Of a DNA stretch of 64,000 nucleotides, positions 1 through 64,000 are shown piece by piece. The number at the start of each line of letters is the position of its first letter. Position 1 is the first letter of the stretch. The position numbers were made by a program, and so were the translations under genes. The notes beneath the pieces were generated by a model. That model ran no database searches and was not told the DNA's origin. It saw only the letters and a list, made by a program, of their open reading frames with translations. This DNA is from Trichococcus alkaliphilus (GTDB lineage Bacteria > Bacillota > Bacilli > Lactobacillales > Aerococcaceae), in assembly GCF_003008695.1 (NCBI RefSeq), contig NZ_PXZT01000012.1, forward strand, positions 1-64,000, given 5' to 3'.

Positions 1-9
1 CTTGTTTTC

Positions 10-702
10 TTACTTCCGCCAACGATTCCTCCTTTCTAATTCCTGGAATTTTTTTGTTACATCAAGTTCCATTTGTAGCCGTTGGTTTTCGCGTTTTAAA
101 CGTGCTAATTCGTCTTGTAGTGATTCCTCGGGAGTCCGGCTGGGCATTGTTCCTTTTCTGCGCCCACGGCGGTCTTCCAACCCAGCTTCTCCTAATTCCT
201 CATATCTCTTTACCCATTGATAGATGTTTTGATAGGACACGTGGTGTTTTATAGCCATAGCACCATAATCTTTCCCATTTTCTAAACAGTCCAACACGAT
301 TTTTAAACGCTCATCTGCGGTTGTCATCCGACCTTTGCTCATAGTACTTCCTCCACTGGTTGTTTTGAAGTCTTTATGAGTATTATAATCCTTTAGCCAG
401 TTCTGCAGTGGCGTTTTGCTCCGCAAACCATATTTTTTGGCGATTTCAATCATACTGCCCAGGCCGTTCAGATAGTCCGTGACGGCTGCCAACTTTAACT
501 CCTTGGAGTAATGACTGTTCTTCTTTACCGATAAAAGGGCCGATGGACCGCCGTTTTCATAAAGTCTAATCCAATTGCGAATGGTCTCTTGAGATACTCC
601 AGCGTTCTGTGCTGCCCTTGATATACCGATTTCATTTCTCACATATTGCTCGACAATGTGGACTCTGTTTTCGACAGATAATTTCATAGCTCTTTTAGAC
701 AT
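10..702 (-). CDS. IS3-family transposase OrfA (IS150 group)
   Basis: A 230-residue DNA-binding subunit of an IS3-type transposase. The N-terminal half (about residues 8-60) has a helix-turn-helix with ISRAAQNAGVSQETIRNWIR; a second HTH follows at about 125-175 (GAMAIKHHVSYQNIYQWVKR). The C-terminus has a heptad leucine pattern (DELARLKRENQRLQMEL) that in this family mediates OrfA/OrfAB multimerisation. OrfA alone is non-catalytic; the active transposase is the OrfAB fusion made by -1 frameshifting at the A7 run at 49-55. The start at 702 has only a weak G-rich site upstream, and the ATG at 687 is an alternative. The reading frame is intact, so the copy may be active, but OrfB is outside the window. 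Confidence 0.8.
   Translation of the reverse strand: MSKRAMKLSVENRVHIVEQYVRNEIGISRAAQNAGVSQETIRNWIRLYENGGPSALLSVKKNSHYSKELKLAAVTDYLNGLGSMIEIAKKYGLRSKTPLQNWLKDYNTHKDFKTTSGGSTMSKGRMTTADERLKIVLDCLENGKDYGAMAIKHHVSYQNIYQWVKRYEELGEAGLEDRRGRRKGTMPSRTPEESLQDELARLKRENQRLQMELDVTKKFQELERRNRWRK
28..57 (-). promoter_or_regulatory. Programmed -1 frameshift site of OrfA/OrfB, with internal Shine-Dalgarno
   Basis: On the minus strand OrfA reads ACA AAA AAA TTC, giving an in-frame A_AAA_AAA slippery heptamer at 49-55. An AGGAGG lies just downstream at 28-33, and a TTG in the -1 frame follows it by six bases (LAEVRKQ...). The AGGAGG could stimulate frameshifting or start OrfB independently. Both arrangements are known for IS3 elements. 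Confidence 0.55.
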
Positions 703-784
703 AAAAAAACCCCCATATAAGACTTGAAATAATTCAATGTCCTATATAGAGGTAGCATATCACAAGGAGACAGCCCTTCTTTGA

Positions 785-2125
785 TTATGCCGTAATTTTT
801 TTCTCGTAGTATTTATAGCCGATGAAGCAAACCGCGAAGCAGAACAGGATGAAAATCGGCACATAAGTCGGATTGGACACGATGCCGCCGATCAGAATGA
901 TGGCAGAGCCCATGATCGCGAATACCGGGGTGATCGAACCGAAGAAAGAGCTGGTGATGACACCTTCTTTTTTCATGTTGATGACTTTCAGATAAAGGAT
1001 GACATAAGTCATATAACTGAAGACAATCGCGATTTCGCTGACATCTCCGCCACCCAGAATCCCGGATTTTTGGGTCAAATAGTGCAACAACATCCACACA
1101 AAGGATACCGCAAAGGCAATTTGTGCGGCTGCGGGGGACAGTTGGCTCTTTGGATCGATCTGTTTTACCTTAGCGCTGTTCGGCAGCATGTTTTTTTCTG
1201 CCAGTGCTTGCGGCAAACGCAGGATACCCATGATTACGCCGTTCGTTACGCCCAGGATAGCGATCAATACAAAGGAAAGAATGATGCTGCCGCCACGTTC
1301 TCCCAGCAAGGAAATGCCGATGGTTGTGGTGGCCTCATCGCCCACCGCCAAGATGTACTCGGAGCCGGCGATGGAGACCAAGCCGCTGAAATAGGTCAAA
1401 TAGATGGCCAGCACTACCAATGGTCCGATGGTCAATGCTAAAGGCATCGTCCGTTTGGGATTCTTTACTTCATGCGTGATGTTTGTCGCGATTGTCCAAC
1501 CATCGTAGGAGAAGGCCATCGGCGCCAGTGCAGCCAGCCAGCCCCAGCCTACGTTTGTGATCGGAACCGCCAATTCAGGAGGAACGATCGGAGCCGGTTG
1601 TTTCCAAAAAATCCCGACAATAGCGACGGCAATCAGCGGAATCAGCTTCATGATGGTGGCGAGGTTCTGGAAATAGCCGCCCAATCTGAGCGAAAAATAA
1701 TTCAATAAGAAGAAGAATGCCATGTAGCCCGTCCCGATCAGTGTCTGTGTTTCCAATGTGTTCGGCAAGCCCAACAGCATGCAGGTGTAGATGCCGGATA
1801 CCCAACTCACTACGACGATGATCGTCGGCAGGTAAACGAACAATTGGAACCAGCCGAACGCGCTCGCTGCTTTATCGGAGATGAATTCCTCGAAATAAGC
1901 GACGACGCCGCCGGTTCTTTCGGTCCGGTTAGCTAGTTGCGTCAAGGTGATGCTTCCGAAAATGATGCTGAATGCGCCGATACAGAAAACCAAAATCCCT
2001 AGTGCTACGTTTCCTCCGGTCGCTCCCAAAATGTCATCGGCTTTGAAAAAGATCCCTGATCCGACGCAGATGCCGACGATCATGGATACTGCAGTGAATA
2101 AGCCGTAATGTTTCTCTTCTTTCAT
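785..2125 (-). CDS. APC-superfamily amino acid permease (SteT-like)
   Basis: A 446-residue integral membrane protein of the amino acid-polyamine-organocation superfamily. The first helix has the family's unwound-helix signature (VGICVGSGIFFKADDI), and about 12 hydrophobic segments follow, matching the usual 440-470 residues. Likely an amino acid exchanger or importer of the serine/threonine exchanger type; the substrate cannot be told from sequence. I chose the ATG at 2125 because GGGAGG sits seven bases upstream; the open frame goes 24 codons further but through the leader hairpin. The upstream leader holds a terminator-like hairpin with a TATAAT before it (see 2153-2227), so expression may be attenuated. 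It lies downstream of the CDF transporter on the same strand, separated by that hairpin. Confidence 0.8.
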   Translation of the reverse strand: MKEEKHYGLFTAVSMIVGICVGSGIFFKADDILGATGGNVALGILVFCIGAFSIIFGSITLTQLANRTERTGGVVAYFEEFISDKAASAFGWFQLFVYLPTIIVVVSWVSGIYTCMLLGLPNTLETQTLIGTGYMAFFFLLNYFSLRLGGYFQNLATIMKLIPLIAVAIVGIFWKQPAPIVPPELAVPITNVGWGWLAALAPMAFSYDGWTIATNITHEVKNPKRTMPLALTIGPLVVLAIYLTYFSGLVSIAGSEYILAVGDEATTTIGISLLGERGGSIILSFVLIAILGVTNGVIMGILRLPQALAEKNMLPNSAKVKQIDPKSQLSPAAAQIAFAVSFVWMLLHYLTQKSGILGGGDVSEIAIVFSYMTYVILYLKVINMKKEGVITSSFFGSITPVFAIMGSAIILIGGIVSNPTYVPIFILFCFAVCFIGYKYYEKKITA

Positions 2126-2152
2126 AAATCCTCCCAATAGATGTATTTTTTC

Positions 2153-2227
2153 CAAAAAAAAAGACGGACAGATCTTGATGACAGCTACGTCCGCCAAAAT
2201 AATCTGTATAAATCCGTCTGCTATTAT
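2153..2227 (-). terminator. Terminator-like hairpin in the leader of the permease gene
   Basis: On the minus strand AGACGGA (from 2219) pairs with TCCGTCT followed by nine T residues at about 2161-2153; an inner CAGAT/ATCTG pair extends the stem, with a roughly 35-base loop. A TATAAT lies just before the hairpin (2222-2227). It may simply terminate the upstream CDF gene, or act as an attenuator for the permease if the TATAAT is a real -10; no good -35 is visible. Confidence 0.5.
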
Positions 2228-2265
2228 ACCATCAAAATGACGTCCGGCCTATAAATCTTATAACA

Positions 2266-3138
2266 TCAGTGCGTCAGAGGTTCTACGTGGACATCTGTTT
2301 CGAAAACATTGAATGCCGTACGCAAGCGCTCCTCGACCTCTTCCGTGATTTCGTGGCTGCGCAGCACTGTCAGCTCCGCTTCCAGCAGAATGGTCACATC
2401 AACATAGACATTTGCGCCGTAGCTGCGTGCAGCGATGGTCGTCACTTGCTGGACGTCAGGAATGTCGAGGATGGCTTGCCGGTATTCAGCCAAATAATTC
2501 GTTTCGAAACCATCGGACAGGGAGAAAGCACTCTCGCGGAAGATATCAATCGCGGTCTTGATGATGACGATACCCACTATGACAGCCATGACACCGTCCA
2601 ACCAGTACAGCCCGAAAATGGAGCCAAAAATGGCGATCGCTGCGGCAAAGCTGGTCAAGGCATCGCTCAGGTTGTCTTTGGCGGAAGCGGCCAAGCCAAT
2701 GCTGTTGATCCGGTTTGCAAGGCGGTTGTTGAATATGTAGACTCCTATCATGATGAATCCGGCAATCAAGGCGGTAACGCCGGACAGCACATCAGGGGTG
2801 GTGAACTCTCCGCCTGTTAGTTTCGAAAAGCTTGAGAAGAGCACCTGCAGGCCGACCAAAAGCATGATGAAGGAAGTCGAGAGGCTCGCTATCGTTTCCG
2901 CTTTCCAGTGGCCATAAGGATGATCTTCGTCAGCTGGACGGCGGGCGATCCGCAAGCCGATCATGACAGCGACGGTGGAAATGACATCCGTGAAATTGTT
3001 CAGTCCATCGGCACTCAGCGCGGCCGATCCGAAGGCATTCCCGATGAAGAGTTTTGCGAAAGAGAGAGTGACATAGGCAACCATGCTGAGTCGTGCGCCC
3101 TGTTCCGCCAATTTTAAGTCCTTATATCTTTCGTTCAT
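2266..3138 (-). CDS. Cation diffusion facilitator (CDF) family transporter
   Basis: A 290-residue CDF metal/proton antiporter. It has six predicted membrane segments, with the metal-site pattern SADGLNNFTD in helix II and the paired HPYGH after helix III, both typical of the SLC30/ZitB/MntE family; a cytoplasmic ferredoxin-like domain follows from about residue 205 to the end (VDVTILLE...HEITEEVEERL...DVHVEP). It probably exports Zn, Mn, Fe or Co; the motif alone does not decide which. The start at 3138 is chosen because GGAGCAGG precedes it; the in-frame ATG at 3153 has poor spacing. It is divergent from the amidase gene. Confidence 0.85.
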   Translation of the reverse strand: MNERYKDLKLAEQGARLSMVAYVTLSFAKLFIGNAFGSAALSADGLNNFTDVISTVAVMIGLRIARRPADEDHPYGHWKAETIASLSTSFIMLLVGLQVLFSSFSKLTGGEFTTPDVLSGVTALIAGFIMIGVYIFNNRLANRINSIGLAASAKDNLSDALTSFAAAIAIFGSIFGLYWLDGVMAVIVGIVIIKTAIDIFRESAFSLSDGFETNYLAEYRQAILDIPDVQQVTTIAARSYGANVYVDVTILLEAELTVLRSHEITEEVEERLRTAFNVFETDVHVEPLTH

Positions 3139-3184
3139 CGTGTCCTGCTCCATTTCCTATGAATTCTCATCTAATCCGTCTGTT

Positions 3185-3212
3185 TTTGCACATTTCCCAA
3201 AATTGGTACAAT
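3185..3212 (+). promoter_or_regulatory. Possible sigma-A promoter of the amidase gene
   Basis: TTTGCA and TACAAT separated by 16 bases lie between the divergent CDF and amidase genes, about 180 bp before the amidase start. A modest match to the housekeeping consensus. Confidence 0.35.
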
Positions 3213-3392
3213 AGAAGGATTCTACTATATTTCAGTTTGGTTGTCATTAAAAACGATTTAAAAACATTGTCGTCAGCCTGCTGAACAGTGACGGAACTAG
3301 GAATGGGAATGCCCGCAACCGGCAAATTGTTGCCTTTTTGGGGCCGGCAACCTACAATTGAAGAAAATGTGAAATTGAGAAGGAGGCTTTTT

Positions 3393-4847
3393 ATGGATCG
3401 CCAGAAAGATGCCCTGTACTTCACCGGACTTTTAAAAATGAAAAAGGTATCCCCGGAAGAATTGGTTGCGGATGCCTTCAAAAAGATAGAAGAAGAAAAT
3501 CCCCGCTGCAATGCTGTTGTGCATACGCGGATGGAAAAAGCGCTGCATGAAGCCAGGGCCAGGGATTTCAGGAACACCTTATTCGGCGGCGTGCCGATAC
3601 TGATCAAGGATCTGGGTCAGGACCTTGCCGGGGAGCCGTCGACATCAGGGTCGCGGTTGCTGAAGGATTATGTCGCTCCTCGCACCAGTCATTTTGTCGA
3701 AGCAATCGAGAAGGCCGGCTTCATCGTCATCGGTCAAACGAGCACACCCGAATTCGGGTTCAAGAACATCACGGATGCCGTTATCCATGGGCCAGCCAGA
3801 AACCCTTGCAATCGGGACTATTCTCCAGGAGGTTCCAGCGGTGGTGCGGCAGCGGCTGTCGCGTCGGAGATGGTGGCCATCGCCACCGCCAGCGATGGGG
3901 GCGGCTCAATCAGGATCCCGGCCTCCTTCACAGGCTTGGTGGGATTGAAACCGACAAGAGGAAGAACACCGGTAGGTCCGGGATCTTACCGCGGCTGGCA
4001 AGGCGCATCAATCAGCTTCGCCTTGACGAAGACGGTTAGGGATACGGCGATGATGCTGGACGCATTACAGACTGTCCAAGCGGCAGCGCCGTTCCAGACA
4101 CCATTATTTCCCGGTAGCCATTTCCAGGAACATCAATCCGGAAAACGGCGCAAGTTCCGGATCGCCTATTCATTGGAATCGCCGGTGAAATCCATCGTCA
4201 GCGCGGACGCAAAGCGGGCTGTACTCCAAACCGTGGCAGCGCTGGAAGAGTTGGGCTACGAGGTGGAAGAAAAAACGCCTAATATCGACGGCATCCGTTT
4301 GATGGAGGCCTACTATGCAATGAATGGAGCCGAAACGGATGCCATGCTGAGGGGGTTTGCCACGAAACTGGGGCGCCCATTGACGGCCGATGACATGGAA
4401 TTGGTTTCGTGGTCCCTCTATCAGTACGGGCGGACGATCTCCGGAGGCGACTACTCCTTGGCGTTGGGACTTTGGGACCAAGCTGCGGCCACGATGGATC
4501 AGTTCCATGGAACCTATGATCTGCTGCTACAACCGACCACAGCAGCGTGCGCTCCTCTGATCGATCATTCTTTCCAAAGCGAAGAACTGAAGGAGCGGAT
4601 GCGCAACGCGAATCTGCTGTCGGCAGCGGACAGGAAAGAGATCGTTTGGACCATGTTTGAAGAGAGTCTGGGTGTGACCCCGTTTACGCAGCAAGCGAAT
4701 TTGACGGGGCAGCCTGCCATCAGCCTGCCGGTGTACCGAACGGCTGCCGGATTGCCTTTTGGGGTGCAGTTCACGGCCCCAAAAGGGAAAGAAGCATGGC
4801 TGTTGGACATCGCCGCGGTGTTGGAAATGGAAGGGCTGTTCATATGA
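3393..4847 (+). CDS. Amidase (amidase-signature family)
   Basis: A 484-residue cytoplasmic amidase of the amidase-signature family, which hydrolyses carboxamide bonds with a Ser-cisSer-Lys triad. All three parts are visible: Lys in ILIKDLG, the cis-Ser in the glycine-rich GGSSGG, and the nucleophile in DGGGSIRIPAS. The length matches the family. It is not GatA, since no gatC or gatB is adjacent and the C-terminal part differs; the physiological amide is unknown. ATG 3393 is used because AGGAGG lies seven bases upstream; the open frame continues 35 codons upstream without a good site. It stands alone between the divergent CDF gene and kup. Confidence 0.85.
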   Translation: MDRQKDALYFTGLLKMKKVSPEELVADAFKKIEEENPRCNAVVHTRMEKALHEARARDFRNTLFGGVPILIKDLGQDLAGEPSTSGSRLLKDYVAPRTSHFVEAIEKAGFIVIGQTSTPEFGFKNITDAVIHGPARNPCNRDYSPGGSSGGAAAAVASEMVAIATASDGGGSIRIPASFTGLVGLKPTRGRTPVGPGSYRGWQGASISFALTKTVRDTAMMLDALQTVQAAAPFQTPLFPGSHFQEHQSGKRRKFRIAYSLESPVKSIVSADAKRAVLQTVAALEELGYEVEEKTPNIDGIRLMEAYYAMNGAETDAMLRGFATKLGRPLTADDMELVSWSLYQYGRTISGGDYSLALGLWDQAAATMDQFHGTYDLLLQPTTAACAPLIDHSFQSEELKERMRNANLLSAADRKEIVWTMFEESLGVTPFTQQANLTGQPAISLPVYRTAAGLPFGVQFTAPKGKEAWLLDIAAVLEMEGLFI

Positions 4848-4960
4848 TCGGGGACATTTTTTTCATCAATCCCAGACAGTAAGTCTTCAGTCGGATTTCC
4901 CGGATGGGAACGCTCTACAGCATGCCGATAAATTCTGCAAATTAATCTTTCTGCGGGCTC

Positions 4961-4988
4961 TTGACTGGCCCTTAAAAAAGACTATAAT
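4961..4988 (+). promoter_or_regulatory. Sigma-A promoter of kup
   Basis: TTGACT (4961-4966) and TATAAT (4983-4988) are separated by 16 bases, placing the transcript start about 45 bases before the kup start codon. The leader is too short for a c-di-AMP riboswitch. Confidence 0.75.
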
Positions 4989-5039
4989 TAGGTAGTTTTC
5001 AAATAGAAAAGATGTCTAGGATATTGGAGGAGAAATAGA

Positions 5040-7040
5040 TTGGAAATGCAGAAAGAAAAGCATCCGCAGATTCCCCTGAGCATGGCTGCGGTTGTTGTGG
5101 CATTGGGCGTCGTTTATGGGGATATCGGGACCTCACCGCTCTATGTCATGAAAGCTATTGTGGCCGGTAACGGCGGGCTTGCATCATTGTCGGATTCATT
5201 TATAATTGGTGCGCTGTCCTTGGTGGTGTGGACGGTCACGCTGCTGACCTCGATCAAGTATGTGCTGATCGCGATGCAGGCCGATAACCATGGAGAAGGC
5301 GGAATATTTTCGCTTTATACACTTGTGCATAAACGCGCAAAATGGCTGATTGTCCCGGCTATGGTGGGCGGTGCGGCTTTGTTGGCCGACGGTATTTTGA
5401 CCCCAGCCGTAACGGTCACGACGGCTGTCGAAGGGTTGCGCAGCATCCCGTTCTTCGAGGGGTTCCTAGGTGAGGGGCAAGGGAAAATACTGGCCATCAC
5501 GATGACGATCATCTCGGCCTTGTTCATGATCCAACGGCTCGGAACGAAAACGATAGGGAAAGCTTTTGGGCCTATCATGGCTTTTTGGTTTGCCTTTATC
5601 GGCGGATTGGGGCTATGGCAAGTGCTCAGCAATCCGACTGTACTGCTTGCATTCAATCCTATGCGCGGTATCGAACTGCTCCTGAGCGAACAGAACAATG
5701 CCGGATTTATGATTTTGGGCAGCATTTTCTTGGCTACGACCGGTGCGGAAGCCTTGTACTCGGATATGGGGCATGTCGGCAAGAAGAATATCTATGGCAG
5801 TTGGCCTTTTGTCAAAGCGGCTTTGTTGCTGAATTATTTCGGACAAGGGGCTTGGTTGATGCAGGCGAAATCGAACACAGCGCTTTACCATATCGAGGAC
5901 TTCAATCCATTTTTTGAAATGTTGCCGGGCAGTTTGCGATTTTTTGCGGTTCTGTTGAGTACCTTAGCCGCGATCATCGCTTCGCAAGCGCTCATTACCG
6001 GGTCCTATACGCTTGTTTCGGAGGCGATCAGCCTGAATCTGTTGCCGCATCTGAAGATCCAATACCCTTCCCAAACTAAGGGCCAAATGTACATCCCTTT
6101 GGTGAACAACATCCTTTGGTTGTCATGTATGGGGGTTGTCTTTTACTTCAAGACATCGATCCGGATGGAAGCTGCCTACGGTCTGGCGATCACCATCACC
6201 ATGCTGATGACGACGATGCTGATGTTTGAATTTCTGCGCATAAAGAATTTCAATATCATCGTTTCTCTGATCATGTTCGTGTTCTTCGGCACATTGGAGG
6301 CGACCTTCTTTATCTCCAGCGCAACCAAATTCTTCCATGGCGGCTATGTTGCGATCCTTATGGGCACCATTCTTTTCGCCATCATGTTCGTCTGGCATAA
6401 AGGGAGTAAGATTGAATCATTACAGCGATTGGAATACCCGATGACCGATTTCATAGGGCAGTTCAAAAAACTGAAGGAAGATGATTCGTTGCCTGTGTAT
6501 GCGAATAACCTGGTCTTCCTGACAAGCAATCAAAATGCGGGCTCGGTTGATCGCGACATTCTCTACTCTATATTGGATAAGCGGCCGAAGCGTGCGGACG
6601 TGTATTGGTTCATCAACGTAGCCGTCACCGATGAACCGTATACGCAGGAATACAAAGTGGAGGATTACGGCACAGACTTCTGCTTCAAAGTGCAGTTGCG
6701 TTTGGGTTTCAAGATTGAGCAACGGATCAATGTATACTTGCGCCAAATCATCCAGGAAATGATGGAAGAGGGAAGAATCAAACCCCAAAAGCAGACGTAC
6801 ACAATCTATCATGATAAAGAAATCGGCGACTTCTGCTTTGTGTTGGTCCGCAAGGCCATTTCGCCAGAAAGCGATCTTTCTGTTTTCAGCCGCTTCATCT
6901 TGAGTTTGAAATATAACATCAAGGCGTGGACAGGATCTCCCGCAAGATGGTTTGGGTTGGAAAACACAAACCTGGTCATTGAACAGGTTCCCCTGTTCCT
7001 GAAGGCAAGGGAGGCCAGCCGGCTTACCCGAGTGGATTAG
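5040..7040 (+). CDS. kup: Kup-family potassium uptake transporter
   Basis: A 666-residue KUP/HAK/KT potassium:proton symporter. The N-terminus has the family signature (GVVYGDIGTSPLYVMKAIV) and is followed by about 12 membrane helices up to residue 450 and a cytoplasmic C-terminal domain of about 200 residues, the region that in lactococcal KupA/KupB binds c-di-AMP. Full length for the family. The start is TTG at 5040, with GGAGGAG seven bases before it; the ATG two codons later is badly spaced. A strong promoter precedes it and an intrinsic terminator follows, so it is a single-gene unit. Role: low-affinity potassium supply and osmotic or turgor balance. Confidence 0.92.
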   Translation: MEMQKEKHPQIPLSMAAVVVALGVVYGDIGTSPLYVMKAIVAGNGGLASLSDSFIIGALSLVVWTVTLLTSIKYVLIAMQADNHGEGGIFSLYTLVHKRAKWLIVPAMVGGAALLADGILTPAVTVTTAVEGLRSIPFFEGFLGEGQGKILAITMTIISALFMIQRLGTKTIGKAFGPIMAFWFAFIGGLGLWQVLSNPTVLLAFNPMRGIELLLSEQNNAGFMILGSIFLATTGAEALYSDMGHVGKKNIYGSWPFVKAALLLNYFGQGAWLMQAKSNTALYHIEDFNPFFEMLPGSLRFFAVLLSTLAAIIASQALITGSYTLVSEAISLNLLPHLKIQYPSQTKGQMYIPLVNNILWLSCMGVVFYFKTSIRMEAAYGLAITITMLMTTMLMFEFLRIKNFNIIVSLIMFVFFGTLEATFFISSATKFFHGGYVAILMGTILFAIMFVWHKGSKIESLQRLEYPMTDFIGQFKKLKEDDSLPVYANNLVFLTSNQNAGSVDRDILYSILDKRPKRADVYWFINVAVTDEPYTQEYKVEDYGTDFCFKVQLRLGFKIEQRINVYLRQIIQEMMEEGRIKPQKQTYTIYHDKEIGDFCFVLVRKAISPESDLSVFSRFILSLKYNIKAWTGSPARWFGLENTNLVIEQVPLFLKAREASRLTRVD

Positions 7041-7074
7041 GATTATGGCGGGGAACGATAAATAATAACAGGCT

Positions 7075-7107
7075 GGAGGTCGGGACTTATGTTCCGGCCT
7101 CTTTTTA
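7075..7107 (+). terminator. Intrinsic terminator after kup
   Basis: GGAGGTCGGGAC / GTTCCGGCCTC stem with a four-base loop, followed by a T-rich tract. Confidence 0.85.
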
Positions 7108-7246
7108 TTGGAGTCTCTTGACTCACATTTTTTTTTAATATTTTTTTCATTAAAGGTCCCTTTTTTTATTTCCATGCGAGGAAATTGGCCTATCAAGGGG
7201 AGATGAAATGCCTTTCAAATGTTATTCTGACAAGGGTTTATGTATA

Positions 7247-7310
7247 TGTAAGGAAATGTCACAAACGATGTTAAGGTAGCATTGACTTGTATGAGAATTT
7301 GGAGTATTCT
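7247..7310 (+). promoter_or_regulatory. GlnR box and promoter of glnRA
   Basis: A perfect GlnR/TnrA box TGTAA-N7-TCACA lies at 7247-7263, followed by TTGACT (7282-7287), a 17-base spacer and TATTCT (7305-7310). The box lies just upstream of the -35, as in other Firmicute glnRA promoters that GlnR autorepresses when nitrogen is in excess. The 145-base leader to glnR contains a short direct repeat (ATTAATTGCT twice) of unknown meaning. The rest of the 7108-7456 gap shows no gene. Confidence 0.85.
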
Positions 7311-7456
7311 TGTTGTATTAAATCACTCAATTAATTGCTAGGAAATACGATTAATTGCTGAAAAGAATTACCTTTTTCTCAACAGGCGCTAACTCCTGAA
7401 GAAAAAGTATACATCTGTGGTTCACTCAACTCAGAAGCTTCGATGGAGGGGTTGGT

Positions 7457-7846
7457 ATGAAAGAAAAAGAGCTACGACGTTCGATGGCTGTTTTTACCAT
7501 CGGAACGGTCATGCAGCTGACGGATCTGACAGCAAGACAGATCCGCTATTACGAAGAGCAAGACCTCGTTCATCCTAAGCGGACAGACACCAATCGCCGA
7601 ATGTTTTCATTGAACGACGTCGATCGTTTGCTGGAAGTCAAAGACTATTTGGCTGAAGGGTTGAACATCACTGCAATCAAACGGATGTACAGTACCGAAA
7701 GACTGAAGAAGCAGCAAGAAGAGGAGCTTGAAAACAAGCACAAAAACTTGACAGACGAAGATGTCCGTCGCATCCTCTACAAAGAAATTCTTAACGCAAG
7801 TGGATTTAACCCTGGGGATTCAAGTAAACCTTGGGGAAGATTATAA
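7457..7846 (+). CDS. glnR: GlnR, MerR-family nitrogen regulator
   Basis: A 129-residue MerR-family repressor of nitrogen genes. The N-terminal winged HTH is plain ([20 protein letters not shown] ... [16 protein letters not shown]), followed by a short coiled region rich in Lys, Gln and Glu (about 78-100) and the C-terminal tail that in B. subtilis GlnR senses feedback-inhibited glutamine synthetase. ATG 7457 has GGAGGGG upstream. It is directly followed by glnA in the same operon. Perfect GlnR boxes occur in front of this operon and in front of the Amt-PII gene at 13714-13730, so both are probably its targets. Confidence 0.95.
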
Positions 7847-7892
7847 AAAAACAAAAAAATACACAAAGCATAGTCAAGGAGAGGGAATACAA

Positions 7893-9227
7893 ATGCCAAA
7901 ATTTACTAGAGAAGAAATCATCGCATCAGCAAAGAATGATAACGTCCGTTACCTACGCTTAATGTTCACTGACATCTTAGGAACAATCAAAAACGTGGAA
8001 GTTCCTATCAGCCAGTTAGAAAAAGTATTAGACAACAAAATGATGTTCGACGGTTCTTCCATCGAAGGTTTTGTACGTATTGAAGAAAGTGATATGTACT
8101 TGTACCCAGATTTGGATACATGGTTAGTATTCCCATGGGGCACTGAACAAGGCAAAGTTGCACGTCTGATCTGTGATATCTACCAACCAAGCGGCGAACC
8201 ATTTGCTGGAGACCCACGCAGCAACTTGAAGCGCGCTCTTAAAGAAATGAAAGAATTAGGCTTCACTGAATTCAACTTAGGACCTGAACCTGAATTCTTC
8301 CTGTTCAAATTGGATGAAAAAGGCAACCCTACCCTTAACTTGAACGACCAAGGTGGATACTTCGACTTGGCTCCTACTGACTTAGGCGAAAACTGCCGTC
8401 GTGACATTGTTTTGGAATTAGAAGCTTTAGGTTTCGAAATCGAAGCAAGCCACCACGAAGTTGCACCGGGACAACACGAAATCGACTGGAAATATGCAAA
8501 TGCTGTTGAAGCTTGCGACAACATCCAAACGTTCAAACTGATCGTTAAGACTGTAGCCCGCAAACATGGCTTGCATGCAACATTCATGCCTAAACCAGTA
8601 TTCGGAATCAACGGTTCCGGAATGCACTTCAACATGTCTTTATTCAACGAAAACGGCAATGCTTTCTACGACAAAAACGATGATCGTCAATTAAGCGAAA
8701 CAGCTTACCAATTCATCGCTGGTCTGATCAAACACGCTCGCGGCTTTACAGCTGTCTGCAACCCAATCGTTAACTCTTACAAACGTTTGGTTCCTGGCTA
8801 TGAAGCGCCTGTATACATCGCATGGAGCGGAAGAAACCGTTCACCGCTGATCCGTATCCCAGAATCACGCGGCATGTCCACTCGTGTTGAATTACGTAGC
8901 GTTGATCCAGCTGCTAACCCATACTTGGCTTTAGCTACATTATTGGCTGCAGGTCTTGACGGCGTGAAGAACAAATTGGAAGCTCCAGCTCCAATCGACC
9001 GCAACATCTACCAAATGTCAGCTGAAGACCGTTACGAAAACGGAATTTTGGACTTGCCTACAACATTGCAAGAAGCTCTTGAAGAGTTATCTAAAAATCC
9101 ATTATTGGTTGGCGCATTAGGCGACCACATCAGCAACAACTTCATCGAATCAAAAGAAATCGAAGTAATGTCTTACATCCAACAAGTAACAGAGTGGGAA
9201 AGAGAACAATACTTGAACATGTACTAA
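7893..9227 (+). CDS. glnA: Glutamine synthetase, type I-alpha
   Basis: A 444-residue glutamine synthetase that makes glutamine from glutamate, ammonia and ATP, as a cytoplasmic dodecamer. Family landmarks: [10 protein letters not shown] near the N-terminus, the metal-binding [15 protein letters not shown], the ATP loop [18 protein letters not shown] and the glutamate-site [19 protein letters not shown]. It lacks the ~25-residue insertion and adenylylation site of I-beta enzymes, as expected for Firmicutes, where GlnR and feedback inhibition give control. ATG 7893 with AAGGAGAGGG. Codon use is that of a highly expressed gene, visibly more biased than neighbours. A terminator follows at once. 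Confidence 0.97.
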
Positions 9228-9243
9228 GAGGACTAACGCAAAA

Positions 9244-9275
9244 GGCCGAGACAAATTTGTCTCGGTCTTTTGTCT
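9244..9275 (+). terminator. Intrinsic terminator after glnA
   Basis: Perfect hairpin CCGAGACAAATTTGTCTCGG followed by TCTTTTG, 16 bases after the glnA stop codon. Confidence 0.88.
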
Positions 9276-9368
9276 CGTTCAGAGAAGAATAAACGTGCTG
9301 TTGCTGTAAACTTCAGCCGAGAAAACGTATAATGGATATATGTAAAGTTTTTCAGAGGAGGGGTTACC

Positions 9369-10259
9369 TTGGAAGCAATCGAAATGGAAGGTTTGACCAA
9401 AATTTACCGCAAGCGTGCAGCTTTGGACAATGTCCGCCTCACAGTGGAACAAGGCGAACGATTCGGGTTCATCGGGCCGAACGGAGCCGGGAAGTCAACA
9501 ACCATCAAGCTATTGCTTGATTTCATCAAGCCTAGCAAGGGGAGTGCCAGAATTTTCGGACTGGATGCCCAGAAAGACTCCGAGAGCCTGAAACGCATCA
9601 TCGGGTATGTTCCGAGCGATGTGCATTACTACAGCAACCTGACCGTGGAAGAAATCCTGATGATGACGGGAAAATTCCACCATATCCAGAACATAAAGGA
9701 AATGATGGCTTATTACGTGGAACGCTTCGCGTTGGAGCCGAAAAAGAAAATGAAGGACCTGTCGTTGGGGAATCGGAAAAAAGTTGCGATCGTGAACAGC
9801 CTGATCTTCAATCCGGAACTTTTGATACTTGACGAACCTACGAATGGGCTGGATCCTTTGATGCAGCATCGTTTGTTTGAAGAGCTGAACTACCACAACA
9901 AGGAAGGCGCGACCATATTCATTTCTACGCATAACCTTCCGGAAGTGGAAGCATTCTGCACGCGTACTGCCTTCATCCGTGAGGGGAAAATCATTTCCGT
10001 GGAAGATATGGCATCCGGTTATCAACCAGGAAAAGTGGTGACGCTAACCGGTTCAGCCATCGGAACGGAGGATTTCGAATCCAAAGGGTACCGTGTTCTT
10101 TCCAGGACAGACCGGGTCGTTTCGTTGTTGTACAAGGACAACGTGAAACAAATCCTGGCCGATATGGCACCTCTGGATTTGGAGGATATCGAAATCCGCA
10201 ATCAGAATCTGGAGGAAAAATTCATGACCCTATACGGTGGAGGTGAATCCCATGAATAG
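9369..10259 (+). CDS. ABC transporter ATP-binding protein (ABC-2 exporter type)
   Basis: A 296-residue ABC ATPase with Walker A GPNGAGKST (about residue 37), a degenerate signature LSLGNRKKVAI, Walker B LLILDEPTNGLD and the switch His in FISTHNL. The length and C-terminal extension fit the DrrA/NatA-like exporters that pair with ABC-2 permeases. TTG 9369 follows GAGGAGGGG by about seven bases. The stop overlaps the start of the permease gene by eight bases, so the two are translationally coupled. A weak promoter (TGTAAA-17-TATAAT, -10 at 9328-9333) precedes it. The exported compound is unknown; families of this kind export drugs, bacteriocins or sodium. Confidence 0.88.
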   Translation: MEAIEMEGLTKIYRKRAALDNVRLTVEQGERFGFIGPNGAGKSTTIKLLLDFIKPSKGSARIFGLDAQKDSESLKRIIGYVPSDVHYYSNLTVEEILMMTGKFHHIQNIKEMMAYYVERFALEPKKKMKDLSLGNRKKVAIVNSLIFNPELLILDEPTNGLDPLMQHRLFEELNYHNKEGATIFISTHNLPEVEAFCTRTAFIREGKIISVEDMASGYQPGKVVTLTGSAIGTEDFESKGYRVLSRTDRVVSLLYKDNVKQILADMAPLDLEDIEIRNQNLEEKFMTLYGGGESHE

Positions 10260-11073
10260 TATCCGATTGGAGTGGAAACAAGAACGCGGCGGGTTATTCG
10301 TATGGCTGTTCTTTATGGTCCTGATTATGGGGATGATGATGGCTATGTTTCCCGTCATGGCTAATCAAGGGATGGAGGATATCTTGACGACCAAGCTCGA
10401 TGCGATGCCGCCAGAGATGCTGGAGGCCTTTTCGCTCACGAATGGAGCGAGCTTATTGCAGGCTACCGGATTTTTTGCTTATATTTTTCAGTATCTTTTT
10501 TTGGCCGCCTGCATTTTTGCAACGATGAAAGGGGCGCAAGCGTTGATCAAGGAAGAGACGAACGGCACGATCGAGTATCTGTATGCACAGCCGATCAGCA
10601 GAAAAGCTATCGTCACAAGTAAATACATCGCTAACTTAGTGTTGCTTATGATCTTTTGGGTCGTCCTGTACGGAGCTGCCTTGGTGTTCATCTATCTGTT
10701 TAAGGAGGATGGGGCTGATTTTGTGGAAATCATAAAGGATATCACGCTGATTTTTGGCGCGGAGTCGTTGGTATTATTGTTCTTTTATTCGATCGGGTTC
10801 CTTTTCTCGACATTCATCGCGAGCAGCCGTTCAACAAGCGGAGTCGCGTTGTTGCTGGTGTTCGGTACGTACATGATTGGCCTTGTGTCGAAGATGGTTG
10901 AGGACTATGAATTCCTGCGTGTTTTGTCGCCGATCGAATACGCACATCCAGCGGCCTTGCTGGAAGATGGGATTTCCTGGGAGTACATGGTCATCTGCAT
11001 CATCGGAAGCTTGCTGGTATTGGGTTTGAGCTATCTGATCTACAGCAGAAAAGATCTGCGGATCCAGGTATAG
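10252..11073 (+). CDS. ABC-2 type permease
   Basis: A 273-residue membrane partner of the preceding ATPase, with about six hydrophobic segments in the ABC-2 layout: a first helix at residues 15-35, a long extracytoplasmic stretch, then a cluster of five helices ending at YLIYSRKDLRIQV. The piece KEETNGTIEYLYAQPISR is typical of the cytoplasmic loop of this family (NGTIEYLLA.P.SR). ATG 10252 has GGTGGAGGTG upstream and overlaps the ATPase gene's stop. An intrinsic terminator shared with the convergent small gene follows. Confidence 0.87.
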   Translation: MNSIRLEWKQERGGLFVWLFFMVLIMGMMMAMFPVMANQGMEDILTTKLDAMPPEMLEAFSLTNGASLLQATGFFAYIFQYLFLAACIFATMKGAQALIKEETNGTIEYLYAQPISRKAIVTSKYIANLVLLMIFWVVLYGAALVFIYLFKEDGADFVEIIKDITLIFGAESLVLLFFYSIGFLFSTFIASSRSTSGVALLLVFGTYMIGLVSKMVEDYEFLRVLSPIEYAHPAALLEDGISWEYMVICIIGSLLVLGLSYLIYSRKDLRIQV

Positions 11074-11112
11074 CGTTATAGGTCGTTTAGAGAGTACCGA
11101 CTTTGCCAAAAT

Positions 11113-11138
11113 AAAAAAGCCCGCGGTGGGCTTTTTTA
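11113..11138. terminator. Bidirectional terminator
   Basis: AAAAAAGCCC-GCGGT-GGGCTTTTTT, symmetrical A and T runs on both sides, placed between the convergent ABC permease and the small membrane gene; it can serve both. Confidence 0.85.
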
Positions 11139-11145
11139 TTTTGGG

Positions 11146-11319
11146 TTAACCGAATGTCATGAACATTACTGCGGCGACGATCAGTGCGTAGGATAATTTC
11201 TCCAAGTTTTTCTTTGTGATCGGGTTCAGGCCTTTGTCGTAGCGTGTCTGATACATGATCCAGACGTTGATTCCGATGCTGATGATGCCTAGTATGCTGG
11301 CTGTAAGATATTTATTCAC
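11146..11319 (-). CDS. 57-residue membrane protein, GTG start, coupled to ElaA-like gene
   Basis: A small open frame of 57 residues starting MNKYLTASILGIISIGINVW, with two hydrophobic segments (about 5-22 and 43-56) separated by a basic linker (TRYDKGLNPITKKNLEK). GTG 11319 is preceded by AGGAGGAAC at good spacing, and it overlaps the acetyltransferase stop by eight bases, which argues for real translation. I do not recognise the family; small two-helix proteins of this kind are common in Lactobacillales genomes and are often missed because of the GTG start. Its stop codon sits just before the bidirectional terminator. No function is assigned. Confidence 0.7.
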   Translation of the reverse strand: MNKYLTASILGIISIGINVWIMYQTRYDKGLNPITKKNLEKLSYALIVAAVMFMTFG

Positions 11320-11791
11320 GGTGTTCCTCCTGTTGGTTTATGTTTTCCGTTGGGCTGTTCTGCGAATCAATGATCATATCGATGTGCGGGATATCATCCT
11401 CCAGGTAGATATCCGATACGGGCCGAAATCCGAAAGAGGCATAAAAATCCTGCAGATAGGCTTGCGCTTGCGCGTGGATTGGAAGTCCAGGGAAATGCGT
11501 CTTTGCATATTCCAGCACGACCTGCATCAATTCTTGGCCATAGCCATGGGTGCGTTCGCCTTGAGGGACAAGAACGCGTCCGATGCGCACATTATCCAGT
11601 TCCGGAATTAGCCTTGCGTAGGCCAGTAGCCGATCTTCCGCCTGCTTCCAGAAGTGGATGCTGACGAGGTCAGTGTCGTCCACCTCTTGATAGGGGCAAT
11701 TCTGCTCCACAACGAAAACGGCGGTTCGTTCTTTGTAGACTAGGTGCAATTCCCTCGCCGTCATTTCTTCAAAAGGCTTGATGACCCACAT
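11312..11791 (-). CDS. ElaA-type GNAT N-acetyltransferase
   Basis: A 159-residue GNAT-fold acetyltransferase closest in pattern to ElaA: the N-terminal ELHLVYKERTAVFVVEQNCPYQEVDDTD block is typical, then the acetyl-CoA loop (RVLVPQGERTHGYGQELM, a variant of Q/RxxGxG/A) and HAQAQAYLQDFYASFGF. Substrate unknown. ATG 11791 follows GAGGAGGAAAATATAC; the longer frame to 11941 lacks a site and would cross the promoter. A TATAAT with extended TGC is at 11841-11846 on the minus strand. It is followed by the 57-residue membrane protein in an overlapping arrangement. Confidence 0.82.
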   Translation of the reverse strand: MWVIKPFEEMTARELHLVYKERTAVFVVEQNCPYQEVDDTDLVSIHFWKQAEDRLLAYARLIPELDNVRIGRVLVPQGERTHGYGQELMQVVLEYAKTHFPGLPIHAQAQAYLQDFYASFGFRPVSDIYLEDDIPHIDMIIDSQNSPTENINQQEEHRE

Positions 11792-11897
11792 GTATATTTT
11801 CCTCCTCATCGATTGGTGGAAAACCACCATCATAGTCCTTATTATAGCAAAGCGCAGGCAAACAAAAAACCGGGAAATAGCTTGCTCCAAATAAATA

Positions 11898-11939
11898 AAG
11901 CCCAGGAGCTTTCTCTTATAGAGACGGCTCCTGGGCTTC
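11898..11939 (-). terminator. Terminator of the Amt-PII gene
   Basis: AAGCCCAGGAGC pairs with GCTCCTGGGCTT around a 17-base loop, followed on the minus strand by TTTATTTATTT, 20 bases after the amt stop. Confidence 0.75.
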
Positions 11940-11960
11940 ATTTGTTGTTTGTCGTTTGGT

Positions 11961-13634
11961 TTAATAATATTTCAGGGCTGCAGGGCCTGAATCGCTGTTG
12001 CTGATACGGAAGGCATCGGCAACCGGGGAAACGAAGACTTTACCGTCACCTACATGCCCAGTGTACAATGCTCGGCGGGCAGCACGGATGACTTCTTCGA
12101 CAGGCACCTCACTGATGATCGTTTCGATGCGGATTTTCGGTAAAAGATTGCCCTCAGCTTTCGCACCACGATAGAAGGTTTGCTGTCCTTTTTGCAGCCC
12201 GTAACCATGGACGGATGTGACCGTCATGCCGGTTACGCCGATAGCGTTCAATTCAGCTTTCAGCCGCTCCAGTTTATCAGGATTGGCAATGATTTCCACT
12301 TTGTTCATCGTGAAGCCTGAATCAGCCAATTTGAAAGCTCCAACTTTACTCAGATCCACTTCTTGGACGGCAGGGACTGTTTGTTTGGCGTCCGTCACAT
12401 AATCTTCGAATGCGGTCGTTGCGACAAAATCATGGTAGCTTGAAGTCAAGCCATGCTCAGCGACGTCCATACCGACGATTTCTTCTTCAGCAGTAACACG
12501 GAGACCCATCGTCTTTTGGATGACCTTGAAGACTATATACATGGAACCGGCTGTGTAGGCTGCTACAGAAGCTACACCCAAAGTTTGGATTCCCAGTAGG
12601 TTGAACCCGCCGCCATACAATAGACCGCCATCTGTTGCGAAAATACCGACTAAGATTGTTCCTAAGGCACCATTCACGCCGTGGACACTGAAAGCGCCGA
12701 CGGGATCATCGATCTTCACTTTTTGATCGACGAATTCAACAGCGAGAACAATGGCAAACCCAGCGATGGTTCCGATTGCTATAGCGCCGAAAGGTGATAC
12801 GACCGCACAGCCTGCAGTTACGGCAACAAGCCCAGCCAACGAACCGTTCAGCGTCATGGACACGTCAGGTTTACCATATTTTGCCCAAGTGAATAAAAGA
12901 GTGGCGAGGGTAGCGGAAACAGCAGATAGATTTGTATTCAAGAAGATAGTACCGATTAAGGCAAGCGTTTCGTCGCCGGTGGCAGATACGGTTGAAGCAC
13001 CGTTGAATCCGAACCAAGCGAACCAAAGGATGAATACGCCAAGAGCGCCGATCGTCAGGTTATGTCCAGGAATGACTTGTGCTTTGCCATCTTTATATTT
13101 TCCGATACGCGGTCCGACGATAGCAGCACCGACGATAGCAGATATGCCTCCGACCATATGAACGGCAGTGGATCCGGCAAAATCAATGAAGCCCATTTGA
13201 GCTAACCATCCGCCGCCCCAGATCCAGTGACCCGAGATCGGATAGATGATTAAGGAGATGATGAAAGAATACACGAGATAAGAGCTGAATTTTGTACGTT
13301 CCGCAACAGAACCGGATACGATAGTGGCAGCAGTTGCCGCAAAAACGTTCTGGAACATGAAGTGAACGGATCCGGGAATGGTGGAATCAAGTCCATCCAT
13401 GAATAGGCCAGGGGTTCCGATGATGCCGGCGATATCATCACCGAACATGATGCTGTATCCGATGAGAAAGAATCCCAACGATCCGAGCACAAAGTCCATA
13501 AGGTTTTTCATGATGATGTTCGCCGCGTTCTTGGCGCGAGTGAATCCCGTCTCAACCATCGCGAAACCGGCTTGCATAAAGAATACCAATACCGTTCCCA
13601 CTAAGGTCCATAATGTATCTACTGATGAAAACAT
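11961..13634 (-). CDS. amt: Ammonium transporter fused to a C-terminal PII (GlnK-like) domain
   Basis: A 557-residue fusion. Residues 1 to about 400 form an Amt/Mep/Rh channel with 11 membrane helices; the pore twin histidines are visible (STAVHMVGG and SVHGVNGALG). After a linker of about 35 residues, residues 435-557 are a PII signalling domain: MNKVEIIANPDKLERLK, the T-loop region GYGLQKGQQTFYRGAKAEG, LPKIRIE, and the B-loop TGHVGDGKVFV with the C-loop FRIS. In most bacteria GlnK is a separate protein that plugs AmtB; here it is tethered. The Tyr51-equivalent that is uridylylated in Proteobacteria is replaced (RGAKAEG instead of RGAEY). ATG 13634 follows AAAGGAGG. A perfect GlnR box overlaps its promoter, so it belongs to the same nitrogen regulon as glnRA. 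Confidence 0.95.
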   Translation of the reverse strand: MFSSVDTLWTLVGTVLVFFMQAGFAMVETGFTRAKNAANIIMKNLMDFVLGSLGFFLIGYSIMFGDDIAGIIGTPGLFMDGLDSTIPGSVHFMFQNVFAATAATIVSGSVAERTKFSSYLVYSFIISLIIYPISGHWIWGGGWLAQMGFIDFAGSTAVHMVGGISAIVGAAIVGPRIGKYKDGKAQVIPGHNLTIGALGVFILWFAWFGFNGASTVSATGDETLALIGTIFLNTNLSAVSATLATLLFTWAKYGKPDVSMTLNGSLAGLVAVTAGCAVVSPFGAIAIGTIAGFAIVLAVEFVDQKVKIDDPVGAFSVHGVNGALGTILVGIFATDGGLLYGGGFNLLGIQTLGVASVAAYTAGSMYIVFKVIQKTMGLRVTAEEEIVGMDVAEHGLTSSYHDFVATTAFEDYVTDAKQTVPAVQEVDLSKVGAFKLADSGFTMNKVEIIANPDKLERLKAELNAIGVTGMTVTSVHGYGLQKGQQTFYRGAKAEGNLLPKIRIETIISEVPVEEVIRAARRALYTGHVGDGKVFVSPVADAFRISNSDSGPAALKYY

Positions 13635-13713
13635 AATAATTCCTCCTTTTGTTTTAGTATAGCCTTAGTTTATAGAAATAATTTTATTGAGGCTATATCC
13701 TGCTTACCCTCCA

Positions 13714-13745
13714 TGTTATATAATATGACAAAGCTTTTAAATCAA
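13714..13745 (-). promoter_or_regulatory. Promoter of amt with overlapping GlnR box
   Basis: On the minus strand TTGATT (13745-13740), a 17-base spacer and TATATA (13722-13717). The perfect GlnR box TGTCA-N7-TAACA occupies 13714-13730 and covers the -10, which suits repression by GlnR under nitrogen excess. Confidence 0.78.
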
Positions 13746-13965
13746 CGTTTGCAAGCTTTAAAATGTGAAATAGATGAGAGTTTTAATGTTGAATCTCATC
13801 AAATTGCAGTAATGTTGGATGCGATTGTATTTTTTTGGTCAATATGATTAAAATAAATCTGACATGAGCGAGTAGGGAATATGACGGATGTCAGAATGAG
13901 TGACAAAGAGGAGGTGACGCAAGCCGGCCGGGAGAATAATCGGGGGGAATTTGAACATACACAGC
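13746..13965. other. Intergenic stretch upstream of amt, no gene seen
   Basis: Together with the amt promoter this makes a gap of about 330 bases. I see no supported gene. An open frame from 13881 runs straight through the terminator at 13966-14015 and lacks a ribosome site, so it is not called. Confidence 0.5.
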
Positions 13966-14015
13966 AAAAAGCCGTAAGGGAAGCATGCAGAACATGTTTT
14001 CCTTACGGCTTTTTG
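13966..14015. terminator. Strong bidirectional terminator
   Basis: AAAAAGCCGTAAGG ... CCTTACGGCTTTTT, with an inner ATG/CAT pair giving a 20-bp interrupted stem and A/T runs on both sides. It ends the minus-strand gene at 14035. Confidence 0.9.
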
Positions 14016-14034
14016 TATTTGTTATCGGTATCTT

Positions 14035-14400
14035 CTAAAAGTTGATGATCCAGTCCATTTCCGATAATTCAATCAATGGCAACTCGATCGCTTCCTCTTT
14101 TAGTGCCTTCTCGAACCCTTCTATGGAAAAAGGGCCTTTTACAGATTCAATTCTTCTATCGACAATAAAATATTCGAATGCTTCATTATGTTCTTTTTCA
14201 AGAATGATAAATTCATCGGTCCAATTCAATCGTGTAATGTAGCCCTGGATGCTTCCAGTCGGGTAGCGATAAGATGAAGGCAGATGGAAAAGGTTTTGCC
14301 AAGAAGCGCACTGTCTCAAAAATAGGTCTTCTCCGACCGGTATTCTAAATTTAGCAATTTTGGATATTTCAGGCAACATTCTATTTTTCCACACTAGCAT
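14035..14400 (-). CDS. Hypothetical protein, 121 residues
   Basis: I do not recognise this protein. It is soluble-looking, without a signal peptide or membrane segment; a central part (GYITRLNWTDEFIILEKEHN) and an acidic C-terminus (LKEEAIELPLIELSEMDWIINF) stand out. ATG 14400 is chosen because a GGGGGG tract lies just upstream, although spacing is short; the frame is open 15 codons further up without a site. A minus-strand promoter may lie around 14507-14530 (TATACT at 14507-14512 on the plus strand read as AGTATA). It is a single-gene unit ended by the 13966 terminator and divergent from nrdD. Confidence 0.55.
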   Translation of the reverse strand: MLVWKNRMLPEISKIAKFRIPVGEDLFLRQCASWQNLFHLPSSYRYPTGSIQGYITRLNWTDEFIILEKEHNEAFEYFIVDRRIESVKGPFSIEGFEKALKEEAIELPLIELSEMDWIINF

Positions 14401-14766
14401 TTCCCCCCTTTTTCTCTGCTCATTCTTTTGACATCCCTGCGGCATAAAACCGGATAATGGATCCGAAAAAAAGAATGAATCGCTTACATTTGTGACAAGT
14501 CATAGTATAACCGCTTTTTTTTCCAAAGTACAGCAGTTTCTATTGATTTTATGTACTTTATATGTTTTTTAACGTTTTTTTTAATATTAGGGTCATTGTT
14601 CGGGAAGCAAAACGGATTAGCTGGGTTTGTTTAGTTATTGTTTCCGTTCTGCCTATGTGAGTGGGAGTCTGATAAGGAAACAGCAAACAATTCATTTTCA
14701 GGGCATTTTCTTATTGACCAACAGACCGAAATGTGTCTGCATTCTCTAGATGGAATTTGGTTTGAA

Positions 14767-14818
14767 ACACTATATATTGTGGTGGAAATTTGCGTGTGGA
14801 TGATATATAGTATATACA
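14767..14818 (+). promoter_or_regulatory. Tandem NrdR boxes and promoter of nrdDG
   Basis: A near-consensus NrdR box ACACTATATATTGTGG is at 14767-14782, and a weaker one at 14798-14813 (best read on the other strand, ATACTATATATCATCC), 31 bases centre to centre as is usual for NrdR pairs. TTGCGT (14790-14795), a 17-base spacer and TATACA (14813-14818) form the promoter, so the second box lies inside it, fitting repression by NrdR. The remaining leader to nrdD (about 150 bases) and the 14446-14760 stretch hold no gene. Confidence 0.75.
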
Positions 14819-14970
14819 GTGAATCGAAACAGAGACTACTTTAAGTGGAGGCATCCAACTTGAGAAGCGCGTCCCGCAAGGAAAGCTTGCTCATTTTGTA
14901 ACGACCTCTTACTTTATATTAGCTTTTTTTGCATGTTCGGTTAATTTTTAACTAAGGAGTGGGAAAAAAT

Positions 14971-17193
14971 ATGGCTTCATTACCAACGGATTTCTTGAAT
15001 GAAAGCACGAATCTTCAAGTCGATGACGCAGAGGTGAATATCCAAGTGTTGAAGGCGGATGGACGGGTTGTTCCTTTTCATGCCAAGAAAATATACAAAG
15101 CGATCAAGAAAGCAGAGCGTTTCTTGTCTGAACAGAACGAAGCGGCTGCAGATTACGATGTGGATGCTGTTGTGGCATTGGTCGTAGACAAACTGATTGC
15201 GTCAGAAACGGAAAGTGTTTCGACCGATGATATCCATGATCAAGTTGAAGCGACGCTTGCCGAAATGGGAAATCTGCCGTTAGCGGAAGCCTACAATACC
15301 TACAAATTGACGAAAAAAGTCAAAAAGCTGCAACAACAGGACATCGAGTTGCGCATCCAAAGCCTGATGAATGCCGATCAGAGCATCGTCAACGAAAATG
15401 CCAACAAGGACAGCCGCGTCTTCAATACGATCCGTGACTTGACGGCCGGGGTGGCTGCGAAAGCGATCGGCCTGAGAATGCTGCCGAAACATGTTTCCAA
15501 CGCCCATATGAAAGGCGATATCCATTACCACGACCTGGATTACCAACCGTATTCGCCGATGACGAACTGTGTCCTGATTGATTTCCAGAACATGCTCCGT
15601 GAAGGCTTCAAAATCGGCAACGCCGAAGTGGACAGCCCGCGTTCGGTCAACACAGCGACTGCCCAAATGGCGCAGATTTTTGCGAATGTCGCCTCCAGCC
15701 AATACGGCGGCTGCAGCGCGGACCGGGTCGACGAAGTGCTGGCACCATACGCCCGCCTGAATTATGAGAAGCATCTGGAAACGGCTAAAGTTTGGGTGGA
15801 TGGCGAAGCGAAACAAATCGCTTATGCTGAAGAAAAAACCCGCAAAGACATCTATGATGCTATGCAAAGCCTAGAGTACGAAATCAACACACTCTACACC
15901 TCAAACGGACAAACACCATTCACCACACTCGGATTCGGGTTGGGGACGGATTGGTTTGCTCGCGAAATCCAAAAAGCCGTCCTGCAAGTGCGCATCAAAG
16001 GATTGGGCAAAGAAAGACGGACAGCGATCTTCCCGAAATTGATTTTCGCTTTGAAAAAAGGCACGAACTTGGAGACACAGGATCCAAACTATGACATCAA
16101 ACAATTGGCCATCACTTGCGCCACCAAACGGATGTATCCGGATGTGCTGATGTACGATAAAATCGTTGAATTGACAGGCAGTTTCAAGACACCGATGGGT
16201 TGCCGTTCCTTCCTGCAGGGATGGAAAGACGAAAACGGAAACGAAGTCAATTCCGGCAGGATGAATCTTGGGGTCGTGACGTTGAACATCCCGAGAATCG
16301 CCTTGGAATCGGAAGGGAATCCGGAAGCTTTCTGGAACATCTTCGAGGAACGCTTGGCCATCTGTAAGGATGCACTCGTTTACCGTGTGGAGCGCACGAA
16401 AGAAGCGACGCCTACGAACGCACCGATCCTGTATCAGCACGGGGCCTTCGGGAAACGTCTGGGCGAAACGGATCAGGTCGATGAATTATTCAAGAACAAA
16501 CGCGCGACCGTCTCTTTGGGCTACATCGGGCTTTATGAAGCGGCGACGGTCTTTTACGGAGGAGATTGGGAAACGAATCCGGAAGCAAAAGCTTTCACTT
16601 TGGACATCGTTAAGAAGATGAAGGAAAAAACGGATGCTTGGGGCAACCAATACGGTTATCATTTCAGCGTCTATTCGACTCCGAGCGAAAGTTTGACAGA
16701 TCGCTTCTGCAGCATGGACACAGAGAAATTCGGCATCATTTCCGATATCACGGATAAGGAATACTACACAAACAGCTTCCATTACGATGTCCGCAAGAAT
16801 CCGAATCCTTTCGAGAAGATCGCTTTCGAAATGGAATATCCGCAATATTGCTCAGGCGGCTTTATCCATTATTGCGAATACCCGAACCTGCAGCAAAATC
16901 CGAAAGCGCTGGAAACAGTCTGGGATTTCGCCTATGACAAAGTCGGCTACTTGGGAACGAACACGCCGATCGACCACTGCTTGGAGTGCGGCTTCGAGGG
17001 GGACTTCAATCCGACCGAGCGCGGTTTCCAATGCCCGGAATGCGGCAATACCGATCCGCAGACATGCGACGTCGTAAAACGTACGTGCGGATATCTCGGC
17101 AACCCACAGATCCGTCCGATGGTGCGTGGCCGCCATAAAGAAATTTCGGCACGCGTCAAACATCTGCATGCGGATTGCAAGTCAGAACAGTAA
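14971..17193 (+). CDS. nrdD: Anaerobic ribonucleoside-triphosphate reductase (class III), large subunit
   Basis: A 740-residue glycyl-radical enzyme that reduces ribonucleotides to deoxyribonucleotides without oxygen. The N-terminal ATP-cone (VLKADGRVVPFHAKKIYKAI) senses dATP/ATP; the C-terminus has the four-Cys zinc site (CLECGFEG ... CPECG) and the glycyl-radical loop RTCGYLGNP, whose Gly is the radical site. The length is in the usual 700-780 range. ATG 14971 follows AAGGAG by 11 bases; the GTG at 14959 overlaps that site and is rejected. It forms an operon with nrdG 23 bases downstream. NrdR boxes at the promoter indicate control by deoxynucleotide level. Confidence 0.95.
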   Translation: MASLPTDFLNESTNLQVDDAEVNIQVLKADGRVVPFHAKKIYKAIKKAERFLSEQNEAAADYDVDAVVALVVDKLIASETESVSTDDIHDQVEATLAEMGNLPLAEAYNTYKLTKKVKKLQQQDIELRIQSLMNADQSIVNENANKDSRVFNTIRDLTAGVAAKAIGLRMLPKHVSNAHMKGDIHYHDLDYQPYSPMTNCVLIDFQNMLREGFKIGNAEVDSPRSVNTATAQMAQIFANVASSQYGGCSADRVDEVLAPYARLNYEKHLETAKVWVDGEAKQIAYAEEKTRKDIYDAMQSLEYEINTLYTSNGQTPFTTLGFGLGTDWFAREIQKAVLQVRIKGLGKERRTAIFPKLIFALKKGTNLETQDPNYDIKQLAITCATKRMYPDVLMYDKIVELTGSFKTPMGCRSFLQGWKDENGNEVNSGRMNLGVVTLNIPRIALESEGNPEAFWNIFEERLAICKDALVYRVERTKEATPTNAPILYQHGAFGKRLGETDQVDELFKNKRATVSLGYIGLYEAATVFYGGDWETNPEAKAFTLDIVKKMKEKTDAWGNQYGYHFSVYSTPSESLTDRFCSMDTEKFGIISDITDKEYYTNSFHYDVRKNPNPFEKIAFEMEYPQYCSGGFIHYCEYPNLQQNPKALETVWDFAYDKVGYLGTNTPIDHCLECGFEGDFNPTERGFQCPECGNTDPQTCDVVKRTCGYLGNPQIRPMVRGRHKEISARVKHLHADCKSEQ

Positions 17194-17216
17194 TCAAAAC
17201 AGTTAGGTGATGTAAA

Positions 17217-17777
17217 GTGAAAAATCCGCAACCGCAAGAATGGTTGGCAGAAACATACAGCAAGGACAATGTGGCGGACTACAAAGCGTTCAACTTTGTG
17301 GATGGTGAAGGCGTGCGCTGCAGTATCTATCTCAGCGGCTGCCTGTTCGCCTGCGAAGGCTGCTACAACAAGATAGTCCAAAATTTCGACTACGGGATTG
17401 CCTACACCGACGAGTTGGAGGAACAGATCATGGCCGATCTGCGTCAGCCTTATGTGCAAGGCTTGACGCTTTTGGGTGGCGAACCGTTCCTCAACACGAA
17501 GGTCGCGTTGCGGCTTGCGCAGCGGATCCGGGCAGAGTTCGGCCGGACCAAGGACATCTGGGGCTGGACCGGTTACTACTGGGACGAATTGGCTTCAGAA
17601 TCCGAGGATAAGCAGAAATTGCTGCGCTTGATGGATGTGCTTGTCGATGGCCGCTTCGAGCTGTCCAAACGCGATCTGACATTGAAATTCCGTGGCAGCT
17701 CCAACCAGACCATCATCGATGTGCAAAAATCGCTCGAGGCTGGCGAAAAAGTCCCTTGGGCGAATGGCTACGAATAA
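17217..17777 (+). CDS. nrdG: Anaerobic ribonucleotide reductase activating protein (radical SAM)
   Basis: A 186-residue radical-SAM activase that generates the glycyl radical on NrdD. The [4Fe-4S] motif CLFACEGC (CxxxCxxC) is at about residues 42-49, followed by TLLGGEPFLN, the SAM-binding GGE motif. Size fits NrdG (150-200). GTG 17217 is preceded by TTAGGTGAT at seven bases. It is cotranscribed with nrdD and ends before a large terminator hairpin at 17803. Confidence 0.95.
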   Translation: MKNPQPQEWLAETYSKDNVADYKAFNFVDGEGVRCSIYLSGCLFACEGCYNKIVQNFDYGIAYTDELEEQIMADLRQPYVQGLTLLGGEPFLNTKVALRLAQRIRAEFGRTKDIWGWTGYYWDELASESEDKQKLLRLMDVLVDGRFELSKRDLTLKFRGSSNQTIIDVQKSLEAGEKVPWANGYE

Positions 17778-17802
17778 AACAGCGTGAAATAATCAAGAAT
17801 TG

Positions 17803-17877
17803 GCTAGGACTTATTGCCAGCATTCAAAGACAGTTTTATTACTGAACTTTGGGGCTGGGCAAGTTCTAGCTTTTTTT
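17803..17877 (+). terminator. Terminator of nrdDG
   Basis: GCTAGGACTT...GCCAGC pairs with GCTGG...AAGTTCTAGC around a loop of about 25 bases, followed by seven T residues at 17871-17877. Confidence 0.7.
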
Positions 17878-17914
17878 ATTGTGACGGCAGAATGGCGCCT
17901 GGCTGGAGGTGGCC

Positions 17915-18050
17915 AAAACCCGGTGAGGCGACCCTCGCCGGGAATCAGCGCCCGCAGCTGACCGAAAACCCGGTGAGGCGACTCTCGCCGGGAATCAGCG
18001 CCTCGCGGCCGATCGAAATCCCGGCGAGACAGCCCTCGCCGGGATTTTTT
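17915..18050. repeat. 51-bp palindromic repeat array A (three units)
   Basis: Three units begin at 17919, 17969 and 18020 (period 50-51). Each has a palindromic head, CCCGGTGAGG-N-CCTCGCCGGG, and a linker of about 25 bases ending ACCGAAAA. The third head is perfect and followed by TTTTTT (18018-18050), so it can act as an intrinsic terminator. Related arrays are at 19108, 32390 and 42779. The rest of the 17878-18146 gap holds no gene. Confidence 0.85.
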
Positions 18051-18146
18051 CTCCCAAAGAATTTTTAAGTCCAGGTATTTTGGCCTATTAATGAACAAAG
18101 ATTGAAATAAATCTTCTCCTATAGCGCAATTGGCAACAAATTACGT

Positions 18147-19085
18147 ATGTTTATGGTAGTAAATAAATATAATGGAGTGAGCGCTATCGCATACAAGGAA
18201 CGCACGAAACCAAAGCTTCTCCGCATCTATGAGGTTCTGTCCAATCGCATGATCCTGAGCAGTGATGACCACTATTACCACCTTCATCTAGATAAAGGTT
18301 TCGATGGGGAATACGGGTTAGATGGACTTACGGAACCATTATCTTCGCACTGCTTGGTACTGAATGATTTGCAGTTGGAATTCAGAAAATCTTCTTTTCA
18401 AGTCGATACACTTTTGATTTGTACTGACAAAATACGACTGTATGAAGTTAAGAATTACGAGGGAGTTCATACATGGGCGGATGATAAATTACTTAAATCA
18501 ACCGGTGTATATCTGGAAAATCCATGGGTACAATTGCAGCGGACTAAAGTGAAATTGGAATTGCTGCTTCAGTCCCTGTCGTGTCAAATGAAGGTGGAGG
18601 CGTATGTTGTCTATATCAATCCCGAATTCACTTTGTTGGAGGCGAAAGGTGATGGGAATTATCTTTTGCCTAGTCAGGTTCCCCTTCATTTTCGAAGTTT
18701 GCAAATGAAAGAGGCACCATCTTTTGAACAGCGACGGTTAGCTGAGCGATTGCTGCAGTTGCATAATCCGGATTATCCACCGCACATGAAACCAGTATAT
18801 TGCTATGAAGACCTGCGTAAAGGGATTGGTTGTCCGGCATGCGGGACTGTTGCGGAAGCTTTCCATGGACACTTCATAAAGTGTCAGACATGTGGTGAAA
18901 GAATGAATGTCAAAAAAGCAATCAAAAAAAACATTGAGGATTTTCGTCTCTTGTTCCCTGATGAAAAATTGACTACCAATCGCATGCTGGATTGGTGCGG
19001 TTCAGGCGATAAGGACCGCATATATCGGATTCTCAGAGAAAGCTATCAGCCTAAAGGAAATGCGCATGGCCGCTATTATATCTGA
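18147..19085 (+). CDS. NERD-domain protein with C-terminal zinc ribbon
   Basis: A protein of up to 312 residues with a nuclease-related domain (NERD) at about residues 45-150: FDGEYGLDGL, then QVDTLLICTDKIRLYEVKNYEG, where the D and the E-x-K pair match the PD-(D/E)xK nuclease core. A zinc ribbon follows (CPACG ... CQTCG at about 228-250), and the C-terminus is basic and helical. NERD proteins are thought to process or bind DNA or RNA; the exact role is unknown. The start is uncertain: the ATG at 18147 has no ribosome site, and a TATAAT at 18168-18173 lies inside the frame, so translation may start at GTG 18177 or later. The gene is bracketed by 51-bp repeat arrays A and B, which suggests a cassette or a late insertion. 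Confidence 0.7.
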   Translation: MFMVVNKYNGVSAIAYKERTKPKLLRIYEVLSNRMILSSDDHYYHLHLDKGFDGEYGLDGLTEPLSSHCLVLNDLQLEFRKSSFQVDTLLICTDKIRLYEVKNYEGVHTWADDKLLKSTGVYLENPWVQLQRTKVKLELLLQSLSCQMKVEAYVVYINPEFTLLEAKGDGNYLLPSQVPLHFRSLQMKEAPSFEQRRLAERLLQLHNPDYPPHMKPVYCYEDLRKGIGCPACGTVAEAFHGHFIKCQTCGERMNVKKAIKKNIEDFRLLFPDEKLTTNRMLDWCGSGDKDRIYRILRESYQPKGNAHGRYYI

Positions 19086-19107
19086 AATTCTGGAGTCCTG
19101 ATCCCAG

Positions 19108-19278
19108 CTGGTGCTGGCCGGGAACCAGCACACCGCGGACGACCGAAAACCCGGTGAGGTGGTCTTCACCGGGAAATAGCGCCCTGTGGCCGACCGAATA
19201 CCCTGTGAAGCGGCCCTCGCCGGGAACCAGCACCCCGGAGCCGGCCGGAAACCCGGTGAGGCAGCTCTCACCGGAAAA
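19108..19278. repeat. 51-bp palindromic repeat array B (about 3.5 units)
   Basis: Units start at about 19150, 19201 and 19252, with a partial one from 19108; the period is 51. Heads such as CCCGGTGAGG...TTCACCGGG are imperfect palindromes; linkers read AACCAGCACACCGCGGACGA or similar and end ACCGAAAA. Same family as array A, which lies on the other side of the NERD gene. Confidence 0.85.
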
Positions 19279-19357
19279 TTAAGCTCACTGGGGTTATCCG
19301 GGATATCCGGTAGACTTTTTTGATGCGCTTCAGTTCACGAATGGCCATCAAAAATGC

Positions 19358-19385
19358 TATACTGAATTTATTGAAACGTTTTCAA
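19358..19385 (+). promoter_or_regulatory. Promoter of the aldo/keto reductase with cre-like operator
   Basis: An extended -10 (TGCTATACT, -10 at 19358-19363) is followed at 19371-19385 by TTGAAACGTTTTCAA, a palindrome that resembles a cre site but is one base short of the consensus spacing. CcpA or another LacI-family repressor could bind it. Confidence 0.4.
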
Positions 19386-19415
19386 GAAAATCCGAAATGA
19401 AAGCTGGTATGACAA

Positions 19416-20339
19416 TTGAAAAAAATAAACATCGGCAATTCAGGTCTTTTCGCATCAGAAATTTCGCTCGGCATCATGCGTATGAACGCTTTGACGCATG
19501 AAGAAGCGACAGCGGTCATCCGCACGGCAGTGGACAACGGGATCGACTATTTCGATCACGCAGATATTTACGGCAGAGGGACTTCGGAGGAAATTTTCGG
19601 AAAAGCCTTCAAGGAACTCGGCATCGCGAGGGACAGCGTGATGCTGCAGACGAAGTGTGGCATTATACCGGGTGTCATGTTCGATTTCTCCAAAGAACAT
19701 ATCATCGCTTCGGTGGAAGGCAGCCTGAAACGCCTGCAGACCGATTATGTGGATGCTTTGCTTTTGCACCGGCCGGATACTTTGATGGAACCGGAGGAAG
19801 TTGCGGAAGCCTTTGATGAGTTGCACAAATCAGGGAAAGTGCGCCACTTCGGCGTCAGCAACCAAAATCCGATGCAAGTCGAATTACTGAAGAAAGTCGT
19901 CACGCAGCCATTATTGATCAACCAATTGCAGCTCAGCCTGACGCATGCACCGATGATCGATGCAGGCTTCAACGTGAATATGATGAACAGTCCATCGTTC
20001 GTGCATGACGGTTCCGTTTTGGAGTATAGCCGCATCACGGACATGACGATCCAACCATGGTCGCCTTTCCAAGTCGGAAACGGGAAAAAGGGGCTGTTCT
20101 TCGATCATCCCGATTATGTGGAGTTGAATGAAAAAATCGAAGCGATGGCGGATGACAAGGGCGTATCCCGTGAAGCGATCGCAATCGCTTGGTTGCTGCG
20201 TCACCCTGCCAAAATGCAGCCGATTGTCGGCAGCATGAATCCGGAGCGCATCGCGGCCATCTGTAAAGCTTCCGATGTGGAGCTGAGCCGCACCGAGTGG
20301 TATGAGCTCTACAAGGCTGCAGGCAAAAAGTTACCTTAA
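19416..20339 (+). CDS. Aldo/keto reductase (YdhF-like)
   Basis: A 307-residue NADPH-dependent aldo/keto reductase. The catalytic tetrad is visible: Asp and Tyr in FDHADIYG, Lys in LQTKCGI, His in LLLHRPD; the C-terminal cofactor region reads QPIVGSMNPERI. The size and the short N-terminus match the YdhF group of oxidoreductases. TTG 19416 is used because it is the only start in frame before the conserved beta-barrel strand (KKINIGNSGL); its ribosome site is weak. Substrate unknown. Single-gene unit with a bidirectional terminator behind. Confidence 0.88.
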   Translation: MKKINIGNSGLFASEISLGIMRMNALTHEEATAVIRTAVDNGIDYFDHADIYGRGTSEEIFGKAFKELGIARDSVMLQTKCGIIPGVMFDFSKEHIIASVEGSLKRLQTDYVDALLLHRPDTLMEPEEVAEAFDELHKSGKVRHFGVSNQNPMQVELLKKVVTQPLLINQLQLSLTHAPMIDAGFNVNMMNSPSFVHDGSVLEYSRITDMTIQPWSPFQVGNGKKGLFFDHPDYVELNEKIEAMADDKGVSREAIAIAWLLRHPAKMQPIVGSMNPERIAAICKASDVELSRTEWYELYKAAGKKLP

Positions 20340-20364
20340 ACAAAAAGCACGCTATTTTGTAATG

Positions 20365-20406
20365 AAAAAAGACCGAGATTCCAAATGGAGTCTTGGTCTT
20401 TTTTCT
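20365..20406. terminator. Bidirectional terminator
   Basis: AAAAAAGACCGAGATTCC ... GGAGTCTTGGTCTTTTTT between the convergent reductase and lipoprotein genes. Confidence 0.88.
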
Positions 20407-20462
20407 TTAAATGAGCAGTACGAGGAGCAACAGACTGTATCATGGTCGAATGTAATTTTTGA

Positions 20463-21227
20463 TCAAAAAGAAGAATCCGCTGTTTCGGCAGTCGTATCGG
20501 CTGGATCGAAGTCGGGAACAGTCTTCAATTTTTGCGCTTGATCGTACAGATCGAACTCGCCCGTCAGTTCCGTTGTAGCAATGGTTTTTTGATCAGTGTG
20601 CGTGACCGTGGAAAGATAGGAGAATGCTGTCATATAGAAGGTTTCGGCATCCAGACGGATAGCGATCTCGTAATCGGTCTGCTCGGATGGCAGGGTCTGG
20701 AACAGGTAGTTTATTTCTTTGTTCAGCGCATCATCGCTGCCGGAAAAGCTGAGCAAATACTCATCCCCTTCCAGTTCGAGGGTGCCGTATTCTTCAATGA
20801 TTTGGCTCAGTTCGATAAACGTCTCCAGCGGATAAACCTGCAGACTTGCGAGCGGGACATCGGGCGTGGCATAAGCGGTCCAATCGCCATCGTCGGTCCG
20901 GATGTAACCCACTTCAGGCGTCACATAGAACTCGGATTTTGTTGCGGGATAGTCGCTGTTTTTGTCAATCCGCTTTCCATAACCGGTCTTTTCTTCTGGG
21001 AACAGCGTCGCATCAGCGGTTGTGTACTGCTCGTTCACCGCTGTAGCTCCATTCAGGTCTTCTTTTGTGGTCGTTGTGGTTAACGAGACGTATTGGTGAT
21101 AGCTTTCAAGGTCGGCAGAACGGTTGATCAGGTTCTGCATGACTTCTTCCCCAGGTAGCGCAGTCGCGCAGGCGGAAAGCAGGAAGAGCGGAAGGAGCAG
21201 TAGCGCAGAAAGGATGATTTTTTTCAA
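20463..21227 (-). CDS. Putative lipoprotein, 254 residues
   Basis: A surface lipoprotein. The N-terminus (KKIILSALLLLPLFLLSACA) is a type II signal peptide with lipobox LSAC; the mature part is acidic and contains pieces such as MQNLINRSADLESYHQYVSL and SFSGSDDALNKEINYLF that recall the DUF6612/LolA-like family of Firmicute lipoproteins, but I cannot confirm this. TTG 21227 is chosen since GGAGG lies nine bases upstream; the TTG at 21242 overlaps that site. It is divergent from the AraC gene and ends at the 20365 terminator. Confidence 0.75.
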   Translation of the reverse strand: MKKIILSALLLLPLFLLSACATALPGEEVMQNLINRSADLESYHQYVSLTTTTTKEDLNGATAVNEQYTTADATLFPEEKTGYGKRIDKNSDYPATKSEFYVTPEVGYIRTDDGDWTAYATPDVPLASLQVYPLETFIELSQIIEEYGTLELEGDEYLLSFSGSDDALNKEINYLFQTLPSEQTDYEIAIRLDAETFYMTAFSYLSTVTHTDQKTIATTELTGEFDLYDQAQKLKTVPDFDPADTTAETADSSF

Positions 21228-21385
21228 GGGTGGTGCCTCCAAATCTATAGTAAAGGTTATGGGATTAGTCAGTTTGTTGGGGATCTGCCCGATTCGGGCA
21301 ATCTTTTCTCATTGTACAAGAGAATCTGGGATTACGAAAGGGTTGAATTTCATATGGGAAGTGAGCCACAGAGAAAAACGCGGGT

Positions 21386-21414
21386 TTGCTATAGCAAGGA
21401 GACCATTCTATAAT
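21386..21414 (+). promoter_or_regulatory. Promoter of the msm-locus AraC regulator
   Basis: TTGCTA (21386-21391), a 17-base spacer and TATAAT (21409-21414), ending 42 bases before the AraC start codon. Confidence 0.6.
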
Positions 21415-21456
21415 GAGAGCAACAGCTTTAAGAGGAATAAGACCGAGGTGATGAAA

Positions 21457-22293
21457 ATGGATGAGGATTTTTTTAAAGAAGAAATCTATTATAGAGACCT
21501 TTATTACACAACCAAAGGAAAAGAGGAGTGTGCTCCCAACCATAGTTTCGGACCAACTGTCCGGGAATATTTTTTGATCCATATCATTATGAAGGGTAAG
21601 GGCTACTTCGAGATTGGCAACAGCCGGTTCAACCTGAAAGAAGGCCAATTTTTCATCATTTATCCGAACGTGATAACCTATTATCAAGCGGATGAAGAGG
21701 ATCCTTGGGAATATTACTGGATCGGCATGCAAGGCGAGCAGTTGGAGGCCTTGCTGGAGGCCATCGGATTCCGGGTTTCGCATCCGGTGGGGAATGTGAA
21801 AAATTTCGGCCAAGTAAAAGAGATGATGCAGGAAATCATGGCGGCCAATCCATTCGATATCTTATCGCGGCTGCGGTTGCAAGGGCAATTGTACCTTCTG
21901 TTGAGCCTGTTGGGGCACGATCTGAACGGCACCGAAATCAAACAGATCGAGAAAATCAACAAAGGCGTCGAATATACAAAAAGGGCGCTTGAAATCATTA
22001 AAGACAGGTATCGGGATGTCGATTTTCAGATCGGTGACATCAGCCGGGAACTGTCTTTGAACGATTCCTACTTGACTTCGATTTTCCATAAAACGACAAA
22101 CCGGACGCCCCATGAATATTTGATCGAGTTCCGTGTTTTCAAAAGCCGTGAATATCTGGAAACGACGGATCTCAGCATTGCCGAGATCGCTGAGAAGGTC
22201 GGCTACAAAAATCCTTTGAGCTTCACGCGTATCTTCAAAAGCAAGATGGAGATGTCTCCGAGGGCTTATGTAAAGAAAGTCAAAACGAAATAG
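21457..22293 (+). CDS. msmR: AraC-family regulator of the alpha-galactoside locus (MsmR/RafR-like)
   Basis: A 278-residue AraC/XylS regulator. The N-terminal half is a cupin sugar-sensing domain (MKGKGYFEIGNSRFNLKEGQFFIIYP); the C-terminal 100 residues hold two HTHs (VDFQIGDISRELSLNDSYLTS and LSIAEIAEKVGYKNPLSFTR, then RIFKSKMEMSPRAYVKK). The position in front of msmEFG-gtfA-aga and the domain order match MsmR of Streptococcus mutans, an activator responding to alpha-galactosides. ATG 21457 follows GAGGTG by six bases; the frame is open far upstream but without a site. The msmE promoter has no good -35, as expected if an activator is needed. Confidence 0.85.
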   Translation: MDEDFFKEEIYYRDLYYTTKGKEECAPNHSFGPTVREYFLIHIIMKGKGYFEIGNSRFNLKEGQFFIIYPNVITYYQADEEDPWEYYWIGMQGEQLEALLEAIGFRVSHPVGNVKNFGQVKEMMQEIMAANPFDILSRLRLQGQLYLLLSLLGHDLNGTEIKQIEKINKGVEYTKRALEIIKDRYRDVDFQIGDISRELSLNDSYLTSIFHKTTNRTPHEYLIEFRVFKSREYLETTDLSIAEIAEKVGYKNPLSFTRIFKSKMEMSPRAYVKKVKTK

Positions 22294-22316
22294 TACAGCA
22301 AGGTAAACTGGACGAC

Positions 22317-22376
22317 AAAGGTCGGGCCACTTGGCAACGCTGCAAAGCCGGTTCCGGGCAGGTCCGGCCTTTTTGC
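22317..22376 (+). terminator. Terminator after the AraC gene
   Basis: A 12-bp stem AAAGGTCGGGCC / GGTCCGGCCTTT (with G-T pairs) and a run of T, separating the regulator from the transport operon. An inner hairpin (GCCGG/CCGGC) also forms. Confidence 0.65.
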
Positions 22377-22501
22377 TTTAACAGCAATACCTTGAGGGCA
22401 TACACGCTGATAATATTAAAATCAACAAAAAGGTATGTTTTTGTACGGCTGAATATCTATCGGACGCATCTTATATTTGGTATTATAAGGACATCAAAAC
22501 A

Positions 22502-22515
22502 AGTAAACGTTTACA
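22502..22515 (+). promoter_or_regulatory. cre site upstream of msmE
   Basis: AGTAAACGTTTACA matches the CcpA consensus TGWNANCGNTNWCA except for the first base and is nearly palindromic. It lies 105 bases before msmE. A -10-like TATACAAT occurs near 22580 without a clear -35. This fits glucose repression plus AraC activation. The 22377-22619 gap holds no gene. Confidence 0.7.
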
Positions 22516-22619
22516 AATCGATTGTTTTTGAACAGTTCAGGTGCAATTTTTCTAGGGTCCAATAGTTTCTTTGTTTTAAACTATACAATTTTATAGATAA
22601 ACGAAAAGGTGGAGAAGAG

Positions 22620-23894
22620 ATGTTAAAGAATTGGAAGAAAGTATCATTGGCTACAGTATTGTTATCAGGACTTGTTTTAGGTGCGTGCGGAAACGGTTCC
22701 GAGGGTGGAAGCGATTCTGGTGAAGTGACGATCACTTACGGCATTTGGGACAAAATCCAACAACCGGGTATGGAAGCGATAGCGGAAGCTTTCGAAGCGG
22801 AAAATCCTGACATCCAGGTAAACGTTGAAGTGACACCTTGGGATCAATATTGGACCAAATTGGAAGCAGGCGCACAAGGCGGCAGCATGCCGGATGTATT
22901 CTGGATGCACTCCAATGAAATCGCGAAATACACGACTGGCGGCGTCCTGATGGATTTGTCGGAAACTTACGCAAACAGCGAATTGACTTCCTTGGATCAT
23001 TTCCCGGAGGAATTGGTCGAACTGTATTCCGCTGATGATGCGCTCTACGGCATCCCGAAAGACTACGACACGATTGCGCTATGGTACAACAAAACGCTGT
23101 TCGACGCAGCTGGCGTTGCTTATCCGGATGAAACCTGGACTTGGGACACGATGTTGGCAGCCGCTCAAACGTTGAACGATCCCGACAACGGCGTATACGG
23201 CATTTTGGCTCCTTTGAACAGACAAGAAGGCTACCACAACTTCATCTTCCAGAACGGCGGCTACGTATTGTCCGATGACAAGACCGAATCCGGTTTCCGT
23301 TTGGACGAAACGATCGAAGCCGTGCAATGGTATGCGGATCTGAGCGTGAAACATGGCGTATCACCGACGCAAAGCCAATTTGCTGAAAATACGAACTTGT
23401 CCTTCTTCCAATCAGGACGTGGCGCGATGGGCTTCTTCGGCTCTTGGATGACAGGGGAAATGGCCAACAATGAATATACGGCTGCCAATGCTGATGTAGC
23501 GCCATTACCGCAAGGCAAACAAGCGGGAACAATATTCAATGGCTTGGCCAACTCCGTTGCGGCTTCAACTGAAAATGAAGAAGCAGCCCTGAAATTCGTC
23601 GAATTCCTGGGAACAGAGGAAGCGATGCGTCTGCAAGGCGAGAACGGCGCGGCTATCCCGGCTTATGAAGGAACAGAAGAAACATTCGTAAAAGCATACA
23701 GCCAATTCAATATGCAAGTCTATGTAGATCAAATGGAAAATGCCTACATCAAGCCTTACTCAGCAGAGACAGCCCGTTGGGAAGATGTCGAAAACAATGC
23801 TTTGATGCCTGTATTTGACGGTGCAACGACTGTTAAAGATGTGGCTGCAGACATCGTCTCCGGTGTTGAAGAAGTCTTGGCGAACGAAAAATAA
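22620..23894 (+). CDS. msmE: Sugar ABC transporter substrate-binding lipoprotein (MsmE-like)
   Basis: A 424-residue extracellular binding protein (family 1, CUT1 type). The lipoprotein signal is clear (ATVLLSGLVLGACGN), followed by a low-complexity Gly/Ser/Glu linker and a mature domain with GGSMPDVFWMHSNEIAKY and the conserved TIALWYNKTLFDAAGV. ATG 22620 follows GGTGGAGAAGAG. It is the first gene of msmEFG-gtfA-aga. By context it binds raffinose, melibiose or related alpha-galactosides. A hairpin without a T run follows it and probably stabilises the upstream message so that the binding protein is made in excess over the permeases. Confidence 0.9.
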   Translation: MLKNWKKVSLATVLLSGLVLGACGNGSEGGSDSGEVTITYGIWDKIQQPGMEAIAEAFEAENPDIQVNVEVTPWDQYWTKLEAGAQGGSMPDVFWMHSNEIAKYTTGGVLMDLSETYANSELTSLDHFPEELVELYSADDALYGIPKDYDTIALWYNKTLFDAAGVAYPDETWTWDTMLAAAQTLNDPDNGVYGILAPLNRQEGYHNFIFQNGGYVLSDDKTESGFRLDETIEAVQWYADLSVKHGVSPTQSQFAENTNLSFFQSGRGAMGFFGSWMTGEMANNEYTAANADVAPLPQGKQAGTIFNGLANSVAASTENEEAALKFVEFLGTEEAMRLQGENGAAIPAYEGTEETFVKAYSQFNMQVYVDQMENAYIKPYSAETARWEDVENNALMPVFDGATTVKDVAADIVSGVEEVLANEK

Positions 23895-23901
23895 TAAAAT
23901 A

Positions 23902-23940
23902 GAAGGCCGCTTATGGGGAACACTCCCATAAGTGGCTTTC
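23902..23940 (+). promoter_or_regulatory. Intercistronic hairpin between msmE and msmF
   Basis: GAAGGCCGCTTATGGG pairs with CCCATAAGTGGCTTTC around a short loop, with no T run. Most likely an mRNA-stabilising or partial-termination hairpin, common after binding-protein genes. Confidence 0.6.
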
Positions 23941-23962
23941 AATATATATAGAGGTGAAAGTG

Positions 23963-24901
23963 ATGAAATCGGATATAGCAATCCCTAAAGAAAAAACGCT
24001 CCGCACCGTGACCGCAAAGGAACGCAAAAGAAAAATGGCACTGTGGGGCTGGTTTTTTATCGCCCCAACATTTATCGGACTTTTGATCCTGAACGTCATC
24101 CCGTTATTCCAGTCGCTTTACATGAGTTTCCAGAATGTGAGTACATTCGGCACTTCAACCTTTGTCGGGATGGACAACTATCTGCAGATGCTGCAAGATC
24201 CTGAATTCTGGCAATCATTGAAAAATACCTTCTTCTACGCCGCTATCCAAGTGCCCATCACAATGATCCTGTCGCTGTTCTTTGCAGTACTGATGAACAC
24301 GAAGATAAAAGCGGTCGGACTGTACCGTACCATCTTCTTCCTGCCGATGATCGCCGCTCCGGCAGCCGTGGCCATGGTTTGGCGCTGGTTGTTCAATTCG
24401 GAATACGGCTTGCTTAATGCGGTGCTGGATAAACTTGGCTATTCCGGATCCATTATGTGGATCACCGATCCTGATGTGGCAATCTGGTCCATCATCATCG
24501 TCGGAATCTGGACGAATGTCGGCTACAACATGATCCTGCTGTTGGCGGGTCTGAAGGAAATACCCAAAGAATATTATGAAGCAGCTGTTGTGGATGGCGC
24601 CGGACCGTTGAAGCAATTCTTCGCGATCACGCTGCCGTTGCTTTCGCCGCAACTGTTCTTCGTTTCCGTAACAAGTGTCATCAGTGCCCTGCAGGTGTTC
24701 GATGTCATCTTCATGATGTTCGACCGCACGAACTTGGCGCTGAAGAGCACGCAATCGCTCGTGTACATGTTCTTCAATGAATCATTCGTGCTCAATGACA
24801 AAGGCTTCGGTTCGGCTGTCGCCATCTCATTAGTATTGATCATCATGGCGATCACCGGCATCCAGCTGTTGGCGCAGAAAAAATGGGTCACCTACGATTA
24901 G
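23963..24901 (+). CDS. msmF: Sugar ABC transporter permease (MsmF-like)
   Basis: A 312-residue CUT1-type permease with six membrane helices and the EAA loop that docks the ATPase (EYYEAAVVDGAGPLKQFFAI, EAAxxDGA). The start is taken at ATG 23963, six bases after GAGGTG; the GTG at 23954 overlaps that site. It forms a heterodimer with the next gene product, and the ATPase is probably MsmK encoded at 32659. The gene ends 12 bases before msmG. Confidence 0.9.
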   Translation: MKSDIAIPKEKTLRTVTAKERKRKMALWGWFFIAPTFIGLLILNVIPLFQSLYMSFQNVSTFGTSTFVGMDNYLQMLQDPEFWQSLKNTFFYAAIQVPITMILSLFFAVLMNTKIKAVGLYRTIFFLPMIAAPAAVAMVWRWLFNSEYGLLNAVLDKLGYSGSIMWITDPDVAIWSIIIVGIWTNVGYNMILLLAGLKEIPKEYYEAAVVDGAGPLKQFFAITLPLLSPQLFFVSVTSVISALQVFDVIFMMFDRTNLALKSTQSLVYMFFNESFVLNDKGFGSAVAISLVLIIMAITGIQLLAQKKWVTYD

Positions 24902-24913
24902 GAGTGAATAGAT

Positions 24914-25738
24914 ATGCAGACAAAAATGAATAAAACGACGGCACTGATCCACATCGTGCTGATCATCGGATCCTTGCTGATGGTCGTGCCGTTCTTATGG
25001 ATGGTCCTGACTTCGGGAAAAACAATCAGCGAATCCACGCAGATACCGCCGCAAATTTTCCCGGAAGCATTCCAGATTGAGAACTATAAAGCAGTATGGA
25101 ATTCCTTGCCGTTCGTAAGCTTCTACCTAAATACAGGGTTGATGATTGCCATCAGGGTATTGACCTCGACAATCTTCAGCGCGATGGCGGCCTTCGCGGT
25201 TGCGAAACTGTCGTTCCCAGGAAAAAACCTGTTTTTCGTAATCGTCCTGACGCAGATGATGATCCCTTCGCAGATCTATCTGACGCCGCAATATTTGCTG
25301 GTCCAGAATCTGGGGCTGCTGAACACAATCTCAGCCTTGGTCATCCCGGGCATCGTCTCCGCTTTCGGGACCTTCCTGCTTCGCCAATTCTTCATGAAGC
25401 TGCCTGATGAATTGATGGAAGCCGCCACGATCGATGGCGCATCGATCTGGCAAGTGTTCTTCCGCATCTACATGCCGCTGGCGCGTTCCGGCTTGGTGGC
25501 CTTGGGGATCTTCACGTCGCTCTTTGCCTTCAAGGACTTGATGTGGCCGTTGGTCGTCAACATGTCCCAGGACAAAATGACGCTGTCGGCTGGATTGGCC
25601 AGCCTGCAAGGGCAATTCACGACCAATTATCCGCAGCTGATGGCCGGTTCGGTCATCGCGATCATTCCGATGATCATCCTTTACATCATATTCCAAAAAC
25701 AATTCATCGAAGGCATCGCTACAACCGGTGGGAAATAA
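24914..25738 (+). CDS. msmG: Sugar ABC transporter permease (MsmG-like)
   Basis: A 274-residue CUT1 permease, MalG branch, with six helices and the EAA loop LMEAATIDGASIWQVFFRIY. ATG 24914 follows TTAGGAGTG. It partners msmF in the membrane; no ATPase gene lies in the operon, as in other systems that share a general MsmK. A hairpin lies between it and gtfA. Confidence 0.9.
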   Translation: MQTKMNKTTALIHIVLIIGSLLMVVPFLWMVLTSGKTISESTQIPPQIFPEAFQIENYKAVWNSLPFVSFYLNTGLMIAIRVLTSTIFSAMAAFAVAKLSFPGKNLFFVIVLTQMMIPSQIYLTPQYLLVQNLGLLNTISALVIPGIVSAFGTFLLRQFFMKLPDELMEAATIDGASIWQVFFRIYMPLARSGLVALGIFTSLFAFKDLMWPLVVNMSQDKMTLSAGLASLQGQFTTNYPQLMAGSVIAIIPMIILYIIFQKQFIEGIATTGGK

Positions 25739-25742
25739 ATAA

Positions 25743-25766
25743 AAGCTGAGCGGGTTCGTTCAGCTT
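25743..25766 (+). promoter_or_regulatory. Intercistronic hairpin between msmG and gtfA
   Basis: AAGCTGA-N10-TCAGCTT without a T run, directly after msmG. Probably a processing or stability element rather than a full terminator, since gtfA has no promoter of its own that I can see. Confidence 0.5.
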
Positions 25767-25794
25767 AACGATATTTGAGAATGAGGTAACTGTA

Positions 25795-27234
25795 ATGAAG
25801 ATAAAAAACGAAGCGATGCTGATCACTTATCCGGACAGTCTGGGCAATAACCTGAAGGATCTGGAACACGTGCTGGACACCCATCTGAAAGGGGTCGTCG
25901 GCGGCGTACACATCCTGCCGTTCTTCCCATCATCAGGCGACCGCGGCTTTTCGCCGATGGACTACACCAAAGTGGATGAGCAGTTCGGCGATTGGGATGA
26001 TATCAAACGCATCAGCGAAAAATACTACATGATGTACGAATTCATGCTCAACCACATTTCCGCACAATCACCCTATTATTTGGACTTTCTGGAGAAGAAA
26101 GAGGAGTCGCCATACAAGGACTTCTTCATCCGCTACAACGACTATTGGCCGGAGAACAGACCGACTGAAGCGGACATCGACCTGATCTACAAACGCAAAC
26201 CCAAAGCGCCTTTCGTGGACGCCCATTTCAAGGACGGCACGACGGAAAAAGTTTGGTGCACGTTCTCGGAAGAGCAGATCGATCTGAACGTGAAGACCGA
26301 AGCGACGCGCCAATTCATCAAGGATACCTTGAGTTTTCTGGCGGACAAAGGGGCTTCGATCATCCGCTTGGACGCATTCGCCTACGCCATCAAGGAATTG
26401 GATACGAATTGCTTCTTTGTGGAACCCGAAATCTGGGAGATGCTGGAATACGCAGTGGAAATCCTGAAACCCTATGATGTGACGGTCCTTCCCGAAATCC
26501 ATGAGCACTACACAATCCAGCAAAAAATCGCCGAAAAAGGCTTTCCGGTCTATGATTTCGCCTTGCCGATGCTCGTACTGCACGCACTATACAGCGGCAA
26601 AGCGGCGAAACTGCTGCATTGGCTGGAGATCTGCCCGCGCGACCAGTTCACGACCTTGGACACGCATGACGGCATCGGTGTCGTCGACGTGAAGGATCTG
26701 ATGACCCAAGCAGAAGTGGACTTCACAGTGGAATCCCTCTACGAAAAAGGCGCCAACCTGAAGCGGATCTACAGCTCGGAAGCCTACAACAATTTGGACA
26801 TCTACCAGATCAACTGCACGTACTATTCAGCTTTAGGAAACAACGATGCCGCCTACCTGTTAGCGCGGGCAATCCAGTGCTTCACTCCCGGGATTCCGCA
26901 GATCTATTACGTAGGCTTGTTGGCTGGCGAAAACGATCTGGAGCTGCTGGAGAACAGCAAGGAAGGCCGCAACATCAACCGTCACTACTATAGCTTGGAC
27001 GAAATCGGACAAGAAATCGAGCGGCCGGTCGTAAAAGACCTCTTCCGCTTGCTGTCTTTCCGCAATACGGCCAAAGCTTTTGACGGAAATTTAGAGATAA
27101 CCAAGATAAACGACGGCGCCTTCACTTTAACGTGGGTCCTTGGCGAAGAGGCGGCCAGCCTGACGGTTAACCTGCCTACAAATACATTCTCGATCCTTCA
27201 CCGGACTGCATCAGGGGAAGAACAAATATTTTAG
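25795..27234 (+). CDS. gtfA: Sucrose phosphorylase
   Basis: A 479-residue GH13_18 sucrose phosphorylase: sucrose plus phosphate gives glucose-1-phosphate and fructose. Evidence: the N-terminal ITYPDSLGNNLKDL, the nucleophile region IIRLDAFAYA, the acid/base Glu in VLPEIHEHY and the third Asp in TLDTHDGIGVVD; the length equals S. mutans GtfA. No signal peptide, so cytoplasmic. It lies between the msm permeases and the alpha-galactosidase, so it would take the sucrose left after galactose is removed from raffinose. ATG 25795 follows GAGGTAACTGTA. Confidence 0.93.
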   Translation: MKIKNEAMLITYPDSLGNNLKDLEHVLDTHLKGVVGGVHILPFFPSSGDRGFSPMDYTKVDEQFGDWDDIKRISEKYYMMYEFMLNHISAQSPYYLDFLEKKEESPYKDFFIRYNDYWPENRPTEADIDLIYKRKPKAPFVDAHFKDGTTEKVWCTFSEEQIDLNVKTEATRQFIKDTLSFLADKGASIIRLDAFAYAIKELDTNCFFVEPEIWEMLEYAVEILKPYDVTVLPEIHEHYTIQQKIAEKGFPVYDFALPMLVLHALYSGKAAKLLHWLEICPRDQFTTLDTHDGIGVVDVKDLMTQAEVDFTVESLYEKGANLKRIYSSEAYNNLDIYQINCTYYSALGNNDAAYLLARAIQCFTPGIPQIYYVGLLAGENDLELLENSKEGRNINRHYYSLDEIGQEIERPVVKDLFRLLSFRNTAKAFDGNLEITKINDGAFTLTWVLGEEAASLTVNLPTNTFSILHRTASGEEQIF

Positions 27235-27265
27235 CCAAAATGAATAGAGCCAAGGAGTGATGACT

Positions 27266-29467
27266 GTGACGATAACATTTGATGAAAGAAAAAAATATTT
27301 CCATCTGCAGAACGAAACAGTGAGCTATGTGATTGCACTGGAAGAAGAAAAATATGTATCCCATCAGTATTGGGGAAAGAAACTCAACAGTTTTTCCCAA
27401 GTGGCTGACTATCCGCGCCAAGACAATGCCTTTGCACCCAATCCGTCCGAGGTCCCTGGCCGTGTGTTTTCGTTGGCGACCTTGCCGCAGGAATTCCCGG
27501 GCAACGGCAGCGGCGATTTCCGGGAATCGGCATTCGAATGCCTGTATCCCGATCAAACGACCGTCAGCCTGCTGACTTACAAGAGCCATGAAATAGTGGC
27601 GGGCAAGCAGCCGCTGCAAGGCTTACCGCAGACCTATGAAACAACGGAAGAACCGGCGGAAACGTTGTTGCTTACCTTGGAAGACACCGTCACAAAGGTG
27701 GAAGTCGTTTTGAGCTACACCCTGTTCCGCGACTATCCGGTGCTGACGCGCTCGGCCAGTTTCCGCAACAACGGGGCTGGAGATATCCATCTGAACAAAG
27801 CCCTGAGCATGTCCATCGATTTCCCCGATGATGCTTTCGATATGATCCAATTGCCTGGTGCCTGGGGAAGGGAACGCCAAGTCGTGCGCACGCCGCTTGT
27901 CCGCGGCATCCATACGCTCGACAGCAAGCGCGGAACCACGAGCCATGCCTATCAGCCGTTCGTGGCTCTGGCGGAGAAAACGGCGACGGAAGACCAAGGA
28001 GCGGTCTACGGTTTCCATTTCGTCTACAGCGGCGAATTCAGGGCCAATGTCGAAGTCGACACCTACGCGCAGACCCGTGTCCAGATGGGAATCAATCCGG
28101 CCCACTTCCAATGGCGTTTGCCTGTCGGAGAGACGTTCCAGACGCCGGAAGTCGTGTTGGCTTATAGCGAAAATGGCCTGAATGGCCTGTCGCAGACACT
28201 GCATCCCTTCTACCAGAAGCATCTCGTGCGGGGTGAGCATCAATTTGCGGAGCGCCCAGTTCTCATTAACAACTGGGAAGGCACCTACTTCGATTTCACA
28301 GCCGAGAAGATCGAGGCCATGGCCGATGAAGCGGCTGCTTTGGGAGTCGAATTGTTCGTACTGGACGATGGCTGGTTCGGCAAGCGGGATGATGATTATT
28401 CCTCGCTGGGGGATTGGCATGTCCACACCGCGAAATTGCCGGCTGGATTGAAGCAACTCGCAGAAAACATCAAAGCGAAGGGCTTGCTGTTCGGGCTGTG
28501 GTTCGAACCGGAAATGATCTCCGAAGACAGCGACCTCTACCGAGCCCATCCGGATTGGTGCATCCATACGCCAGGACGGGAAAAATCGCTGGGCCGCAGC
28601 CAATACGTGGTCGATTTCAGCCGCAAGGAGGTCCGCGACAATATCCTGGCGCAGATGATGCAGATTCTGGATGAAGTGCCGATCGATTACATCAAATGGG
28701 ACTACAACCGCAACATGACCGAAATCGGGACTGCTGCTCCAGGCGCGTTGCCGGGGGAAGTGTTGCACAAATATATGTTGGGACTTTATGAAGTGATGGA
28801 GGCGTTGGTTACGAAATATCCGCACATCCTCTTCGAAAGCTGCTCAGGCGGCGGCGGACGCTACGATCCGGGTATCCTCTACTATATGCCACAGACTTGG
28901 ACCAGCGACAACACCGATGCGGTGGCGCGTCTGGAAATCCAGTACGGCACCAGCCTCGTCATGCCGATTTCGAGCATGGGTTCGCACGTATCAGCCATTC
29001 CGAATCACCAAGTGTACCGTATGACTTCGATGAAGATGCGCGGGGATGTGGCGATGGCCGGCAATCTGGGCTACGAACTGGATGTCACGACGCTTTCCGA
29101 AGCAGAGAAACAAGAGATGAAGGAGCAGATCAGCTTCTACAAGGAACACCGCGGACTTGTCCAATATGGTGTCTTCCACCGCATCCTCAGTCCTTTCGAA
29201 ACGCAAAACGAGGCCGCTTGGATCTTTGTGGGTCCTGATAAAGACGAGGCGCTTTATTTCTACTACCGGGTTCTCGACCGGGCCAACCTGAAGAAGAAAA
29301 AAGTGATGTTCAAAGGCTTGGATTCCGCTAAATTCTACACCGTCAGCGGGTATGAAGGGGTTATCGGCGGCGATGAGCTGATGAACCGGGGGCTCTATCT
29401 GAAGGATGCCCTGCACGGCGATTACCAAAGCGTTTGTTTGGTGCTGAAGGAAACACAATCAGTTTAA
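27266..29467 (+). CDS. aga: Alpha-galactosidase, GH36
   Basis: A 733-residue GH36 alpha-galactosidase that releases galactose from raffinose, melibiose and stachyose in the cytoplasm. Motifs: the nucleophile Asp in YIKWDYNRNMTEIG, the acid/base in TWTSDNTDAV, SCSGGGGRYDPGILYY, and the LFVLDDGWFGKRDDD block. Full family length. GTG 27266 is preferred (AAGGAG eight bases upstream) over GTG 27257 and ATG 27260, which sit on the site. It is the last gene of the operon, followed by a strong terminator. Confidence 0.94.
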   Translation: MTITFDERKKYFHLQNETVSYVIALEEEKYVSHQYWGKKLNSFSQVADYPRQDNAFAPNPSEVPGRVFSLATLPQEFPGNGSGDFRESAFECLYPDQTTVSLLTYKSHEIVAGKQPLQGLPQTYETTEEPAETLLLTLEDTVTKVEVVLSYTLFRDYPVLTRSASFRNNGAGDIHLNKALSMSIDFPDDAFDMIQLPGAWGRERQVVRTPLVRGIHTLDSKRGTTSHAYQPFVALAEKTATEDQGAVYGFHFVYSGEFRANVEVDTYAQTRVQMGINPAHFQWRLPVGETFQTPEVVLAYSENGLNGLSQTLHPFYQKHLVRGEHQFAERPVLINNWEGTYFDFTAEKIEAMADEAAALGVELFVLDDGWFGKRDDDYSSLGDWHVHTAKLPAGLKQLAENIKAKGLLFGLWFEPEMISEDSDLYRAHPDWCIHTPGREKSLGRSQYVVDFSRKEVRDNILAQMMQILDEVPIDYIKWDYNRNMTEIGTAAPGALPGEVLHKYMLGLYEVMEALVTKYPHILFESCSGGGGRYDPGILYYMPQTWTSDNTDAVARLEIQYGTSLVMPISSMGSHVSAIPNHQVYRMTSMKMRGDVAMAGNLGYELDVTTLSEAEKQEMKEQISFYKEHRGLVQYGVFHRILSPFETQNEAAWIFVGPDKDEALYFYYRVLDRANLKKKKVMFKGLDSAKFYTVSGYEGVIGGDELMNRGLYLKDALHGDYQSVCLVLKETQSV

Positions 29468-29472
29468 AATGC

Positions 29473-29520
29473 AAAAAAAGCAGAAGGCTGTCTCGAAAAT
29501 GAGATAGCCTCTGCTTTTTT
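29473..29520. terminator. Bidirectional terminator after aga
   Basis: AAAAAAAGCAGAAGGCT ... AGCCTCTGCTTTTTT with flanking A and T runs, between convergent genes. Confidence 0.92.
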
Positions 29521-29521
29521 G

Positions 29522-30511
29522 TTAGTCCAAATATTCTTTTTCGAAAGTCTTCGTGCTGCGCACGGTATCGAATTGACGGACCAAGCCTTCTATTTCTTCG
29601 CGGGAATCACGGAATTTAGGCGGCAAGGCCAATCGTTCGCCCAACGTCTCGTAAGGCTCTTCATCATCGATGAACCCCGGGCCTTCCGTCGCAAATTCGA
29701 AGAGGATGCCCTGCGCGATATTGGCGTAGAGCGATTGGAAGTAGAAACGGTCGACATAGCCGGAGATCGGGAAACGGTAAGCGCTCATATGTTCGATCCA
29801 TTCTTCCAAATCTTTGCGGTCCTTCACGCGGAAAGCCATGTGGTGGACGCTGCCGAAACCTTGCTGCGCTTGACCCAGCACCTCATTGTGCTCCACGATC
29901 ATGCGGCCGCCGTTTCCGCCTTCGCCCACTTCGAAGAGATGGATGTCGCCATCGGAAGCGGCATGGCGGAAGCCCAGGACAGACTCCACTACTTGCTTGT
30001 AGAAATTGAAATCAGCGATGCGGACGAAAATCGGTCCCAAACCGCGGATGCCGTATTCATTCGGAACAGGGCCTTTTTGCCATGGAATCCCGGGAGCCAC
30101 GCCGGCATCCGACTCATCCGAAACCAACTGGTAGAGCTGCTCATCGAAATCCTGGAAGTCGAGCACCCGACGGCCGAATTGCTCATAAATGTCGGAATGC
30201 GTAACGTTATATTTATCGAAACGTTTCACCCAGTAGGCCAGGGCTTCATCTGAAGGGACGCGCAGGCCGGTCTTGAAGATTTCATTGGTCCCTCTGACGG
30301 CTTTCGGAATCCCTGGGAAATCGAAGAAAGTCATGTCGGTGCCGGCGCTGCCGCGATCATCGGCGAAGAAAAGGTGATAAGTCTGGATGTCGTCCTGGTT
30401 GACGGTTTTTTTGACCAAGCGCATGCCCAGGATGTTCGTGAAGAAGGCATAGTTCTTTTCGGCGCTGCTTGTGATGGCGGTGACGTGGTGGATTCCTCTT
30501 AATGTGTTCAT
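29522..30511 (-). CDS. VOC-family ring-cleaving dioxygenase-like protein
   Basis: A 329-residue protein made of two vicinal-oxygen-chelate (glyoxalase) modules: the first begins LRGIHHVTAITSSAEKNYAF, the second has VHHMAFRVKD and ends ILFEFATEGPGF. The His and Glu metal ligands of the family are present. The layout matches the MhqA/MhqO proteins, putative ring-cleaving dioxygenases connected with quinone and thiol stress; the real substrate is not proven. ATG 30511 follows GAGGAAACG. Single gene, ending at the terminator shared with aga. Confidence 0.85.
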   Translation of the reverse strand: MNTLRGIHHVTAITSSAEKNYAFFTNILGMRLVKKTVNQDDIQTYHLFFADDRGSAGTDMTFFDFPGIPKAVRGTNEIFKTGLRVPSDEALAYWVKRFDKYNVTHSDIYEQFGRRVLDFQDFDEQLYQLVSDESDAGVAPGIPWQKGPVPNEYGIRGLGPIFVRIADFNFYKQVVESVLGFRHAASDGDIHLFEVGEGGNGGRMIVEHNEVLGQAQQGFGSVHHMAFRVKDRKDLEEWIEHMSAYRFPISGYVDRFYFQSLYANIAQGILFEFATEGPGFIDDEEPYETLGERLALPPKFRDSREEIEGLVRQFDTVRSTKTFEKEYLD

Positions 30512-30778
30512 GGATCGTTTCCTCATTTCGTTATGTATTCTGTTTCGTATATTCCTAATTCGAGATATATAGACAAAAAAAGAAATCAGCAATCAGCTAA
30601 CTTAATGTCAGTATAACGGCGACCGATTCAAGATGCAAGCATTTCGTCCCGCAAGGAAGAAAGCGGCGCTCAGGAGGTGTCACAAAAGGCAAATGTAGGA
30701 GAAGCGTGTATAATGAGAAGAGCGAAAAGCATTTTGTAGACTACAACAAATCTAGAATGAACGAGAGGCAGTGAGCGA

Positions 30779-32278
30779 ATGGCAGGAAATGGATTGATAA
30801 TGCAATATTTTGAATGGTATTTGGATGATGATGGTCAATTATGGAATCGCCTGAAGGAGGATGCAAAACATCTGAAGGAACTGGGCATTACGGCTGTCTG
30901 GACTCCTCCGGCCTATAAAGCGACAGGGACGAACGATACAGGCTACGGCGTCTACGATCTCTATGATTTAGGTGAATTCGACCAAAAAGGGGCCGTCCGC
31001 ACAAAATACGGAACCAAGGAAGAGTACTTGGCTGCGATCGAAGCACTGCATGCGGAAGGAATCGCCGTCTATGCCGACGTTGTCCTGAACCATAAAGCCG
31101 GCGCTGATGAAACGGAACGCTTCCTTGCTTATGAAGTGGATCCCGACAACCGTCAGGAAAAGCAGACAAAAGCATACGAAATCGAAGGCTGGACGAAATT
31201 CACGTTCCCGGGTCGCGGCGACAAATATTCCGACTTCAAATGGTCCTGGGAGCATTTCACCGGAACGGACTTCAATAACGAGAACGGCAAAGAAGCCATC
31301 TACATGATCAAGGGCTTCGAAAAAGGCTGGACGGAAAACGAGAGTGTCGACAGCGAATACGGCAATTATGATTATTTGATGTATGCCGATATCGACTACG
31401 GCCATCCCGCGGTCGTCGAAGAAGTCAAAAAATGGGCGGACTGGTACATCAAGGAAACCGGCGTCGATGGCTTCCGCTTGGATGCCATCAAACACATCAA
31501 TGACCATTTTGTGCAGGAGTTCGTTGAGACGATCCGCGCGCAGCATGGCGATGATTTTTATGTGGTCGGCGAATATTGGAAGTACCGTTATGGAACAATC
31601 AAGGAATACTTGGAAGCGACCGACTTCTCTTTGGATCTGTTCGATGTCCCCTTGCACCAGAATTTCCACGTCGCATCCCAGCAAGGCAAGGATTACGATC
31701 TGCGTGAATTGTTCAAGGAAACGCTGGTGGCCAAAAACCCGACCCATGCGGTCACGTTTGTCGACAACCACGATTCGCAACCGGGTCAAGCCTTGCAGTC
31801 CTTTGTCGAGCCTTGGTTCAAACCGTTGGCTTACGGCGTGACGCTTTTGCGCGAACAAGGATTTCCGTGCCTGTTCTACGGCGATTACTACGGCATAAAA
31901 GGTGCGAATCCAATCGACGGCCAACAAACGTTCCTGGATAAACTGCTTTATCTGCGCGCGAACCATGCTTACGGCGAACAGCGTGACTACTTCGACCATA
32001 GCAACTGCGTCGGCTGGACCCGTTTGGGCAATGAAGAGCATCCGTACGGTTTGGCGGCAGTCATTTCCAACAGTGAAGAAGGATTCAAGGATATGTACGT
32101 GGGCGAACAGTATGCCGGCCAGACATTCGCTGACTACACAGGCAACCGCGAAGACAGAGTCGAAATCGCTGAGGACGGCAATGGGCGTTTCCCTGTCAAA
32201 GCCGGTACGATTTCGGTCTGGGTGAAGGACGGCATCTCACCAGCGGAAGCATTCGATGCGGATGCGGTGGAAGAATAA
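30779..32278 (+). CDS. Cytoplasmic alpha-amylase, GH13_5
   Basis: A 499-residue GH13 alpha-amylase without a signal peptide. Conserved regions: region I VYADVVLNHKAG, the nucleophile in GFRLDAIKHI, the acid/base Glu in VVGEYWK and FVDNHDSQ. N-terminal GLIMQYFEWYL and the tight size are typical of the intracellular AmyS/maltohexaosidase group, which degrades imported maltodextrin or glycogen. ATG 30779; the ribosome site AGAGGCAG is moderate. A TATAAT lies at 30710-30715, but no clear -35. It stands alone between the VOC gene and a terminator, though it lies in the alpha-glucoside region together with msmK. Confidence 0.93.
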   Translation: MAGNGLIMQYFEWYLDDDGQLWNRLKEDAKHLKELGITAVWTPPAYKATGTNDTGYGVYDLYDLGEFDQKGAVRTKYGTKEEYLAAIEALHAEGIAVYADVVLNHKAGADETERFLAYEVDPDNRQEKQTKAYEIEGWTKFTFPGRGDKYSDFKWSWEHFTGTDFNNENGKEAIYMIKGFEKGWTENESVDSEYGNYDYLMYADIDYGHPAVVEEVKKWADWYIKETGVDGFRLDAIKHINDHFVQEFVETIRAQHGDDFYVVGEYWKYRYGTIKEYLEATDFSLDLFDVPLHQNFHVASQQGKDYDLRELFKETLVAKNPTHAVTFVDNHDSQPGQALQSFVEPWFKPLAYGVTLLREQGFPCLFYGDYYGIKGANPIDGQQTFLDKLLYLRANHAYGEQRDYFDHSNCVGWTRLGNEEHPYGLAAVISNSEEGFKDMYVGEQYAGQTFADYTGNREDRVEIAEDGNGRFPVKAGTISVWVKDGISPAEAFDADAVEE

Positions 32279-32333
32279 CTTTTTACCGAACAACTGCGGG
32301 CGAATAGATTGAAGCGAAAACAATAGCCACATA

Positions 32334-32370
32334 AATGAAGGAGGTGTCTCATGGAGGCACCTCCTTCATT
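32334..32370 (+). terminator. Hairpin after the amylase gene
   Basis: AATGAAGGAGGTG pairs perfectly with CACCTCCTTCATT around an 11-base loop; the T run is poor, so termination may be partial. Confidence 0.65.
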
Positions 32371-32389
32371 ATTGGTCGAGAGCGCTCTT

Positions 32390-32546
32390 CTCCCGTGAAG
32401 GGAGGCTTCGCCGAAGTTCGGCCCACATTCTGCTGGTGTCCTCCGATGAAGGCTGCTTCGTCGTAGTTGAATGCGATCATTGTCGGCGTGCTCCGGTCGG
32501 AAGGTCCTTCACCGGAGCTGCGCACTCCTCCAGCCAAAACACGCAA
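32390..32546. repeat. 51-bp palindromic repeat array C (three units)
   Basis: Heads start at about 32390, 32441 and 32491. Read on the minus strand the best head is CTCCGGTGAAGG...CCGACCGGAG, and the linkers include GACACCAGCAGAATGTGGGC. The linker and head match array D at 42779 in the opposite orientation, and arrays A and B more loosely. It fills the 32371-32558 gap between two terminators. Confidence 0.82.
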
Positions 32547-32559
32547 ATACATGCATAAG

Positions 32560-32595
32560 AAAAAGGCTGTCCTCAAAATGAGCGACAGCCTTTTT
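32560..32595. terminator. Bidirectional terminator after msmK
   Basis: AAAAAGGCTGTC ... GACAGCCTTTTT around a 12-base loop; it ends the minus-strand ATPase gene. Confidence 0.88.
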
Positions 32596-32658
32596 CTATG
32601 GGGGGAGGGTAGGTTAGAACTGGTAAGCGTCATTAAGGTGATGCCGGCCATCCTCTGG

Positions 32659-33768
32659 TTAAGGGATGGTGATCACATCTTGGGATTGCTTGTCGAAGAA
32701 GTGGGACTTGTTCATGTTGAAGGCCAAATCAATGACCTCGCCTGGCGAATGGAAATCGCGCGCGTCCACACGGGAAATGAATTCTGTTGCGCCGACTTTA
32801 CTATAAAGCATGGTTTCAGCACCCAATAATTCGGATACGACCACTTCCGCTTTGACAGCCCAAGTCGGGTTGGTTTCAAGAACGATCTGCTCACTTTGGA
32901 TATCTTCCGGACGGATGCCGAAGATCAATTCTTTGCCGTTGTAGCCTTTTTCTTCCAAGACTCTGCGTTTTCCGGCCGGTAAAGCCAATTTAAGCCCTTC
33001 GCCGTTCGTGATGACGCCATCCTGCAAAGTTACGTTGAAGAAGTTCATGGCAGGCGATCCGATGAATCCAGCTACGAACACATTTACTGGTGTATCGTAG
33101 ACTTCTTTCGGGCTGCCGATTTGTTGCACAAAGCCGTCCTTCATGATGACGATGCGATCCGCCATGGTCATCGCTTCGGTTTGGTCATGGGTTACGTAGA
33201 TGGTTGTCGTGTTCAGGCGACGGTGCAATTTTGCGATTTCAGCACGCATGGCCACACGCAATTTTGCATCCAAGTTTGATAAAGGCTCATCCATCAGGAA
33301 GACTTTTGCGTCACGCACGATTGCGCGACCCAAGGCGACACGCTGTCTTTGACCACCGGATAAAGCTGCCGGTTTGCGGTCCAAGTATTCCGTCAACCCC
33401 AGGATGTCAGCTGCATTATCAACACGTTTTTTGATTTCATCTTTGCTGTACTTTCTCAGTTTCAGACCGAACGCCATGTTGTCGAATACGGTCATATGCG
33501 GGTATAGTGCATAGTTCTGGAACACCATTGCGATATCACGGTCTTTCGGTGCAACGTCGTTCATGACGGTATCGCCGATGACCAATTCGCCTTCCGAAAT
33601 ATCTTCCAGACCGGCGATCATGCGCAGTGTCGTTGACTTTCCGCAACCGGAAGGACCGACAAAGACGATGAATTCGCGATCTTTGATTTGTAAGTTGAAA
33701 TCTGTCACTGAGTAATTAGGGGAATTGTCATATTTTTTATGGATGCTGTTCAACTGGATCTCTACCAT
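32659..33768 (-). CDS. msmK: Multiple-sugar ABC transporter ATPase (MsmK/UgpC type)
   Basis: A 369-residue CUT1 ATPase. Walker [10 protein letters not shown] (about 37-45), Q-loop [20 protein letters not shown], signature [17 protein letters not shown], Walker [17 protein letters not shown], His switch [10 protein letters not shown], then a C-terminal TOBE/OB regulatory domain from about 240. ATG 33768 with GGCAGGT upstream. It is alone on the minus strand, about 7 kb from msmEFG, whose operon has no ATPase; in streptococci one MsmK energises several sugar importers, and the same is likely here. A cre-like element lies 60 bases upstream. Confidence 0.93.
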
Positions 33769-33826
33769 TTTATTTGTACCTGCCTTTTGATTTTTTTTTG
33801 GTTTTCTTTTATGTCCTTATCTTATT

Positions 33827-33840
33827 TGAAAGCGGATTCC
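33827..33840 (-). promoter_or_regulatory. cre-like site upstream of msmK
   Basis: TGAAAGCGGATTCC (plus-strand reading) matches 12 of the 14 positions of the cre consensus. It lies 58-72 bases before msmK. The rest of the 33769-34117 gap, between divergent msmK and dut, shows no gene and no promoter that I would assert. Confidence 0.35.
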
Positions 33841-34117
33841 ATAACCACGGGAAACTGCCCAAAAAAAGTGACAGGTTTTTGTGCACTATGCCGAAGGCGC
33901 TTTCTTGGCGCCGGAAGCTTTTAGAAAAACCTCAGGAATTGTTCAAGGAAAAGTCTCAATTCATTGTTATAGTTTACACAGCGCTCGCCCCGAAAGCATT
34001 AAGAAAAGGCAAGCACACAAGTAAACCGTGAAAAACCGCCGTTGTTTTGGTAAAATGGTTCTTTGATGCAGGACAGATCGATAAAACGATACTAGAGAGA
34101 AAAAGGGGTTTTGATTG

Positions 34118-34663
34118 ATGAGCAAAAGAGGGTTTGAAGTCATCAGCAGTTATGCCGATAAAAACATCCAATTACCCAAGCGTGCAACGAAACACGCAGC
34201 AGGATATGATTTTGAAGCAGCCGAAGAAATCGTCTTGCCGGCTATCTGGAAGACGGTCGTGCAAAGCGCGGGATCGCACCTTACGGAACTATTCAACAGC
34301 GATAAAGATGAGGCGCTCGAAAAGAAAGAGCAGCTTTTGCGTCCGCTTTTGGTGCCTACTGGGATCAAAGCCTACATGCAGGAAGACGAATACTTGCAAT
34401 TGACGAACCGTTCCAGCAATCCACTGAAAAATTTCATCGTGCTGCCGAACGGTGTGGGGATTGTCGATGCGGATTATTACAATAACGAGGGCAACGAAGG
34501 TCACATCTACTTCCAGTTCCTGAATTTCGGCTTGCGCGACAAAGTGATCAGCAAGGGCGACCGCATCGGCCAGGGCATCTTCCTGAAGTTCCTGAAAGCC
34601 GACCAGGATGAAGCAGAAGGAACAGAACGCACAGGCGGTTTCGGCTCGTCAGGACAGGCCTAA
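34118..34663 (+). CDS. dut: dUTP diphosphatase, trimeric dUTPase family
   Basis: A 181-residue trimeric-type dUTPase, hydrolysing dUTP to dUMP. The five motifs are present in order: AGYDF, NRSS, GVGIVDADYYNNEGNEGH, GDRIGQGIF and RTGGFGSSG. It is longer than the usual ~145-150 residues through an insertion of about 35 residues between motifs 1 and 2 (AGSHLTELFNSDKDEALEKK), a form common in Lactobacillales. ATG 34118; the ribosome site AAAAAGGGG is rather distant. It lies upstream of radA, a frequent arrangement in this order. Confidence 0.9.
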   Translation: MSKRGFEVISSYADKNIQLPKRATKHAAGYDFEAAEEIVLPAIWKTVVQSAGSHLTELFNSDKDEALEKKEQLLRPLLVPTGIKAYMQEDEYLQLTNRSSNPLKNFIVLPNGVGIVDADYYNNEGNEGHIYFQFLNFGLRDKVISKGDRIGQGIFLKFLKADQDEAEGTERTGGFGSSGQA

Positions 34664-34766
34664 AAAGAAAAGCCAAATCGGCGGGTATTTGCGGATTGTT
34701 ATACGTAGAATAGGCTTTTTGTGATAAAATAAGATAAGTTGGTTCATACTTGAAGGAGAGATTCAT

Positions 34767-36149
34767 TTGGCAAAAAAAAATGCAGTGAAATACGTTTGTC
34801 AGGCTTGCGGGTACGAGTCGCCGAAATGGCTGGGACGTTGCCCGAACTGCAACACTTGGAACCAAATGGAGGAAGAACGGGAAGCGACGAAAGCAGTAAA
34901 GCAACAGCAGCGTTCCAATTTCAGCGGGAACGTACCTGAAGCGATCGCCATCCAGGACATTAAGACCGAGAATCTGCCGCGCGTCAAAACGCAGATGGAA
35001 GAAGTCAACCATGTGCTGGGCGGAGGCATCGTGCCCGGTTCGCTGATTCTGATCGGCGGCGACCCCGGCATCGGTAAGTCCACTTTGCTACTGCAGGTTT
35101 CGGCGCAGATCAACCAAGGCGGTCACCGCGTTCTTTACATCTCCGGAGAGGAAAGCGCTAGTCAGATCAAATTGCGGGCGGAACGGCTAGGGGTCAAGGG
35201 CACCGACTTCTACATCTACCCGGAAACGGATGTCGACGCGATCCGCAGCACGATTGAGCGGATCAAGCCGGAATTCGTCATCGTAGACTCGATCCAGACG
35301 ATGATCCATCCAGACATCACGAGCACGGCCGGCAGCGTAACGCAAGTGCGCGAATGCACCGCCGAATTCATGCGGATTGCGAAGAGCAACGACATCGCGA
35401 TTTTCCTCGTCGGACACGTGACGAAGGAAGGCGCCATCGCCGGACCGCGGATGCTGGAGCATATGGTGGATACAGTGCTGTATTTTGAAGGCGATCGTCA
35501 TCATGCTTTCCGGATCCTGCGTGCCGTCAAAAACCGTTTTGGATCGACCGACGAAATCGGCGTTTTCGAGATGATCGAGGGCGGCTTGCGCGAGGTGAGG
35601 AACCCTTCCGAACTGTTCCTGGAAGAGCGGCTCGCCGGAGCATCCGGATCTGCAGTCGTTGCCTCACTCGAGGGCACGCGCCCGATATTGGCGGAAATCC
35701 AGTGTCTGATCACCCCGACAGTCTTCGGGAATGCCCGCCGGACCGCGAGCGGATTGGATTACAACCGGGTTTCCTTGATCATGGCCGTTCTGGAAAAACG
35801 GGCGGGCTTGCTGCTGCAGAACCAGGATGCCTACTTCAAATCGACAGGGGGCGTGAAGCTGGATGAGCCTGCCATCGACTTGGCAGTGGCGGTCAGCATC
35901 GCTTCAAGTTATTGGGACAGCGAGACTTCCGCGACAGAGTGCTTTATCGGCGAAATCGGCCTGACCGGTGAAATCCGCAGGGTGAGCCGGATTGAGCAAC
36001 GCGTCAACGAAGCCCAAAAGTTGGGCTTCACGAAGGTGTATCTGCCGAAGAACAATATGGCTGGCTGGAAGCACCCGGAAGGGATCGAGATCATTCCTGT
36101 CGCAACGCTTCAAGAAACGCTGCGCAAAGTATTTCCGAATAAAAATTGA
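34767..36149 (+). CDS. radA: DNA repair protein RadA/Sms
   Basis: A 460-residue RecA-like helicase that acts in recombination and branch migration. It has the N-terminal four-Cys zinc finger ([18 protein letters not shown]), Walker [11 protein letters not shown], the RadA-specific KNRFG motif ([15 protein letters not shown]) and a C-terminal Lon-protease-like domain. TTG 34767 follows AAGGAGAG by about eight bases and gives the standard N-terminus. The stop overlaps the first possible codons of the yacL frame. Confidence 0.96.
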
Positions 36150-36175
36150 TGACAGAAGGAAAGAGAGGGAAGCCT

Positions 36176-37270
36176 TTGAAACGGAAAATCATTACGGCCG
36201 TCTTCCTGATGGTGGGCGGCAGCGCTGGTATTACAGCACTGCCTTACCTGTGGGAATTAGCGGGCATACGAAACAATCTTTTCAATAATGTTTTTGTTAA
36301 TTTTGGGGTTGGAGCACTTATATTTTATTTATTGTCATTTTTATTGATGAAATTGATTTTGGACATCATGCAAAAGATAGAAAATTATTTCAGCACCTTA
36401 TCGGTAAGCTACATGCTGTTCGGTTCGATCGGAACGATCATCGGGCTTGTGTTGGCTTGGTTGATCGGCATCCCGTTGACATCACTGCGGATTCCGGTCA
36501 TCAACGATGTGCTGCCGGCGATCCTGTCCTTGATCCTGGCCTACCTGGGATTCCGCGTGGGAACTACCCGGATCGAAGAATTCCGTAAACTGTTCGCAGC
36601 AAAACCGAAAAAACAGGAAGAAACACAGATGCTTGACCGCAAAGCGGATGACACTTTCCGCAAATACAAGATTTTGGATACGAGCGTCATCATCGACGGG
36701 CGCATCTACGATATCGCCAAAACCGGCTTCCTGGAAGGCGTCATCGTCATCCCGAACTTCGTGTTGCGTGAACTGCAGTATATCGCGGATTCCTCCGACA
36801 GCCTGAAGCGCGTCAGGGGCAGACGGGGATTGGACATCCTGAACAAACTCCAAAAAGAAGAGGATATCGTCGTGGAAAGTTACGACGGTGAATTCGAAGA
36901 GATTCCCGAAGTCGACAGCAAGCTGATCCGTTTGGCGAAACTGATCGACGGCATCGTCATCACGAACGACTACAACCTGAACAAAGTCTGCGAGTTCCAG
37001 AATGTTCCGGTATTGAACATCAATGCCTTGGCAAATGCCGTGAAGCCGGTCGTCATACCCGGTGAATACATGGTCGTCACCGTCATCAAAGTCGGAACGG
37101 AACGCAATCAAGGGGTGGCCTATCTGGATGACGGCACGATGATCGTCGTCGAAGAGGGACAGCATTACATGAACGAGACAATCGAAGTCGTCGTCACGAG
37201 TGCCTTGCAGACAGCTGCCGGCCGCATGATCTTCGCGAAGCCTGCGCATTCACAAAAAGGCATCAAATAG
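36176..37270 (+). CDS. yacL: YacL-like membrane PIN-TRAM domain protein
   Basis: A 364-residue protein with four N-terminal membrane helices (residues 5-125), a PIN nuclease-fold domain (LDTSVIIDGRIYDIAKTGFLEGVIVIPNFVLREL ..., with acidic site residues and VITNDYNLNKVCE) and a C-terminal TRAM-type RNA-binding part (GEYMVVTVIKVGTERNQGVAYLDDGTMIVVEEG). Length and order match B. subtilis YacL. TTG 36176 is chosen since AGAGGG precedes it and the resulting LKRKIITAVFL fits the YacL N-terminus; the open frame goes back to 36146, inside radA. Probably a membrane-bound RNase; the role is not settled. Confidence 0.9.
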   Translation: MKRKIITAVFLMVGGSAGITALPYLWELAGIRNNLFNNVFVNFGVGALIFYLLSFLLMKLILDIMQKIENYFSTLSVSYMLFGSIGTIIGLVLAWLIGIPLTSLRIPVINDVLPAILSLILAYLGFRVGTTRIEEFRKLFAAKPKKQEETQMLDRKADDTFRKYKILDTSVIIDGRIYDIAKTGFLEGVIVIPNFVLRELQYIADSSDSLKRVRGRRGLDILNKLQKEEDIVVESYDGEFEEIPEVDSKLIRLAKLIDGIVITNDYNLNKVCEFQNVPVLNINALANAVKPVVIPGEYMVVTVIKVGTERNQGVAYLDDGTMIVVEEGQHYMNETIEVVVTSALQTAAGRMIFAKPAHSQKGIK

Positions 37271-37318
37271 AAAATCCAGCACGACATAACCAGCTCCACA
37301 GAAAAGGGGATACTTCAT

Positions 37319-38788
37319 ATGACAAAGAAAATCCGCGTACGTTATGCACCAAGCCCAACCGGTAACCTGCATATCGGAAACGCCCGTACCGCATTGTTCA
37401 ACTATCTGTTTGCCCGCCATAACGACGGTGAATTCATCATCCGCACCGAAGATACGGACCAAAAACGCAACCTTGAACACGGCGAAGAAAGCCAACTGCA
37501 AAACTTGGCATGGTTAGGGATGGACTGGGATGAAGGTCCGGACAAACCAGGTAAATACGGCCCGTACCGTCAATCCGAAAGACAGCATATCTACGATCCG
37601 TTGGTCGATCAACTGCTTCTTTCCAACCGCGCCTACAAGTGCTACTGCAATGAGGAAGAGTTGGAAACGGAGCGCGAACAGCAAAGAGCACGCGGGGAAA
37701 TGCCACATTACGGCGGCAAATGCGCAAACTTGACGCCTTCCCAACAAGCTGAAAAAGAAGCACAAGGCATCACACCGGTCATCCGATTCCGTGTGCCAAT
37801 CGAAAATACCTACACTTTTGACGACATCGTTAAAGGACCGATTACATTCGAAGCCAGCAGCGTCGGCGGAGACTACATCATCCGCAAACGCGACGGCTTC
37901 CCGACCTATAATTTTGCGGTTGCCGTGGACGACCACATGATGGCCATCACCCATGTCCTGCGCGGGGATGACCACATCGCCAATACACCGAAACAAATGA
38001 TGATTTATGAAGCTTTCGATTGGAAAATACCTACTTTCGGACACATGACGTTGATCATCAACAGCGAAACAGGCAAAAAATTGAGCAAACGCGATGAAAC
38101 GATCCTTCAGTTCATCGAACAATACAAAGACTTGGGCTACCTGCCGGAAGCGATGTTCAACTTCATCACGCTGTTGGGCTGGTCACCTGTCGGAGAAGAC
38201 GAAATCTTCTCGAAAGACGATCTGATCAAGATGTTCGATCCGGAACGCCTTAGCAAATCGCCTGCCGCCTTCGACCAGAAGAAACTGGAATGGATCAACA
38301 ACCAGTACATGAAGAGCGCCGACCTGGACACAATCGTAACTTTGGCCGCGCCTCACTTGGTGGCTGCCGGCAAATTGCCGGAAAAACCTACTGAATCGGA
38401 CAGCGAATATGCGAAAAAGCTGATCAGTCTGTACCACGAGCAAATGAGCTATGCCGCTGAAATCGTTGCCCTATCGGAAATGTTCTTCGCCGATGAACTC
38501 AACCTGGACGCAGAAGCGCAAGAAATCCTGGCTGCCGAAACAGCGCCGACCGTACTTGCCGCCTTCAAAGAACAACTGCTTGCCATCGAGCCGTTCGAAG
38601 AAGCTGAAATCCTGGGCGCCATCAAAGCAGTCCAAAAAGAAACCAAGATCAAAGGCAAGAACCTTTACATGGCCATCCGTGTCGCCGTCAGCGGCCAAAT
38701 GCACGGGCCTGAAATCGGCAAGACCATCGAAGTGCTGGGCAGAGAGAAGAGCTTGGCTCACCTGAACAGCGTATTGGATAAAATGTAG
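37319..38788 (+). CDS. gltX: Glutamyl-tRNA synthetase
   Basis: A 489-residue class I synthetase charging tRNA-Glu (and tRNA-Gln where Gln is made by transamidation). HIGH-type motif in [14 protein letters not shown], the KLSKR motif at about residue 255, and the C-terminal helical anticodon-binding domain. ATG 37319 follows AAAAGGGGA. The gap from yacL is 48 bases, too short for a T-box. The string radA-yacL-gltX-cysE-cysS matches the usual Firmicute order but without disA and ispDF. Confidence 0.97.
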
Positions 38789-38855
38789 GACCGACAAAAA
38801 AGTATAGCAAAAGTGAGCTTATTCTATATAATAGATGGATAATCCAAAAAGGAGC

Positions 38856-38869
38856 ATGAAATGACTTGA
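38856..38869 (+). promoter_or_regulatory. Overlapping start-stop mini-ORFs over the cysE start
   Basis: GGAG ends at 38854. ATG AAA TGA is at 38856-38864 and ATG ACT TGA at 38861-38869; the second has the best spacing from the ribosome site and its stop overlaps the TTG start of cysE (38866). Ribosomes may start here, stop at once and restart on cysE. Confidence 0.4.
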
Positions 38870-39411
38870 ATAGATTACGCGAAACAATTCAAACCATAAA
38901 AGATCATGATCCGGCTGCAAGGAGTACGTTGGAAGTCGTTCTGACGTACCCGGGGTTACATGCCATTCTTATATATGATATTGCTCATTTTTTTTATAAG
39001 CGAAAATGGTACACCTTCAGCCGGGTGATTTCGCATCTAGGGCGTTTCTTGACCGGAATCGAAATCCATCCGGGAGCGACAATCGGCCGGCGTCTGTTCA
39101 TCGACCATGGCATGGGGATTGTCATCGGGGAAACAGCCGAAGTCGGCGACGATGTCATGATCTACCATGGCGTGACCCTGGGAGGCACCGGAAAAGACAC
39201 CGGCAAGCGCCATCCCACAGTCGGGAATAACGTGCTGTTGTCCGCCCACGTGCAGGTGTTGGGGCCGATCAAGATCGGCGACAATGCCAAAATCGGGGCA
39301 TCCGCAGTCGTCGTCAGCGAAATTCCGCCTGATGTCACAGCGGTCGGCATACCCGCAAAGATCGTCCGTTACCATAACCATAAGCTGAAAGAAGACAAAA
39401 CAATCGAATGA
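38866..39411 (+). CDS. cysE: Serine O-acetyltransferase
   Basis: A 181-residue acetyltransferase making O-acetylserine, the first step to cysteine. The N-terminal helical domain ([21 protein letters not shown]) and the left-handed beta-helix repeats ([41 protein letters not shown]) are typical; the catalytic His pair is in FIDHG and IYHGV. TTG 38866 gives the family N-terminus but sits 11 bases after AAGGAG, and two mini-frames (ATG AAA TGA, ATG ACT TGA) lie between; see findings. A TATAAT at 38827-38832 suggests its own transcript start. Confidence 0.93.
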
Positions 39412-39421
39412 TTAGCAAACG

Positions 39422-39444
39422 AAAAAGGGCGTCAGCCCTTTTTT
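39422..39444 (+). terminator. Intrinsic terminator between cysE and cysS
   Basis: AAAAAGGGC-GTCA-GCCCTTTTTTC. Its T run ends only eight bases before the cysS ribosome site, so no promoter fits between it and cysS. Confidence 0.85.
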
Positions 39445-39466
39445 CGAAGCTGGAAAGGAGTGCGCA

Positions 39467-40879
39467 ATGTTAAAAATCTACAACACCCTGACGCGCGAAA
39501 AAGAAGAGTTCCAACCGATCCAAAAGAATAAGGTGGGCATGTACGTCTGCGGCCCAACCGTCTACAACTACATCCACATCGGCAACGCGCGCAGCACAGT
39601 GGCTTTCGATACCGTCCGCCGCTATCTGGAATACCGCGGCTATGACGTGAATTTCGTCTCGAACTTCACCGACGTGGACGACAAGATCATCCGCGCCGCA
39701 AAAGAAATGGGCATTTCCGCGAAGGAAGTCGCCGAAAAGTTCATCGCGGCCTTCTATGAAGACACTGCGGCGCTGCATGTCGAAAAAGCGACGCTGAACC
39801 CGCGTGTGATGGAAAACATCCCGGAAATCATCGCCTTCATCGGCGAATTGATCGAAAAAGACTATGCCTATGCGGCTGACGGGGACGTCTATTACCGCAC
39901 CGGCAAGTTCAAGGACTACGGCAAACTGAGCGATCAATCGATCAAGGATCTGATCGTCGGCGCCAGCGAACGCTTGGATGCGGAAGAGAACATTAAGAAA
40001 GAAGATCAGCTCGATTTCGCGCTTTGGAAAGAAGCGAAGCCGGATGAAGTCTCCTGGGAATCGCCTTGGGGTCCGGGACGCCCGGGCTGGCACATCGAAT
40101 GCTCCGTGATGGCGACCAAATACTTGGGCGACACCATCGATATCCATGGCGGCGGCCATGACCTGACTTTCCCGCATCACGAGAACGAAATCGCGCAAAG
40201 CGAAGCCAAAACCGGCAAAACTTTCGCGAACTACTGGATGCACAACGGCTTCGTCACGATCGGCGAAGATGCTGAGAAGATGAGCAAGTCGCTCGGGAAC
40301 TTCGTGACGGTGCATGATATCCTGAAAGAAGTCGATCCGCAAGTCTTGCGTTTCTTCCTCGGAACAGCGCATTACCGCCGTCCTGTCAAGTACAGCGACA
40401 AGGCCATCGAAGAAGCCAAAATCAATCTGGATAAGGTCAAAATTGCCTATCAGAACGCCAACTACCGCCTGAAGGATGCCGTTTCAGCACTGCCTGAAGA
40501 TGCCGAAAAACTGGTTTTGTTCCAGAATCTGCAGGAACAGTTCGTTACCGAAATGGACGACGATTTTCAGGCGGACAACGCCATGACGATCGTTTACCAG
40601 TTCGCGAAGGAATTAAACATCTACGCAGAGGGCGAAGCCGTTTCCGAAGCGGTCATCACCAAAGCACTTGCATTGTATAAAGCGATGGTCGGCGTCTTCG
40701 GCGTCGTGCTGGAGGAAGAGGCTTTGTTGGATGATGACATCCAAACGCTGATCGATGAACGGACACAAGCCCGTACAGACAAAAATTTCGCCCGCAGTGA
40801 TGAAATCCGTGATTACCTGAAGGATCAGGGCATCATCCTGGATGACACTTCGCAGGGTACCAGATGGAGAAGAGTATAG
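39467..40879 (+). CDS. cysS: Cysteinyl-tRNA synthetase
   Basis: A 470-residue class I synthetase. HIGH-type motif [15 protein letters not shown], the zinc-ligand region around [20 protein letters not shown], and KMSKS ([10 protein letters not shown]), then the C-terminal DALR and anticodon parts. ATG 39467 follows GGAAAGGAG. It follows cysE across an intrinsic terminator and overlaps mrnC by one base, so it is translationally coupled to mrnC and must be transcribed by read-through or by regulated antitermination. Confidence 0.97.
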
Positions 40880-41289
40880 TGACAGAACACAATTGGAGCT
40901 TATTGAATGGTCTTGCCTTGGCCTATGTCGGCGATGCCGCTTATGAGACCTATATCAGAACACATTTATTAGAAAAAGGGCACACCAAACCCAACCAGCT
41001 CCACCGTCGTGCGACTTTTTTCGTTTCGGCTAAAGCCCAAGCGAAGCTGATGCACGCGATGCTTGCCAAAGATGGCTTCCTGAGCGAAGAAGAAATGGAC
41101 ATGTACCGTCGCGGCCGCAACAGCAAGAGCCATACGATCGCCAAAAATGCGGACGTAACGACATACCGCATCGCGACCGGATTCGAGTCGTTGATGGGTT
41201 ATCTGCATCTTTCTGGACAAGTGGCGCGACTGGAAGAGTTGATCCTTTGGTGTATCCAAGAAGTCGAGGAAAATAATTATGAAAAATAA
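40879..41289 (+). CDS. mrnC: Mini-ribonuclease III
   Basis: A 136-residue Mini-III RNase that trims the 23S rRNA precursor as a dimer. It has only the RNase III catalytic domain: LNGLALAYVGDAAYETYIR, where the Asp of GDAxYE is the signature, and a second acidic site near the C-terminus (ARLEELI); no dsRNA-binding domain. GTG 40879 overlaps the cysS stop by one base, with GGAGAAGAG upstream; the ATG at 40864 lies inside cysS and lacks a site. Overlaps rlmB by 11 bases. Confidence 0.93.
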   Translation: MTEHNWSLLNGLALAYVGDAAYETYIRTHLLEKGHTKPNQLHRRATFFVSAKAQAKLMHAMLAKDGFLSEEEMDMYRRGRNSKSHTIAKNADVTTYRIATGFESLMGYLHLSGQVARLEELILWCIQEVEENNYEK

Positions 41290-42115
41290 ACCGAACCGCG
41301 CGTTCAAGGACACCCGCAATGCACCGAAAAAGGGCAGACCGGAACCAAAACGACGCGATGATGCAGAAAAAGAAATACCCGAAAACGAAGACTTCGTGAT
41401 GGGACGCCATCCGGTACTGGAATTGCTGCGCTCCGATCGCGATGTCAACAAACTGTTCATCCAAGACGGATTGGGCGGAGAAAAATTGGGCGACATCATC
41501 AAGCTGGCGAAGGACCGCAAGATCCAGATCCAAGCGGTGCCGAAGTCCAAGCTGGATACTTTGTCCGACAATGCCGTCCATCAGGGCATCATCGCCGCTA
41601 CGGCCGCTTTCCAATATGCCGTGCTCGATGATCTGTTCGAAGCGGCTGCCGCCAAGAACGAAGATCCGTTCTTCATCATCCTCGATGGTGTCGAGGATCC
41701 GCATAACCTGGGTTCCGTGCTGCGTACCGCGGATGCCTGCGGTGCCCACGGAGTCATCATTCCGAAGCGCCGCGCAGTCGGCTTGACGGCGACCGTCGCC
41801 AAAGCATCGACAGGCGCCATCGAACATGTGCCGGTCGTGCGCGTCACGAACCTGCACCGCACCGTCGAAGAACTGAAGGAACGCGGTGTCTGGATCTACG
41901 CCACCGACATGTCGGGGCAGGATTACCGCCAGTGGGATACAACCTTGCCGTTGGCCATGATCATCGGCAACGAAGGCAAAGGCATCTCCCGCCTGTTGAA
42001 GGAATCCGCGGATGGTCTGTTGACCATCCCGATGGTCGGCCATGTCCAAAGTCTGAACGCCGGCGTTGCAGCCGGACTGATGATGTACGAAGTTTTCCGC
42101 AAACGCCACGTTTGA
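41279..42115 (+). CDS. rlmB: 23S rRNA (guanosine-2'-O-)-methyltransferase RlmB (SpoU family)
   Basis: A 278-residue SPOUT/TrmH methyltransferase for Gm2251 of 23S rRNA. A basic N-terminal tail (residues 1-40, KPNRAFKDTRNAPKKGRPEPKRR) precedes the substrate-binding domain (VMGRHPVLELLRSD) and the knotted catalytic domain: LDGVEDPHNLGSVLRTADACG, LAMIIGNEGKGIS and IPMVGHVQSLNAGVAAGLMMYE, the three SpoU motifs. ATG 41279 follows GAGGAAAATAATT and overlaps mrnC. Confidence 0.95.
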   Translation: MKNKPNRAFKDTRNAPKKGRPEPKRRDDAEKEIPENEDFVMGRHPVLELLRSDRDVNKLFIQDGLGGEKLGDIIKLAKDRKIQIQAVPKSKLDTLSDNAVHQGIIAATAAFQYAVLDDLFEAAAAKNEDPFFIILDGVEDPHNLGSVLRTADACGAHGVIIPKRRAVGLTATVAKASTGAIEHVPVVRVTNLHRTVEELKERGVWIYATDMSGQDYRQWDTTLPLAMIIGNEGKGISRLLKESADGLLTIPMVGHVQSLNAGVAAGLMMYEVFRKRHV

Positions 42116-42155
42116 TCTGCAGCGTCTGCGTACCCGAAGAAGCGAGGTGAAGGCC

Positions 42156-42674
42156 ATGTTGAAGAAAGAAATCCTGATAGTGGACGGCTACAATATGATC
42201 GGCGCCTGGCCGGAACTGGTGAAGCTGAAGAACCAGGACCTCATCGAAGAGGCCCGGGACCAACTGCTGCAGGCGCTGTCCGATTACCAAAGCTATGAAG
42301 GGAATGAAGTCTGGTGCGTCTTCGACGCCCAACTCGTTCCCGGCCTCACGAAAGAATATTCCAAATACCGGGTGAAGGTCATCTTCACCGCACAGGGAGA
42401 GACTGCCGACACCTACATCGAAGGCGTCGTCAAAAAACTGCGCAACGTGCTGACCGAAGTCTACGTCGCCACTAGCGACCTGGCCGAACAGCAGCTCGTC
42501 TTCTCGAAAGGCGCCCAGCGCATCTCCGCCATCGAACTCTACAAAGACATCAAGCGCTCCAAAAAAGCCTTGGAGGGCGAAAGCCACCGCTTCCGTGACC
42601 AACGCCAGCGCGGCACCTGGTCGGATGACCAACTGGAGACCCTGCGGGAGATCTATAAGGATATGCTAGATTGA
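42156..42674 (+). CDS. rae1: Rae1/YacP, ribosome-associated endoribonuclease (NYN domain)
   Basis: A 172-residue NYN (PIN-like) nuclease. The start of the fold (ILIVDGYNMIGAWPEL), the middle acidic strand (EVWCVFDAQLV), TAQGETADTYIEGVVKKL and VATSDLAEQQLVFSKGAQRIS carry the conserved Asp residues of the family; B. subtilis Rae1 cuts mRNA in the ribosomal A site. ATG 42156 follows GAGGTGAAGG; GTG 42147 overlaps that site. Last gene of the gltX-rae1 string, followed by a strong terminator. Confidence 0.93.
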   Translation: MLKKEILIVDGYNMIGAWPELVKLKNQDLIEEARDQLLQALSDYQSYEGNEVWCVFDAQLVPGLTKEYSKYRVKVIFTAQGETADTYIEGVVKKLRNVLTEVYVATSDLAEQQLVFSKGAQRISAIELYKDIKRSKKALEGESHRFRDQRQRGTWSDDQLETLREIYKDMLD

Positions 42675-42690
42675 AGTACCCTGATAATAT

Positions 42691-42738
42691 GAACACAAAG
42701 AAGAGGTCGTCTCGTTTTGAGGCGACCTCTTCTTTGTG
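42691..42738 (+). terminator. Terminator after rae1 (copy 1 of a duplicated terminator)
   Basis: CACAAAGAAGAGGTCG pairs with CGACCTCTTCTTTGTG. Nearly identical in sequence to the terminator at 43621-43670. Confidence 0.9.
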
Positions 42739-42778
42739 GAATTGAGTTTACAATAGCGGCCCCGAAATCCGTCCTCAA

Positions 42779-42900
42779 CTCCGGAGAAGGGACCGCCCAC
42801 CGGAGTCAGTACCCCACAATAAGCCTTAACTTCTTTGAAGGCTATATCATCGGAGTATACAAGCAAAATATGGGCCAAACTCCGGCCACAACGTGGGAAA
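42779..42900. repeat. 51-bp palindromic repeat array D (two to three degenerate units)
   Basis: Heads at 42779 (CTCCGGAGAAGG...CACCGGAG), 42830 and 42880 (partial), period 50-51. The linker ACAAGCAAAATATGGGCCAA matches CACCAGCAGAATGTGGGCCG of array C read on the minus strand. The rest of the 42739-43078 gap holds no supported gene; a TATACT near 43028 may be the -10 for the next gene. Confidence 0.75.
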
Positions 42901-43078
42901 TTCTATTTGGCATAGTCGTATGTCTGGGAAAGGGGAAATGAGAGGTACGCATGCAGAATTACAGGAACTGCTGACGACACACTTTAACAGAAGCGGCATA
43001 TGTTGGATATGTTCGCTTTGGGTAAGGTATACTGTATAGAGGATTTAAATAATTTTTCGAAGATGCAGAAAGTGGGTA

Positions 43079-43318
43079 ATGCTATTGAAAAAACAAACGA
43101 AAAAAATGATTGCCCCAATAGTGATTACAGTTTTAGTTATTTCCTATTTTATGTTCTACATGTGGCTGGGATTTGCTGAGTCTGGGGACATCCCTTTGCT
43201 GATGAAAATACTACTGATCGTTGTCCCCAGCGGATTAATTGTGTTGATGGTGTACCTGTTAATTGAAAGAGTGAATGAAATCAAGGAGGATGATGACGAT
43301 GATCTTAGTAAATACTGA
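43079..43318 (+). CDS. Small membrane protein, 79 residues
   Basis: A 79-residue protein with two membrane segments (about residues 11-30 and 42-62) and an acidic C-terminal tail (RVNEIKEDDDDDLSKY). Not recognised by name; membrane companions of this kind are often encoded next to YbjQ/UPF0145 genes. ATG 43079 has a weak site (AGTGGGT). It overlaps the next gene by 20 bases, so the pair is cotranscribed and probably coupled. The pair lies between two near-identical terminators. Confidence 0.72.
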   Translation: MLLKKQTKKMIAPIVITVLVISYFMFYMWLGFAESGDIPLLMKILLIVVPSGLIVLMVYLLIERVNEIKEDDDDDLSKY

Positions 43319-43610
43319 TTATATAAGCGGAAAAGAATTTGAAATGTTAGGACTAGTTAAGGGGAGTACGATTCAGTCCAAAAACTTAGGGCGCGATATT
43401 TCACAAGGGCTTAAAACGCTAATCGGCGGAGAGCTCAAAGCCTACAACGAAATGATGAATGAGGCCAGGGCCATAGCAACAAAGCGGATGGTTGACGAAG
43501 CGACTGCGTTAGAGGCGGATGCAGTTGTAAACATTCGGTATGCTTCCTCTGCAATCATGCAAGGCGCAGCTGAAGTAATCGCATATGGAACCGCTGTTAA
43601 ATTTAAATAA
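43299..43610 (+). CDS. UPF0145 (YbjQ) family protein
   Basis: A 103-residue protein of the YbjQ/UPF0145 family, once called heavy-metal-binding but of uncertain role; it forms a pentameric beta barrel. Typical features: YISGKEFEMLGLVKGSTIQSK near the N-terminus, ARAIATKRMVDEATALEADAVVNIRY in the centre and EVIAYGTAVK at the end. ATG 43299 is chosen because AAGGAGGATG lies upstream at proper distance; earlier in-frame ATGs fall on that site. Overlaps the small membrane protein gene. Confidence 0.85.
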   Translation: MILVNTDYISGKEFEMLGLVKGSTIQSKNLGRDISQGLKTLIGGELKAYNEMMNEARAIATKRMVDEATALEADAVVNIRYASSAIMQGAAEVIAYGTAVKFK

Positions 43611-43620
43611 AACAGCATAA

Positions 43621-43670
43621 GAACACAAAGAAGAGGTCGTCTCATTTTTTCGAGGCGGCCTCTTCTTTGC
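43621..43670 (+). terminator. Terminator after UPF0145 gene (copy 2)
   Basis: AAAGAAGAGGTCG ... CGGCCTCTTCTTT; the first 23 bases are identical to the terminator at 42691. It may also serve the convergent AraC gene. Confidence 0.88.
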
Positions 43671-43721
43671 GCTTATCGCAGGCTTTTTGGACGGAAAATC
43701 CGCCATCCGCTCGAAAACAGG

Positions 43722-44936
43722 CTACTTGGCAATGTCTTTCCGATAGTCGCTAGGCGTTACGCCCATCTCTTTTTTGAACACCTTCGTGAAGTAATTATAG
43801 TCAGGGATGCCTACATATGCGGCAATATCTTGAATGCTCATAGAACTGGAGTCAAGTAATTTTATGGCGTCATTGATGCGTAATTGGTTAATGTATCGGA
43901 TCACAGTAGTCCCTACTTCTTTTTTGAACTGGCTGGAAATGTAGGGAGCGGATAAGTTGAATTTTTCTGAAATGCTCTTCAGAGTCAAGGGCATATTAAG
44001 ATTGAATTCAATGTAATCCAATATTTTCCTTACTGATAGAGAGTACATGTTTCTGGATTTATTTTGGACAAGCAAGCAATACTCCCGGATCATTTGTTCA
44101 TATAATTTATTTAACGCACTTTCTGAGTTGGTAAGTTCAATCATATGGAGAAACTTACTTGATATTTCATGTAAGTACACAGGATGTATTTCATTTCCTT
44201 CGACAGCCTTACGAAATAAGGTATTTGCTGAAGTCAAGTGGGATTTTTGATCTCTGAGTGTGTTTTTTAGGCGAGGTTCAATAGGCGAACTCATGAACCG
44301 CTCTGCTTCAACTAAGGCTTTTTCCCAATCTCCATTACGAATGTGGCTAAGAAGCTCTTTTTCTATCTTATAGCGATCGAATACAGCATCGAAATAAGCT
44401 TCAAAATTATCTTTAGGAGTATAAATATAATGATCTTTACTGGAAGTGGAAAAATCATGATATTTGATGGAGAACGGAGTGATGTCCTCTTTATTAATAT
44501 AGGAGACGATATTTGAAATGATTGAAATAAGATGTAAGTTATTGTCTATCTGAGGAATCCCGAACAGGAATCCTTTTATATTTTGGATATCTGTTGCAGT
44601 CAGGTGATTGTTTTCAGTGATTTCATTCCAATAATCATCATTAATCGGGTTGTTGAAATAAGGACCTATGGCAACGATATCCTGTTTATCCACGAACGGA
44701 AAGAAAAAAATATAGCTGATTGAATAATTATCCGTTACAAAATAGAAAGTGTTTTTTTCCAGAGTCAACAGAAGGTCCTGCACTTGTTTGTACAATGTTT
44801 CAGAATCTTCAAGACTTTCTCGGAGAGATTGGTCAAAAGCGGATATATTAGGGTATGGAGCTATGAAATAATGAAAATTTAAATGCAGTGTATCCGAGAG
44901 AAGCTTTGTAATAAAATCGATCGTTGATGAATTCAT
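43722..44936 (-). CDS. AraC-family regulator of the GH3/CUT2/GH2 operon
   Basis: A 404-residue regulator. The C-terminal 100 residues are a clear AraC HTH pair (MPLTLKSISEKFNLSAPYIS and MSIQDIAAYVGIPDYNYFTK, then VFKKEMGVTPSDYRKDI). The long N-terminal part (about 300 residues) is not a cupin; it has a PAS/GAF-like look (FYFVTDNYSISYIFFFPF) and a helical middle (RNGDWEKALVEAERFM) as seen in YesN-type or YtdP-type AraC proteins. ATG 44936 follows AAGGAG; the frame is open 26 codons upstream without a site. It is divergent from the sugar operon at 45111, which it most likely controls. Confidence 0.83.
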   Translation of the reverse strand: MNSSTIDFITKLLSDTLHLNFHYFIAPYPNISAFDQSLRESLEDSETLYKQVQDLLLTLEKNTFYFVTDNYSISYIFFFPFVDKQDIVAIGPYFNNPINDDYWNEITENNHLTATDIQNIKGFLFGIPQIDNNLHLISIISNIVSYINKEDITPFSIKYHDFSTSSKDHYIYTPKDNFEAYFDAVFDRYKIEKELLSHIRNGDWEKALVEAERFMSSPIEPRLKNTLRDQKSHLTSANTLFRKAVEGNEIHPVYLHEISSKFLHMIELTNSESALNKLYEQMIREYCLLVQNKSRNMYSLSVRKILDYIEFNLNMPLTLKSISEKFNLSAPYISSQFKKEVGTTVIRYINQLRINDAIKLLDSSSMSIQDIAAYVGIPDYNYFTKVFKKEMGVTPSDYRKDIAK

Positions 44937-45031
44937 TTCATTTCTCCTTAAAATCAAACTGTAACAGTAGTTTACTCCAGAATAGGGAATAAATAAACAA
45001 AAAAGGAAAATCACCTTAAAAACGTGCTAAT

Positions 45032-45045
45032 TGAAACCGTTTTAT
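45032..45045 (+). promoter_or_regulatory. cre-like site and promoter of the GH3 operon
   Basis: TGAAACCGTTTTAT matches 12 of 14 cre positions (the last two differ). It overlaps the upstream edge of a promoter with TTGCAT at 45051-45056 and a TAGTAT about 16 bases on. Confidence 0.4.
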
Positions 45046-45110
45046 TCTAATTGCATAGAAAATAACGTGCTATAGTATGGGAAATAAATGAATAATAGGT
45101 GATTAGATAA

Positions 45111-46850
45111 ATGTTAACGAATCTCAAAGGAATGCCTTATGGATTATCGGATAAAGACATTGAGTGGGTAGAAGAAACAATAAACAATATGTCGATTGAA
45201 GAGAAAATTGGACAACTTTTCATTGTTTTAGGGAAAAGCAGTAATGAAGAATACATCAGAAACTTGGTGGAGAAATACCACATAGGGGGAGCTCGATACA
45301 CTGAAAGGGATCCTCTTAAAGTCTTGCATCAAAATCGAGCGTTCCAGAAGTACAGTAAAACACCTATGTTTATTGCAGCGAATTGCGAGGATGGCGGCAG
45401 CAGTCTTTGCCAAAACGGCACGCAAGTTGCGACGCAAGCGCAATGTGGAGCGACTGCTACTCCGGAAGCTGCATACCGAATGGGAAATATCGGTGGAATA
45501 GAGGCTACCGCCTTGGGGTGTAACTGGACCTTTTCTCCGATTGTGGATATCCTCTTTAATTGGCGTAACACGATCGTTAATACCAGAGCATTCGGGAATG
45601 AAGCGGATCAAGTCTTGGAATTGGCAAAAGCAAACATTAAAGGCTTAAAAAACAGCAATATACTGACAAGTGCTAAACATTTCCCGGGCGATGGCGTTGA
45701 AGAAAGAGATCAACACCTGGTGATGGGGATCAACGATCTGACATGTGAAGAATGGGATGCCAGTTTTGGCAAGGTCTATCGGTCACTCATAGAAGATGGA
45801 CTGGAAACGATTATGATTGGCCACATTGCACTTCCTGCATACAGCAGAAAGTTACGGCCAGGCATCCTGGATGAAGAGATTATGCCAGCTACATTAGCGC
45901 CTGAAATCACAACTGATTTATTGAGAAAACAATTAGGTTTCCAAGGGCTTGTAGTAACCGACGCTTCTCATATGGGCGGCTTGCTGAGTGCTAAACCAAG
46001 AAATGAACAGCTTCCATATGCGATTGCAGCGGGATGCGACATGTTTTTGTTCATGCACGATGAAGAAGAGGATTTCCAATACATGCTGGATGGATATGAA
46101 AAAGGCATCATTTCTGAAGAGAGATTACAGGAAGCCCTTGAACATATCCTAGGGATGAAGGCAAAGCTAGGATTGCACAAAATGAAAGCGGAGTCTCTGG
46201 AAGAGGCGACGACGAAATTGACGCAAATCGGCAGTGCAGAGCACTTAGCGGTGGCAAAAGAAATTGCGGATGAAAGCATTACGCTTGTCAAGGATACACA
46301 AGGATTGCTGCCGATCGATGTACGTGAGAAAAAAAGAGCTATGCTGTATTTTCTTGAAAGTGCCCCCGTTTCTTATGCTGACGGGACAGACAAAGCCAAG
46401 AAAATCGTGATTGAAGAACTGGAAAAAGCTGGATTTCAGGTTGACGTGAATGATTCGTTTTATGATCTTGAGCAAAGAGAACGCTCACCATTCAATAAAT
46501 TTAAAATTATGGCTATGCCCACAGTCGAATCTTTCAAAAAGCAATACGATGTCGTCTTTGTGTTTGTCCATATGAAAGGCTATGCCCAAGAAAATAATGT
46601 ACGGGTGAAATATTCAGCGCCACATTCTAATGAATTACCTTGGTGGATCAACGAAGTTCCTACGGTTTGTGTTTCCTTAAGCTATACAAATCATTTGTAT
46701 GATTTACCCATGATGAAAACATTCATAAATGCTTATGGACCAACCAGAGCATGCATTCGAGCCACAGTCGAGAAGATAACTGGTCAGTCGGAATTTAAGG
46801 GCAAATTTAATGAAACCGTGTGGTGCAACAGCTGGGACACCAGATATTGA
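45111..46850 (+). CDS. GH3 glycosidase, NagZ-like beta-N-acetylhexosaminidase type
   Basis: A 579-residue glycoside hydrolase family 3 protein without signal peptide. The N-terminal barrel has KHFPGDGVEERDQH, the NagZ-type motif KHFPGxG-x4-D-x-H with the His/Asp acid-base dyad that marks N-acetylglucosaminidases or phosphorylases, and a nucleophile candidate in GLVVTDASHMGG. A second domain of about 200 residues (from 385) resembles the GH3 C-terminal sandwich (ADESITLVKDTQGLLPI). It is the first gene of an operon with a CUT2 importer and a GH2 enzyme. ATG 45111 follows TAGGTGAT at ten bases. Substrate: probably a beta-linked GlcNAc or related oligosaccharide; this is inference. Confidence 0.82.
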   Translation: MLTNLKGMPYGLSDKDIEWVEETINNMSIEEKIGQLFIVLGKSSNEEYIRNLVEKYHIGGARYTERDPLKVLHQNRAFQKYSKTPMFIAANCEDGGSSLCQNGTQVATQAQCGATATPEAAYRMGNIGGIEATALGCNWTFSPIVDILFNWRNTIVNTRAFGNEADQVLELAKANIKGLKNSNILTSAKHFPGDGVEERDQHLVMGINDLTCEEWDASFGKVYRSLIEDGLETIMIGHIALPAYSRKLRPGILDEEIMPATLAPEITTDLLRKQLGFQGLVVTDASHMGGLLSAKPRNEQLPYAIAAGCDMFLFMHDEEEDFQYMLDGYEKGIISEERLQEALEHILGMKAKLGLHKMKAESLEEATTKLTQIGSAEHLAVAKEIADESITLVKDTQGLLPIDVREKKRAMLYFLESAPVSYADGTDKAKKIVIEELEKAGFQVDVNDSFYDLEQRERSPFNKFKIMAMPTVESFKKQYDVVFVFVHMKGYAQENNVRVKYSAPHSNELPWWINEVPTVCVSLSYTNHLYDLPMMKTFINAYGPTRACIRATVEKITGQSEFKGKFNETVWCNSWDTRY

Positions 46851-46871
46851 TACAGAAAGGAAGTTGCAGAA

Positions 46872-48374
46872 ATGTCTAAACAAGGAAAAACATTGCTTGA
46901 AGTAAAAAATATGTTTAAAAGCTTTGGGCCTACGATTGCCTTAAAAGATGTGAATCTGACTATAAAAAGAGGCCAAATCCATGGTCTGGTCGGCGAAAAC
47001 GGAAGCGGTAAGAGTACCGTGACCAGTATTGCATCCGGATTGCAGGATTGCGATAGCGGGGAAATGATTTACCTAGGGAAAGCATGGCATCCGGAAAGCA
47101 TGATCCATGCACGGGAGCAAGGCATGAGCATGATCCTTCAGGAAGCAAATACGATCAGTGATGTAACCGTAGCAGAGAATCTCTTTGCTGGAAAAGAAGC
47201 GGAATTCACTAACTTGGGTATGATATCCAAAAAGAAAATGGTTCAAGCAGCTGATGAACTCTTGCAAACATTTGATATCGAGCACATCAAGGGAGGTGAC
47301 AGCATAAACAGCTACAGCTTTGAAGACCGAAAACTGATTGAAATCTGCCGTGCAGTAACGGATGAAACACAGCTGTTAGTTGTTGATGAAACAACTACAG
47401 CCTTAAGCCATATCGGGAGAGCATTGATCTACAAGCTCATCAACAAAATGGCGGCTGAAGGAAAAGCTGTCATATTCATCAGTCACGACATGGATGAAAT
47501 CATTGAAGTTTGCAATATCTTGACAGTATTGAGGGATGGAAGCATCATAGGGACGCTGGAAAAAGAAGAAATGGATCCAAAGAAGATCCGTTACATGATG
47601 GTAGGACGTGAGATTGGAGAAGCTTACTACAGAGAAGATTACGATCCATCCCACTCCGGTGAAGTTGTATTGGAATTTAAGAATGCATCCTTTAATGAAA
47701 TAAAAAACTTTAATCTAAAATTGCATAAGGGTCAAATCTTAGGCCTGGGCGGATTATCAGGTAGCGGCATGCGGGATGTAGGGAGAGCGGCTTTTGGATT
47801 GGAACGACTGAAAGAAGGCGCAATCGAATGTAAAGGAAACCCCATCGAGGGCATTATGTCCGCGATCGACAACAACATGGGCTACATCTCAAAAAATCGC
47901 GATCGGGAAGCGCTGATTGGAGAAGGCTCAATTCGAGACAACATCATTATGCCAAGCATTCGAGGACTGTCCGGAAAGATGATGTATTTATCAAAAAAAG
48001 CATCCACAAAAGTGGCCCAGCACCAAATTGATGCTTTCAGCATAAAATGCAACAACGAGAACCAATACGTTTCAACGTTATCTGGCGGCAACAAGCAAAA
48101 GGTTTCCTTCGCAAAATGGATGGCAAAAGACAGCGACATCTTCATCATGGATTGCCCGACTCGCGGAGTGGATATTGGCGTTAAACAATTTATGTATCAA
48201 TTGATCAGCCAAATGAAAGCGGATAATAAGGCGATATTGATGATCAGTGAAGAATTGCCGGAACTGATCGGAATGTGCGATCAGATAATTATTATGAAAG
48301 ACAATGAAGTCAGCGCCAACATTACACGGGACAAGGATCTGAAACAGACCGACATCATTGAATACATCATTTAA
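46872..48374 (+). CDS. CUT2-type sugar ABC transporter ATPase (RbsA/MglA-like)
   Basis: A 500-residue tandem ATPase with two nucleotide-binding domains, as in RbsA. NBD1 has Walker A GENGSGKST and Walker B LLVVDETTTAL but a degenerate signature (YSFEDRKLIEI instead of LSxGQ). NBD2 has the usual degenerate Walker A (GLSGSGMRD, no Lys) but an intact signature LSGGNKQKVSFAKWM and FIMDCPTRGVD. Thus only one composite ATP site should be complete. ATG 46872 with AAGGAAG upstream. It lies between the GH3 gene and the permease genes. Confidence 0.88.
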   Translation: MSKQGKTLLEVKNMFKSFGPTIALKDVNLTIKRGQIHGLVGENGSGKSTVTSIASGLQDCDSGEMIYLGKAWHPESMIHAREQGMSMILQEANTISDVTVAENLFAGKEAEFTNLGMISKKKMVQAADELLQTFDIEHIKGGDSINSYSFEDRKLIEICRAVTDETQLLVVDETTTALSHIGRALIYKLINKMAAEGKAVIFISHDMDEIIEVCNILTVLRDGSIIGTLEKEEMDPKKIRYMMVGREIGEAYYREDYDPSHSGEVVLEFKNASFNEIKNFNLKLHKGQILGLGGLSGSGMRDVGRAAFGLERLKEGAIECKGNPIEGIMSAIDNNMGYISKNRDREALIGEGSIRDNIIMPSIRGLSGKMMYLSKKASTKVAQHQIDAFSIKCNNENQYVSTLSGGNKQKVSFAKWMAKDSDIFIMDCPTRGVDIGVKQFMYQLISQMKADNKAILMISEELPELIGMCDQIIIMKDNEVSANITRDKDLKQTDIIEYII

Positions 48375-48408
48375 TGGCGTCTTTTGGGAATTACGAAAGG
48401 AGATAATT

Positions 48409-49413
48409 ATGGAAAAACCAGCAAATAAATCGAGTGGAGAAAATCATATCGAATCGGCGGACTTTCTTGGTCTAATGAAAAAAATCAAAAAGTGGGATTG
48501 GCTAAGTATTGTTCCTTACTTAGGCTTAGTGTTAATCCTAATCGTTTTTAGCTTTACGTCCAACGGGAACCTATTTGGAGCTTATAATGTCAGCATTGTG
48601 GTGCAACAAACGGTCGCTTTGGCTATTGTTTGTTTGGGAGGGGTATTTGTATACTCAATGGGAAATTTGGACATCTCGATTGGAGCCACAATCGGTCTCT
48701 GCACACTGATTCAAGCGATAATTTTAAATGCCACAGGAAATCTTTTCCTGGCGTTTATGGCCGCCTTGCTCTTAGCCCTGTTTTTTGGATTAATAAATGG
48801 AGCGGTGAGTTCTTGGTTAGGTCTCCCTTCTGTCATCACTAGTTTGTTCCTGATGTTTATCGGAACGGGCGTTCAAACGATCATAACTCTGCAAACCAAT
48901 ACAATCAGGACCAGCTTTGATTTTTCATTCTGGAAGAACATGTATGTTCAAATCGGAGCATTGGCAATCATGTTCGCTGTCGTGTACTACTTATTCAATT
49001 ACACGCGTCTAGGAAAATACACGAGCAGTATTGGTGCAAATATAGAATTTGCCAAACAAAGTGGTGTGAATGTATTCAGAAACAAAATATATGCGTATCT
49101 CATCATGGGAACCTGCGTAGCGATAGCTAGCCTGTTCATTTTAGCACGGTCGGGAAGCTCTTCCCGTGTCACGGGTGCAGGGTATCATATGGATGTTATG
49201 GTGGCGTTGATCCTCGGCGGAATGCCTTTGTCAGGAGGGATGAAGAGTAAAGTGAGTGCTGCTCTGATCGGTTCATTTTCCTATATTCTTTTGACAAATG
49301 GGCTTACCCTATCCGGTGTTGCTGCAAATAATGTTCCGCTGGTGAAGGCATTGATCTTTGCTGTCATCGTGATCATAACCAGCCGCAAGAAGGGAGTCGT
49401 GTTACCTAGATAA
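48409..49413 (+). CDS. CUT2-type sugar ABC permease (RbsC-like), first of two
   Basis: A 334-residue permease of the BPD_transp_2 family with 8-10 membrane segments; SMGNLDISIGATIGLC is the family pattern (the region of RbsC that reads GGIDLSVG) and RVTGAGYHMDVMVALILGG follows the conserved glycine pattern near the C-terminus. ATG 48409 follows AAAGGAGATAATT; the open frame extends 17 codons into the ATPase gene. With the permease at 50684 it probably forms a heterodimer, since both differ in sequence. Confidence 0.86.
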   Translation: MEKPANKSSGENHIESADFLGLMKKIKKWDWLSIVPYLGLVLILIVFSFTSNGNLFGAYNVSIVVQQTVALAIVCLGGVFVYSMGNLDISIGATIGLCTLIQAIILNATGNLFLAFMAALLLALFFGLINGAVSSWLGLPSVITSLFLMFIGTGVQTIITLQTNTIRTSFDFSFWKNMYVQIGALAIMFAVVYYLFNYTRLGKYTSSIGANIEFAKQSGVNVFRNKIYAYLIMGTCVAIASLFILARSGSSSRVTGAGYHMDVMVALILGGMPLSGGMKSKVSAALIGSFSYILLTNGLTLSGVAANNVPLVKALIFAVIVIITSRKKGVVLPR

Positions 49414-49471
49414 CTTTCTTCTATTAAAAGTTCGGAACTTTTCAAAAAAATTATATCAGGAGATGATCAGG

Positions 49472-50638
49472 ATGAAAAAAATGATAAAACTACTTATGAG
49501 TGCAACAGTGTTATTAGGCTTGGCAGCATGTGGTGGAGCAGAAGAACAACAAGGATCCGACTCGACTTCGGCAGGCAACAGTACAGCTGAGGAAGCTTCA
49601 TTTGATTATGCGGATGTAAAGATTGGCGTGCTCGGTCATATGCAGAGTGGAGAGACGCTCGATGCACTGACCGTGTATATGGACGCTCTGTCAGAGGAAG
49701 TCGGTTTCTCATATGAGTATGTCGTAGGAAGCAGCTACGATGAGCAGACCAACATAACAGCCGTGCAGAATTTGATTGCATCTGGAGTGGACGGGATTGT
49801 TTTGGCGATAGACAGCGGAACACCGGCAATTTTGCAGGAGTGTGAGGCTGCAGGTGTATTCCTATCTGCATTCATCACAGACATGGACAGCAGTTTTGAT
49901 GAGTTAAAGTCAAGTGACTATTATTTGGGAAATGTGAATGATGGCCTGTACGATACTTCCTCAATTGGAGAAAAAGCTGCCGAGTTAGTAATCAAAGATG
50001 GTAATACGAACGTAGGCATCGTAACCTTCCCATTACTATACTTCCCACAAAAAAATGCGGCAATCCAAGCGTTTACGAAAACAATTGCAAGCCATAATGA
50101 CACTGCAACCGAACCTATTGAAATCTATGAGACTCAGGAGTTAAGTTTTAGTGCATTGGAAGATACATATTTTAATAATTATCCTGAATTAGACTCTATT
50201 TTTAGTTTAGCGAGTGGTTTTGTGCATCCTACGATGGTAAGCGCGGATAAGACAGATGTTGATTTGTATACCACGGGATTTAAAAAAGATGATTTAGACG
50301 CATTTGAAAATGGCGAAATGAGAATGATGACGTTATCGAATGTCGAAGCTGTAGCTCTTCCTGTTGCTATGATCCTTAATGCTGTGGCAGAGAAACCATT
50401 TGCTGATCAACCTGAAGAAGCAGAGCGTATCGATACTTCATTGGTTTTTGTAACCAACGATGAAGAGTTAACAGCTCTGGAGGAAAAATGTTTCTACTTC
50501 ACCGCAGATATAGACCAAGCTTTCATTTCTCCGGAAGATTTCACGCAATATCTTACTGCATATAATCCAGATGCAAGTTATGAGGAGTTCAAAGAAGTAC
50601 TCATGAACATGTCCATGGAAGACTTGATGGCCAAATGA
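49472..50638 (+). CDS. Sugar-binding lipoprotein of the CUT2 transporter
   Basis: A 388-residue periplasmic-binding-protein-like lipoprotein. Signal peptide MKKMIKLLMSATVLLGLAAC with lipobox LAAC, a Ser/Gly/Glu-rich linker, then a type I binding fold (VKIGVLGHMQSGETLD, NLIASGVDGIVLAIDSGTPA). ATG 49472 is nine bases after AGGAG; ATG 49463 falls on that site. It lies between the two permease genes and binds the sugar imported by this system; identity unknown. Confidence 0.85.
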   Translation: MKKMIKLLMSATVLLGLAACGGAEEQQGSDSTSAGNSTAEEASFDYADVKIGVLGHMQSGETLDALTVYMDALSEEVGFSYEYVVGSSYDEQTNITAVQNLIASGVDGIVLAIDSGTPAILQECEAAGVFLSAFITDMDSSFDELKSSDYYLGNVNDGLYDTSSIGEKAAELVIKDGNTNVGIVTFPLLYFPQKNAAIQAFTKTIASHNDTATEPIEIYETQELSFSALEDTYFNNYPELDSIFSLASGFVHPTMVSADKTDVDLYTTGFKKDDLDAFENGEMRMMTLSNVEAVALPVAMILNAVAEKPFADQPEEAERIDTSLVFVTNDEELTALEEKCFYFTADIDQAFISPEDFTQYLTAYNPDASYEEFKEVLMNMSMEDLMAK

Positions 50639-50683
50639 GAATAGTAAGACTATTAGGCACAAGGAAATACTGGGGTGAAATTT

Positions 50684-51679
50684 ATGAACAGTAAAACAAT
50701 GGTTAGGAATATATTGATAACAATATGCTTGCCCGTTCTGATGTTCTTGGTTATGTACACCATCACGAAATCGAATGGAATAGACTATTATGGGCAATCG
50801 GCCATGTGGAAAGCTATTTTCAGGAATTTGGGGATGGCTGTCACGATGGGCTGCGGGTTAGCCATGCAATTGCGTCATGGTAGATTTGATTTTTCGGGTG
50901 GGGCTACTATGGTGTTGGCTGGAATTCTAGGTGTCTATTATACGCAACAGTTTAATGGTGGACCGATGATGCTACTGACACTATGTGTCGTTTTCTCAGT
51001 AATGATCAGTATGATTACTGCCACAGTCTATGTCACATCAAAATTGCCAATCATCATTTGTACCATTATGTTAGCGTTAGTTTATGAAGCATTGACCCTT
51101 GTTCTTGCAGGAGGCAATGGTGTAAATATTATGGCGAATGTGGGCTTGAATATTTTTGGGAGAGAACCCTACACAATATATATTATGGTGTTCGCCATGA
51201 TTTTGTATCAAATTATTCTATCGCTTACACCTTTTGGGTATAGAGCAAAACTATTGAGACATGGTCAGCATGTCTCGGTAAACATTGGAATCAACGAGAG
51301 AAAAAATGTTATTACAGCCTATGTTTTTTCTGGTATTTTATTTGGGCTCGCGGCAACTATCTTTGTATCTCAAAATAAAGTAGAAACATTATCCAATTTA
51401 TCCTCTACAGGGATTTTGTTCAGTTACATAGCTTCTGTCTACATAGGGATGTTCCTGGGGAAACTTACACTGGAGATTGTTGGACTTACCATTGGAGCAT
51501 TAACTATCCAGTTGATGAATTATGGTTTGGGAGCAATGGGTTATGATAGCGGTGGCTGGAATAACATATTCTTCGGTATATTTATGATGACATTCTGGGT
51601 AATAACCAGTAAGGCTGGTCAGATTGAGATTTTTCTATCAAACCTATCCAAGAAGAAAGAAATTGGACAGAAGATTTAA
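50684..51679 (+). CDS. CUT2-type sugar ABC permease, second of two
   Basis: A 331-residue permease of the BPD_transp_2 family, with LRHGRFDFSGGATMVLAGIL as the equivalent of the conserved GGIDLSVG stretch and ANIGINERKN-like NIGINERKNVITAYVFSGIL later. Clearly different from the permease at 48409, so the transporter is likely a heterodimer as in YjfF-YtfT. ATG 50684 is preferred over GTG 50675, which overlaps the GGGGTG ribosome site. It is followed by a hairpin and the GH2 gene. Confidence 0.83.
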   Translation: MNSKTMVRNILITICLPVLMFLVMYTITKSNGIDYYGQSAMWKAIFRNLGMAVTMGCGLAMQLRHGRFDFSGGATMVLAGILGVYYTQQFNGGPMMLLTLCVVFSVMISMITATVYVTSKLPIIICTIMLALVYEALTLVLAGGNGVNIMANVGLNIFGREPYTIYIMVFAMILYQIILSLTPFGYRAKLLRHGQHVSVNIGINERKNVITAYVFSGILFGLAATIFVSQNKVETLSNLSSTGILFSYIASVYIGMFLGKLTLEIVGLTIGALTIQLMNYGLGAMGYDSGGWNNIFFGIFMMTFWVITSKAGQIEIFLSNLSKKKEIGQKI

Positions 51680-51699
51680 TTTTTTAGCATAATACCAAC

Positions 51700-51743
51700 C
51701 ATAGGCCTGAGCATTACTCATTTTGTAGTATGCAAAGGCCTAT
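51700..51743 (+). promoter_or_regulatory. Hairpin between permease and GH2 gene
   Basis: ATAGGCCT and AGGCCTAT pair around a loop of about 27 bases, without a T run. It may stabilise or process the operon message. Confidence 0.4.
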
Positions 51744-51821
51744 AAGTATGTATAAACCATGATATTTCTGCGACAATGAAGCGTATTTGAGTTATAAATT
51801 AAAAAGGTTGGAGGTTTACAA

Positions 51822-54035
51822 ATGCGGAACACTTATTCATTAAATGAGGGCTGGATATTTAAAAAAAGAGATTTCAGCTTAGAAAAAATAAAACCCAAAT
51901 CTACATCGGAAGAGCTGATAAATTTACCTCATACATGGAACAATGAGGTAAATAATAACAGAGAAGAGTTTTCTTATCAGAGAACAATCACTATCTCAGA
52001 AAATCATAGAGACGATAATCTGTATTTAGAATTTTTAGGTGCGAATAGTGTATGCAAAGTCTATTTGAATGACCTGTTTGTAGGAGAACATCGCGGGGGG
52101 TATTCGGCCTTTCGATTTGATATTACGGAATTGTATGATTGGGATAAGGAAAATGTAGTCACTGTGTTTGTGGATAATAGCCAAACAAAGGATGTGTCCC
52201 CTCTTAATGGAGATTTTACAATATACGGGGGCCTGTACAGACCTGTAAATCTGATTTGCGTGGATAAAGATCATTTCTCTTTAGATTTTTGGGGAACAGA
52301 TGGAATCATCATCAGGATTGAAGTCAAAGAGGACAAATCAGGTGTCGTTAATTTAGAAGTACATACAGTTTGCGCATCAGATGCTACAGTAAACATAAAG
52401 ATACTGGATGAAGGAGATCGTATCCTTTATTCGGAAACGATCCCCTCAGACCAAAAAAATGTTGTCATTGAGCTGGATGAACCGAATCTTTGGGAAGGTC
52501 AAGAAAGTCCGTATTTATATACTTTAGAAGCGACCTTGCAGAAGAATGGAACGGCTGTCGATCAAATCAAGAAAACATTCGGCTTCAGAAGTTGCAGCTT
52601 AACCCCTGATCGTGGCTTCTTTTTGAATGATAAACACTTGCGGATAAATGGCGTTGCCAAACATCAAGATTTTGAAGATGTCGGGAATGCCGTTAAGAAC
52701 GAACACATCGAAAAGGATTTTGAGATCATAAGGGAGATTGGCGCCAATGCAATCCGACTTTCTCATTATCAGCATAGTCAATCTGTTTATGATTTTTGTG
52801 ATAAAGAAGGATATGTTGTTTGGGCTGAGATACCGATGATGTCTCTGCCTGAAAGGGAAGGCGTATTGGAGAATGCGACGGATCAATTAACAGAACTGAT
52901 CTTGCAAAACTGCCACCATCCATCCATTTGTTTTTGGGGCGTTCAAAATGAAATTGCAATGGATGGTGAATCCATTGCGATGTACCAATCAGTAAATACT
53001 TTGAATGATTTGGTGCAGGAATTACTGCCTACTGCCTTGACAGCCAGTGCCAATATGTATGAAGTTAAAAACAACAGCCAATTAAACTTTATCAGTGACA
53101 TGGTGGGCTATAATTTATATTTTGGTTGGTATTATGACAGCATGCAAGATTTGAATGAGTGGATTGAAAATTTCCACACAGAAAATCCGCATGTTTCGTT
53201 GGGTATTTCTGAATATGGTGCCGATTCTAATCTGGGTTTCCATTCTGACACTCCAAAAGTGAAGGATTACAGTGAAGAGTTTCAAGCAATCTATCATGAA
53301 CAAACCTATCCCATCATCAAGACAAAGTCCTATATGTGGGGAAGTTTTGTTTGGAACATGTTTGATTTTGGAAGTAGCGTCAGAAACGAAGGCGGCACGA
53401 AAGGGAAAAACTGTAAGGGATTAGTTACCTTTGATCGTAGTACTAAGAAAGACGCCTTTTACTATTACAAAGCCAACTGGTCTCAGGAACCCTTTATTCA
53501 TATATGCGAAAAACGTTTTGTTAATAGAGACAAAAATGTCGTTGATATTAAAATATATTCGAATCTAAAACAGGTTTCTTTAAAGATGAATGGATTAGAT
53601 ATTGGAACCGTTGAGGGTGAGACCGTATTTTTATTTGAAAATGTACTTTTACAGCCAGGAGAGAACAAGGTTAGAGCATATTCCGATAGTTACGAAGACA
53701 CTGCCGTCTTCAGGAAAGTTGACGCTCCAGATCAATCTTATATTTTTGTAGATCCGAATCCTGAGATAAATGTCAAAAACTGGTTTACACAAGAACGCGG
53801 CGAAGTTGACCTTTTCCCGAGTAATGCTTATTCGGTTCTGGACACATTAGGGACTTTAATGGAAAATGAGGAAGCATGGAATGTAGTTAAAGAATCAGCA
53901 CCAGACATCGCAGATCGATCCGTGCCTGGCGCACCTGTTACATTGCTATGGGTTGCGAATAAGATGAAAAATTACTTCTCTGAAGAAGCGGTTAAAGAGA
54001 TCAATAATAAATTGATAAAAATTACTAAAAGCTGA
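51822..54035 (+). CDS. GH2 glycosidase, beta-galactosidase type
   Basis: A 737-residue glycoside hydrolase family 2 enzyme without signal peptide. N-terminal sugar-binding jelly roll (NEGWIFKKRD ... LPHTWN, YLEFLGANSVCKVYLND), an Ig-like domain (about 170-260), and the barrel with RLSHYQHSQSVYDFCDKEGYVVWAE, acid/base Glu in GVQNEIAM and nucleophile Glu in GISEYGAD; the C-terminus adds Ig-like domains. The specific substrate could also be a beta-glucuronide or beta-mannoside, but the RxSHYxH pattern favours beta-galactosidase. ATG 51822 after GGAGGT. Last gene of the operon. Confidence 0.87.
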   Translation: MRNTYSLNEGWIFKKRDFSLEKIKPKSTSEELINLPHTWNNEVNNNREEFSYQRTITISENHRDDNLYLEFLGANSVCKVYLNDLFVGEHRGGYSAFRFDITELYDWDKENVVTVFVDNSQTKDVSPLNGDFTIYGGLYRPVNLICVDKDHFSLDFWGTDGIIIRIEVKEDKSGVVNLEVHTVCASDATVNIKILDEGDRILYSETIPSDQKNVVIELDEPNLWEGQESPYLYTLEATLQKNGTAVDQIKKTFGFRSCSLTPDRGFFLNDKHLRINGVAKHQDFEDVGNAVKNEHIEKDFEIIREIGANAIRLSHYQHSQSVYDFCDKEGYVVWAEIPMMSLPEREGVLENATDQLTELILQNCHHPSICFWGVQNEIAMDGESIAMYQSVNTLNDLVQELLPTALTASANMYEVKNNSQLNFISDMVGYNLYFGWYYDSMQDLNEWIENFHTENPHVSLGISEYGADSNLGFHSDTPKVKDYSEEFQAIYHEQTYPIIKTKSYMWGSFVWNMFDFGSSVRNEGGTKGKNCKGLVTFDRSTKKDAFYYYKANWSQEPFIHICEKRFVNRDKNVVDIKIYSNLKQVSLKMNGLDIGTVEGETVFLFENVLLQPGENKVRAYSDSYEDTAVFRKVDAPDQSYIFVDPNPEINVKNWFTQERGEVDLFPSNAYSVLDTLGTLMENEEAWNVVKESAPDIADRSVPGAPVTLLWVANKMKNYFSEEAVKEINNKLIKITKS

Positions 54036-54076
54036 CACCTTTTACGCAAAGGACATCTCCGGATAATCAGTTAACA

Positions 54077-54123
54077 GCAAAAGGCAGGAACTCACCCGAT
54101 TGCGGGAAGTTCCTGCCTTTTGC
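54077..54123. terminator. Bidirectional terminator
   Basis: GCAAAAGGCAGGAACT ... AGTTCCTGCCTTTTGC (16-bp perfect stem) between the convergent GH2 and MFS genes. Confidence 0.92.
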
Positions 54124-54151
54124 TTGTCCTTACGATATTTTCAAATCAATC

Positions 54152-55303
54152 TCAAGGATATTTTTTCATCGAAACCATTTGGATCAGGACGAGCATCAGA
54201 CTGGTCAGGAGGGCAATAAAGGCAATACTTTGGATACCGCTAAGGTTGATGACGATGGCGGCCAAGCTGGCGCCGAACGCACCGCCCAGCTGGATCAAGG
54301 AGCTGTTGATGCTGAGCATGAAGCTGGATTTGTTTTCGGTCACCTGGGCGATGCCGGTGTTGAGCTGCAGCCCGGTGAACCAGGCGCTCATCAGCCACAC
54401 GATAATGAAGAGCACACTCAGCCATTTCGACGGTTGGAAAACAAGGATCAGCAGCATCGCTGCCGTTTGGAGTACCGCCCCGAGCATCAGTGACTTGGCG
54501 TATCCGATGGCATCCGATACATGGCCGCCGATCAGATTGCCCGTGAAACTGGCGAGGCCAAGCGCAACCAATATCAGGCTCATCAGCGGTTCGATGGAAG
54601 GGAAAAGCAGCAACAAGTACGGCGTAGCATAGGTATAGAACGCATTGTACCCCATGAACATGGCAAACGTATAGGCAAGCAGCAGCAACGTTTTTCCGTC
54701 CTTAAAGAACTGCAGCTCGTTCTTCAAATCCAGTTTTGTGGCCTCGTGGTCCGCTTTCGGCAAATATTTCAGGAAATAAGCGAGGGACAACAGCATCATG
54801 GCATTCAATATCCAAAAAATGCTGCGCCAATCCAGCATGGAGGATAAGGCGCGCGTCAATGGGATGCCGATAACGAGCGCTAAGGAACTGCCCATGATGT
54901 AGAAAGCCAAGGAACGCCCTTGTCTATCTTTGGGAGAGAGCGCCAAAATCGTCGAAATGGCCAGCACACCATAACTGTTGGCGGAAATCCCCATCAGGAG
55001 CCGGACAATGAGCAGTTGCACAAAACTTTGGGCATAGATGAGCGCGAATGTCGTCAAAATCGTCGCAAACAGCATCAGCTTCAGCATCCTGCTGCGTTCG
55101 ACCTTCCGGAACAGGATCAAAGTGATTGGTACCCCGAACGCGGCCCCATAGGAGTACATCGTATTCAACAATCCGGACTCGGCCACCGAGATGCCCAGCG
55201 AAACGGCCACCTTGTCCAAGATGCCGCTGAAGACAAACGCCGTCATGGCAAGGACAAAGCTCATCAAACTGAAGACCAGTAACATAATATTTGGTTTTTT
55301 CAT
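54152..55303 (-). CDS. Major facilitator superfamily transporter
   Basis: A 383-residue MFS protein with 12 predicted helices, of the AraJ/drug:H+ antiporter-1 type. The loop 2-3 motif is present in modified form (YGAAFGVPITLILFRKVERSRML), and motif C-like GSSLALVIGIPLTRALSSMLDWRSIFWI in helix 5. Likely an efflux pump for drugs or sugars; the substrate is not known. ATG 55303 follows AAAGGAG. Its promoter has a 19-base spacer, suggesting a MerR-type activator. Confidence 0.87.
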   Translation of the reverse strand: MKKPNIMLLVFSLMSFVLAMTAFVFSGILDKVAVSLGISVAESGLLNTMYSYGAAFGVPITLILFRKVERSRMLKLMLFATILTTFALIYAQSFVQLLIVRLLMGISANSYGVLAISTILALSPKDRQGRSLAFYIMGSSLALVIGIPLTRALSSMLDWRSIFWILNAMMLLSLAYFLKYLPKADHEATKLDLKNELQFFKDGKTLLLLAYTFAMFMGYNAFYTYATPYLLLLFPSIEPLMSLILVALGLASFTGNLIGGHVSDAIGYAKSLMLGAVLQTAAMLLILVFQPSKWLSVLFIIVWLMSAWFTGLQLNTGIAQVTENKSSFMLSINSSLIQLGGAFGASLAAIVINLSGIQSIAFIALLTSLMLVLIQMVSMKKYP

Positions 55304-55402
55304 TTTATTCTCCTTTAGGCAGGGATTTCTATCCCCTGGTTTGATTACGGTTACAAAAGGCCGCGCCCGGATTATCCGTTCAGCTTTTCCGCATATAAAA
55401 CC

Positions 55403-55433
55403 AGTATACAGGTTAAACTGAACTTCAAGTCAA
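55403..55433 (-). promoter_or_regulatory. Promoter of the MFS gene with 19-base spacer
   Basis: On the minus strand TTGACT (55433-55428) and TATACT (55408-55403) are separated by 19 bases, with a partial dyad GTT-N6-AAC in the spacer. Such long spacers are typical of promoters twisted by MerR-family activators. Confidence 0.5.
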
Positions 55434-55470
55434 GGAGATTCGTGAAAATTTCTTTTACGGCAACAGGAAG

Positions 55471-55629
55471 GTGGAGGATGCCGGGAAAATTGTAAAATTG
55501 AATTTTCAAAAACAAGAAGAGAATGTGCTGATCTTATTCGAAGTAAAAACTGATCCGGATGAACAGATAGTACTATCTATGTTAAAAAAAGAACATAAAT
55601 TAGCGGAAAATGGTCAATTGATAAGATGA
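55471..55629 (+). pseudogene. Possible gene remnant, 52 codons
   Basis: An open frame with protein-like composition (NFQKQEENVLILFEVKTDP, then LSMLKKEHKLAENGQL) ends at 55629 and remains open upstream to about 55417, without a credible start or ribosome site. It may be the C-terminal relic of a lost gene, or chance. I do not recognise it. It lies in the 411-base gap between the MFS and EIIC genes. Confidence 0.25.
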
Positions 55630-55671
55630 GCTGAGTGCTATACTGAATAAGTGTTAAAGAAAGCGCTTAAC
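55618..55671 (+). promoter_or_regulatory. Promoter and cre-like site of the PTS operon
   Basis: TTGATA (55618-55623), a 15-base spacer and an extended -10 TGCTATACT (-10 at 55639-55644). At 55658-55671 lies AGAAAGCGCTTAAC, with the cre core AAAGCGCTT; flanked by GTTAA and TTAAC. It could bind CcpA just behind the transcript start. Confidence 0.5.
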
Positions 55672-55714
55672 AGCCGGCGTAAGCGTGAAAAATAGAAATT
55701 TGGAGGTTGTTCAA

Positions 55715-57061
55715 ATGAGTTTCTTTGATAAATTTCAGACAGGTTTAGAAAAAATTGTTGGACCCATTGCGACAAAAGTCGGAGAAAACAAGTTTATCAT
55801 TGCATTAACTGAAGGTTTCATGCTTACGATGCCAATTACTTTAGGGGTTGCACTGATCGCAGTATTAACAAATTTCCCAATACCAGCTTGGGTAAGTTTT
55901 TTACAAAATGCGGGATTGTATGATGTAGGGAACCAAATAATCACATTAACATTATCCTTATTAGCAGTTTACGTAGTAGGAGCTATTGGTTATCGATACA
56001 CAGTCAATGAAGGCGAGCATGGTATGACCGGGGCGTTATTATCTTTGGCATCATTTATTGCGCTTATGCCAGTTGAAAACCTTACTAAAGCTGATGGATC
56101 CCCAATAACTGCAATAGCAACTGAAAAAATGGGAAGCCAAGGGATCCTTGTTGCAATTCTGATTGGCTTGTTCATTCCGTGGTTGTATGTGAGATTAACA
56201 AGAAAGAAACTTGTATTAAAATTACCTGAATCCGTACCACCAAATGTAAGTCAATCCATGGCACCAACTTTTGTGGCAATGATCATCTTTTCATTGATAT
56301 TCTTTATTAAATATGTAACGGGGCTAACACCTTACGGCAATGTTTTTACAATGATCACAACTATTGTTGCTGAACCGATTTCTGCTTTTGGTGCAACCCC
56401 AATTGCCTTGATCGTAGTATTTACACTAATGAATCTCTTCTGGTTCTTTGGGGTCCACCCAAATACAATCTTAATGGTTTATATGCCTATCTTAATGATG
56501 GCTGGTATTTCGAATCAAGAAGCATTCCTTGCAGGAAAAGAATTGCCATTTTATGCATTTGCCATTGTGGGGTCTGCCGTTCAAATCGGGGGAGCTGGAA
56601 ATACATTAGGTTTATGTATTGCTACACTGTTTGGTAAATCAGAAAAATATAAAGCAATGAGAAAATTAGTGATTCCAGCCAACATTTTCAATATCAATGA
56701 ACCGATTATTTTTGGTTTTCCTTTGATGCTGAATCCGCTCTATTTTGTTCCGATGGTGTTGTCTCCTTTAGTTTCAGGTTTGTTTGCAATGTTTTATATG
56801 AACCTTCTTGATATTAATGTGAACCCAACCGTTTCAATGCCTTGGGTAACGCCAGGTTTCGTGACGACATTTTTCACAGGAGGATTTTCATTAGCTCTAT
56901 TGTGGTTCTTATGCCTATTTATCCATTTTGTAATGTATCTGCCTTTCTTCTTGATGGATGACAGAAGAGCAATCCAAGAAGAACGCGAACAAACCCAATC
57001 CCAAACCCAATCTCAAGACCAAACCCAAAGCCAAAATCAAACCCAAACCCAAGCAGTCTAA
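55715..57061 (+). CDS. PTS EIIC component, lactose/cellobiose family
   Basis: A 448-residue membrane-spanning EIIC. It begins SFFDKFQTGLEKIVGPIATKV, followed by about ten hydrophobic segments and the family's conserved NIFNINEPIIFGFPLMLNP loop near the substrate site. The last 30 residues form an unusual Gln-rich tail of Q-T-Q / Q-S-Q repeats coded by hexanucleotide repeats. ATG 55715 follows GGAGGTTGTT; the longer frame starts in the promoter leader. Together with EIIB at 62438 it makes a beta-glucoside or chitobiose-type permease; EIIA is not in the window. Confidence 0.92.
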   Translation: MSFFDKFQTGLEKIVGPIATKVGENKFIIALTEGFMLTMPITLGVALIAVLTNFPIPAWVSFLQNAGLYDVGNQIITLTLSLLAVYVVGAIGYRYTVNEGEHGMTGALLSLASFIALMPVENLTKADGSPITAIATEKMGSQGILVAILIGLFIPWLYVRLTRKKLVLKLPESVPPNVSQSMAPTFVAMIIFSLIFFIKYVTGLTPYGNVFTMITTIVAEPISAFGATPIALIVVFTLMNLFWFFGVHPNTILMVYMPILMMAGISNQEAFLAGKELPFYAFAIVGSAVQIGGAGNTLGLCIATLFGKSEKYKAMRKLVIPANIFNINEPIIFGFPLMLNPLYFVPMVLSPLVSGLFAMFYMNLLDINVNPTVSMPWVTPGFVTTFFTGGFSLALLWFLCLFIHFVMYLPFFLMDDRRAIQEEREQTQSQTQSQDQTQSQNQTQTQAV

Positions 57062-57106
57062 GCTGAAAAGGTTTGAAGACAGAATGATAAATGGAGATGA
57101 AGCTTT

Positions 57107-57841
57107 ATGGCAAAAATTCAATGTAATGTGATCTCGTATGTGCTTAAAAGAACAGTGGACGTAACCATAATTTTACCGACTATTTCTATACCAGAAGCTA
57201 TTCAAAATAAAGGTGAGCTGCATCATGAATATCCATTGAAATATCCAGTTCTCTATCTACTGCATGGTTATGGAAATAATCATGCGCAATGGACAGGATA
57301 TTCTAATGTTGAATTATATGCAGAGGAAAGAAAAATTGCAGTGGTGATGTTTTCAGGAGAAAATAAAGCCTATCTTTCGAATGAAAACGATGATTTTGAG
57401 AAATTTATTGAAGACGAGCTTCCAGAGTTCATCACAAATACGTTCCCTATTTCCAAACGGAAAGAGGACACTTATATTGCAGGCTTATCCATGGGTGGAT
57501 TTGGTGCCTTATACAATGGACTGAAGCGACCCGATTTATATCAAGCCATCGGTGCATTCTCACCGGCACTGCGCATGCAGGGCGTGGCGGTTGATTTATT
57601 TGATATTGTGGAAAATCTGGATGCTGCGCAACCCATTTACCTTGCGTGTGGCGAAAATGACTTTTTATATGAAGATAATGTCAAATTTGCCCAAAAATTA
57701 AAGGAAAAGAATTTTGAACATACTTGGACCTTGGCGCCAAATTATCAACATGAATGGCGTTTTTGGAATGAATATATCGAAAAATTCTTAGATTGGCTTC
57801 CGAGGACTGACGGCTATAAAGATGTAAGAAGACCAGTTTGA
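57107..57841 (+). CDS. Esterase of the esterase-D/tributyrin esterase family
   Basis: A 244-residue alpha/beta-hydrolase: LYLLHGYGNNHAQW (oxyanion region), nucleophile Ser in GLSMGGFGAL, Asp in CGENDFLYED and His in YQHEW. The size and sequence style fit EstA-type acyl esterases that remove acetyl or other short acyl groups. ATG 57107 follows GGAGATG. It follows EIIC in the operon, so it may deacylate the incoming sugar. Its stop codon TGA (57839-57841) appears to lie in the right end of the TnpB element, so the last residues may differ from the original. Confidence 0.85.
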   Translation: MAKIQCNVISYVLKRTVDVTIILPTISIPEAIQNKGELHHEYPLKYPVLYLLHGYGNNHAQWTGYSNVELYAEERKIAVVMFSGENKAYLSNENDDFEKFIEDELPEFITNTFPISKRKEDTYIAGLSMGGFGALYNGLKRPDLYQAIGAFSPALRMQGVAVDLFDIVENLDAAQPIYLACGENDFLYEDNVKFAQKLKEKNFEHTWTLAPNYQHEWRFWNEYIEKFLDWLPRTDGYKDVRRPV

Positions 57842-57845
57842 ACTA

Positions 57846-57930
57846 CTCCCACCTACGCATTTGCTTAGGGGTGGGAGATTCCTACGAACACCGGAGTATC
57901 CCCCGGTTCATTGAGTAGGCTAGCCCCGCA
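57846..57930 (-). ncRNA. Predicted omega RNA scaffold at the 3' end of tnpB
   Basis: By analogy with ISDra2 TnpB, the guide RNA scaffold covers the 3' end of tnpB and the right end. Two hairpins are visible here on the minus strand: ACCGG-N8-CCGGT (about 57890-57915) and CTCCCACC-N16-GGTGGGAG (57846-57877), the latter with the tnpB stop in its loop. The guide would then be the sequence flanking the right end, i.e. the antisense of the esterase 3' end. The extent is not measured. Confidence 0.45.
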
Positions 57931-59073
57931 GATTCCTGCGGTTAGAAGTCTCAAGGCTTCATTCATGATATTGATGCTTGCGTTCAGATCCCGGTCGTGG
58001 TGGGCATGGCACTTCGGGCACGCCCATTCCCGGACCGCGAGATTCTTCACGTCTTTGTTTTGGTATCCGCAGCAGGAACAGAGTTGACTGGACGGAAAGT
58101 TTCGGGCGACCGCTACGATCTGTTTGCCGTACCAGCCTGCTTTGTATTCCAGCATGGACCGGAATTGAGACCAACTGGCTTCGCTGATGGCTTTCGCCAA
58201 ATTGGGATTCCTGATCAGGTTGGTTACATGCAGATCCTCGATGCCGATGATGTCGTGGTTTTTGACGATTTCGGTCGATATTTTCTGCAGGTAATCGGTT
58301 CTGGCGTTGCGAATCTGTTCGTGGATTCGGGCTACTTTGACGCGCTGCTTTTGGTAGTTTTTTGATTCGGACAATTTTCGTCCGTCCTTTTTTGCTTGCC
58401 TTGTCCTCCTGGAAAGGATTTTTTGTTCCTTAGCGAGTTTCTGTTCCAGTTTGTGAAAAACTCGCGGGTTCTCATAGACGGTATTGTCTGAAACTACGGC
58501 GAAATCCTTCAACCCGACATCGACACCGCAAGCGGAACCCGTTTTCGGCAGTTCCTGGACAGCGGTTTCGACCAAAAGGGAAATGAAATATTTCCCAGAA
58601 GGGTTTCGTCGGATGGTGGCGTTCAGTATCCTGCCTGCCACTTCTTTGGACTTGGCGAATTTGACCAGCCCCAATTTGGGCAGTTTCAGTTTGTTGCCCA
58701 CGATGGCGATGTTGCTGTTCGTCTGTTTGGTTGTGTAGGATTGGACGGGGTTGCTTTTGGTTTTGAAGCGCGGCGCACGGTTCTGCTTTTTGAAAAAACG
58801 ATCGAAAGAAGCGCTGAGGTTCCGCAGTGCGGACTGCAGCGCGATGCTGTCGACTTCCTGCAGCCAGAGCGTCTCTGTTTCCTTTTTCAGCAACGTCAAC
58901 TGGGCGGAACAGGCACAGTAATTCAAACCTAATCCCGTCTGTTCATAGGTTTTGTTCCATTCGGACAGAAAATGGTTGAACACGAAACGGGAGCAGCCGA
59001 TGGTCTTCCCGATCAGGATGCGTTGTTGTTGATTGGGGTAGATCCGAAACTTGTAGGCTTTATGGATCATCAT
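57865..59073 (-). CDS. tnpB: TnpB, RNA-guided nuclease of an IS200/IS605-type element
   Basis: A 402-residue TnpB (OrfB of IS605). N-terminal helix-turn-helix part ([20 protein letters not shown]), the RuvC-like core with the first Asp in [12 protein letters not shown], the Glu in IIGIEDLHV and the last Asp in [12 protein letters not shown], and the zinc ribbon [11 protein letters not shown] ... [13 protein letters not shown]. All active-site residues are present, so the nuclease should be functional. ATG 59073 is spaced seven bases from AAGGTGA; ATG 59079 adjoins it. TnpB proteins are the ancestors of Cas12 and cut DNA next to a TAM, guided by omega RNA. Confidence 0.93.
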
Positions 59074-59183
59074 TGTCATTCACCTTCTTATACCATCCAT
59101 CGTACACGAACGTACGTTCTATGTCGAGCGGGAGGGCCTTCGTTAGCAACAAGAATTTTTCAAAAAAAATAGGCTAATGCCTA

Positions 59184-59254
59184 CCGACATTCATCTCCCG
59201 CCTACTCGTTGGGCTGCGTCCGGTTCACTCCTTGAGGCGGGAGTCTTCTGTCGG
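59184..59254. other. Left-end hairpin of the TnpB element
   Basis: CCGACA...CTCCCGCC pairs with GGCGGGAG...TGTCGG, a long subterminal hairpin. It sits in the gap between the tnpB start and the GH1 gene; the GH1 ribosome site lies just outside. Confidence 0.6.
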
Positions 59255-59275
59255 AAAAAGATAAAGGAGTGTTGA

Positions 59276-60745
<1,470 letters not shown>

Positions 60746-60771
60746 TCCCAATTGATGAATGAGGTGTTTCC

Positions 60772-61623
60772 ATGCGAATGATTTTTGATAACGAATACGA
60801 GGATTTAAAAGCGAGTGTGATCCGGAGAACCGATCCGAATAAACACTGCCTATTAGTAGAACAAGCAGGCACCAATTTAAGTCAAAGTATTATTGAAACG
60901 CATTGGCATGAATGGCTGGAAGTCACTTATATTATCGAAGGGTCCATGCAAGTTCAGTTTCCGAATGGACAATTAGAGGTCAACGAAGGACAAGTTGCTT
61001 TGATCGGTATGCAAACACTGCACAAGATTACCGGGGATACAGGGAAATATCACTTCAAATGTTTGCATATCAACTTCGGTTTAATTTCTCAATACGTAAA
61101 TCCTTCAGTCTTGATGGACAAAGTAGTCCTTATCAAAAATACAGAATACTTAATCAAGGTTCTCGAAAATATTGATGCATTGATGGATTTGGACAATGTC
61201 GTTTCAAATATTCGCTATCAAAGCAATCTGTTGGAATTGCTGGCAATCGGTGTTGAAGAAGTTGAAAATGCTTCAGAAATGGATTCTCCGAGAGGGCCGA
61301 TAGATTTCTTTTCCAAAATACTCTTTTATCTGGGTGAGCATTATCAAAATAATTTGTCGTTGGAACAGGTCGCGAAGCATTTTGGTTATTCCTCGCAACA
61401 CTTGTCGCTGATGTTCAAAAAACAACTTGGCATCAACTATAAAGCGTACTTGACTCGGATCAGATTAGAAAAGGTAAAATTTCTGCTGGTGAATACTGAT
61501 AATAGGTTGTTGGAAATCGCATTGGACAGTGGTTTTACATCCGAACATTCATTAATTAAAAATTTTAAGAAAACGTACCAACGGACACCTACAGAATATC
61601 GTCGGGAAAATCGGATAGGATGA
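60772..61623 (+). CDS. AraC-family regulator of the PTS operon
   Basis: A 283-residue AraC regulator with N-terminal cupin (HWHEWLEVTYIIEGSMQVQFPNGQLEVNEGQVALI) and C-terminal HTH pair (NLSLEQVAKHFGYSSQHLSLM and RLLEIALDSGFTSEHSLIK, then FKKTYQRTPTEYRREN). ATG 60772 follows GAGGTG. It lies inside the operon between GH1 and the deacetylase, so it probably senses the sugar or its phosphate, like ChbR of the chitobiose system. Confidence 0.88.
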   Translation: MRMIFDNEYEDLKASVIRRTDPNKHCLLVEQAGTNLSQSIIETHWHEWLEVTYIIEGSMQVQFPNGQLEVNEGQVALIGMQTLHKITGDTGKYHFKCLHINFGLISQYVNPSVLMDKVVLIKNTEYLIKVLENIDALMDLDNVVSNIRYQSNLLELLAIGVEEVENASEMDSPRGPIDFFSKILFYLGEHYQNNLSLEQVAKHFGYSSQHLSLMFKKQLGINYKAYLTRIRLEKVKFLLVNTDNRLLEIALDSGFTSEHSLIKNFKKTYQRTPTEYRRENRIG

Positions 61624-61661
61624 AATAATCTGAGAGTGACATTCTTCATGGAGATGATTGT

Positions 61662-62423
61662 ATGCCAAAGTTAATTTTGCGAGCGGATGATTTAGGAATC
61701 AGTGAAGGGGTTAATTACGGAATCTATAAAGCTGTCAGCGATGGGGCAATTTCTTGTGTGGGATTAATGTCCAACATGCCTGCAGCCGAACATGGCTATA
61801 AACTGGTGGAAAAGGCTTGTACTTGTGTCGGGCTACACCTGAACATTTGCTTAGGGAATCCTGTAGCCGCCCCCGCTAAAATCCCGTCTTTAGTGAACGA
61901 AGCGGGTCTATTTTATACGAGTCGGGAAATAAACCAGAGAAAGAACGATACAGCAGACTTAGCGGAATGTGTGATTGAGATAAAAGCACAAATTCATCGA
62001 TTTGAACAAATCACAGGCAAAAAACCGGATTATGTCGATGGTCATGCTATCATGTCGCCTACATTTTTTCAGGCAATAAAGGCAGTCACCGAAGAACAAC
62101 ACTTATTTTTTTCGATGCCTTCATTCGATAAAAAATGGGGAAACGACAATGAAATATACGGATTGGATTTCTTGAGCTTCAATGAAAAAGGTCTCTACAA
62201 TCCCAGCGAATACTTTGAACGTAATCTAGCAAAAATGAACGCCCAGTGTTGTTCTATTGCGGTTTTTCATCCAGGTTTTTTAGATCAATTTATCCTGGAC
62301 CACTCTTCCTATACGTTCATACGTCCAATGGAATGCGAATTCCTGTGCAGTGAGTGGCTGGAAAATTGGATCGATCAAAATAATATTAAAATTGTTGATT
62401 TTAATAATTATAAGGGTATTTAA
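61662..62423 (+). CDS. chbG: ChbG/YdjC-type carbohydrate deacetylase
   Basis: A 253-residue deacetylase of the YdjC/ChbG family, which removes an N-acetyl group from chitobiose-6-phosphate or related sugars. Metal-site motifs: LRADDLGIS at the N-terminus, VGLHLNIC, and YVDGHAIMSPT; FHPGFLD near the C-terminus. ATG 61662 follows GGAGATG. Its presence beside EIIB, GH1 and an esterase suggests that the imported sugar carries acetyl groups. Confidence 0.9.
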   Translation: MPKLILRADDLGISEGVNYGIYKAVSDGAISCVGLMSNMPAAEHGYKLVEKACTCVGLHLNICLGNPVAAPAKIPSLVNEAGLFYTSREINQRKNDTADLAECVIEIKAQIHRFEQITGKKPDYVDGHAIMSPTFFQAIKAVTEEQHLFFSMPSFDKKWGNDNEIYGLDFLSFNEKGLYNPSEYFERNLAKMNAQCCSIAVFHPGFLDQFILDHSSYTFIRPMECEFLCSEWLENWIDQNNIKIVDFNNYKGI

Positions 62424-62437
62424 TGGAGGAATAACTG

Positions 62438-62737
62438 ATGAAAAAAATAGTATTGTTATGTGCAGCAGGAATGTCCACAAGTTTATTGGTTAAGAAAATG
62501 GAGCAAGCAGCGAAGGAAGAAAATTTTGAGGTGAAGATTGAAGCGCACTCTGTTTCAGGTTTCAAAGATCATACAGCAGGTGCAGATGTAGTCCTGCTGG
62601 GACCGCAAGTGCGTTTTCAATTAGCAAAAATCAAAAGCGGGATAGACTGTCCGGTTGAAGCGATTGATGTAGTGGCATATGGTCGTATGGACGGAAAAAC
62701 AGTCATGCAACGTGCAAAGCAATTGATGGGTGAATAA
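62438..62737 (+). CDS. PTS EIIB component, lactose/cellobiose family
   Basis: A 99-residue EIIB. The phosphorylated Cys is at position 8 (IVLLCAAGMSTSLLVKKM); GPQVRFQL follows in the centre. Typical length (~100). ATG 62438 follows AATGGAGG. It accepts phosphate from an EIIA that is not encoded in the window and passes it to the sugar in EIIC at 55715. Confidence 0.95.
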   Translation: MKKIVLLCAAGMSTSLLVKKMEQAAKEENFEVKIEAHSVSGFKDHTAGADVVLLGPQVRFQLAKIKSGIDCPVEAIDVVAYGRMDGKTVMQRAKQLMGE

Positions 62738-62791
62738 TCCTATAAGAATCAATTGGGTCCTCATCAAATCAGAGACAAAATAACAGTACGA

Positions 62792-62828
62792 AGAGTTGCA
62801 AACAAATCTGAGTTTGTGACTCTTTTTT
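62792..62828 (+). terminator. Intrinsic terminator directly before the ROK gene
   Basis: AGAGTTGCAAAC ... GTTTGTGACTCTTTTTT. The T run touches the AGGAGGGG ribosome site of the next gene, so no promoter fits between them. Confidence 0.8.
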
Positions 62829-62840
62829 AGGAGGGGTGAA

Positions 62841-63743
62841 ATGACGATACGTGACTATTTTACAATTGATATTGGAGGTACTTATATTAAGTATGCCATT
62901 GTGGATGAAGCATTTGAGCTGAAGCAGCAGGATAAGGTGTCCACACCAAAAAATAAAGAAATGTTGATAGAAATGATTTATGGTCTGATTGGCCAACATC
63001 CCGAATTGTCTGGGGTTGCGATTTGTTGTCCAGGAAAGGTGACCTCAGATGGAACAGTCTACTATGGCGGCGCGTTACCGTTTATGCATGAAACGCCTTT
63101 AGCTTCGTTGATTACAACAAAATTCGCGATTCCTTGTTCGGTAATAAATGATGGCAAGGCAGCGGCATTGGCTGAACACGCAAAAGGCAATCTAAGAGGC
63201 GTGGCAAATGGTGCTGCGGTGATCCTTGGGAGCGGCGTTGGTGGGGGAATCATCCTGAATAATAGCCTATTGATGGGCGCCAATGATCAGGCCGGAGAAT
63301 TCAGTTTCATCAATGCGAATCTTGATACGCGCCCAGTAGCGGGTCAGATGGTGGGGAGAAAACTGTCAGCCGTACATTTTGTGAATGAATGTGGCCGATT
63401 ATTAGCGTTAGAGGATCACGATGATGGCCAAACAGTCTTTCGCGAAATTGAGAATGGATCTGACGAAAGGGTTGTGTCTTTGTTCAAAGATTATTGTCGA
63501 AAGGTTGCATCATTGATCATGAATGTTCAGGCAACCTTGGATATCGAAAAAGTAGTAATTGGTGGCGGAATCAGCTCACAGCCTATCTTAGTTGAAACGA
63601 TCCAAAGTCAATATTATCAATTAATTGAAGAAATGGGCTTCTTCGGTGAAATGCTGCATAAAGTAGACATTGAAGTTTGCGCCTACTCAAACAGCGCAAA
63701 CCTGATCGGCGCACTTTCGTATTTTAAAACAGTACATTCCTGA
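62841..63743 (+). CDS. ROK-family sugar kinase (beta-glucoside kinase-like)
   Basis: A 300-residue ROK protein. ATP-phosphate loop DIGGTYIKYAI at the N-terminus, SGVAICCPGKVTSDG, GSGVGGGIILNN and the catalytic Asp region CSVINDGKAAALAE. It lacks the CxCGxxGC zinc motif of glucokinases and NagC/Mlc, as does BglK of Klebsiella and Listeria, so a beta-glucoside or related kinase is likely. No DNA-binding domain. ATG 62841 follows AGGAGGGG. Last gene of the operon. Confidence 0.88.
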   Translation: MTIRDYFTIDIGGTYIKYAIVDEAFELKQQDKVSTPKNKEMLIEMIYGLIGQHPELSGVAICCPGKVTSDGTVYYGGALPFMHETPLASLITTKFAIPCSVINDGKAAALAEHAKGNLRGVANGAAVILGSGVGGGIILNNSLLMGANDQAGEFSFINANLDTRPVAGQMVGRKLSAVHFVNECGRLLALEDHDDGQTVFREIENGSDERVVSLFKDYCRKVASLIMNVQATLDIEKVVIGGGISSQPILVETIQSQYYQLIEEMGFFGEMLHKVDIEVCAYSNSANLIGALSYFKTVHS

Positions 63744-63760
63744 AGTAATGTATCGAATCA

Positions 63761-63808
63761 TAGAAATCAAAAAAGACACGCGTCCGTGTCTTTTATTGAT
63801 TTCTATTT
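63761..63808. terminator. Bidirectional terminator
   Basis: TAGAAATCAA..AAAGACACG-CGTC-CGTGTCTTT..TTGATTTCTA, a long nearly perfect stem between the convergent ROK gene and the partial gene at the window edge. Confidence 0.9.
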
Positions 63809-63864
63809 TTGTAATTGTAATGCTTATACATCTTTGTGCTTAGCGTCCCGTTTGTTGCATCCAC

Positions 63865-64000
63865 TTAGGCTTGCTTATCGTAGTTCATGCGTGTCAGCAA
63901 GAATATACGGTGCATCCATTTTGGCATATTGAAGAAACGTTTACCTTTGTCAATTTGGGAGATTTGCTCCAAGTCAGCCACTGTCAGTTCAAAATCAAAA
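63865..64000 (-). CDS. C-terminus of a probable aldo/keto reductase (partial)
   Basis: The last 44 codons of a minus-strand gene that runs out of the window. The visible end, FELTVADLEQISQIDKGKRF followed by FNMPKWMHRIFL, resembles the C-terminal tail of aldo/keto reductases of the diketogluconate-reductase type (FELTxEDMxxIxxLD-KGxRFF), but with so little sequence this is only likely. It ends before the terminator at 63761. Confidence 0.5.
   Translation of the reverse strand, partial: FDFELTVADLEQISQIDKGKRFFNMPKWMHRIFLLTRMNYDKQA

Follow-up and report, generated by a model that had tools for sequence, protein, structure and literature searches.

Terminus-depleted triple-dyad intergenic arrays of Trichococcus, possible binding sites of a chromosome-organizing protein

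Results

The window (the whole 64,000-nucleotide stretch of Trichococcus alkaliphilus DNA analyzed here) contains four arrays of palindromic dyads (heads) at a spacing of 50 to 51 bp, each lying 3' of a gene. Array A (17915..18045, plus strand; dyads at 17918-17943, 17968-17993, and 18019-18044) follows a Fer4_12/radical-SAM gene, and a T-run follows its last dyad. Array B (19098..19278, plus strand) follows a NERD-domain gene (18147..19085, plus strand) and consists of a half unit, called by reading and with an approximate start, and dyads at 19149-19174, 19200-19225, and 19251-19276. The NERD-domain gene lies between the direct repeats A and B; in 6 of 12 genomes it was flanked by heads at both ends, gene and heads were both missing in 5, and the remaining genome carried a single array and no NERD-domain gene.

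Array C (32389..32520, minus strand; dyads at 32391-32416, 32441-32466, and 32492-32517) is a full three-dyad element located where an alpha-amylase gene and an ABC ATPase gene converge, with dispersed relatives in 13 of 13 Trichococcus genomes. By reading, its 5' end is extended by a half dyad (TTGGCYGGAG type) with a shortened linker (32521..32540, minus strand), an extension that is longer in one ortholog (L214). Each neighboring gene has a terminator-like stem, also called by reading, that lies outside the element (alpha-amylase, 32334..32370, plus strand; ABC ATPase, 32558..32597, minus strand); no alpha-amylase stem was seen by reading in the G060, G067, and G068 orthologs. Array D (42776..42896, plus strand) follows a YacP-like gene and has a degenerate third dyad; it was detected by a pair model plus the element profile and missed by a stricter array scan. 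An Rfam search of the window at gathering thresholds gave no matches. All four arrays, with the period, linkers, and position behind genes reported in a preliminary description, were thus recovered.

That description placed the four arrays in one family, which holds within pairs: alignments of A with B and of C with D beat all dinucleotide shuffles (0/500 as good). Pairwise alignment of A or B with C or D was not above chance (500 dinucleotide shuffles), the outcome that the preliminary description had named as counting against a single family, and the arrays were therefore split into subfamilies S1 (CTCCGG heads; arrays C and D and the majority of copies seen) and S2 (TCCCGG heads; arrays A and B). 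Common to both are the core CCGGYGAR-N6-YTCRCCGG, the 50- to 51-bp spacing, and the 3' location; S1 and S2 are likely of common descent, of which alignment gives no proof.

A pattern search for the 26-bp dyad (CTCCGGYGAR-N6-YTCRCCGGAG type) found 187 heads in the T. alkaliphilus genome versus 7 for the control, and a genome profile search (best 150 of 1,039 candidates scored) found at least 57 loci at E ≤ 1e-3, bearing out the claim of a dispersed intergenic palindromic family. The usual S1 element is about 130 bp long and has three dyads at a 50- to 51-bp pitch, with polarity, behind genes. Head-to-head distance was 50 or 51 bp in 209 of 242 cases; three heads scored above the floor of the position weight matrix (PWM) in 92 of 176 elements and two in 68. 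The PWM was fixed on pattern-defined heads and not iterated, because iteration drifted into coding sequence. Units inside one element align head to tail, a test that depends on the linkers because each dyad is itself nearly symmetric. Other Trichococcus species show tandem amplification of up to dozens of dyads. The three-dyad polar element, the linker-length constraint, and the terminus depletion described below go beyond the preliminary description.

Heads numbered 35 to 285 per genome in 13 of 13 Trichococcus genomes searched and 0 to 3 in 63 other family members, so the family is restricted to one genus as searched. In one genome step, 80 of 116 stretches were examined, as listed; gene predictions came from a simple in-house finder. 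Apparent sharing with a Clostridia genome was rejected, since "Sedimentibacter sp. SX930" is a Trichococcus (DNA identity mostly 84 to 95% over kilobases). One S1 element had no match in plasmid and phage collections (from which records nearest its own genome are possibly omitted), and viral contigs held three single heads, each without a partner at 50 to 51 bp, which argues against plasmid or phage spread. No description of these repeats was found in the open-access part of the Trichococcus literature, and the available main text of a Trichococcus genome paper (PMC6950789) never mentions repeats, palindromes, or intergenic elements.

Elements sit behind genes, often between converging genes. 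Only 4 of 176 lay inside a predicted gene, and divergent gaps held 3 of the 142 for which both flanking genes were known; divergent-promoter regulation was set aside after inspection of three elements. One of those inspected (L053) adjoins a small protein that is AbrB-like by reading. Among the listed loci, judged by eye, orientation relative to replication was biased in G071 and not in G068.

The dyad core is the least-changing part of the element in orthologs. Across 60 ortholog pairs, which were drawn from head-bearing loci and are mutually non-independent, the arm core had 0.069 substitutions per site, compared with 0.128 for noncoding flanks (0.203 if end gaps are counted), 0.255 for linkers, and 0.275 for loops. 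The rate for arm bases outside the core (0.168) was below that of linkers but not below that of noncoding flanks. Linkers and loops outpace the flanks, and the whole element may therefore simply evolve fast. Linkers conserve length better than sequence: the sequence changes freely, yet 116 of 120 ortholog comparisons differed in length by at most 2 bp (68 by none, 43 by 1 bp, and 5 by 2 bp), with 1 more differing by 4 bp and 3 by a whole unit (+50). Of 383 noncoding-flank indels (95 pairs), 64% were of 3 bp or more. Indel events per site were not rarer in linkers (0.038) than in flanks (0.019); the net size alone is small.

The half-sites vary nearly independently. Arm pairing was 84.9% versus 84.2% in shuffles, with a covariation score of 0.142 versus 0.131, slightly over shuffles. 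Counts out of 500 shuffles were 16 to 24 for three measures, and 59 and 233 for two others. The RNAalifold covariation term was 0.02. In orthologs, 16 of 16 double changes preserved the pair. For the full set of heads, G-T and A-C mismatches were almost equal in number (409 and 396), with a mild G-T excess among sense-oriented codirectional heads (197 to 149). T-tracts occurred on 2 of 427 S1 dyads, a count that leaves out the S2 arrays A and B. Scarce T-tracts and low arm covariation, together with conserved cores and fixed linker length, favor sites at which a dimeric protein acts on double-stranded DNA, rather than terminators or RNA hairpins.

Elements are depleted across 0.6 to 0.9 Mb roughly opposite oriC. 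In G071, 3 elements were found in 302 terminus-region gaps versus 16 in 170 gaps (p = 1.5e-5; the border block was picked since elements were listed in it), and the longest element-free arc exceeded that in all 20,000 random placements. T. alkaliphilus contig C11, which maps onto the G071 desert, had 0 elements in 139 gaps versus 26 in 342 (p = 1.8e-4). Contig C19 past 100 kb (about 229 kb) was also without S1 elements and had no placement on G071. GC content was identical in the desert and oriC stretches (0.454). The desert is depleted, not empty: G071 has a strong element at 479465 plus two weak ones, and in G068 there is a two-dyad array. The chromosome-map scan scored the best 150 of 768 and 150 of 1,037 candidates; 20 opposite-strand duplicates were dropped and 130 rows kept. 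The depletion and ortholog tests are not independent, because common ancestry links the orthologs, as it does the three genomes.

Discussion

The closest known parallel lies in nucleoid occlusion. The Noc-binding sites (NBS) of Bacillus subtilis and SlmA-binding sites (SBS) of Escherichia coli, in the accessible parts of two papers (PMC4726725, PMC4331003), are tens of dispersed palindromic sites underrepresented at the terminus, and Noc and SlmA, the two sequence-specific nucleoid-occlusion proteins of the first, a review, are mutually unrelated. The Trichococcus sites are likewise dispersed, palindromic, and terminus depleted; they differ in mostly forming three dyads at 50 to 51 bp, in sequence, and in having been found in one genus. 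No noc gene (TIGR04285) scored over the cutoff in 13 Trichococcus genomes. A sub-cutoff match was present in 12 of the 13 and absent from G063 (63% complete); in T. alkaliphilus it lies beside parA and is ParB-like by reading, and no predicted gene stands between parA and an rsmG-like end. Near-matches (up to 2 mismatches) to the NBS, which we take to be ATTTCCCGGGAAAT, numbered 5 in the 400-kb oriC stretch and 11 in the 700-kb desert, and therefore show neither terminus depletion nor oriC enrichment. We found no open-access paper on nucleoid occlusion and the terminus in Lactobacillales.

We tentatively read the arrays as chromosomal binding-site clusters of a putative chromosome-organizing protein, possibly of a nucleoid-occlusion system, at a confidence that falls short of probable. 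From these patterns we infer protein binding, multimerization, and a chromosome-scale role. A putative dimeric protein would recognize the 26-bp dyad sequence-specifically in double-stranded DNA, each subunit contacting one half-site, and a set of three dyads at the fixed pitch would seed a single nucleoprotein complex. Located behind genes, such complexes would leave promoters undisturbed. The array map spans the chromosome minus the terminus region and would label the part of the nucleoid that is replicated and segregated early; its most likely use would be chromosome organization or the coupling of division to replication, as with Noc and SlmA sites.

A BIME- or MITE-like non-autonomous mobile repeat, its enzyme lost or unrecognized and its intergenic, terminus-poor pattern due to insertion tolerance or deletion, is a somewhat less probable but serious alternative. 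The dispersed copies (35 to 285 heads per genome), presence/absence between species (elements are gained and lost), and tandem amplification all agree with it. We weighted it up, and the binding-site reading down, because the non-core arm bases are no more conserved than the flanks. The preserved dyad core and net spacing in orthologs speak against it, as does a step-like desert despite equal GC content and many free gaps. Empty sites, a check proposed in the preliminary description, came to one clean case, which shows only a short shared CTCCG-type sequence, compatible both with a deletion and with a small target duplication. The dependence on a REP-associated transposase (RAYT) that this description had considered was not borne out: the genus has 47 Y1-transposase matches, and among the 30 retrieved, 2 had a head within 800 bp and none was flanked by heads at both ends. 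One locus without heads (L280) has a RAYT-like motif, and G062, with 259 heads, lacks a Y1 match.

The arrays resemble REP/BIME in being extragenic, regularly spaced palindromes in variable arrays with many copies (more than about 100). They differ from RAYT-linked REP, in which orientation alternates and rayt is flanked by two inverted repeat copies, in that their dyads run head to tail at a fixed pitch and have no such counterpart in the 30 Y1 loci. The part of the REP description seen (PMC2817692) gives preserved palindromes and alternating orientation, whereas the Trichococcus arms hardly covary. Like CRISPR, the arrays are palindromic repeats at regular spacing, but, as the preliminary description had held, they are distinct from it: they usually have three units, are dispersed genome-wide, and combine degenerate repeats with linker ends partly conserved between loci in place of identical repeats and unrelated spacers.

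That the arrays bind a topology protein, for example DNA gyrase, and drain supercoils behind genes is an improbable reading. E. coli BIMEs are DNA gyrase binding sites, and the 3' and convergent location and protein-site anatomy would suit that role. DNA gyrase is universal, yet the family was found in one genus only, as searched. The gyrase reading also fails to predict the desert, because converging genes occur there (36 convergent gaps in that of G071).

EFAR elements of Enterococcus faecalis are small modular intergenic repeats that act as bidirectional terminators. BOX and RUP of Streptococcus pneumoniae (in the part of PMC3049150 seen) are further small modular intergenic repeats of Lactobacillales, and the Trichococcus arrays resemble all three; they differ from EFAR in mostly lacking T-tracts and in their constrained internal spacing. 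Transcription terminators or 3' mRNA hairpins of this kind, acting as RNA on either strand, are very unlikely: the location behind genes and between converging genes, the T-run of array A, and the mild sense-oriented G-T excess fit them, but the T-tract count on S1 dyads and the stems outside element C speak against the terminator action considered earlier, the overall mismatch balance and near-shuffle arm covariation speak against a hairpin, and RNA action predicts no terminus desert.

On the binding-site reading, Trichococcus may, as a rather unlikely extension, have independently evolved a nucleoid-occlusion or timing system in which a genus-specific putative dimeric protein sits on triple-dyad arrays and division waits until the array-bearing chromosome leaves mid-cell. 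If so, the arrays would serve as bait for another nucleoid-occlusion protein in a genus without a detected Noc. Even with another role, the fixed three-site, terminus-scarce arrays of these harmless bacteria would be an unusual level of chromosome organization.

The four arrays that the preliminary description had reported were confirmed at their positions in the window, namely A (17915..18045, plus strand), B (19098..19278, plus strand), C (32389..32520, minus strand) and D (42776..42896, plus strand), and each is preceded by a gene, as had been claimed. Shuffle tests related A to B and C to D and did not show a pairwise relation between A/B and C/D. A unit-pair model, built from pairs of units of all four arrays, gave at least 139 matches at E ≤ 10 in the Trichococcus alkaliphilus genome (GCF_003008695.1) and 93 matches, forming 57 loci, at E ≤ 1e-3 (150 of 1,039 candidates scored in both cases). 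The bare head pattern, a 26-bp dyad, occurred 187 times in this genome at ≤3 mismatches, versus 7 times for the reversed pattern. Another tandem repeat of the window, the hexamer (CAAACC)n (about 10 copies, 56990-57052), lies at the 3′ end of the open reading frame 55685-57061.

Heads at ≤2 mismatches numbered 35 to 285 per genome in 13/13 Trichococcus genomes; out of 63 other genomes of the family, 57 had none and 6 had one to three, as in the control. Among 398 genomes of the class (≤1 mismatch), T. alkaliphilus had 74 heads and seven others had one head each. GTDB contigs contained at least 116 stretches, and the 80 listed comprise 46 from Trichococcus, 7 from “Sedimentibacter sp. SX930” and 27 others. 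Among these listed stretches, partners at 50-51 bp were present in the Trichococcus and SX930 groups. The remaining 27 had no such partner; in one, a head with 4 mismatches lies at 101 bp. Because the SX930 loci (L052, L057, L071, L084, L088, L112 and L119, on MUZD01 contigs) match Trichococcus loci, mostly at 84-95% DNA identity over kilobases, and are syntenic with them, this public record is, judged by its sequence, a Trichococcus genome.

Arrays with CTCCGG heads (S1; C and D) are mostly copies of a single element of about 130 bp, dyad-linker-dyad-linker-dyad, with polarity; 122 copies were aligned by profile iteration, and a further alignment (A3) comprised 63 diverse copies. The best-conserved columns are CTCCGG and CCGGAG, and the inner arms (YGAR/YTCR) are less conserved. 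A and B belong to a second subfamily, whose outer arms are TCCCGG. In a 729-kb sample of the T. alkaliphilus genome, 18/25 arrays with at least two heads had three, one weak two-head array sat inside a predicted gene, and a reversed position weight matrix (PWM) gave zero arrays of at least two heads. Over all fetched loci, only 92 of 176 elements had three heads above the PWM floor (two in 68, one in 15, none in 1), so the third dyad is often degenerate. Orthologs of array C, by reading of the sequence, extend at one end by a further linker plus half dyad. Long arrays from unit amplification occur in other species. At one T. ilyis locus (L085:668-6982), 8 kb contain 47 heads (≤4 mismatches), arranged in long intergenic arrays whose neighbors are ordinary genes (by reading, flavodoxin-like and aminopeptidase-like); loci L061 and L063 have similar arrays.

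Substitution rates were taken from 60 ortholog pairs in which source copies were chosen by profile and the target copy was free of any profile-match requirement, so source selection should, if anything, lower apparent arm conservation. Per-site change was 0.069 in arm cores, 0.168 in remaining arm bases, 0.128 in noncoding flanks, 0.255 in linkers and 0.275 in loops; arm cores thus changed less than flanks, non-core arm bases less than linkers and loops but not less than flanks, and linkers and loops more than flanks. Head-to-head length was unchanged in 68 of 120 linkers and differed by 1 bp in 43, 2 bp in 5, 4 bp in 1 and a whole unit in 3. Indel events were not rarer in linkers (0.038 per site; flanks, 0.019), and indels of ≥3 bp made up 64% of 383 in flanks (95 pairs) versus 1/49 non-unit linker length changes. 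Arm-core rates and net linker lengths therefore indicate that dyad core and pitch are kept and linker sequence is free. An array of protein sites would need this pattern, which would not be expected from a decaying repeat.

The locus C element (by reading) is present in 8/11 Trichococcus genomes with a readable gap and absent in G060, G070 and G064. At the A/B locus, 6 of 12 genomes have heads, the NERD gene (18147..19085, plus strand) and heads; 5 have neither, and the closed genome G071 lacks the gene and has one array. A clean indel was found at T. alkaliphilus contig C18:28109-28137 relative to two species. These differences imply that copies are gained or lost; many persist. Within window 17915-19278, the NERD-domain gene and the two direct arrays on either side of it occur together or are missing together; in G066, both flanking arrays have equal head scores, as if recombination had kept them alike.

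If the hairpins were important as RNA, arm covariation and more G-T than A-C mismatches would be expected. Over 427 heads, G-T mismatches numbered 409 and A-C mismatches 396, with a mild G-T excess (197 vs 149) in sense orientation at codirectional genes. Arm pairing in A3 was 84.9% of cells vs 84.2% in shuffles (reached by 16/500), the covariation score was 0.142 vs 0.131 (18/500), and RNAalifold did not choose the local hairpins (covariation term, 0.02). In ortholog pairs, 16 Watson-Crick pairs had changed at both positions and pairing was preserved in every case, given which there may be some palindrome repair or a weak structural effect. A T-tract follows 2/427 S1 dyads, and at locus C the terminator-like stems of both genes stand outside the element. 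Out of 142 elements with both neighbors known, 56 lie between converging, 83 between codirectional and 3 between diverging genes; in the T. alkaliphilus sample alone, 1/24 elements is in a divergent gap, and 81/299 gaps of ≥130 bp are divergent. Elements ran with transcription in 42 cases and against it in 27. One of the three divergent-gap elements (L053:4959-5656) adjoins a small protein, AbrB-like by reading.

In G071, dnaA lies at 2.399 Mb, and 0 of the 56 loci among the matches listed fall within 0.391-1.346 Mb. Scanned directly, the stretch 0.40-1.10 Mb yielded 3 elements, a strong one at 479465 plus two weak ones, in 302 gaps of ≥100 bp; around oriC, 400 kb had 16, one weak, in 170 gaps, and a 100-kb border stretch, picked for its listed elements, had 6, one weak. 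The head was absent from two further 20-kb stretches of this desert, inside which (0.70-0.80 Mb) GC skew and gene strand switch. Close to the edge of this element-poor region (G071:C1, ~1.476-1.55 Mb), entire elements stand in tandem every 169-191 bp. In genome G068, where dnaA is at 1.647 Mb, 50/20,000 random placements reached the longest empty arc of the 44 listed loci (2.54 to 0.217 Mb); three 20-kb stretches of that arc held one two-dyad array, absent from the listed loci. T. alkaliphilus contig C11 (350 kb), collinear with the G071 desert, had 0 elements in 139 gaps vs 26 in 342 for the window plus contigs C18 and C19; it also lacks all 57 unit-pair loci (P = 7.8e-4; 150 of 1,039 candidates scored). 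The window maps ~54-106 kb from G071 dnaA. Contig C19 beyond 100 kb is also without S1 elements and found no place on the G071 stretches compared; this gap counts against a simple desert picture. The three genomes mapped share synteny and are hence not three independent tests. Gene dosage is disfavored because loci form a step, not a gradient, with distance from oriC.

The T. alkaliphilus genome has a ParB-like protein adjoining parA (named by reading), and G071 has near dnaA an exact copy of the parS sequence. An rsmG-like end precedes parA and parB (names assigned by reading) at L317:1339-3589, and no noc gene is predicted between them. Noc was over the cut-off in 0/13 Trichococcus genomes. 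Two papers describe sites of the nucleoid-occlusion proteins Noc (Bacillus) and SlmA (Escherichia coli) as under-represented in the terminus (PMC4726725, PMC4331003). Theirs is the same kind of map as that of the Trichococcus elements, combining protein-site anatomy with a terminus desert. Because anatomy and desert are similar and no Noc exceeded the cut-off, a Noc/SlmA-like working outside the Noc system is proposed; the Trichococcus elements are not a member of that system. This reading leaves room for a mobile-repeat origin, as a repeat family could have been co-opted as a set of sites. By analogy, and with moderate confidence, the element family may work like a Noc/SlmA-type system.
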